From IMG/VR virus record IMGVR_UViG_3300036857_000168, positions 1-22,039 of that record: 22,039 nt of DNA, one strand, 5' to 3'. The number at the start of each line of letters is the position of its first letter. The stretch's first letter is position 1. This document shows, piece by piece, positions 1 through 22,039 of the stretch. The position numbers and the translations under genes were made by a program. Source of the DNA: a virus. The notes beneath the pieces were generated by a model. The model saw only the letters and a list, made by a program, of their open reading frames with translations. It was not told where the DNA came from and made no database searches.

Positions 1-127
1 CCGGGCTCGTTCGCGTCGCCGCCGAATCTAAAAACCCCGTTTTCTACCCCGGCAACACCCTTCCGTCGTTCGGCCAAGGCAAACGCCAACGCCCTCCCCC
101 TACCCCCATTGCACTCGGCACAAGAGG
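1..127. repeat. Terminal direct repeat, left copy (circular contig overlap)
   Basis: These 127 bases are identical to 21913-22039. The repeat lies inside the HNH gene reading frame, which continues without interruption across the joined ends. The simplest reading is that the contig is circular and was written with an assembly overlap. A length of 127 equals a common maximum de Bruijn k-mer size. It is therefore probably not a biological terminal repeat. Confidence 0.9.
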
Positions 128-296
128 GGACGAGGTTGGCCGGGTCGAAGGGCGCACCGCCGAGCGCGAGCGGTACCACATGGTCGGCTTGAGTCGCCTT
201 CGCTTTACCGCACCAATGGCAGGGCGGCGAGCCCGCCAAGACCCGAGCCCGAGCTACCCGATAGCGCCGCCCGTAGTTACGGCTTGGGCTTGGCAA
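1..296 (-). CDS. HNH endonuclease, N-terminal part (gene continues across circular junction)
   Basis: Joined across the circle (296 down to 1, then 21912 down to 21822) this frame encodes about 128 aa, beginning at a TTG codon (296-294) because an in-frame stop lies upstream and no ATG or GTG is available. The protein shows a classic phage HNH core: a basic N-terminus (RNYGRRYR), a CxxC pair at C26/C29, the catalytic DH at residues 38-39, Asn54 in NLVPSC and a second pair C59/C62 followed by N63. It overlaps the upstream Cys/His gene by 20 bases and the terminase start by 23. HNH proteins encoded beside the large terminase are known components of cos-type packaging machines, and that role is inferred here. 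The start codon is uncertain. The residues after about 85 look unconserved. Confidence 0.85.
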   Translation of the reverse strand, partial: MPSPSRNYGRRYRVARARVLAGSPPCHWCGKAKATQADHVVPLALGGAPFDPANLVPSCAECNGGRGRALAFALAERRKGVAGVENGVFRFGGDANEP

Positions 297-453
297 TGGT
301 CGTCGGTGGCTCGGGTTCCACGTCCACCCACTCTTCGGTCTCTTGGTCGAGCCGTTGTTGTTGCGCGCAGAGTCGGCACCAACGGCGGTGGCCGCTGGCG
401 TTGTAACTCCAACCGATTAGGTGGGGGCAGACCCGCTGATACTTAGTCGGCAC
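277..453 (-). CDS. Small Cys/His-rich phage protein (58 aa)
   Basis: Translation from GTG at 453 gives 58 aa. It contains CPHL, then about 16 residues later CRLC, which is a C-x-H...C-x-x-C spacing compatible with one bound zinc. The C-terminus is acidic and proline-rich (WVDVEPEPPTTIAKPKP). The start overlaps the end of the upstream 45-aa gene by 11 bases and its tail overlaps the HNH start by 20 bases, so the three are probably translationally coupled. An in-frame TTG at 507 would extend the protein, but that would overlap most of the upstream gene. Function is unknown. Its place directly before HNH and terminase suggests a packaging-operon accessory role. Confidence 0.65.
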   Translation of the reverse strand: MPTKYQRVCPHLIGWSYNASGHRRWCRLCAQQQRLDQETEEWVDVEPEPPTTIAKPKP

Positions 454-580
454 GATTGCGAATGGACGCCGAGCGCCGCGCCTTGCTCTTTGACGTGCTG
501 GACCCAACCTGCTTGCCCGTCGTCTTGTTCACAATCTTGTACGGCTTGCGGCCCTTGCCTTTGCGAACCGTGTACGGCAT
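443..580 (-). CDS. Short basic phage protein, MPY-type (45 aa)
   Basis: This ATG frame encodes 45 aa starting MPYTVRKGKGRKPYKIVNK and containing TTGKQVGSSTSKSKA. It closely resembles a very common family of tiny actinophage and other phage proteins with a 'MPYxVxK...YxIVNKxTGKxVG...TKxKA' pattern, whose function is not known. The protein is strongly basic (many Lys and Arg), so it may bind DNA. It is the first gene of the leftward packaging operon and starts just inside the divergent region with its GGCAC repeats. No good Shine-Dalgarno sequence is visible, so leaderless or weak initiation is possible. The family match is made from memory of the sequence pattern only. Confidence 0.72.
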   Translation of the reverse strand: MPYTVRKGKGRKPYKIVNKTTGKQVGSSTSKSKARRSASIRNRAD

Positions 581-695
581 GGCGTAAGCTTACGGCACAG
601 GACGGCACCCCGCAGCGCGGCACCCGCCATTAATCATGGCGCACCCCGCATCGTGGCACCCCGCCTAGCGCAAGCTAACCGGAGGTATTAGCCCG
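581..695. promoter_or_regulatory. Divergent intergenic region with GGCACCCCGC direct repeats
   Basis: This 115-bp region separates the leftward packaging operon from the rightward capsid operon. The pentamer GGCAC occurs at 594, 604, 619 and 655, and GGCACCCCGC is exact at 604-613 and 655-664 with variants at 619-627 and 640-649. The CACCC cores begin at 606, 621, 642 and 657, so the 15-base spacing is used twice. The only AT-rich stretch is ATTAATCAT at 629-637. A GGAGG at 681-685 serves the capsid gene. The region must supply divergent promoters and could also hold cos or terminase-binding repeats, because HNH and terminase lie just downstream. Neither role is proven by the sequence. Confidence 0.55.
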
Positions 696-1919
696 ATGTT
701 GAACGCCGTGCTACAGCGATTGGTGGACGAACGAACGCACGTCCACGAGCAGATCGATCTAGTGCTCGCGGGGGCGGTGGACGAAGACCGCGACCCGAGC
801 GAGTCCGAGCAGGAAACGCTTAAGCGGCTGCGCTCCCGGGCCGAAGAGCTTGAGCCTCAGATCGACTCGCTCTTGGAAACCGAAGAGGTCCGCCAGCGGG
901 CGAAAGACGCACGCGGATTTCTCACCCGTGCGACACCGGCCAAGCCCGACGAGGGTAAGCCCGAGCCCGAGGCGAACGACTACGAGAGCTTCGCCCACTA
1001 TGCCCGCGATCTCGTACTGACCCGCTCGGATCGGGTCGGCCATTCCGTCCCCGTGCACATCCGCCACGCCGCCGCCGAGCGGCTAGAGCGGGCGGTTTCG
1101 CAGGTCCTCACCGCCGACGTGGGGCCGCTGATCCAGCCGCAGTACATCGCCCAGATAATGCAGCTAATCGACCGCGCCCGGCCGCTCGTGAACGCCTCGA
1201 ATCGGATCGGGCTCGCCTCGGGCAAGCTCGAATGGCCGCGCATCACCGAAGTCCCCGAAGTCGGCGTCCAGGCGACCGAGAAAACCGAGGCCGGTGACGG
1301 CTCGATGACGGTGGACGTAATGAACACCGTCGCCAAGACCTACCTCGTGGCGGCCAATTTCTCTTGGCAGACGATCCAGTGGTCAAACCCGGACGCACTC
1401 CGCTTGTGGTTCGACCTGGCCGGGGCGAGCTATGCCCGCCAGACCGACGCGGCGGCGGCGGCCGTCATCGAAGCGGCCGACACAACGCCGACGCCGGTAG
1501 CGAGCGCCGACCTCGAAGGCTGGATGGCCGCAATCGCGGCGGCGGCTGGCGAGGTATACGCCAACACCGGGCGTTTCCCCGACACCGTGGCCGCCGCTCC
1601 CGATGTGGGCTTCGCATTGCTCGGGCTCGTCTCGGGGACCGCTCCCGTTTTCGTCGCCACCGGCGCCGGAAACTTCGGCGGAAACTTCCCCGCCATCGGT
1701 GGGTTGCGCTTCGTGATCTCGAACGCACTCACGGCCGGGACCGCCATCGTCGGTGATTTCTCGGCCCTGCTATCGGCCGAGACGCCGGGTAGCCCGGTGG
1801 AAGCCCGCGTGGTCGAGCCCTCCATCGGCGGGCTCGAAGTCGGGATCATCGGCGCCTTCGCGTGTGCGATCACCGATCCGGGCGCGTTCGCGGAATTGAC
1901 GGCACCGGCAGGGCCGTAG
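696..1919 (+). CDS. Major capsid protein, HK97 fold
   Basis: The 407-aa product forms the icosahedral shell. Residues 1 to about 75 are charged and heptad-like (coiled coil), matching the N-terminal delta/scaffolding region of HK97-type capsid proteins that is normally removed by the prohead protease. From about residue 100 the sequence follows the phage capsid family, including LTADVGPLIQPQYIAQIM, a central Ala-rich helix region, GGLRFVISNAL and a C-terminal domain ending GAFAELTAPAGP. The start is supported by GGAGG at 681-685. A protease of the matching S78 family is encoded at 17883-18479 but on the opposite strand, whereas it normally sits directly upstream. Confidence 0.93.
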   Translation: MLNAVLQRLVDERTHVHEQIDLVLAGAVDEDRDPSESEQETLKRLRSRAEELEPQIDSLLETEEVRQRAKDARGFLTRATPAKPDEGKPEPEANDYESFAHYARDLVLTRSDRVGHSVPVHIRHAAAERLERAVSQVLTADVGPLIQPQYIAQIMQLIDRARPLVNASNRIGLASGKLEWPRITEVPEVGVQATEKTEAGDGSMTVDVMNTVAKTYLVAANFSWQTIQWSNPDALRLWFDLAGASYARQTDAAAAAVIEAADTTPTPVASADLEGWMAAIAAAAGEVYANTGRFPDTVAAAPDVGFALLGLVSGTAPVFVATGAGNFGGNFPAIGGLRFVISNALTAGTAIVGDFSALLSAETPGSPVEARVVEPSIGGLEVGIIGAFACAITDPGAFAELTAPAGP

Positions 1920-1921
1920 CG

Positions 1922-2122
1922 ATGACCAAGTACCGCGAACGACGGGAAAGCGGGATGTACGCCAACCCGCAACCACCCGGCGATGACGACAAGTACGACG
2001 TGGAACCGGACCTCGACGCCATGAGCAAAGACGAGCTTTTGGCGTTGGCGAAAGAGCGGGGCGTAAGCCCGGCCAATGCGACCATGACTAAAGCCGAGCT
2101 AAAGGCGGCGCTCGCCGGATGA
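1922..2122 (+). CDS. Small head-module protein with SAP/Rho-N-like C-terminus
   Basis: The 66-aa product has a polar N-terminus with a DDDKYDVEPD stretch. Its C-terminal helix-hairpin-helix-like segment, LDAMSKDELLALAKERGV followed by MTKAELKAALAG, resembles the SAP/HeH/Rho-N motif of nucleic-acid-binding proteins. Small proteins with this ending are common just after capsid genes in actinophages, but their role is not established. The start is two bases after the capsid stop. An alternative ATG at 1955 has a GGGAAAGCGGG stretch upstream and would give 55 aa. The end overlaps the next gene by four bases. Confidence 0.75.
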   Translation: MTKYRERRESGMYANPQPPGDDDKYDVEPDLDAMSKDELLALAKERGVSPANATMTKAELKAALAG

Positions 2123-2442
2123 GCTACGCCACCACCGAAGAGCTAGCGGCGGCGCTTCGGATTCGGGAAACCGAATCGAACACCGCGACCCTACAAGCGT
2201 GCTTGGACGCGGCGGCGCAGGAGATCGACCACGAGGTGGACCGCGACGAGCCGATTCCGGACGGTGACGCCCTCGCCAACAGGGTCAACATCGTTCGCGG
2301 GGTCGAGTGGTTCAAGGCAAACGACGCCGCCTTCGGGGTGATCGGCTTCGACCAAACCGGAGTGCTAACGGCGCCCCGGGATTCCTTCAACCGGCACGCC
2401 TTCGAGCTAACCCCGCTCAAGCAGAATTGGGGCTTGGCGTAG
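2119..2442 (+). CDS. Head-tail connector (gp6-like adaptor)
   Basis: The 107-aa product matches the phage gp6-like head-tail connector pattern. It opens with MSYATTEELAAALRI, followed by a helix with LQACLDAAAQEIDHEVDRD and then ANRVNIVRGVEWFKAND, and a C-terminal segment with GVLTAPRDSF. These proteins form the ring that attaches below the portal. It begins inside the previous gene (ATGA-type overlap of four bases) and its TAG shares one base with the GTG of the next gene. Position after capsid fits the usual order. The identification is from family pattern and synteny. Confidence 0.8.
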   Translation: MSYATTEELAAALRIRETESNTATLQACLDAAAQEIDHEVDRDEPIPDGDALANRVNIVRGVEWFKANDAAFGVIGFDQTGVLTAPRDSFNRHAFELTPLKQNWGLA

Positions 2443-2843
2443 TGGGCGCGCTCCCTCTGACTGAGGTACGGGCGAGGGCCGCCACCGCCCTCGCCCCATC
2501 CTCGGAATCGGACGCCGACGTGCTCTTCGACTACCCCGATGCGGTCACGCCCCCGGCGCTCGTACTGACCTGGGACGAACCCTGGCTAGAGGCCGATACG
2601 TTCGGCCCCTGCATTTGGGACGCCCGCTTTGCGGTGCTGGCGGTCGTCGCCCGGGTCGAGCCCGCCATCGGGCCGCTGGAAGAGCTAATCGGCTTCGTAA
2701 CGCAACGGCTGGCGGCCGACGATTACTCGTGGCCGACCGCGCTTGTACAAGCCCCCCGCTGGCTGGAATTCGGCGGCGTCAAGCTACTCGGCGCCCGCAT
2801 CGTCTACCGGCTCAAAGTCACCACGAATGGAGGTCCGCCCTAA
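2442..2843 (+). CDS. Head-tail joining / tail terminator-like protein
   Basis: A GTG at 2442, overlapping the previous stop by one base (TAGTG), opens a 133-aa frame. The protein begins ALPLTEVRARAATALAPS and then has alternating beta-strand and helix segments such as DARFAVLAVVARVEP and LEELIGFVTQRLAADDYSW, finishing with a strand that includes ARIVYRLKVT. This layout resembles tail terminator proteins, which cap the tail tube at the head-tail junction. It lies just upstream of the major tail protein, which also fits. The family assignment is moderate, and a generic minor head-tail protein is the alternative. Confidence 0.65.
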   Translation: MGALPLTEVRARAATALAPSSESDADVLFDYPDAVTPPALVLTWDEPWLEADTFGPCIWDARFAVLAVVARVEPAIGPLEELIGFVTQRLAADDYSWPTALVQAPRWLEFGGVKLLGARIVYRLKVTTNGGPP

Positions 2844-3286
2844 TGGCCGTAACGCCGACGGTGCCCAACCCCGTGATCCTCGACAACGCGGCGCTTTCTA
2901 TCGACGGAAAGCCGCTCGACTGTTTGACCAACCACCTAGAGATTTCGCCCGATACGTCGGTCACGACCCTGGACACCTTTTGCGGGTCGCGCGACTACCC
3001 GGGCATCACCAAGTGGTCTCTCGTCGCCACCCTGTACCAGTCGTTCGACCCCGACGCGACCGAAGACGTGCTGAGCGCGGCCGTTGCCGGGGGCGAGCCG
3101 GTCCCCTTCACGGTGCTTCCCGACCGTAGCCAACCGGTCGGACCGACCAACCCGGAGTTTTCCGGGGAGGTAATCCCGCAGCCTTACGCGCCGATCAATG
3201 GCGACGCCGGGGACGCCTCGACCATCGAGCTTGAATGGTCAATGACGGGGCCGCCCGCCAAGGCGGTGGCGCCCGCCGGTGGGTGA
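2843..3286 (+). CDS. Major tail tube protein (putative)
   Basis: The ATG shares one base with the preceding TAA. The 147-aa product is beta-rich, with segments such as NAALSIDGKPLDCLTNHLEI, TKWSLVATLYQSFD and ASTIELEWSMTG. The final strand resembles the closing strand of small siphophage tube proteins, which polymerise as hexameric rings to make the tail tube. It is shorter than many tail tube proteins, which fits a compact genome. Position between the terminator-like gene and the tail chaperones supports the call. Confidence 0.75.
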   Translation: MAVTPTVPNPVILDNAALSIDGKPLDCLTNHLEISPDTSVTTLDTFCGSRDYPGITKWSLVATLYQSFDPDATEDVLSAAVAGGEPVPFTVLPDRSQPVGPTNPEFSGEVIPQPYAPINGDAGDASTIELEWSMTGPPAKAVAPAGG

Positions 3287-3668
3287 TCGGATCGACGTAG
3301 AGGTACTCGGGCTCGATGAGCTAGTCAGCGGCTCACGAAAGCTCTTCCGCCAGATCGGCAAGAGCGCCGACCGGCGCTTCGGGGACGTGGCCGAGCGGCG
3401 AGCCCGGATCGCCCGGGGGATCGTCCCCCGGCTTAGCGGCACGCTGGCCGCGTCGGTCGCACACGAGGGCGCCGAAGTGCAGATGGGCGAGGGCGTCCCC
3501 TACGCCGGTTGGGTCGAATGGGGCGGGACTCGGGGACGGCCCTACTTCCCCGAGGGCCGCTATTTCTGGCCGGTCGCATACGAGCAGGTCGAAAGCGAGC
3601 TACAGCGCGAGGGGACCGCCGTAGCGCAACACGAAACGAGGGGGTTCCAATGGCCGAGCCCGACGTAA
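3279..3668 (+). CDS. HK97 gp10-like tail completion/neck protein
   Basis: A GTG at 3279, eight bases inside the previous gene, begins a 129-aa frame. The diagnostic portion is VPYAGWVEWGGTRGRPYFPEGRYFWPV (positions about 75-100), which matches the 'YAxxvEfGt...ppRpf' signature of HK97 gp10-like proteins. These act at the head-tail interface during tail completion. The N-terminal half is a basic amphipathic helix region. In many phages this gene precedes the major tail protein. Here it follows it, a small order change. Confidence 0.78.
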   Translation: MGDRIDVEVLGLDELVSGSRKLFRQIGKSADRRFGDVAERRARIARGIVPRLSGTLAASVAHEGAEVQMGEGVPYAGWVEWGGTRGRPYFPEGRYFWPVAYEQVESELQREGTAVAQHETRGFQWPSPT

Positions 3669-3982
3669 TGGAGATCGGCGCGCGGGCACCGCGTGAAGTC
3701 ACATTGCGGGTGGAAGAGATGACGAGCCCGCGTTTCACCCCGCGCGAATTGCGGCTCGTGAAAGAGCACACCGGGCGGGCGTTTACCGCGCTCGTGGCCG
3801 ACGACGAGAGCGACGAAAAACTAACGGTGCTGGCGTGGCTCAAGCTACGCCGGGATGGCTTTCTCGGCACGCTGGCCGACCTTGACGACACGGTAATCAC
3901 GCTCGAAACGGGCGCCAGCGAGGACCCTACGAGCGAGCCAGCGCCGACGCCCTCGCCGCCTTTTGCCGGTACTGGCGAATGA
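3650..3982 (+). CDS. Tail assembly chaperone, gpG-like
   Basis: The 110-aa product lies immediately upstream of the tape measure gene, where siphophages encode two overlapping tail assembly chaperones. Residues 1-80 form a compact domain (REVTLRVEEMTSPRFTPREL, then LTVLAWLKLRRDGF) and the tail is low-complexity (SEDPTSEPAPTPSPPFAGTGE), typical of the unshifted G product. The gene overlaps the gp10-like gene by 19 bases. In other phages a fraction of ribosomes shift -1 near the end to make a G-T fusion. The -1 frame here is open and family-like, as described for the next gene. Confidence 0.78.
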   Translation: MAEPDVMEIGARAPREVTLRVEEMTSPRFTPRELRLVKEHTGRAFTALVADDESDEKLTVLAWLKLRRDGFLGTLADLDDTVITLETGASEDPTSEPAPTPSPPFAGTGE

Positions 3983-4095
3983 CGCCGCGCGAAGTAGACG
4001 AGCTAACGGCGGTCGAATACGCCGCGTTCTGGCGCTACGCCGAACGTGAAGTCCGCGAAGCCGAACGCGAACGGCGGAAGGCTCGCAAGCGCTAA
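3979..4095 (+). CDS. Tail assembly chaperone, gpT-like downstream frame
   Basis: An ATG at 3979, in an ATGA overlap with the G-like gene, gives 38 aa beginning MTPREVDELTAVEYAAFWRY and ending in a basic run. The frame is open well upstream of that ATG and reads ALAAFCRYWRMTPREVDELT, which is typical gpT-domain sequence. The true product may therefore be a G-T fusion made by -1 frameshifting rather than a separate 38-aa protein. I see no canonical slippery heptamer in the overlap. CCT TTT G at about 3959-3965 is the nearest weak candidate. The stop shares one base with the tape measure start. Confidence 0.7.
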   Translation: MTPREVDELTAVEYAAFWRYAEREVREAERERRKARKR

Positions 4096-5897
4096 TGGCG
4101 GGCGTTGCCGAAGTCGTCGTTAAGTACGTTGCCGACACGAAGCAGCTAGCGAGCGGGCTAGCGAAAGCCGAGAGCGCTTCCAAGTCCACCGGCGAGCGAA
4201 TCAAAGGGATGGGCAAGGCGGCCGTGGTGGCGGCGGGTGCGGCCGGGCTCGGGGCACTCGTCGCCACCTTCAAGGTCGGGATTGACGAATTTAGCGAGGC
4301 GGCCAAGGTCGGCGCCCAGACCGAAGCGGTAATCAAGTCCACCGGCAGGGCGGCCAACGTCACGACCAAGCACGTCGAAGACCTCGCCGGTGCGCTTATG
4401 CAAAAGAGCGGCGTGGACGACGAGGCGATCCAAAGCGGCGAGAACATCATCCTCACCTTCAAAGGCATTCGCAACGAGGTAGGAAAAGGGAACGACGTTT
4501 TCGACCAAACGACGAAAGCCGCGCTCGATATGTCCGTCGCGCTCGGGATGGACGTTACTCAAAGCGCAATGCAGCTAGGGAAAGCCCTTAACGACCCGGT
4601 TAAGGGCATGACCAAGCTACAGCGAGTCGGCGTCACTTTCACCGACGCCCAGAAAAAGCAAGCCGAAGCGATGGTGAAAAGCGGCGACGTAATGGGCGCG
4701 CAAAAGATCATCCTCAAAGAGCTAAACTCGGAATTCGGGGGCTCGGCCGAAGCCATCGGCAAGACCCTTCCCGGCCAGATAAACATTCTCAAGCAGAATT
4801 TCTCCAACCTGGCCGGGCAGCTAGTGGGCACGCTCGCCCCCGCTTTCGGCAAGCTCGCCGGTTTCATGGCGAAGCATCCCAAGCTCTTCCAAGCAATCGT
4901 GATCGCGGTGCTCGCCCTCTCGGCCGCAATGGTGGCGCTCAACGTCGCCCTTGCCGTTACCGCCGCGCTCGAAGCTTCCGTCCTACTCCCGGCGCTGGCC
5001 GTCGTCGCCGCGCTGGCCGCCTTCGTCGCCGTCGCCATTCTCGTCTACAAGCATTGGGGCGATATCACCGACGCGATGGGCCATTGGTGGGACGTGCTCA
5101 AGAGCACGATCCTCGGGGCGTGGAAGAAACTGTCCGACGCCGCCGGGAGCGTTATGGACGGGATCAAAAAGGCGGCCCAAACGCTGCTGGCGTGGCTCAA
5201 GACGAATTGGCCGTACCTCGTCGGCATCCTCGCCGGTCCCTTCGGGCTCGCCGTCGCCGCCATCTACAAGCATTGGGACAAGATCACCGGCGCTATCCAA
5301 GACGGCTTCGCCGCCGTTAAGCGGGCGATTAGCGCCGGGGCCGATACCGTCGTCGGCTGGGGGAAGAGCATCGCCGGGTGGATCAAAAGCGGCGTTGTCG
5401 CCGGGCTAAGCGGGATCGGCGCCGCCGCTTGGGGCGTGGTGCGCAACATCGAAGCGGTCTTCCTCCAATTCAAAAACACCGTGCTCGGCTGGGGCTCGGC
5501 CATCGGCGGGTGGATCAAAAGCGGAATCGTCACCGGGATAACGGGCGTCGGGAAAGCGATCTGGGAGATAGTGCGGCCCGCCGTCAATACCGTTATCAAG
5601 GCGATAAATGCGCTCGGCCATTTCTCCGTCAAAAAGCGCAAGCTCCCGGGGCCGATCCCCGACATTCCCGGCTTCGACGTAACGCTCTGGAAGATTCCAC
5701 TCCTGGCCGGGGGCGGGATCGTGACCGAGCCGACCCTAGCGCTTGTGGGCGAGCGTGGCCCCGAGGCGGTCGTTCCGTTGTCCGGTAGCTCGCCGGTCGG
5801 CGCTAGCTACACGCTCAACCTGTACGCGCGCCAAGTCAACCCGGCCGATATCGCCTGGGGCTTCCGGCGGCTCGAATTGCTTAGGGCGGGCCGATGA
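4095..5897 (+). CDS. Tape measure protein
   Basis: This 600-aa protein, the largest in the genome, sets tail length and is threaded inside the tube. The N-terminus has helical repeats (KYVADTKQLASGLAKAES) and a domain with TFKGIRNEVGKGNDVFDQ. A long hydrophobic span lies at about residues 265-320, followed by Trp-rich internal repeats, with YKHWGDIT versus YKHWDKIT and GWIKSGVVAGLSGIG versus GWIKSGIVTGITGVG. The C-terminus has the common tape-measure signature GGGIVTEPTLALVGERGPEA. The gene overlaps the chaperone by one base and the next gene by four. Its length predicts a short tail of roughly 90 nm by the usual 0.15 nm per residue rule. Confidence 0.93.
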   Translation: MAGVAEVVVKYVADTKQLASGLAKAESASKSTGERIKGMGKAAVVAAGAAGLGALVATFKVGIDEFSEAAKVGAQTEAVIKSTGRAANVTTKHVEDLAGALMQKSGVDDEAIQSGENIILTFKGIRNEVGKGNDVFDQTTKAALDMSVALGMDVTQSAMQLGKALNDPVKGMTKLQRVGVTFTDAQKKQAEAMVKSGDVMGAQKIILKELNSEFGGSAEAIGKTLPGQINILKQNFSNLAGQLVGTLAPAFGKLAGFMAKHPKLFQAIVIAVLALSAAMVALNVALAVTAALEASVLLPALAVVAALAAFVAVAILVYKHWGDITDAMGHWWDVLKSTILGAWKKLSDAAGSVMDGIKKAAQTLLAWLKTNWPYLVGILAGPFGLAVAAIYKHWDKITGAIQDGFAAVKRAISAGADTVVGWGKSIAGWIKSGVVAGLSGIGAAAWGVVRNIEAVFLQFKNTVLGWGSAIGGWIKSGIVTGITGVGKAIWEIVRPAVNTVIKAINALGHFSVKKRKLPGPIPDIPGFDVTLWKIPLLAGGGIVTEPTLALVGERGPEAVVPLSGSSPVGASYTLNLYARQVNPADIAWGFRRLELLRAGR

Positions 5898-6748
5898 GCG
5901 AACGCCCTTACGAGCCCATCGAGTGCGAAACGCTCGAATACACAAACCCCGACGGCGACTCGATTCGCGTCCGAATGCTGGTAGGCGTAGCGGGCCGGAT
6001 GATGGCGCCCGCCAATCTGACTACCGTGGCGATCCCCCAAAGCGATGGCTCGGCGTTTCTCGGGGCCGACTACCTGGCGCGCGCGGTTACGGTGCCGGTC
6101 CCCTTCCCGGGCTCGCTACTCGACCGCGACGAGCTTCGCCGCTGGGCGAAGGTGCTTGACCCAAAGCGCGGCGAAGGCGTCTTGGCGGTCGTACAGGGCG
6201 AGTGGGCCGGGCGCCAACTCGTCTGCACCTACGAGGCCGGGCTAGACGCGCTTGAAGAGCAGGGCGACGTGCAAACCGGGACGCTGCTTTTCCGGGCCGC
6301 GTGGCCGTACTGGCAGGACCCCGACGATTCGGAAATCGACGTGGCCCAGGGCGGCGCTTTGGTCAAGTGGTTCCCCTTCCTACCGCTCGTCTTGGGCGCG
6401 TCGGATGCCTTCGCCGGTTTCACCATCGACAACGACGGCGACGCCACCGCCTGGCCGGTCGTGGTCGTGAACGGGCCGGGGCTCGAAGTCGAAGCCCGCA
6501 ACGAGACGACCGGCGAGCGCTGGCACGTCAACGGCGCCCTGCTGGGCGGCCAGACGATGACGGTCGATACCCGGCCGGGCCACAAGACGGTCGATATCGC
6601 GGGCGCCAACGGCTTCCCCCGGCTCGCCAGCGGCTCGAATCTCTGGGGGCTCGCGCCGGGGCCGAATCGCGTCACCGTTTCGATGGCGGCCACCGATCCG
6701 ACTAGCCTTATCCGCTTCACTTGGCGGCGCAATTGGCTAGCGGCCTAA
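5894..6748 (+). CDS. Distal tail protein (Dit-like minor tail protein)
   Basis: The 284-aa product follows the tape measure with an ATGA overlap, the standard place for the distal tail protein that forms the hub at the tail tip. Visible features include a beta-rich N-terminal half (GDSIRVRMLVGVAG, DYLARAVTVPVPFPG), a DRDELRRWAKVLDPKRGEG segment and a galectin-like C-terminal half with GFTIDNDGDATAWPVVVV and TMTVDTRPGHKTV. The phrase about 'nodGDapawPv' followed by a vDtrpG strand is typical of siphophage tail proteins of this kind. Its last 28 bases may overlap the next gene, depending on that start. Confidence 0.83.
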   Translation: MSERPYEPIECETLEYTNPDGDSIRVRMLVGVAGRMMAPANLTTVAIPQSDGSAFLGADYLARAVTVPVPFPGSLLDRDELRRWAKVLDPKRGEGVLAVVQGEWAGRQLVCTYEAGLDALEEQGDVQTGTLLFRAAWPYWQDPDDSEIDVAQGGALVKWFPFLPLVLGASDAFAGFTIDNDGDATAWPVVVVNGPGLEVEARNETTGERWHVNGALLGGQTMTVDTRPGHKTVDIAGANGFPRLASGSNLWGLAPGPNRVTVSMAATDPTSLIRFTWRRNWLAA

Positions 6749-7827
6749 TTGCCCCCGAAGCCGTCGTCCCGGCATTCGAGCTTGTGGCCGCCGACTGGCA
6801 AACACCGCTCGGGCTAATCGAAGCCTACGAGCACGCGACGATAGCGGCCCGCTACAACGCCGTCTCTAGCTGGGAAATCGTGCTCCCGACCGAGGGCAAG
6901 GGCGCCAAGCTCTTACTCGGCGCCGACCGGCCCCGGGTGCTGGTACGGGTGCGGGGTTCGATTTTCCGCTCGGGGCCGGTGCTACGGGTCGAGCGGACGG
7001 CCGATTTGGACGGCGATTTCCTCACCCTCTCGGGCGTTGACGATCTCGTCTGGCTACAACGGCGGCTCGCCCATCCGACACCGGCGCTTGCGGCACCGCC
7101 CTACAACACGCAAGCCTATGACGCCCAGGTCGGCGCAGCCTCGACCGTGATAGCGGGCTACGTCAATCGCAACCTTGGCCCGCTGGCCGTCCCCGCCCGC
7201 CAGCTAGCGGGCTTCACGGTCCCACCGCCGCCCGCCTTCGGACCGACGATCTCCGTCCAAGCCCGCTACGACAACCTTCTAGATTTCGTCGCCCGGATCG
7301 CCAACTCGGCGGGCGTCGGGATCACCGTCCAGGACCTCACCTTCCAGGTCTTCCAGCCGAGCGGCGAGGCGGTCTTTTCGGTCGAGCTTGGCACGCTCGC
7401 CGGGTGGACGACGACGCGCGAAGCCCCGGACGCCAACTACGTCTATGTGGCCGGGCAGGGCGAGGGGACAGCGCGCACGATCCGGGAGTATCAGGACGGG
7501 CAAAGCTACCTCGATTGGGGCCGGGTCGAGACCTTCCAAGACCGGCGCGATACCAACGACCCGGCGCAGCTAGACCAAGCGGGCGCCGAGGCGTTGGCCG
7601 CCGGGGTGAAAGCGCCGACGGTCGATATGGAAGCGCTCGACACCCCGGCGCAGGAATTCCTCACCGATTGGAACCTCGGGGATATCGCTACCGCCTACGT
7701 CGGCGGCGAGCAGGTGCGCCAGATCGTGGCCGAAGTCGATATCGAGCTAGAGGGCAACGCCCCGGCTCGAATCACGCCGGTACTAGGGGGGCCGGTGCTA
7801 GAGCCCGACGATGCCCCCACGCCCTGA
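6721..7827 (+). CDS. ReqiPepy6 gp37-like tail-hub protein
   Basis: The 368-aa product resembles the siphovirus ReqiPepy6 Gp37-like family of tail-associated proteins found in many actinophages. Matching features are an opening strand WQTPLGLIEAYEHATIAARYNAV, a fELvLP-type strand (WEIVLPTEGKGAKLLLG), a segment with VLRVERTADLDGDFLTLSGVDDLVWLQRRLAHPTP, and a late NYVYVAGQGEG. The role is probably structural at the baseplate, joining hub to fibres. The frame opens with TTG at 6721 or TTG at 6733. No ATG is available near the boundary, so the start is uncertain. It overlaps the following gene by 17 bases. Confidence 0.8.
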   Translation: MAAQLASGLIAPEAVVPAFELVAADWQTPLGLIEAYEHATIAARYNAVSSWEIVLPTEGKGAKLLLGADRPRVLVRVRGSIFRSGPVLRVERTADLDGDFLTLSGVDDLVWLQRRLAHPTPALAAPPYNTQAYDAQVGAASTVIAGYVNRNLGPLAVPARQLAGFTVPPPPAFGPTISVQARYDNLLDFVARIANSAGVGITVQDLTFQVFQPSGEAVFSVELGTLAGWTTTREAPDANYVYVAGQGEGTARTIREYQDGQSYLDWGRVETFQDRRDTNDPAQLDQAGAEALAAGVKAPTVDMEALDTPAQEFLTDWNLGDIATAYVGGEQVRQIVAEVDIELEGNAPARITPVLGGPVLEPDDAPTP

Positions 7828-8314
7828 AATCTTCGCCCGAATCGATGCGCTCGAAGAGCGCGTGCGCCACCTTGAGCGCTTCGACAAGCTAAGCCTCGGG
7901 GCCAACATCGCGCCGGGTACGGGCGGCGGGCAAGTGCCCGTCTGGGACGCGACGGCCGCATCGTGGATTCCGGCGGCGGCGGCGCCACTCGCCACCCAGG
8001 CGACCACGGCGACGACGGCGACGACGGCTAACAACGCCCTCGCCCTCGGCGGCTCGGCGGCGGCGACCTTCCTACAGCACGTCTTGGCCGGGGCTCATCG
8101 CTCGTGGTGGACGCACTACGGCCCGTCCGCTGTCAGCGGCGCCTTCACGCTCACGATCCCGCATCTACTCGGCGCCACGCCCGCGCTGATCGTGCACACC
8201 CGGCGAATTGGGGGGCCGCCTTTTGACGGGATTTCTAGCTGGGATGCGTCCAATATCGTCCTACTCTTTACCGGCGCGGGCTCGGCCGAGGGGTGGCTTT
8301 TTGCAATCGTCTAG
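7811..8314 (+). CDS. Minor tail / fibre protein with N-terminal coiled coil
   Basis: The 167-aa product starts with a short coiled-coil (IFARIDALEERVRHLERFDKL), then a Gly-rich linker and an Ala/Thr-rich stretch (PLATQATTATTATTANNAL) leading to a beta-rich C-terminal domain with GAFTLTIPHLLGATPALIVHT and WLFAIV. Proteins with this layout are small trimeric tail-tip or fibre subunits. The Ala/Thr repeat followed by LGGSAAATFLQ resembles the collar repeats of tail-fibre stems. The exact role is unknown. It overlaps the gp37-like gene and is followed 12 bases later by the next fibre gene. Confidence 0.72.
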   Translation: MPPRPEIFARIDALEERVRHLERFDKLSLGANIAPGTGGGQVPVWDATAASWIPAAAAPLATQATTATTATTANNALALGGSAAATFLQHVLAGAHRSWWTHYGPSAVSGAFTLTIPHLLGATPALIVHTRRIGGPPFDGISSWDASNIVLLFTGAGSAEGWLFAIV

Positions 8315-8326
8315 ATTGGAGGGGAA

Positions 8327-9244
8327 ATGGCGCTGCTAACAGGCTGGCCGACCGACGGGGCCGACGGGTCGGTTTCTTCCGAGGCTCGCTGGCGGGCGAT
8401 GGCTCGGCAATGGCTCGGCTCGGGCGTCTTGCGGGGAGTGTATTCCGAGCTAGCTTCGGCCTACGCCGCCGGGGCGATCACGACGCAGCCGGGCGGGGTT
8501 TGGATCGATGGGCATTACGCCGAGCTAACGGCGGTGGCGAATACCCCGGCCACGGCCAACGGCCTACTCGTCGTCCGTTTCACCCCGGCCGACAACAAAT
8601 TCGAGCTTCTATTCCGCGACGGCGTTACCGTGCCGACCCAAACGACGGCAACGTGGGAATTGCCCATCGCCCTCATGAGCGCTGGCGCAATGGTGGATTC
8701 CCGGCCCTTTAGCGGGCCGTACAGCGGTAGCGGCGGGATGACCAAGCTACAGGATTTCATCGCGCAAGCCTCCGTCCCCAATATCGATTTTCCCAACATC
8801 CCGCCGAGCTTCGCCCACCTGCACGTCGTCTTCCAGGGCCGCCACGACGCCTCGGGCACCTTCGACTTTCTCTATTTTCGCGCCAACGGCGACAACGCCG
8901 GTAACTACGACTACACGGACCAGCGCAACACGGGCGCCGCCGTGTGGGCGGTGGCGGAAGGTCTGGCGCAGGTGTGGGCGCGTTGCGGGCTCGTCACCGG
9001 CGCAAGCGCCACCGCCGGGAAGCCGGGGAGCGGCGAGCTAACGATCCAAAACTACGCCGGGGCGATCTTCCAAAAGACCTTCGTGGGCCGGGGCTCTACC
9101 TCGAATTCCATCTCGGGCGCGATCATCGCCGGACGCTGGGGCGGGCTCTGGCGAAACTCGAACCCGATTTCCCGGCTCACGCTCTACCCGGGCGTCGGAA
9201 ACTTCATCGCCGGGACACGTGCCACGCTCTATGGACTGTCCTAG
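8327..9244 (+). CDS. Putative receptor-binding tail tip protein
   Basis: GGAGGGG at 8318-8324 supports this ATG. The 305-aa product starts with MALLTGWPTDGADGSVSSEARWRAMARQW, an attachment domain frequent in actinophage distal tail proteins, and then WIDGHYAELTAVANTPAT with a strand-rich region. From residue about 140 a second domain (HLHVVFQGRHDASGTFDFLYFRANGD, then YDYTD) resembles C-terminal binding domains of fibre proteins. It ends RATLYGLS. As the last structural gene before lysis it is the likely host-recognition protein. Target and specificity cannot be read from sequence. Confidence 0.75.
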   Translation: MALLTGWPTDGADGSVSSEARWRAMARQWLGSGVLRGVYSELASAYAAGAITTQPGGVWIDGHYAELTAVANTPATANGLLVVRFTPADNKFELLFRDGVTVPTQTTATWELPIALMSAGAMVDSRPFSGPYSGSGGMTKLQDFIAQASVPNIDFPNIPPSFAHLHVVFQGRHDASGTFDFLYFRANGDNAGNYDYTDQRNTGAAVWAVAEGLAQVWARCGLVTGASATAGKPGSGELTIQNYAGAIFQKTFVGRGSTSNSISGAIIAGRWGGLWRNSNPISRLTLYPGVGNFIAGTRATLYGLS

Positions 9245-9248
9245 CGCG

Positions 9249-9368
9249 ATGCCCGCACGCCTCGCAAACGTAGGGGGCGCCGCCCTTGACGTAGGGGGCG
9301 AGCCGATAGCGGTGGCGCCCACGCACGAGACAACGGAGGTATGCCCACATAGGAGGGCCGCACTATGA
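9249..9368 (+). CDS. Possible 39-aa protein before endolysin
   Basis: This frame starts four bases after the preceding stop and ends in an ATGA overlap with the endolysin start. It encodes MPARLANVGGAALDVGGEP followed by 20 more residues. The close packing, full occupation of the gap and stop-start overlap argue that it is real. Absence of a Shine-Dalgarno and a composition without clear domains argue against it. A GTAGGGGGCG sequence occurs twice in it (9270-9279 and 9291-9300). If it is not translated, the gap is simply the endolysin leader with AGGAGGG at 9351-9357. Confidence 0.4.
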   Translation: MPARLANVGGAALDVGGEPIAVAPTHETTEVCPHRRAAL

Positions 9369-10345
9369 CACAACCGCTTGAGTGGTCCATCGGTCCCGGG
9401 CCACGCCCGCACAACAACTCACGCCTAACCCGCACGCTCTACGCGCCCGACAACCCGAACCAAAAGACGCAAGCCGACGGCAAAGACGTTCAAGCCCTAA
9501 AGCGCATGGTGAGCCGGGCGGGCTTTTGGGACTGGCAGGACTTCGACCGCAGCTATACGAACGCCTTTGCCCACGGGGCGACGGGCAAGACGGGCTCGGG
9601 GCCGGGCGTGGACGGACTTCGCAAAGCGCTCGGGATCGGGGATGGCTCGGGCACGCTCAACGAGCGCTGCTATCACGCCTTGCTCTACGGGAAGGTGCCG
9701 AAGACCGATTGGCGCGGGACGAGCAAGCCCAACGCCGGGGAGTGGATTTGCGACGCAACCTCGGCGCAACTCCTAGCCGAGTACGACGCCGCTTGGAAGG
9801 CCGACAACCCGAGCCCTAAGCCCGAGCCCGCCGGGAAGCCCCGCGATACGGCCATGGGCCACCTGGCCGCCCGCGTCGGCTATACCGAGCAACCGGCGGG
9901 CTCGAATTGCGACAACCGCTCGGACGGAATCCGCACCGCCCAAACGAAGACCGCCGGTGGGGGGACGTGGTTGCTCTACCAGCCGTGGTGTGGGTGTTGG
10001 TGCTTCTACGCGCTACAGGCGGCGGGGGTGCAAAGACTCGGCTCGTGGATGGCTTCGGTGGCGTCCATCGAGGGCTACGCCAAGTCGAAGAGCTATTGCT
10101 TTACCGGCTGGACGACGGACCGCACCCGAGCCCGGCCGGGGGACCTCGTGTGCATCGGCGGCTACGGCCAGCACGTCGAGACGGTGCGGGGCAAGCCTCA
10201 AGCCGACGGCGGGCTACCGACCTACGGGGGCAACACTTCGAGCGGGTCGGGCGGCTCGCAATCAAACGGCGGCGGCGCTTACGCACGCGTGCGATACCCG
10301 AGCGAGGTTCGGGGAATCGCGCTCGTGCGCTACCCGGGGGAGTGA
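9365..10345 (+). CDS. Endolysin: peptidoglycan-binding-like N-terminus plus CHAP-like cysteine hydrolase
   Basis: The 326-aa product has AGGAGGG seven bases upstream. Residues about 35-140 (DVQALKRMVSRAGFWDW, VDGLRKALGI) form a peptidoglycan-binding-like domain, followed by a Pro/Lys linker (DNPSPKPEPAGKP). Residues 165-326 look like a CHAP or NlpC/P60-type cysteine hydrolase, with QPWCGCWCFYAL carrying likely catalytic Cys209, GQHVETV carrying His270, and TYGGN carrying Asn290. There is no signal peptide, so export would need the small membrane protein downstream. It should cleave host peptidoglycan at the end of infection. Cleavage bond specificity is not determinable. Confidence 0.85.
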   Translation: MTQPLEWSIGPGPRPHNNSRLTRTLYAPDNPNQKTQADGKDVQALKRMVSRAGFWDWQDFDRSYTNAFAHGATGKTGSGPGVDGLRKALGIGDGSGTLNERCYHALLYGKVPKTDWRGTSKPNAGEWICDATSAQLLAEYDAAWKADNPSPKPEPAGKPRDTAMGHLAARVGYTEQPAGSNCDNRSDGIRTAQTKTAGGGTWLLYQPWCGCWCFYALQAAGVQRLGSWMASVASIEGYAKSKSYCFTGWTTDRTRARPGDLVCIGGYGQHVETVRGKPQADGGLPTYGGNTSSGSGGSQSNGGGAYARVRYPSEVRGIALVRYPGE

Positions 10346-10500
10346 TGAGCGACCACGAAGAGCAGATCACCGATGGCGACGATCCGCCCGAAGAGGATGT
10401 AGGCGGGAACCAGGGCGAAGCGGAGTGGAGCGAAGAGCCAAACTCGGATGCCGGGCTCGCGCCAGAAACGAAACGACGGCTAGGACTAGAGGGAGCATGA
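10345..10500 (+). CDS. Small acidic protein in lysis cassette
   Basis: The ATG shares one base with the endolysin TGA (TGATG). The 51-aa product is very acidic (MSDHEEQITDGDDPPEEDVGG) and ends TKRRLGLEGA. No domain or transmembrane segment is visible. Its stop overlaps the next ATG in an ATGA junction, so it is part of the lysis cassette by position. It could modulate the membrane protein that follows. Function is unknown. Confidence 0.65.
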   Translation: MSDHEEQITDGDDPPEEDVGGNQGEAEWSEEPNSDAGLAPETKRRLGLEGA

Positions 10501-10652
10501 GCGGGGGCGCCGTCACCGCCACCGTGGGAAGCACGCTCGGAACGGCAATCATCGCGCTAGCGATAGCGGTGGTGCGAACGAGGGAACGAGTAGTGAGGCT
10601 CGAAGAGTGGGCAAGACTCAAAGAGCGCGACAAGGAACGGCCAAGCGACTAG
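10497..10652 (+). CDS. Small single-span membrane protein, putative holin
   Basis: The 51-aa product has one hydrophobic helix near the N-terminus (ATVGSTLGTAIIALAIAVV, residues about 7-25) followed by a charged amphipathic tail (RTRERVVRLEEWARLKERDKERPSD). Size, single span, basic cytoplasmic tail and place right after the endolysin are what is expected of a small holin or an accessory lysis membrane protein. It starts in an ATGA overlap with the acidic gene. No second holin candidate is seen in the cassette, so this is the best candidate for releasing the lysin. Confidence 0.65.
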   Translation: MSGGAVTATVGSTLGTAIIALAIAVVRTRERVVRLEEWARLKERDKERPSD

Positions 10653-10689
10653 ACTCACCACCGCCGTCAAGATCACGAAGGGGGCTAGC

Positions 10690-11133
10690 GTGAGCGAAAG
10701 CCAAGAGGCGGTCTATCTCGAACCGCTCCGACAAGAAATGTCGAGAGTGGAAGCCACGATCACAAGCCTAGAAGAGCAGCTAGCGGAGCTTCGGAAAGAG
10801 CGAACGGGGCTCGGGCACGCGCTACGAGCGTTGGACCCACAATGGGCCGCGAACCACCCTCGGGCCAAGTCGGGACCGAAGCCGAGAAGCAGAGCCGCGA
10901 ATCCCGTAGCACCGCAAACACGGGACCAAGTGTTGGCGTACCTCCGCGAACGCTTCGAGCCGGGCGACGACATAACCGGCCCAATGATCCATGGGAGGGC
11001 CGATAGCCCGGCGACACATTCGGTAGTCACTCGCGCATTACGGCAACTTCACGACGAGGGCGTGTTGCGGCTCGACCGGATGGGCGACGGCCAAAGCAAC
11101 CGCACGAAGATTTATAGGCTGGCCGATGCCTAG
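10690..11133 (+). CDS. Coiled-coil plus winged-helix protein
   Basis: A GTG with GAAGGGGG at 10678-10685 starts a 147-aa frame. Residues about 8-45 are a strong coiled coil (MSRVEATITSLEEQLAELRK). A basic Pro-rich linker (SGPKPRSRAANP) leads to a C-terminal winged-helix-like domain (VLAYLRERFEPGDDITGPM, then VTRALRQLHDEGVLRLDRMG). This suggests a dimeric DNA-binding protein, possibly a late or immunity regulator, or a terminase small-subunit substitute. No such domain pairing is known to me in this exact form. It is encoded after lysis and before the terminator hairpin. Confidence 0.7.
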   Translation: MSESQEAVYLEPLRQEMSRVEATITSLEEQLAELRKERTGLGHALRALDPQWAANHPRAKSGPKPRSRAANPVAPQTRDQVLAYLRERFEPGDDITGPMIHGRADSPATHSVVTRALRQLHDEGVLRLDRMGDGQSNRTKIYRLADA

Positions 11134-11524
11134 TCACGCGACGCTCTACGACTTCCGCGACCTTGACCTAATGTTGAAGCTCGAAGACGAGGCCAACGAA
11201 GAAGGGTGGATCGAAACCGAACACATGGCGCGAGCGCTCGGCTTCGACGATGACCGCAAGCCGATTGGCTCCCGGTTTTCGTGGATGCGCCGTTACGGGA
11301 TGCTCGAACGCGACGACGAGCGGAAAATGTGGCGACTGACCGACGCGGGGCGGCGGGTAGTGACGGCGAAGCTTCGGGCGGCCACGTCCCGCGAAATCGA
11401 AGCGCTCGAAGACGAAGCCTTTGTGGACGTGATGGCGAAAGTGGGCCAGCGCTACCGACACGGCTCACCGATGATCGCCCACATGCTGCGCCGCGAATTT
11501 CTCTACGGGACGGCGCCGCGATGA
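11126..11524 (+). CDS. Winged-helix-like hypothetical protein
   Basis: The 132-aa product overlaps the previous gene by eight bases. Residues 10-75 resemble a winged helix, with helices DLMLKLEDEANEEGWIETEH and AMAR-type helix AR-ALGFDD, a recognition-like RFSWMRRYGMLERDD and a wing KMWRLTDAGRRVV. The C-terminal half is helical (TSREIEALEDEAFVDVMAKV) and ends HMLRREFLYGTAPR. Two consecutive wHTH-type genes suggest a regulatory pair. No specific family is recognised. Confidence 0.65.
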   Translation: MPSHATLYDFRDLDLMLKLEDEANEEGWIETEHMARALGFDDDRKPIGSRFSWMRRYGMLERDDERKMWRLTDAGRRVVTAKLRAATSREIEALEDEAFVDVMAKVGQRYRHGSPMIAHMLRREFLYGTAPR

Positions 11525-11664
11525 CGAAGAGCACGCCGCATTGGCTCAAGGCTCAAGCCGACCGGGCGATGGGGCCGGTCCGCACACGGCGAGCCCCGGC
11601 CCCCGGCGAGCCGATCCGGGCTCGCAAGATCACGCCGACGCCGGGCCGAATCCGCTACCGCTAA
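11521..11664 (+). CDS. Small basic hypothetical protein (47 aa)
   Basis: An ATGA overlap (11521-11524) links this 47-aa frame to the preceding gene. The product is rich in Arg, Lys and Pro (KAQADRAMGPVRTRRAPAP, then RARKITPTPGRIRYR) and has no predicted fold visible by eye. It is the last gene of the rightward late operon, ending eight bases before a strong hairpin. A nucleic-acid-binding role is possible from charge alone. Function is unknown. Confidence 0.6.
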   Translation: MTKSTPHWLKAQADRAMGPVRTRRAPAPGEPIRARKITPTPGRIRYR

Positions 11665-11671
11665 ACCGGAG

Positions 11672-11708
11672 CTAGGGGGCGTTCCAGCCGCAACGGAACG
11701 CTCCCTAG
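11672..11708 (+). terminator. Hairpin terminator after late operon
   Basis: The arms at 11672-11685 and 11695-11708 form a 14-bp stem with a single G-T wobble and a nine-base loop. It follows the last late gene by eight bases. A second perfect 7-bp stem (GGCTCGC / GCGAGCC, three-base loop) lies just downstream at 11718-11734. There is no T-run, as is common in high-GC actinobacterial terminators. It probably ends the late transcript and insulates the integration genes. Confidence 0.75.
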
Positions 11709-11962
11709 CCCCTCGCAGGGCTCGCCCGGCGAGCCTTGCCCCGGGCTAGCGGGGGGCGGCTACGAGTCGAGCGAGCCACCGACAGGGTAACGCGACCGAA
11801 AGCCGCCCGCACGCGCCCACGAACGAAATAGCTCGCAAAGAGCGAGCGCGGCCGTTGCAGGGCGACGGCCCGTTTGATATGTGGCGTGCTGGCCGTCCTG
11901 CATCGGGAGCGGCGGGACGGCAGGGCTAGCAGGGGCAATTCTGCGGCTGTAGGGGGGAACGT
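11709..11962 (+). promoter_or_regulatory. Noncoding leader of integration operon
   Basis: About 254 bases without a convincing gene. It contains short inverted repeats, with GCTCGC/GCGAGC (11831-11847) and GACGGCC/GGCCGTC (11864-11870 and 11891-11897, 20-base spacer containing TTTGATATG). AGGGGGGAA at 11951-11959 is the ribosome-binding site of the excisionase-like gene. The region should hold the promoter for excisionase and integrase, but I cannot identify convincing -35 and -10 boxes. Confidence 0.5.
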
Positions 11963-12160
11963 ATGGCCGAACGATTGCTAACGCTCGATAGGCTGGCGAC
12001 CCGTTGGGGGGTGCCTTGGGATGTGGTGCTCGACCTCGCCCGCCAAGGCAAGCTAAAATCCGTCCAGGTCGGCTGGGACCGGTTCTACCCCGAATCCGCC
12101 CTAGCCGAATACCTCGAATCGAAAGGGCTAGCATCCGATGAGTATTCGCACGAGGACTGA
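11963..12160 (+). CDS. Excisionase-like helix-turn-helix protein
   Basis: The 65-aa product fits the small MerR/HTH_17-type DNA-binding fold, with LLTLDRLATRWGVPWDVVLD as the HTH and GKLKSVQVGWDRFYPESALA as the wing and following helix. It is encoded directly upstream of and overlapping the integrase by 23 bases, the usual arrangement of an excisionase or recombination directionality factor. AGGGGGGAA lies four bases before the ATG. It could instead act as a regulator of the integrase promoter. Confidence 0.78.
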   Translation: MAERLLTLDRLATRWGVPWDVVLDLARQGKLKSVQVGWDRFYPESALAEYLESKGLASDEYSHED

Positions 12161-13238
12161 CGCCCGTGGGCGTACCTCGCACCAAGTCCGACTACCCGGC
12201 GAGCGTGCACGCACGTTTCGCCACCACCGCAACGCCGAACGCTACGAGACGAAGCGCAAAGAGGCTCGGGCTAGTGGGGAGCCGGGAGCGGCGGCCCCGA
12301 TAACGCTCGCCGCTGCGCTTGAGGGGGCCATCGGCCGATGGCTGGCGGCCAAGAGTCCGGCCCCCTCAAGCGTTACCGCCGCCAAGAGCCGAGCCGGTTT
12401 CTGGACAACCGCCGGGCTCGGGGAAACGCGGCTCGACCGGCTCGACCTCGTAACGTGCGAGGACGCCATCGTCAGTTACGCGGCCGACGCCCCGGCGGCG
12501 GCCAAAGTCTCGTTGGAGTGGTTCAAGCGGGGGCTACGGGATGCCCAACGGCGACGGCAGGTGTTCGACCCCGCGCTACTGAGCATCCCGCCGATTCGGG
12601 TGGAGGGCCGGGAGGGAATCGCGCTCGACCTAGACGAGCTACAGGCGTTGGGCTCGTGGTTCCCTCCCCATATCAACCGCTTCCCCGGGATCGTCGGCAG
12701 CATCGGCTTCCGCATCGGGGAAGCGCTCGGCTTGACCGAGGACCGGATCGACCTCGACGCCGGGCAGGTGTTCATTCCGGCGAGCATGTGCAAAGAGGGG
12801 CGGGCGAAGACCATCGCCCTAGCCGACTTCGAGCGCGCGCTTATCGCGGAACAGCTACTCGCGCGCTCGCCGGGCTCGGCGTACCTCTTCCCGAACCCGA
12901 ACGGCCACCGCTGGGACGTGTCGCACTTCCACCGCAAGGTCTGGCGCCCGGCCCGCGAAGCCGCCGCCCGCACGTTGCGGGAAAAACGGAACCTGCCCGA
13001 GTGGGAACCGACCCGTTTCGACTTGCTTGTGCCCCACGACTTGCGGCACACTGGAATTTCCGCGATGGCGGCGGGAGGTATGCGCCCCGAAGTGATCGCC
13101 AAGCGTGTCGGACATAGCGACGGTGGAAAGCTCATCCTGAGCCGCTACCGGCACCTTTTCCCCGACGAGATGGGCAGCCAGCTAGCCGCCTACGGCGCCT
13201 GGCGCTCGGCCCGGCTGGCGACGGCGGTGGGCTCGTGA
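12138..13238 (+). CDS. int: Tyrosine-family site-specific integrase
   Basis: The 366-aa protein integrates the phage into the host chromosome. The N-terminus (residues 1-50) is a basic arm-binding-like domain, residues about 55-145 are a SAM-like core-binding domain (TLAAALEGAIGRWLAAKSP), and the rest is the catalytic domain. Visible active-site residues are Arg192 (IGFRIGEALGL), Lys224 or Lys219 (CKEGRAKTIAL), His300 and Arg303 (PHDLRHTGISAM), His326 (RVGHSDG) and the nucleophile Tyr337 (SRYRHLFP). All catalytic positions seem intact, so the phage is probably capable of lysogeny. The start overlaps the excisionase-like gene. The next noncoding region has attP-like features. Confidence 0.95.
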   Translation: MSIRTRTDARGRTSHQVRLPGERARTFRHHRNAERYETKRKEARASGEPGAAAPITLAAALEGAIGRWLAAKSPAPSSVTAAKSRAGFWTTAGLGETRLDRLDLVTCEDAIVSYAADAPAAAKVSLEWFKRGLRDAQRRRQVFDPALLSIPPIRVEGREGIALDLDELQALGSWFPPHINRFPGIVGSIGFRIGEALGLTEDRIDLDAGQVFIPASMCKEGRAKTIALADFERALIAEQLLARSPGSAYLFPNPNGHRWDVSHFHRKVWRPAREAAARTLREKRNLPEWEPTRFDLLVPHDLRHTGISAMAAGGMRPEVIAKRVGHSDGGKLILSRYRHLFPDEMGSQLAAYGAWRSARLATAVGS

Positions 13239-13459
13239 GCCAAGCCGAGATCGACGCCCACAACCGCGCCATACTCACGCGCGACGTGGCGAACCACCTA
13301 CGCGACGCGTACCAGGGCGTCGAGCTTGCCCAAGGTGCGCTCGAAGACCTCGAAGCACACGGCGCCGTCGGCGCGGCGTCGTGGGCCGAGCAGCTAGAGC
13401 CGCTGGCCGACTCGCTACGGCGGGCGGCCATCGAGGCGGCCGAGGGGTTCGGCTCGTGA
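13235..13459 (+). CDS. Small helical hypothetical protein
   Basis: A GTGA overlap with the integrase stop begins a 74-aa frame. The product is predicted all-helical by eye (QAEIDAHNRAILTRDVANHL, then LADSLRRAAIEAAEGFGS), acidic, and without Cys. It could be a small partner of the integrase or simply a co-transcribed phage gene. It is the last gene before the attP-like noncoding region. No family is recognised. Confidence 0.62.
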   Translation: MSQAEIDAHNRAILTRDVANHLRDAYQGVELAQGALEDLEAHGAVGAASWAEQLEPLADSLRRAAIEAAEGFGS

Positions 13460-13927
13460 AAAGCGTTCCCGGCCCTCTGCGAACCCCTAGCTCTACGGCG
13501 CTAGGCCCGCATGGCCGGGACGGCGTTTCCCGTGGACCTCTTCCCCGAACGGCCGGGCTCAGCCGAGCCGTCGCCGGTAAGTCCACGGGAACCCGCAAAT
13601 TGCGCAAGTCCACATTCCCGCTGGCAACGGTCCCGAGCGTGCACCGCATGGCTAAGCCGTGGCGAGCATGTGGACGTGATGTGGACATGGCAAAAAGTGG
13701 ACATGCTCTTTCCCCTGCAAATCGGCAGATTCGGTAGCTCTGTCCATGTATCAGTCTGATACTTGGACGCTCCCCGCCGATAGCTGCGCGCACCTACGCA
13801 AAAGTAGCCCAGATCCCTTTGGCTATCAGGGTTTTCGGCAGGTCCCACAATTCGTCCACAGAGGTTCCGAGAGATTTCGTCGTGGCGCGAATGTGGACAA
13901 GAGATGGACTTGGGCGTGCGGGGCAAG
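13460..13927. promoter_or_regulatory. Repeat-rich noncoding region, candidate attP/control region
   Basis: No convincing gene lies in these 468 bases, and composition is more AT-rich than in the genes. GTGGAC or its complement GTCCAC occurs eight times: 13532, 13581, 13608, 13670, 13681, 13697, 13855 and 13894. TTCCCGTGGAC at 13527-13537 and its exact complement at 13581-13591 form an 11-bp inverted repeat. A 27-bp near-palindrome lies at 13742-13768. GCTGGCAACG at 13620-13629 and a 14-mer at 13709-13722 recur in the other large noncoding region. The position after integrase suits attP with arm-type sites, or the early promoter and operators. Confidence 0.65.
13742..13768. promoter_or_regulatory. 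27-bp near-perfect palindrome (attP core or operator)
   Basis: The inner 15 bases GTATCAGTCTGATAC (13748-13762) are a perfect palindrome around one central T. After one mismatched pair (13747/13763) pairing resumes for five more bases on each side (GTCCA and TGGAC), giving 12 of 13 pairs. The outer bases match the GTCCAC/GTGGAC repeats around it. Two roughly 10-bp arms around a 7-bp centre also fits a tyrosine-recombinase core site. Confidence 0.6.
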
Positions 13928-14098
13928 ATGACCGAACGCCGCCGCCGCTTGCTCGTCGCGTGCGAGGGCGACCGCGAGCACGTCCGCCGGGTCGAGACCC
14001 GGCTAGCGGAAGTCTCGGCCGCCCGGCGGGCACTTCTTCGTAAGCGCCGCAAGCGCTCGGGCGCCACCCGGCCGGACTACCTCAAGGCCGTCTCGTGA
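13928..14098 (+). CDS. Small basic hypothetical protein
   Basis: From the ATG at 13928 the frame encodes 56 aa, strongly basic and helical (MTERRRRLLVACEGDREHV, then RRALLRKRRKRSGATRP). An in-frame ATG at 13904 would add eight residues. Neither start has a strong ribosome-binding site, and GGG at 13921-13923 slightly favours 13928. It is the first gene of the early operon and joins the next gene by a GTGA overlap. A nucleic-acid-binding role is possible from charge. Function is unknown. Confidence 0.6.
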   Translation: MTERRRRLLVACEGDREHVRRVETRLAEVSAARRALLRKRRKRSGATRPDYLKAVS

Positions 14099-14289
14099 TC
14101 TTCGCGGGCGTCACGACCTCGGCGTATGACTTCTACATCGAGCGAGTGGCGCCCGGTCAGATCGTCGCCGGGCTCGCCCTGCTTCGAGCGCTTCGGCGCG
14201 AGGGCTGGGACGTGGAAGCCCTCGGCGCCGACGACGGCTCGCACTTCGTCCTGCTCGCCCTCCGCTACCACGACGAGGGCATTCGGTGA
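14095..14289 (+). CDS. Small hypothetical protein (64 aa)
   Basis: A GTGA junction starts this 64-aa frame. The product (MIFAGVTTSAYDFYIERVAP, then LALLRALRREGWDVEALGADD) looks like a compact alpha/beta fold, with FVLLALRYHDEGIR as a final strand and helix. No cysteines and no membrane helix are seen. It ends in a GTGA overlap with the Rpf-like gene. No family is recognised. Confidence 0.6.
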   Translation: MIFAGVTTSAYDFYIERVAPGQIVAGLALLRALRREGWDVEALGADDGSHFVLLALRYHDEGIR

Positions 14290-14798
14290 CCGCCCGGCTT
14301 TCCGCCATGGCCGCTTCCATGGCCGCCGGGCTCACGGTGGGCGGTCCTCTACTAGCGGCGGGCTTCGTCGGAAATGCCCGACTCCCCGACCCGCCGCTAC
14401 CCACGACGGCGGGTGAGGACCCGCCCACCGTGAGCCGGGCCGAGTATGAGCGCGTCCAGCGGCGCTCGTGGCACCGGCTCTTGGGCTGGCGCCGCGCCGA
14501 GCGCCAGCGCGAACGGCTCAAGCGCTCGATGCGCTTTCGGATCGACTATGTGGCCGCCGGGCTGCGCTGTATCCACCGGGGCGAGGGCTCGTGGCGGGCC
14601 GCCACCGGAAACGGCTACTTCGGCGGCCTACAAATGGACGTGAGCTTCCAGCGCACCTACGGGGCGCCCCTCGTGGAGCGCTTCGGGCTAGCTAACCACT
14701 GGCCGCCGGAAGCCCAAATTGCCGTGGGCACCGTCGCCTATTACGCCGGGCGCGGCTTCGGCCCGTGGCCGAACACCCGGAGGGGGTGTGGCTTGTGA
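14286..14798 (+). CDS. Rpf-like transglycosylase with N-terminal hydrophobic anchor
   Basis: The 170-aa product starts at GTG 14286. Residues 6-28 (SAMAASMAAGLTVGGPLLAAG) are a hydrophobic segment fitting a signal peptide or anchor. Residues 30-50 are Pro-rich and residues 50-85 are charged and helical. The C-terminal 80 residues match the resuscitation-promoting factor or transglycosylase-like fold: CIHRGEGSW with likely catalytic Glu100, ATGNGYFGGLQM, then AVGTVAYYAGRGFGPWPNT and a closing Cys168 pairing with Cys95. Such enzymes cleave peptidoglycan glycan strands in Actinobacteria. It lies in the early operon, far from the lysis cassette, which is unusual. Confidence 0.78.
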   Translation: MTARLSAMAASMAAGLTVGGPLLAAGFVGNARLPDPPLPTTAGEDPPTVSRAEYERVQRRSWHRLLGWRRAERQRERLKRSMRFRIDYVAAGLRCIHRGEGSWRAATGNGYFGGLQMDVSFQRTYGAPLVERFGLANHWPPEAQIAVGTVAYYAGRGFGPWPNTRRGCGL

Positions 14799-15340
14799 AC
14801 GCGCCGGACATATTCGGACGCCAGACCGCCGAGGTACGGCGAATTATCGGAACGTATCCCATCGTAGAAGCCACGGCGGACATTCTTATTTACGTCAACG
14901 CCGGGGACGCCGCCGGGGCAATCCCCGGCGACCCGAACAATTGCGTTTTTGCGAAAGCCTGTAAGCGTTCTTACGGTTCGCGCGGCGTCCTGTTTTTCCC
15001 CACCGTCGCCTATATCGATATGCCGAACGAAGAGGGCGAGCGGGTGATTTTTCGGGCGCGCGTGAAGGAGAAGACTCGCCAAGCCATCGAAGCGCTCGAC
15101 GTACTAGGCGACCGCTACGAGGGCACTTTCCGCCTCTACGCCATGCCCCCGTCCGAAACGATTAGCGCTCGACGGAAAGCCGCGCACCGCCGCCGACGCC
15201 GTAAGCGCCAGGGGACCTACGTTGTGAATCCGAAGATTCAAGCCGCCGCCCGCGCGCAACGGAAGCGCCGCAAGTTTATGAAACACCTTGGGCTACGCGA
15301 TGGGTCCGGGCTTACCCAAACGAGGCCGGACAATGGGTAG
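14795..15340 (+). CDS. Hypothetical protein with basic C-terminal tail (181 aa)
   Basis: GGAGGGGG at 14779-14786 supports the GTG start in a GTGA overlap with the Rpf-like gene. The first 115 residues look like a folded alpha/beta domain (AEVRRIIGTYPIVEATADIL, GDPNNCVFAKACKRSYGSRG, then FFPTVAYIDMPNEEGERVIF). Residues from about 125 are extremely basic (ISARRKAAHRRRRRKRQGTY, then RAQRKRRKFMKHLG), which suggests nucleic-acid binding. The PNNCVFAxAC phrase is distinctive, with two Cys six apart. I do not recognise the family. It is the second-longest gene of the early operon. Confidence 0.7.
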   Translation: MNAPDIFGRQTAEVRRIIGTYPIVEATADILIYVNAGDAAGAIPGDPNNCVFAKACKRSYGSRGVLFFPTVAYIDMPNEEGERVIFRARVKEKTRQAIEALDVLGDRYEGTFRLYAMPPSETISARRKAAHRRRRRKRQGTYVVNPKIQAAARAQRKRRKFMKHLGLRDGSGLTQTRPDNG

Positions 15341-15521
15341 CCCCTACGACGGCCACCCACCCCCCGAGCTTCGTTGTTACCGATGCGGCGCTCGACGCCG
15401 CGCAAGCGAGCTTGTGATCGAACGCGGGCACGCATTCCCCGCGTGCTCGGACCGGCGCCGATGTAACGCCCGGCTCATTAGCCCGGGCGAACGTGTCCTC
15501 GTGCGAGTGGTCGCACCATGA
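15333..15521 (+). CDS. Cys-rich mini-protein, zinc-ribbon-like (62 aa)
   Basis: This 62-aa frame overlaps the preceding gene by eight bases. It contains CYRCGARRRASELVIERG and about 20 residues later CSDRRRCNARL, two Cys pairs compatible with a single zinc ribbon. The rest is basic. Small phage zinc-ribbon proteins often bind nucleic acid or host transcription factors, but nothing specific can be inferred. It is followed by a second Cys-bearing mini-protein in an ATGA overlap. Confidence 0.65.
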   Translation: MGSPYDGHPPPELRCYRCGARRRASELVIERGHAFPACSDRRRCNARLISPGERVLVRVVAP

Positions 15522-15736
15522 CGCCGCTTGGGAACTGTCATTTCTGCGGGCGCCCGGTCGAGCCGGGACCGGCCGCCTACCCGGTTTCCGGCTGGGAAGT
15601 CACGCGCGCGCGCGGCGGCGCTAACCGCGTCGTCGGGCGCAAGCGCCAACCGGGGAAGGTAGCTCACGTCTATTGCGCCGAGCGCGCGGCCACGCTCGAA
15701 CGGCAAGGGCTCGCCGGGCAAGGGGCGTTGCTATGA
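15518..15736 (+). CDS. Zinc-finger-like mini-protein (72 aa)
   Basis: The 72-aa product begins MTPLGNCHFCGRPVEPGPAA, a CxxC knuckle, and later has KVAHVYCAERAATLERQG, where His and Cys could complete a zinc site. The middle is basic (RARGGANRVVGRKRQPGK). The general layout 'CxxCGrpv...HvyC' is a common small phage protein type. Junctions to both neighbours are ATGA overlaps. Function is unknown. Confidence 0.65.
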   Translation: MTPLGNCHFCGRPVEPGPAAYPVSGWEVTRARGGANRVVGRKRQPGKVAHVYCAERAATLERQGLAGQGALL

Positions 15737-16155
15737 ACCGCGTCCGTAGCGACCGGGTTGGCCCCGGCGGCGACCGCCGCACGGTAACGGTGACGTTCGG
15801 CTACGGGGATCGGCTGCGCTCGCTCGTGGCCGGGAACCTTCGCCACGCGCTGATCTTGGCCGAAGCCCGCTGGGGCCGCTGGACCACCATCGAGTCGGTT
15901 TCGACGCCCGACACGATCTATTCCGATCTGATCGGGCGCACGGCGGATAACCACACCCCGGGCGCGATGGGCGCCGGGGCGAAGACGACCGCGAGCAAGC
16001 TCCGGGCCATCGGCTACGAGCCCGCGCCGGGCGAGGTTGCCACCCTGCGCTACTTCCGCGCCGATCTCCCCAGGACCTACCGACACACGAAGCGGCCGAG
16101 CAAGGGCACGCCGACCGCCTACGACGACGAATTCGGAACCGAGGCGCATGACTAG
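15733..16155 (+). CDS. Hypothetical protein (140 aa)
   Basis: An ATGA overlap starts this 140-aa frame. The N-terminus has a strand-rich section (RRTVTVTFGYGDRLRSLVAG), a helix with LRHALILAEARWGRWTTIES, and the C-terminal half carries SKLRAIGYEPAPGEVATLRYF. No catalytic pattern, membrane segment or Cys is evident. It overlaps the nuclease gene by eight bases, so a DNA-metabolism partner role is possible by association only. Confidence 0.62.
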   Translation: MNRVRSDRVGPGGDRRTVTVTFGYGDRLRSLVAGNLRHALILAEARWGRWTTIESVSTPDTIYSDLIGRTADNHTPGAMGAGAKTTASKLRAIGYEPAPGEVATLRYFRADLPRTYRHTKRPSKGTPTAYDDEFGTEAHD

Positions 16156-16483
16156 CTCGGCCTGGAAGGATTTTGAGCGCCGTTGTTGTCGCGCACTCGG
16201 GGCACAACGGCGCGGGCCGGGCGGGGGCTCGGACGACGACGGTACGGCCCCCTTCGCGGTCGAGTGCAAGCGCACAACGCGCTACCAGCTACGGGCGCGG
16301 TGGGTCGAGCAAGCCCGCCGCCAGGGGCGAGCCAGCGGGCGGCCGTGGGTGCTCGTGATCGCAGAGCACAACGACCGCCGCCCGCTGGTCGTGCTCGACT
16401 TCGCCGCGCTCGTACAGCTATGCGAAGAGGCGGGCCGAATCGAGCCCCCGGACCTGCTCTACGTCTCGGCGGATGAGCTATGA
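16148..16483 (+). CDS. PD-(D/E)XK nuclease, putative Holliday junction resolvase
   Basis: The 111-aa product fits the small PD-(D/E)XK resolvase-like fold. It opens with a helix (SAWKDFERRCCRALGAQRRG), then GGGSDDDGTAPFAVECKRT where the acidic DDD and the E-x-K (ECK, residues about 39-41) supply the metal site, and then a helix with WVEQARRQGRASG and a strand WVLVIAEHN. Many phages carry such an enzyme to resolve recombination or replication junctions. It lies two genes before the RecT-like annealing protein, which supports a recombination role. An ATGA overlap links it to the next gene. Confidence 0.72.
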   Translation: MTSSAWKDFERRCCRALGAQRRGPGGGSDDDGTAPFAVECKRTTRYQLRARWVEQARRQGRASGRPWVLVIAEHNDRRPLVVLDFAALVQLCEEAGRIEPPDLLYVSADEL

Positions 16484-16671
16484 GGCTCTACGTCGGCAAG
16501 CGGGTTCGGACGAAGAGCGGCCCGGGCCGGGTGGTCGAGATTCGTAACGCCGTGGACACCGTTCCGGGTCACGGCAAAGCCATTCGGGGGCTGGCGTACG
16601 CGGTGGTGGAGCTAGATAGGGGTGGCCGCCGCGCGTGCCCGGCCCTCGAATTACGAGAGGGGGACGAATGA
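16480..16671 (+). CDS. Small beta-rich hypothetical protein (63 aa)
   Basis: This 63-aa frame is joined on both sides by ATGA overlaps. The sequence (MRLYVGKRVRTKSGPGRVVE, then AYAVVELDRGGRRACPALELR) suggests a small SH3- or KOW-like beta barrel, with a Gly-turn GPGRVVE characteristic of such folds. Members often bind nucleic acid or protein partners. Its location between the nuclease and the RecT-like gene suggests a recombination accessory role, which is an inference. Confidence 0.62.
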   Translation: MRLYVGKRVRTKSGPGRVVEIRNAVDTVPGHGKAIRGLAYAVVELDRGGRRACPALELREGDE

Positions 16672-17366
16672 GCGAGACCCTGCCCGCAACGCGGGCACCC
16701 GAGCTTGACGCCATCGCGCGGCTCGGAACGTGGCTAGCGGCGTCCGAGGTTGAACACCCGGACGCGAAGCAACAAGGGGCGGCGGCGGCCCTGCGAATCT
16801 ACTTCGCCCGTGAGCTTGGGCTATCGCCGCTAGCGGCTAGCGAGCTTTCGGTTATCCGGGGGCGTCTGATCGTCTCGGCGAAGCTCCTGCGCGCCCGGGC
16901 GGCCCAATACGGCTACCGGGTGGTACGGGCTAGCGGCGACGAGACTTCGTGTACGGCCCAATTGATCGAACGCGAGACCGGCGAGCTAGTGGGCGAGTAC
17001 ACGTTCACGATGGACGCCGCCCGCCGGGCCGGGCTCGTGAAGGAGAAGAGCGGCTACAAGACGCACCCGGCCCGGATGTTGTGGGCGCGGGCGTCCAAAT
17101 TCGTGATTGACGACTACGCCCCGGAAGCCTCGTTGGGGCTCGTGCTCGAAGACGAGGCCGCCGAGATCACGGGCGAGGTAGTGGCCGAGCACGACGACGA
17201 CGACGAGCCCGAGCCGAAGCCTTCGCCCGAGTGGGAAGCCTTCCGTAGGGGCGAGGGTCCCTACCCGCCGAGTGTGGGCGCCGAGATCGAGCCCGACCCG
17301 CCCGGCCCGGCGCCCGCCGACGAAGAGCAAAGCCAATTCACGGCACCGGAACGCGATGGCGAGTGA
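16668..17366 (+). CDS. recT: RecT-like single-strand annealing protein
   Basis: The 232-aa product shows the RecT-type core at residues about 35-170: AALRIYFARELGLSPLAASE, then SVIRGRLIVSAKLLRARAAQ, TGELVGEYTFTMDAARRAGL and THPARMLWARASKFVID. The 'GLSPlaA...v..Grl..sAkl' and 'p..ML.aRA' phrases are hallmarks of phage annealing proteins. From residue about 180 the tail is acidic and disordered (HDDDDEPEPKPSPEWEA). It probably anneals complementary strands in recombination-dependent replication. A partner exonuclease was not identified, and the PD-(D/E)XK gene is resolvase-sized. Confidence 0.8.
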   Translation: MSETLPATRAPELDAIARLGTWLAASEVEHPDAKQQGAAAALRIYFARELGLSPLAASELSVIRGRLIVSAKLLRARAAQYGYRVVRASGDETSCTAQLIERETGELVGEYTFTMDAARRAGLVKEKSGYKTHPARMLWARASKFVIDDYAPEASLGLVLEDEAAEITGEVVAEHDDDDEPEPKPSPEWEAFRRGEGPYPPSVGAEIEPDPPGPAPADEEQSQFTAPERDGE

Positions 17367-17520
17367 GCCGCGCCAATGCACGCTCTGCGGGCGCAAGGGG
17401 ACGCGGCGCTTCGTCGCGCTCGGCGGTCCCCGCTCGCTCTATGCCTGTACGGCTAGGAGGGCGTGCGAACGGCGACGAGCAACGCTCTTACGACCACTGA
17501 TAGCCGCCCTCAAGCGGTAA
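17356..17520 (+). CDS. Cys-rich mini-protein (54 aa)
   Basis: The 54-aa product overlaps the RecT-like gene by 11 bases. It carries CTLCGRKGTRRFVALGGPRS and then YACTARRACERRR, two Cys pairs compatible with a zinc ribbon, and a basic C-terminus (LLRPLIAALKR). It resembles in layout the mini-protein at 15333-15521 (CxxCG...C-x5-C). The two could be distant paralogues. Function is unknown. Confidence 0.65.
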   Translation: MASEPRQCTLCGRKGTRRFVALGGPRSLYACTARRACERRRATLLRPLIAALKR

Positions 17521-17658
17521 CGAGCCCGGCCAGCGGCTTAGACCTTGGGCGTGCTATTAGGGGAAACCGCTGGAACCTCGCCCGCTCTATAGCAAGCGAC
17601 AAAAACGCCAAAAAAGGGTAACGCCGCTATGGTCCGCACCACTCACAAAGGGGGACGC
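17521..17658 (+). promoter_or_regulatory. Short noncoding stretch with inverted repeat
   Basis: No convincing gene is seen except a possible 10-residue extension of the next frame. CCAGCGG at 17530-17536 and CCGCTGG at 17567-17573 form an inverted repeat with a 30-base spacer. An A-rich stretch (GACAAAAACGCCAAAAAAGGG) lies at about 17599-17619. It could be a leader or a small structured RNA, but the evidence is thin. AAAGGGGG at 17647-17654 is the ribosome-binding site of the next gene. Confidence 0.35.
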
Positions 17659-17763
17659 ATGTACGACGACGAGACCATGAGCGAGCCGCCGAGCGAGCCC
17701 GAGCCGACGCCGGAACCGCCACCCGACGAGCCGAAGCCCGACGAGGGCGAAGGCGACTCGTAG
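17659..17763 (+). CDS. Small acidic Pro/Glu-rich protein (34 aa)
   Basis: ATG 17659 has AAAGGGGG directly upstream, making it the likely start. An in-frame ATG at 17629 would give 44 aa but lacks a good site. The product is MYDDETMSEPPSEPEPTPEP followed by PPDEPKPDEGEGDS, an acidic disordered proline-rich peptide. It is the last gene of the rightward early operon and precedes the convergent hairpin. It could be a DNA-mimic-like or an inhibitor peptide, but there is no evidence for that. Confidence 0.5.
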   Translation: MYDDETMSEPPSEPEPTPEPPPDEPKPDEGEGDS

Positions 17764-17774
17764 CTAAGAGCGAA

Positions 17775-17802
17775 CACGGGCACCTTTCAGGGGGTGCCCG
17801 TG
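17775..17802. terminator. Bidirectional hairpin between convergent operons
   Basis: CACGGGCACC (17775-17784) and GGTGCCCGTG (17793-17802) form a perfect 10-bp stem with an eight-base loop, between the ends of the rightward early operon and the leftward packaging operon. A further 10-bp inverted repeat, AGGGGCGCCC at 17821-17830 with GGGCGCCCCT at 17857-17866, lies just inside on the leftward side. No T-run is present. Probable terminator for both strands. Confidence 0.75.
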
Positions 17803-17882
17803 ATCGCTACGCTCGAACGGAGGGGCGCCCCGTCGCAGGTCCTCACGCCGCTTCCAGGGCGCCCCTCGCTTGAAGCTTCGAG

Positions 17883-18479
17883 CTAGGGCGCCGGGGCCGC
17901 TTCGCCCGGAAGGGTGATCCCAACCGCCGCCAGCCGGGCCAGTTGCTCGGGCGGGATGGCCGGAAGCCCGGCGGCCAGGGGTGACGGGGAATTGCGGTGG
18001 GCCACCGCCGTCCCCGCGTAGGCCGGTTCCGGGACCAAGGACACGTCGGCCAGGTGACAGCGCTGGCGTAGTACCTGCCCCTCCGCATTGCGGCGCTCGA
18101 CGCGCGCGAGATCGGCAAAGCCGACGCTGAAACCGCCGATCATCCCTTCGTCCACGAGCGCCAAGGCGTGATCGCCAATCACCCCGTCCACGACCCGGAA
18201 GCGGCCCCACAAGCCTTCGTCGCGCTCGTGCAGGTCGAGCCCGCGCCCAACCCGGTCGGTCAGACCGTCCCGGTGCTCGAAGCGCAATTGCACTTTGTCC
18301 GCCGCCGCTAGCTGGCGCTTGAAGGCGCCCGGAGTGAAGACCTCCCAATAGGGCGGCCCGCCGGGGTCCTGCACGCGCGCCGGGGTGTTGTAGGGCACCA
18401 AGACGCCTTCCAGGATGCGGCCCTCGTCGCCCGCCAGGGCCGCATTCACCATTCGCCGGTGGATTTCAAGCTCGGCCAT
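17883..18479 (-). CDS. Prohead protease, S78 family
   Basis: The 198-aa product processes the capsid shell during maturation. Residues fit the S78 (HK97 gp4-like) family: an opening strand LEGVLVPYNTPARVQ, FTPGAFKRQL, catalytic His69 in LRFEHRD, catalytic Ser118 in GGFSVGF, and VSLVPEPAY with Glu151. The C-terminal tail is Ala/Pro-rich. It overlaps the portal gene by 14 bases and is the last gene of the leftward operon. Its substrate, the major capsid protein, is on the opposite strand about 4.7 kb away on the circle, which is unusual. Confidence 0.9.
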   Translation of the reverse strand: MAELEIHRRMVNAALAGDEGRILEGVLVPYNTPARVQDPGGPPYWEVFTPGAFKRQLAAADKVQLRFEHRDGLTDRVGRGLDLHERDEGLWGRFRVVDGVIGDHALALVDEGMIGGFSVGFADLARVERRNAEGQVLRQRCHLADVSLVPEPAYAGTAVAHRNSPSPLAAGLPAIPPEQLARLAAVGITLPGEAAPAP

Positions 18480-19710
18480 TCGCTGCTACCTCCAAGCTCG
18501 GGACGATCCCGCCCCAATCGATTGACGTTCCGCCGTAGCCGCCATTCCCGAGCCCCGGCGGCGTCGGCGTCTCGCGCTCTTCGGTGCCAGGGTCGGCCAG
18601 CGAGCCCGCCGAGCCGTGTGGCTCATCGATCAGATCGACCGCCTCGCCCTCGACCAAGGGCGGGAGATCGAAGACGGCCGCCCGATACTCGTCTTGGGTC
18701 ACCACCCCGTCGGCCAACGCCTTCGACCACACGCCCTGCTTGGCCGCCATATCGGGCGCGAGCAAAACGCTCGGGTCGAATTCGACCCACGAGCCCCGGG
18801 GTAGCCAGGTCGAGAGCGCGTTGCCGATCCCGCTGGCGCGCGGCATTAGCTCGCTCTTCCACCACATATCGAACAGCATCTCCGGGTTGGAGTAGTTGAG
18901 CCCCCCGGCCTGGTCCATGTTGAGTAGGAAGGCGGGCACCCCGAACGCCGCCGCGATCTGCTTCGCGTCCCACTCGCGCGTTTCCAGTAGGGCCAGGTCT
19001 TTCGGGCTCGTCGGCGTCGTCAGCGTGAAGGCGATATCCGAGGGGATGACCGCCGGGGCGCCGTTACGCTGGCCGACCCGGGCGAGCCACTGGCGCTGTA
19101 GGTCTTCGGCTTGCTCGCGGTCGAGTCGCCGCGTCGGCGGTTGCAGGATCGCCCAGGGGATACCGCCACCCTTGTACACGTCGGCCGCCAGCGCTTCGGC
19201 GGCGGCGGCGCTCTTCACGTTCCCGGCGTAAGCGGCCAACGCCGAGCTACCGCGAAGAGCGCCGTTCGGGTTGCGGGTGATCTGTAGTACGTCGTCCGGC
19301 TGTAGGTCGAGCCCACCGACCGAGTACAGCCGCCCGCCGCGAGGATCGGCGTCCACCGTCACTTGGTCCGGGTCGAGTACCGTCCAAGTTTGCGGGTAGC
19401 CGGTCGCGTAGCGGCTCGTCACCCACAGAAAGCCGTCGCCGCGCGAATAGATCGACCACACGAGCGCGAACAGCGCATCGCTTACCCCGTTCGGATACCA
19501 CACCGGGTCCGGGGTGGATACCCACAGGGGCTCGAAGCCGCCGCGAAAGCGAAGCGGCATCCCGGCGATCTGCTGGCTCGTCAATTGCAGACAGCGCGAG
19601 ACGGCGCCGACACGCTCGGGAAGACCGAATAGATAGGGGGGGAATAGTCCCGCCACATCCTCGGGTGTGATCGTGGCGGCTCGCTTGCGGATGCGGGGGA
19701 GCAACCGCAT
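18466..19710 (-). CDS. Portal protein, HK97 family
   Basis: The 414-aa product forms the dodecameric ring through which DNA enters. Supporting segments are AVSRCLQLTSQQIAGMPLRF, ALVWSIYSRGDGFLWVTSRY, LDPDQVTVDADPRGG, VLQITRNPNGALRGSSALAA, and a late FGVPAFLLNMDQAGGLNYSN, which is the 'fgVPp.ll......tysn' phrase of HK97-type portals. The C-terminus is Gly/Pro-rich and overlaps the protease start. No strong ribosome-binding site is visible before the ATG, and 33 bases separate it from the upstream gene. Confidence 0.92.
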   Translation of the reverse strand: MRLLPRIRKRAATITPEDVAGLFPPYLFGLPERVGAVSRCLQLTSQQIAGMPLRFRGGFEPLWVSTPDPVWYPNGVSDALFALVWSIYSRGDGFLWVTSRYATGYPQTWTVLDPDQVTVDADPRGGRLYSVGGLDLQPDDVLQITRNPNGALRGSSALAAYAGNVKSAAAAEALAADVYKGGGIPWAILQPPTRRLDREQAEDLQRQWLARVGQRNGAPAVIPSDIAFTLTTPTSPKDLALLETREWDAKQIAAAFGVPAFLLNMDQAGGLNYSNPEMLFDMWWKSELMPRASGIGNALSTWLPRGSWVEFDPSVLLAPDMAAKQGVWSKALADGVVTQDEYRAAVFDLPPLVEGEAVDLIDEPHGSAGSLADPGTEERETPTPPGLGNGGYGGTSIDWGGIVPSLEVAANGRA

Positions 19711-19743
19711 TGCCGAGAGTGTAAACCGAGAGCGCCAACGCCG

Positions 19744-19956
19744 CTAGTTGTCTAGTTGGATTACCTCGCCGTACTTGGCCAAAGAGCCGTAGCCGTTGGC
19801 CAAGACTCGGGCGGCCACTTCGGGATTGTCGTACTCAATCGCCGTCTTTGGCGTTGGAGCCCATCCGAGCCCGCCCTTGTGCCATCCGGCGTAGAGAATC
19901 GTGTTCGGCTCGGCCATTACGTCTTCGCCAAAGTCGAACCGGATTAGCCACGTCAT
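19744..19956 (-). CDS. Small hypothetical protein (70 aa)
   Basis: The start is the ATG at 19956, in an ATGA overlap with the upstream gene. The 70-aa product (MTWLIRFDFGEDVMAEPNTI, then AIEYDNPEVAARVLANGYGS) looks like a small alpha/beta fold. The final phrase KYGEVIQLDN resembles other small phage proteins of unknown role. It sits between terminase and portal together with the next small gene, a place where accessory genes are often inserted. Confidence 0.65.
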   Translation of the reverse strand: MTWLIRFDFGEDVMAEPNTILYAGWHKGGLGWAPTPKTAIEYDNPEVAARVLANGYGSLAKYGEVIQLDN

Positions 19957-20162
19957 ACCGGGTTGTTGCCCCACTCGTGGGGCGTGCCTTTCAGCGTTAC
20001 GGGCATGGTTGGCCGTAGCCGCCCCTCCCATATCGCCTTCGTTAGTACGCCGTTGGCATCGGCTACCGCATCGCCTATCGACTCATACGAGCCCACGAGC
20101 GTTATGGGGAATTCGTCGCCGTCGGCGTCTTCGAACGTTACGAGCGTGAATGGTCCTGGCAT
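19953..20162 (-). CDS. Small hypothetical protein (69 aa)
   Basis: GAGAGGG lies six bases before the ATG at 20162. The 69-aa product (MPGPFTLVTFEDADGDEFPI, then GSYESIGDAVADANGVLTKA) has alternating strand and helix segments and ends HEWGNNPV. It shares an overall length and strand-helix style with the gene that follows, but there is no convincing similarity. It is the first gene after the long noncoding gap downstream of terminase, so it may have its own promoter. Function is unknown. Confidence 0.65.
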   Translation of the reverse strand: MPGPFTLVTFEDADGDEFPITLVGSYESIGDAVADANGVLTKAIWEGRLRPTMPVTLKGTPHEWGNNPV

Positions 20163-20356
20163 TTGCTAGCCCTCTCTTTCTCGGGCTGGCGCTCTCGGTT
20201 GTCAAGGTGCAATGCCCGTGGTAATTCGGGCACACACATTTTACCGAGAATTTCGGGTGTTCGCTTAGCTGGCAACGAAAACGCGCCCCGTTTGCAGGGC
20301 TTTCATTCGCGTTTCCCCTGCAAATGAATTTTTACATTTCGCCTTCGCTGGCAACG
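20163..20356 (-). promoter_or_regulatory. AT-richer noncoding gap after terminase with shared motifs
   Basis: This 194-base gap interrupts an otherwise packed leftward operon. TTTGCAGGG (20291-20299) and CCCTGCAAA (20316-20324) form a 9-bp inverted repeat with a 16-base spacer. GCTGGCAACG occurs at 20268-20277 and 20347-20356, the latter abutting the terminase stop. TGCCCG/CGGGCA (about 20213-20232) is a small hairpin. The leftward strand has a TTGACA at about 20202-20207 and TAAAAT at about 20241-20246, but no well-spaced pair. The gap probably holds a promoter for the portal genes and a protein-binding site. Confidence 0.6.
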
Positions 20357-21844
20357 TCAGTAGATGCGCAGGGGCTCGCTCGCCCCGGCCCCCGCCTCGG
20401 CCAATTGCCACGCGCGCCACCACGCATTGCGGGCGGCGACGGCGGCGTCCACGAAGGCGCCGTCGTCGGGCCGGGCGAGACGAAGCGAGCCGTCCACGCC
20501 GAAGCGCACCCGGAGGGCGGCGGTGTGCTCTTCCAAGAGCGCGTGGTGATCGTGGGCGAGCCGGTTGCCCGACTCTTGGCCGACGATGGCCCGGTAAAAC
20601 TCGTTCGCGCTGGCCGCCTCGTTGTCGGCGCTCCCGTCCCAGGGCTCACACGGCAACCCGGCTTCGCGTAGCTCGGCGAACAGGCGCGGGCGAATCCGCT
20701 TCGGATGCACGATGGCCGCTAGCTCGTATTGCTCGGCGGCCGTCTCTAGCGTATGGCGAAGGTCCTGGTCCAAGGCGGCTTCCGAGCCCCAACCGAAGAA
20801 CACCGCCCCGTCCAGCGTCGCCCCGACCACCGCCAGCGTGCGCCGGAACGTCCCCTCGACCGCCAAGACCACTTCCGTCCCATCCGGCGGCGCCGGTTGG
20901 AAGGGGCACGCTTCCCAGGCGCCGGGCGGAAGCCAGCCGCTCGAAGTGTCCGTCCACTGGCCCAAGTGGTAGGTCAGAAATTCGCGCTGGCTCATGAGCC
21001 CGGCTTGCACCCCCAACGCCTCGGGCGTCAGGAAGCCCGCCACGAGCGCCGGGTTTGCCTTCCGCCAAGCGGCCCGGTCGAAGAGATCGCAACCGGGCGG
21101 CGCGGCCCATTCCAGGTACTCGACCCCGGCCGGTAGCTCGCCGTCGAGCGAGGCCGCGCGCAGCCGTTGCAGGATGTTCGGGTCAAAGCCGGGGGTACCG
21201 ATCCCAACGACGTGGGCATCGGGCCGCTTCCCGAGCCGGGCGATCAGTGACTCCACGATCTCGTCTTTGGCGAAGCCGATTTCGTCCACGATGGCAAGCG
21301 AGAAATTGAGCCCCTGGACGGCGGTGAGCTTCGAGGGATGGGCGCGGATGCGCGAGCCCGTCGGGCGGTACTCCAAGATTTGGTCGTGCGAGTACCAGCG
21401 CACGAGGTCCTGTTCCACCAGCGCCGGGCAGGATTCGACCATCCGCAACGCCGCCTCGACCAAGAGCCCGGCCTGGTCCTCTTTGGTGGCGACCACATCG
21501 ACTTCGGCGTAATCGTCGCCCCGGCAGATTCGTTCCAGCGCGACCGCCGCTAGAAAGGTCGTCTTGCCGTTGGCCGCCGGGAGTGAGACGAAGGCGGCGA
21601 GGTTGTCATAGAGGGTGGCGAGAATCTGGCGCTGGAATTCCGCCACCTTGATCGGGCGCCCCTGCCCGTGCCCGGTCGGAATCGTTAGGTACTTTTCGAC
21701 CCACCGTTTCGCGCGCGCGGCTTCGCTCTTCCAGCGCCAGCCGTGCCAGGGCGGAAGCTCGACTAGCCGTAGCGGCGCCTTCCGCCCCGGGGTAACTAGC
21801 TGGCCGTGGGCCGGTGTGGCTTTAGCTCGCGCCGATTGCGCCAT
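20357..21844 (-). CDS. terL: Large terminase subunit
   Basis: The 495-aa product is the packaging motor and nuclease. The ATPase domain shows Walker A at residues 87-96 (SLPAANGKTT, without the usual PR before NGK), Walker B at 183-188 (LAIVDE) and a coupling motif GIGTPG at 214-219. The nuclease domain starts at about 322 (VVLAVEGTFRRTLAVVG) and ends with PDDGAFVDAAVAARNAW (459-475). The first conserved Asp is Glu330 and the second acidic site (normally DP) reads HP at 380-381, so the nuclease centre looks altered. The HNH gene overlaps its start by 23 bases. No small terminase gene is recognised next to it. Confidence 0.92.
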   Translation of the reverse strand: MAQSARAKATPAHGQLVTPGRKAPLRLVELPPWHGWRWKSEAARAKRWVEKYLTIPTGHGQGRPIKVAEFQRQILATLYDNLAAFVSLPAANGKTTFLAAVALERICRGDDYAEVDVVATKEDQAGLLVEAALRMVESCPALVEQDLVRWYSHDQILEYRPTGSRIRAHPSKLTAVQGLNFSLAIVDEIGFAKDEIVESLIARLGKRPDAHVVGIGTPGFDPNILQRLRAASLDGELPAGVEYLEWAAPPGCDLFDRAAWRKANPALVAGFLTPEALGVQAGLMSQREFLTYHLGQWTDTSSGWLPPGAWEACPFQPAPPDGTEVVLAVEGTFRRTLAVVGATLDGAVFFGWGSEAALDQDLRHTLETAAEQYELAAIVHPKRIRPRLFAELREAGLPCEPWDGSADNEAASANEFYRAIVGQESGNRLAHDHHALLEEHTAALRVRFGVDGSLRLARPDDGAFVDAAVAARNAWWRAWQLAEAGAGASEPLRIY

Positions 21845-22039
21845 GCCAGACCCGAGGCCGTCGGATGTTGCCGGATCGGGCTACAGCCGATCTTGCAGGG
21901 GCGGATCGGAGACCGGGCTCGTTCGCGTCGCCGCCGAATCTAAAAACCCCGTTTTCTACCCCGGCAACACCCTTCCGTCGTTCGGCCAAGGCAAACGCCA
22001 ACGCCCTCCCCCTACCCCCATTGCACTCGGCACAAGAGG
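21822..22039 (-). CDS. HNH endonuclease, C-terminal part (continues from position 296)
   Basis: This is the other end of the gene annotated at 1-296. On the circle the frame runs from 296 to 1, then from 21912 to its TAA at 21824-21822. Bases 21913-22039 repeat positions 1-127 and hold the central portion (from the second Cys pair on). The unique part, 21912-21822, encodes the last 30 residues (SAPARSAVARSGNIRRPRVW and a short tail), which look unstructured and basic. The last 23 bases overlap the terminase reading frame in a different phase. Confidence 0.8.
   Translation of the reverse strand, partial: SCAECNGGRGRALAFALAERRKGVAGVENGVFRFGGDANEPGLRSAPARSAVARSGNIRRPRVWHGAIGAS
21913..22039. repeat. 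Terminal direct repeat, right copy
   Basis: Exact copy of 1-127, showing that the sequence closes into a circle of 21,912 bp. Seen directly in the sequence. See the left copy for interpretation as an assembly overlap. Confidence 0.9.

Follow-up and report, generated by a model that had tools for sequence, protein, structure and literature searches.

Why should a tetramer that occurs a hundred times in a small viral genome never be found beside certain bases? The sequence in question is a stretch of 22,039 nucleotides, positions 1 to 22,039 of the IMG/VR record IMGVR_UViG_3300036857_000168 (hereafter the window), in which a preliminary description had noted that AGCT is never flanked by G or C on both sides. 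With a probability of about 0.86, we attribute this gap to selection by host Type II enzymes, which would have removed restriction sites across the whole genome.

The phage genome in the window

The window begins and ends with the same 127-nt direct repeat (1–127 and 21,913–22,039), and the unique genome of 21,912 bp is probably complete. Plus-strand genes match an HK97-type major capsid protein (696–1919; PHROG 2263, E 1.8e-42), a tape measure protein (4095–5897; PHROG 1535, E 4.3e-26), a minor tail protein of the Sipho_Gp37 family (6721–7827; Pfam PF14594, E 3.9e-44), an endolysin (9365–10,345; PHROG 21825, E 1.6e-11), a tyrosine integrase (12,138–13,238; PHROG 1, E 5.3e-32) and a RecT-like annealing protein (16,635–17,366; PHROG 561, E 3.9e-17), as well as a putative excisionase (11,963–12,160; TIGR01764, E 5.5e-4, below the curated cut-off). 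On the minus strand lie a head maturation protease (17,883–18,479; PHROG 80, E 5.5e-19, the top match being the N-terminal part of PHROG 2263), a portal protein (18,466–19,710; PHROG 12, E 6.1e-46) and the terminase large subunit (20,357–21,844; PHROG 9, E 1.3e-54). Judging from the integrase match, the gene content is of temperate type.

The annotated relatives of the minor tail protein found by tblastn are phages of actinobacteria. The terminase is about 26% identical to those of the phiC31 group, the nearest named phages, a similarity too distant for naming a host. The endolysin has no match among named phages and is 85–86% identical to the endolysins of three related contigs, L038, L039 and L043. 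Two scans of the genome collection, with the portal alignment and with the endolysin alignment, returned pattern matches and no confirmed relative. No host was found and no restriction gene was matched to any missing site, which counts against a restriction reading, as does the integrase, complete site elimination having been reported as less frequent in temperate phages (Rusinov et al. 2018, PMC6286503).

AGCT and the palindromes missing from the window

We counted exactly 100 copies of AGCT on the plus strand, distributed over GAGCTA/TAGCTC (34), AAGCTC/GAGCTT (31), CAGCTA/TAGCTG (19), AAGCTA/TAGCTT (9), AAGCTT (4) and TAGCTA (3), with every other class at zero; the count of about 100 and the six classes given by eye in the preliminary description were accurate. 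So were the absences it reported. Across the whole window GAGCTC, CAGCTC/GAGCTG, CAGCTG and AAGCTG/CAGCTT have no copies, where 300 codon shuffles that keep the protein and the codon usage lead us to expect 8.6, 10.5, 5.0 and 6.0, respectively. Pooled, the four classes are expected 30.1 times (shuffle minimum 18), and SAGCTS words, of which several copies would have spoken against avoidance, are expected 24.1 times (shuffle minimum 13) and observed 0 times. CAGCTG by itself is a weak case under this null (0 of 5, z −2.4). The rule is wider than a ban on G or C at both flanks, as it also covers AAGCTG/CAGCTT, whereas AAGCTC and GAGCTA occur more often than expected.

The choice of leucine codons follows the gap in the manner originally described. 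After in-frame GAG, leucine is written CTA (17) or CTT (13) and never CTC or CTG, and after in-frame CAG it is always CTA (12), although CTC and CTG make up 38% and 17% of all leucine codons in the window. The same rule holds in every codon phase and outside genes, AGCT falling in phases 1, 0 and 2 and in non-coding DNA 59, 14, 5 and 22 times, which bears out the claim that the gap is independent of reading frame.

The AGCT gap is real, but AGCT is one core among many, with at least nine targets eliminated in the window. GCCGGC, CCGCGG, GGGCCC, CGATCG, GACGTC, CTCGAG, GTCGAC and TCGCGA also stand at zero, GGATCC likewise, and the gapped palindromic sites GACNNNGTC and CAYNNNNRTG are each missing against 11 expected. 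Among hexamers expected at least 8 times in the window (eligible hexamers), 9 of 20 palindromes are absent versus 0 of 831 non-palindromes; across 37 contigs of a family that we gathered by portal protein, the figures are 67 of 575 and 11 of 20,986. The depletion is specific to palindromes in both sets and is not general to hexamers, and the missing palindromes lie far below the expectations of a Markov model as well as of the codon-preserving shuffles. Their one-mismatch neighbors are in excess, as seen for CCCGGC (131 observed, 69 expected), GAGCTA (34, 17), AAGCTC (31, 14) and CTCGAA (40, 18).

Whether relatives share the same gap had been raised as a check; each lineage of the family lacks a set of words of its own. 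GCCGGC is absent from the window and occurs 131 times in L009, GAGCTC occurs 47 times in L011, and CCCGGG, with 20 copies in the window, is absent from L044. The AGCT classes themselves come apart, L013 keeping CAGCTC (53) and lacking GAGCTC and CAGCTG, and L011 lacking CAGCTC where GAGCTC is kept. This separation, together with the loss of AAGCTG (0 of 6.0), rules out that SAGCTS is the degenerate site of one enzyme. The degenerate palindromes GCMKGC, CTSSAG, RGGCCY and RGATCY fit the zero words; we did not adopt them because GCAGGC and CTCCAG each figure in the enzyme list as asymmetric sites in their own right.

A second layer of asymmetric words

Escape from enzymes recognizing SacI and PvuII sites and their relatives had been the proposed cause. 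For the palindromes the proposal is well supported, but CAGCTC and AAGCTG are not such sites and are part of a second, asymmetric layer of missing words with a depletion of CAG/CTG at the DNA level. This layer is common to the window, L009, L011 and L036, in which the observed-to-expected ratio of off-frame CAG/CTG is 0.43, 0.21, 0.27 and 0.18, respectively, compared with at least 1.0 in ten other phages tested; the same four are exactly the ones that lack CAGCTC among the contigs tabulated. Both observations would fit a cause other than restriction for this asymmetric part, in which the trinucleotide itself is depleted, for example as a CRISPR PAM or as the target of another short-motif defense, and phages with depleted PAMs have been described (PMC4246573). 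We consider this account possible, though at less than even odds. CAGCTA is doubled (19 observed, 8.6 expected), which shows that the sixth base matters to the effect, and because of that excess we do not adopt a plain trinucleotide account outright. The depletion is also uneven by context (CAGGC 0.35, CAGCG 1.00), as several longer targets would give.

Known enzyme sites are moreover enriched among the absent asymmetric hexamers, at 6 of 76 known sites versus 2 of 810 other words (p 8e-6, and about 0.004 in each half when split by CAG/CTG content, the test having been picked after the list was seen). CAGCTC is the listed specificity of AceIII, a possible match and not a claim about the host, and AAGCTG/CAGCTT matches no hexamer enzyme in the list used, a point against restriction as its cause. 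CTCCTC, GCAGGC and GACATC are likewise among the words missing from the window. Under restriction-site elimination, these CAG/CTG-rich words would tentatively be targets of Type IIS/IIG enzymes or of other short-motif defenses.

Site loss, methyltransferase and probable host restriction

Two sister contigs, L038 and L039, share a cytosine-5 DNA methyltransferase cassette whose middle part is long and variable; the cassette is cleanly missing from L043. Of the 2,080 hexamer classes, just three have no copy in L043 and at least five copies in each of the other two, namely GAGCTC, GCCGGC and AGCGCT. GAGCTC drops from 14–17 copies to 0, almost all other hexamers being alike. Where L039 aligns to L043, 0 of 10 GAGCTC and 0 of 11 GCCGGC sites survive, against a baseline of 56% for all hexamers and 20 of 24 for CAGCTG. 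The contrast agrees with a relaxed avoidance in phages able to modify their DNA, though it is one phylogenetic comparison, between contigs that differ in further genes as well. Judged only by which sites are retained, the L038 enzyme may cover all three words. The window itself gave no match in searches for the methyltransferase families PF00145 and PF01555, which leaves it outside self-protection by an enzyme of these two families.

Site loss in the relatives is often a single change, such as GAGCTC to GAGCTT or GAACTC, and in L043 sites have been lost both through transversions (GCCGGC to GCGGGC) and through transitions. Deamination of 5-methylcytosine at methylated sites in a lysogen, to which temperate gene content would expose the phage, is therefore very unlikely to have removed the words: transitions are not the only changes, decay yields depletion rather than exact zeros, GC-rich neighbors such as CCCGGC are in excess, and the sites are kept, not lost, in the two sisters that encode a cytosine methyltransferase themselves. 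A preference for particular leucine codons after GAG and CAG, offered earlier alongside modification as an alternative, agrees with an effect that is strongest in that phase (59 of 78 coding AGCT) but is highly improbable and is excluded as sole cause, since the codon-preserving null still expects about 30 copies, the gap extends to other phases and non-coding DNA, palindromes are singled out and close sisters flip for GAGCTC.

Selection by restriction would operate as follows. The hosts, whose enzymes we infer in both presence and identity, would carry or recently have carried several Type II restriction-modification systems. With no methyltransferase found in the phage by these searches, each remaining site would risk cleavage; variants that lose a site, often by one change, would therefore outcompete the others until the count reaches zero, and one-mismatch neighbors would accumulate as sites vanish. 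GAGCTC would be one such target, CAGCTG probably another, and at least eight further palindromes would join them. As the lineages lack different sets, each phage's missing words read like a record of the enzymes that its hosts carry.

Avoidance of restriction sites is already known; what is of interest here is its extent, together with the methyltransferase contrast. The window resembles the dsDNA phages surveyed by Rusinov et al. (2018, PMC6286503), from whose genomes orthodox Type II palindromic sites are eliminated, an effect relieved by phage DNA modification, as in the survey's hydroxymethylase comparison among coliphages. It differs in that at least nine sites are eliminated from a genome of 21.9 kb that encodes a tyrosine integrase, and in that asymmetric sites also appear eliminated, whereas the survey found no avoidance of Type IIG sites. 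Eligible palindromic hexamers are likewise wholly absent from Microbacterium phage Pickles13 (10 of 27) and Streptomyces phages R4 (6 of 35) and phiC31 (2 of 26, GAGCTC included), but these genomes are larger and their missing sets differ; over its first 22 kb, Pickles13 lacks 7 of 22, a fraction somewhat below the 9 of 20 in the window. Methyltransferases that protect against restriction are encoded by lactococcal 936-type phages (PMC4190342), and multispecific cytosine-5 enzymes by Bacillus subtilis phages (as cited in PMC4081073). L038 and L039 resemble such phages in bearing the cassette and retaining sites lost in L043, unlike the window.

It is conceivable, and we put it forward tentatively, that the family carries a readable record of host restriction, in which asymmetric Type IIS/IIG-like targets are eliminated along with palindromes and in which phages switch between losing sites and one multispecific cytosine-5 methyltransferase covering GAGCTC, GCCGGC and AGCGCT at once. 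This unlabelled environmental family is a natural experiment on restriction: the six-base words with no copy at all vary between close relatives, and one such difference coincides with having or lacking a methyltransferase cassette. Sets of missing words could help to pair uncultured phages with hosts and to predict methyltransferase specificities, and could test the avoidance of asymmetric (Type IIS/IIG) sites that the large survey did not find.

Genome content and the AGCT gap

In the window, a complete virus record 22,039 bases long, positions 1–127 recur at 21913–22039 as a direct terminal repeat of 127 nt, so the 21.9-kb genome is probably complete. Its head genes specify a capsid protein of HK97 type, a portal, a protease and a terminase, and its tail genes a tape measure as well as Dit-like and Gp37-type proteins. 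Also present are genes for an endolysin, RecT, a tyrosine integrase and, by a weak match, an excisionase. The closest named relatives are mostly actinobacteria phages, at low identity. We found no tRNA genes in the window, and a search of it for methyltransferase families PF00145 and PF01555 gave no match. The terminase, portal and protease genes (17883–21844, minus strand) oppose the capsid gene (696–1919, plus strand), and their block faces RecT both here and in L001, a contig (6.6 kb) of the nearest relative. In L017, among other relatives, the capsid gene instead follows the portal gene on one strand; the head module of the window looks rearranged.

AGCT occurs exactly 100 times in the window, in precisely the flank classes named in the preliminary description, which had reported that G or C never stands on both sides, and in no others. 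We compared the window with 300 shuffles of synonymous codons that kept protein and codon usage. GAGCTC (8.6 expected), CAGCTC plus GAGCTG (10.5), CAGCTG (5.0) and AAGCTG plus CAGCTT (6.0) each have an observed count of zero; in the shuffles the four together average 30.1 and never number fewer than 18. After GAG, leucine is written CTA (17) or CTT (13) and never CTC or CTG, and after CAG only CTA (12); CTC and CTG together account for 55% of the window's leucine codons. AGCT sites lie in each of the three codon phases as well as outside genes, and codon preference fits poorly as a cause. The gap is confirmed and lies beyond chance. Separately, CTN is never used for leucine after GAA, the pentamer GAACT/AGTTC has 1 copy versus 8.5 expected, and GAACTC and AGTTCG have none.

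Missing palindromes in the window and its relatives

AGCT is one of many cores affected. Under a maximal-order Markov model, and counting a hexamer as eligible if its expected count is 8 or more, the window lacks none of 831 eligible non-palindromes and 9 of 20 palindromes: GCCGGC (36 expected), CGATCG (17), CTCGAG (15), GTCGAC (12), CCGCGG (12), TCGCGA (12), GAGCTC (11), GACGTC (11) and GGGCCC (10). Codon shuffles concur (observed/expected: GCCGGC 0/38, CCGCGG 0/27, GGGCCC 0/16, CGATCG 0/15, GACGTC 0/12), and one-mismatch neighbours are over-represented (CCCGGC 131/69, ACCGGC 53/27, CTCGAA 40/18, GAGCTA 34/17). The interrupted palindromes GACNNNGTC and CAYNNNNRTG are each absent where 11 were expected.

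Searches based on terminase, portal, capsid, tail proteins and endolysin collected a large family, all uncultivated phages, whose contigs carry the L handles and whose missing words differ lineage by lineage. GGCGCC has 48 copies in the window and none in L003, L007 and L015; CCCGGG has 20 and none in L044 and L043; GAGCTC, absent here, has 47 in L011. L001 also lacks all four AGCT classes and, unlike the window, contains CGATCG, TCGCGA and GGGCCC. Across 37 contigs, which are related so that counts are not independent, the eligible words that are absent comprise 67 of 575 palindromes and 11 of 20,986 non-palindromes, and L017, L018, L063 and L071 contain every eligible palindrome.

Shorter words are also scarce in some relatives. 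In L007, CTC/GAG is depleted more than fivefold whatever the reading phase (116 versus 626 expected), and CAA/TTG by a factor of about six; off-frame CAC/GTG stands at 0.39 of expectation in L003. The five-base GGACC (GGWCC, AvaII-type) is absent from L025, L028 and L035, versus 34–60 expected, and non-palindromic four-base words are nearly gone from L047 (AGAG 0/20, ACTG 2/40).

A methyltransferase contrast between sister phages

The relatives L038, L039 and L043 share 88–92% identity across about 18 kb. L043 shares 0 of 10 aligned GAGCTC and 0 of 11 GCCGGC sites of L039, compared with 20 of 24 CAGCTG sites and 56% of hexamers overall. Differences at these sites include single transitions and transversions, and methylation-driven decay fits poorly as a cause. 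Exactly three of 2,080 hexamer classes are absent from L043 and present at least 5 times in both sisters, namely GAGCTC (17, 14), GCCGGC (14, 14) and AGCGCT (7, 8), all palindromes; the converse list from this comparison is empty. Both L038 and L039 have a gene for a cytosine-5 DNA methyltransferase (PF00145, E 1e-35; TIGR00675; L095:246-1469 on the L038 contig) with a long variable middle part. L043 cleanly lacks it, its sequence running continuously through the insertion point near L096:3045. The sites are also present in L037, whose contig stops short of the cassette position. The simplest reading of this single contrast, between contigs that differ elsewhere too, is that the methyltransferase would protect GAGCTC, GCCGGC and AGCGCT.

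Asymmetric words and probable selection by host restriction

CAGCTC and AAGCTG are non-palindromic; a single degenerate palindrome was ruled out for the missing AGCT classes, as none covers all. CAG/CTG occurs 15.7 times per kb in the window, 9.8 in L009, 6.6 in L011 and 14.4 in L036, and 23–57 in the remaining contigs that are at least 12 kb long. The depletion acts at the DNA level, because off-frame counts fall below codon-shuffle expectation (0.43, 0.21, 0.27 and 0.18, respectively); the ten other phages of fourteen tested reach at least 1.0. Among contigs tabulated, CAGCTC is absent from exactly these four. CAGCTA is doubled in the window relative to expectation and CAG loss varies by sequence context, which suggests several longer targets.

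Where the expected count of an asymmetric hexamer is 8 or more, the window lacks 6 of the 76 words that are listed enzyme sites (CAGCTC, CTCCTC, GCAGGC, GACATC, CTCCAG, ACCCCA) and 2 of the 810 others (p 8e-6), with p about 0.004 in each half when split by CAG/CTG content. This enrichment is only suggestive, since the test was picked after the list was seen and enzyme sites may have common compositional features. Avoidance of asymmetric sites would differ from a survey in which Type IIG sites showed none (PMC6286503).

We observe absences specific to palindromes and to lineages, as well as the sister contrast; the host enzymes we infer. Most likely, several host Type II systems select against their sites in a phage that has no recognisable methyltransferase of its own, in which every target would be pushed to zero.

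Restriction-site avoidance by phages is long known. The survey cited above reports that roughly one viral genome in ten has eliminated sites completely or almost so, chiefly those of orthodox Type II systems, and that temperate phages show this less (PMC6286503). By the criterion used for the window, absent eligible palindromes number 10 of 27 in Pickles13, 6 of 35 in R4, 5 of 23 in T7, 2 of 26 in phiC31 and none in lambda and PA6; the window therefore stands at the strong end of the known range, not outside it. Protection against restriction by phage methyltransferases is also known (PMC4190342), and the window's pattern thus belongs to a known phenomenon. To this it adds an unusually clean methyltransferase contrast among its relatives, together with a putative layer of avoided asymmetric words.
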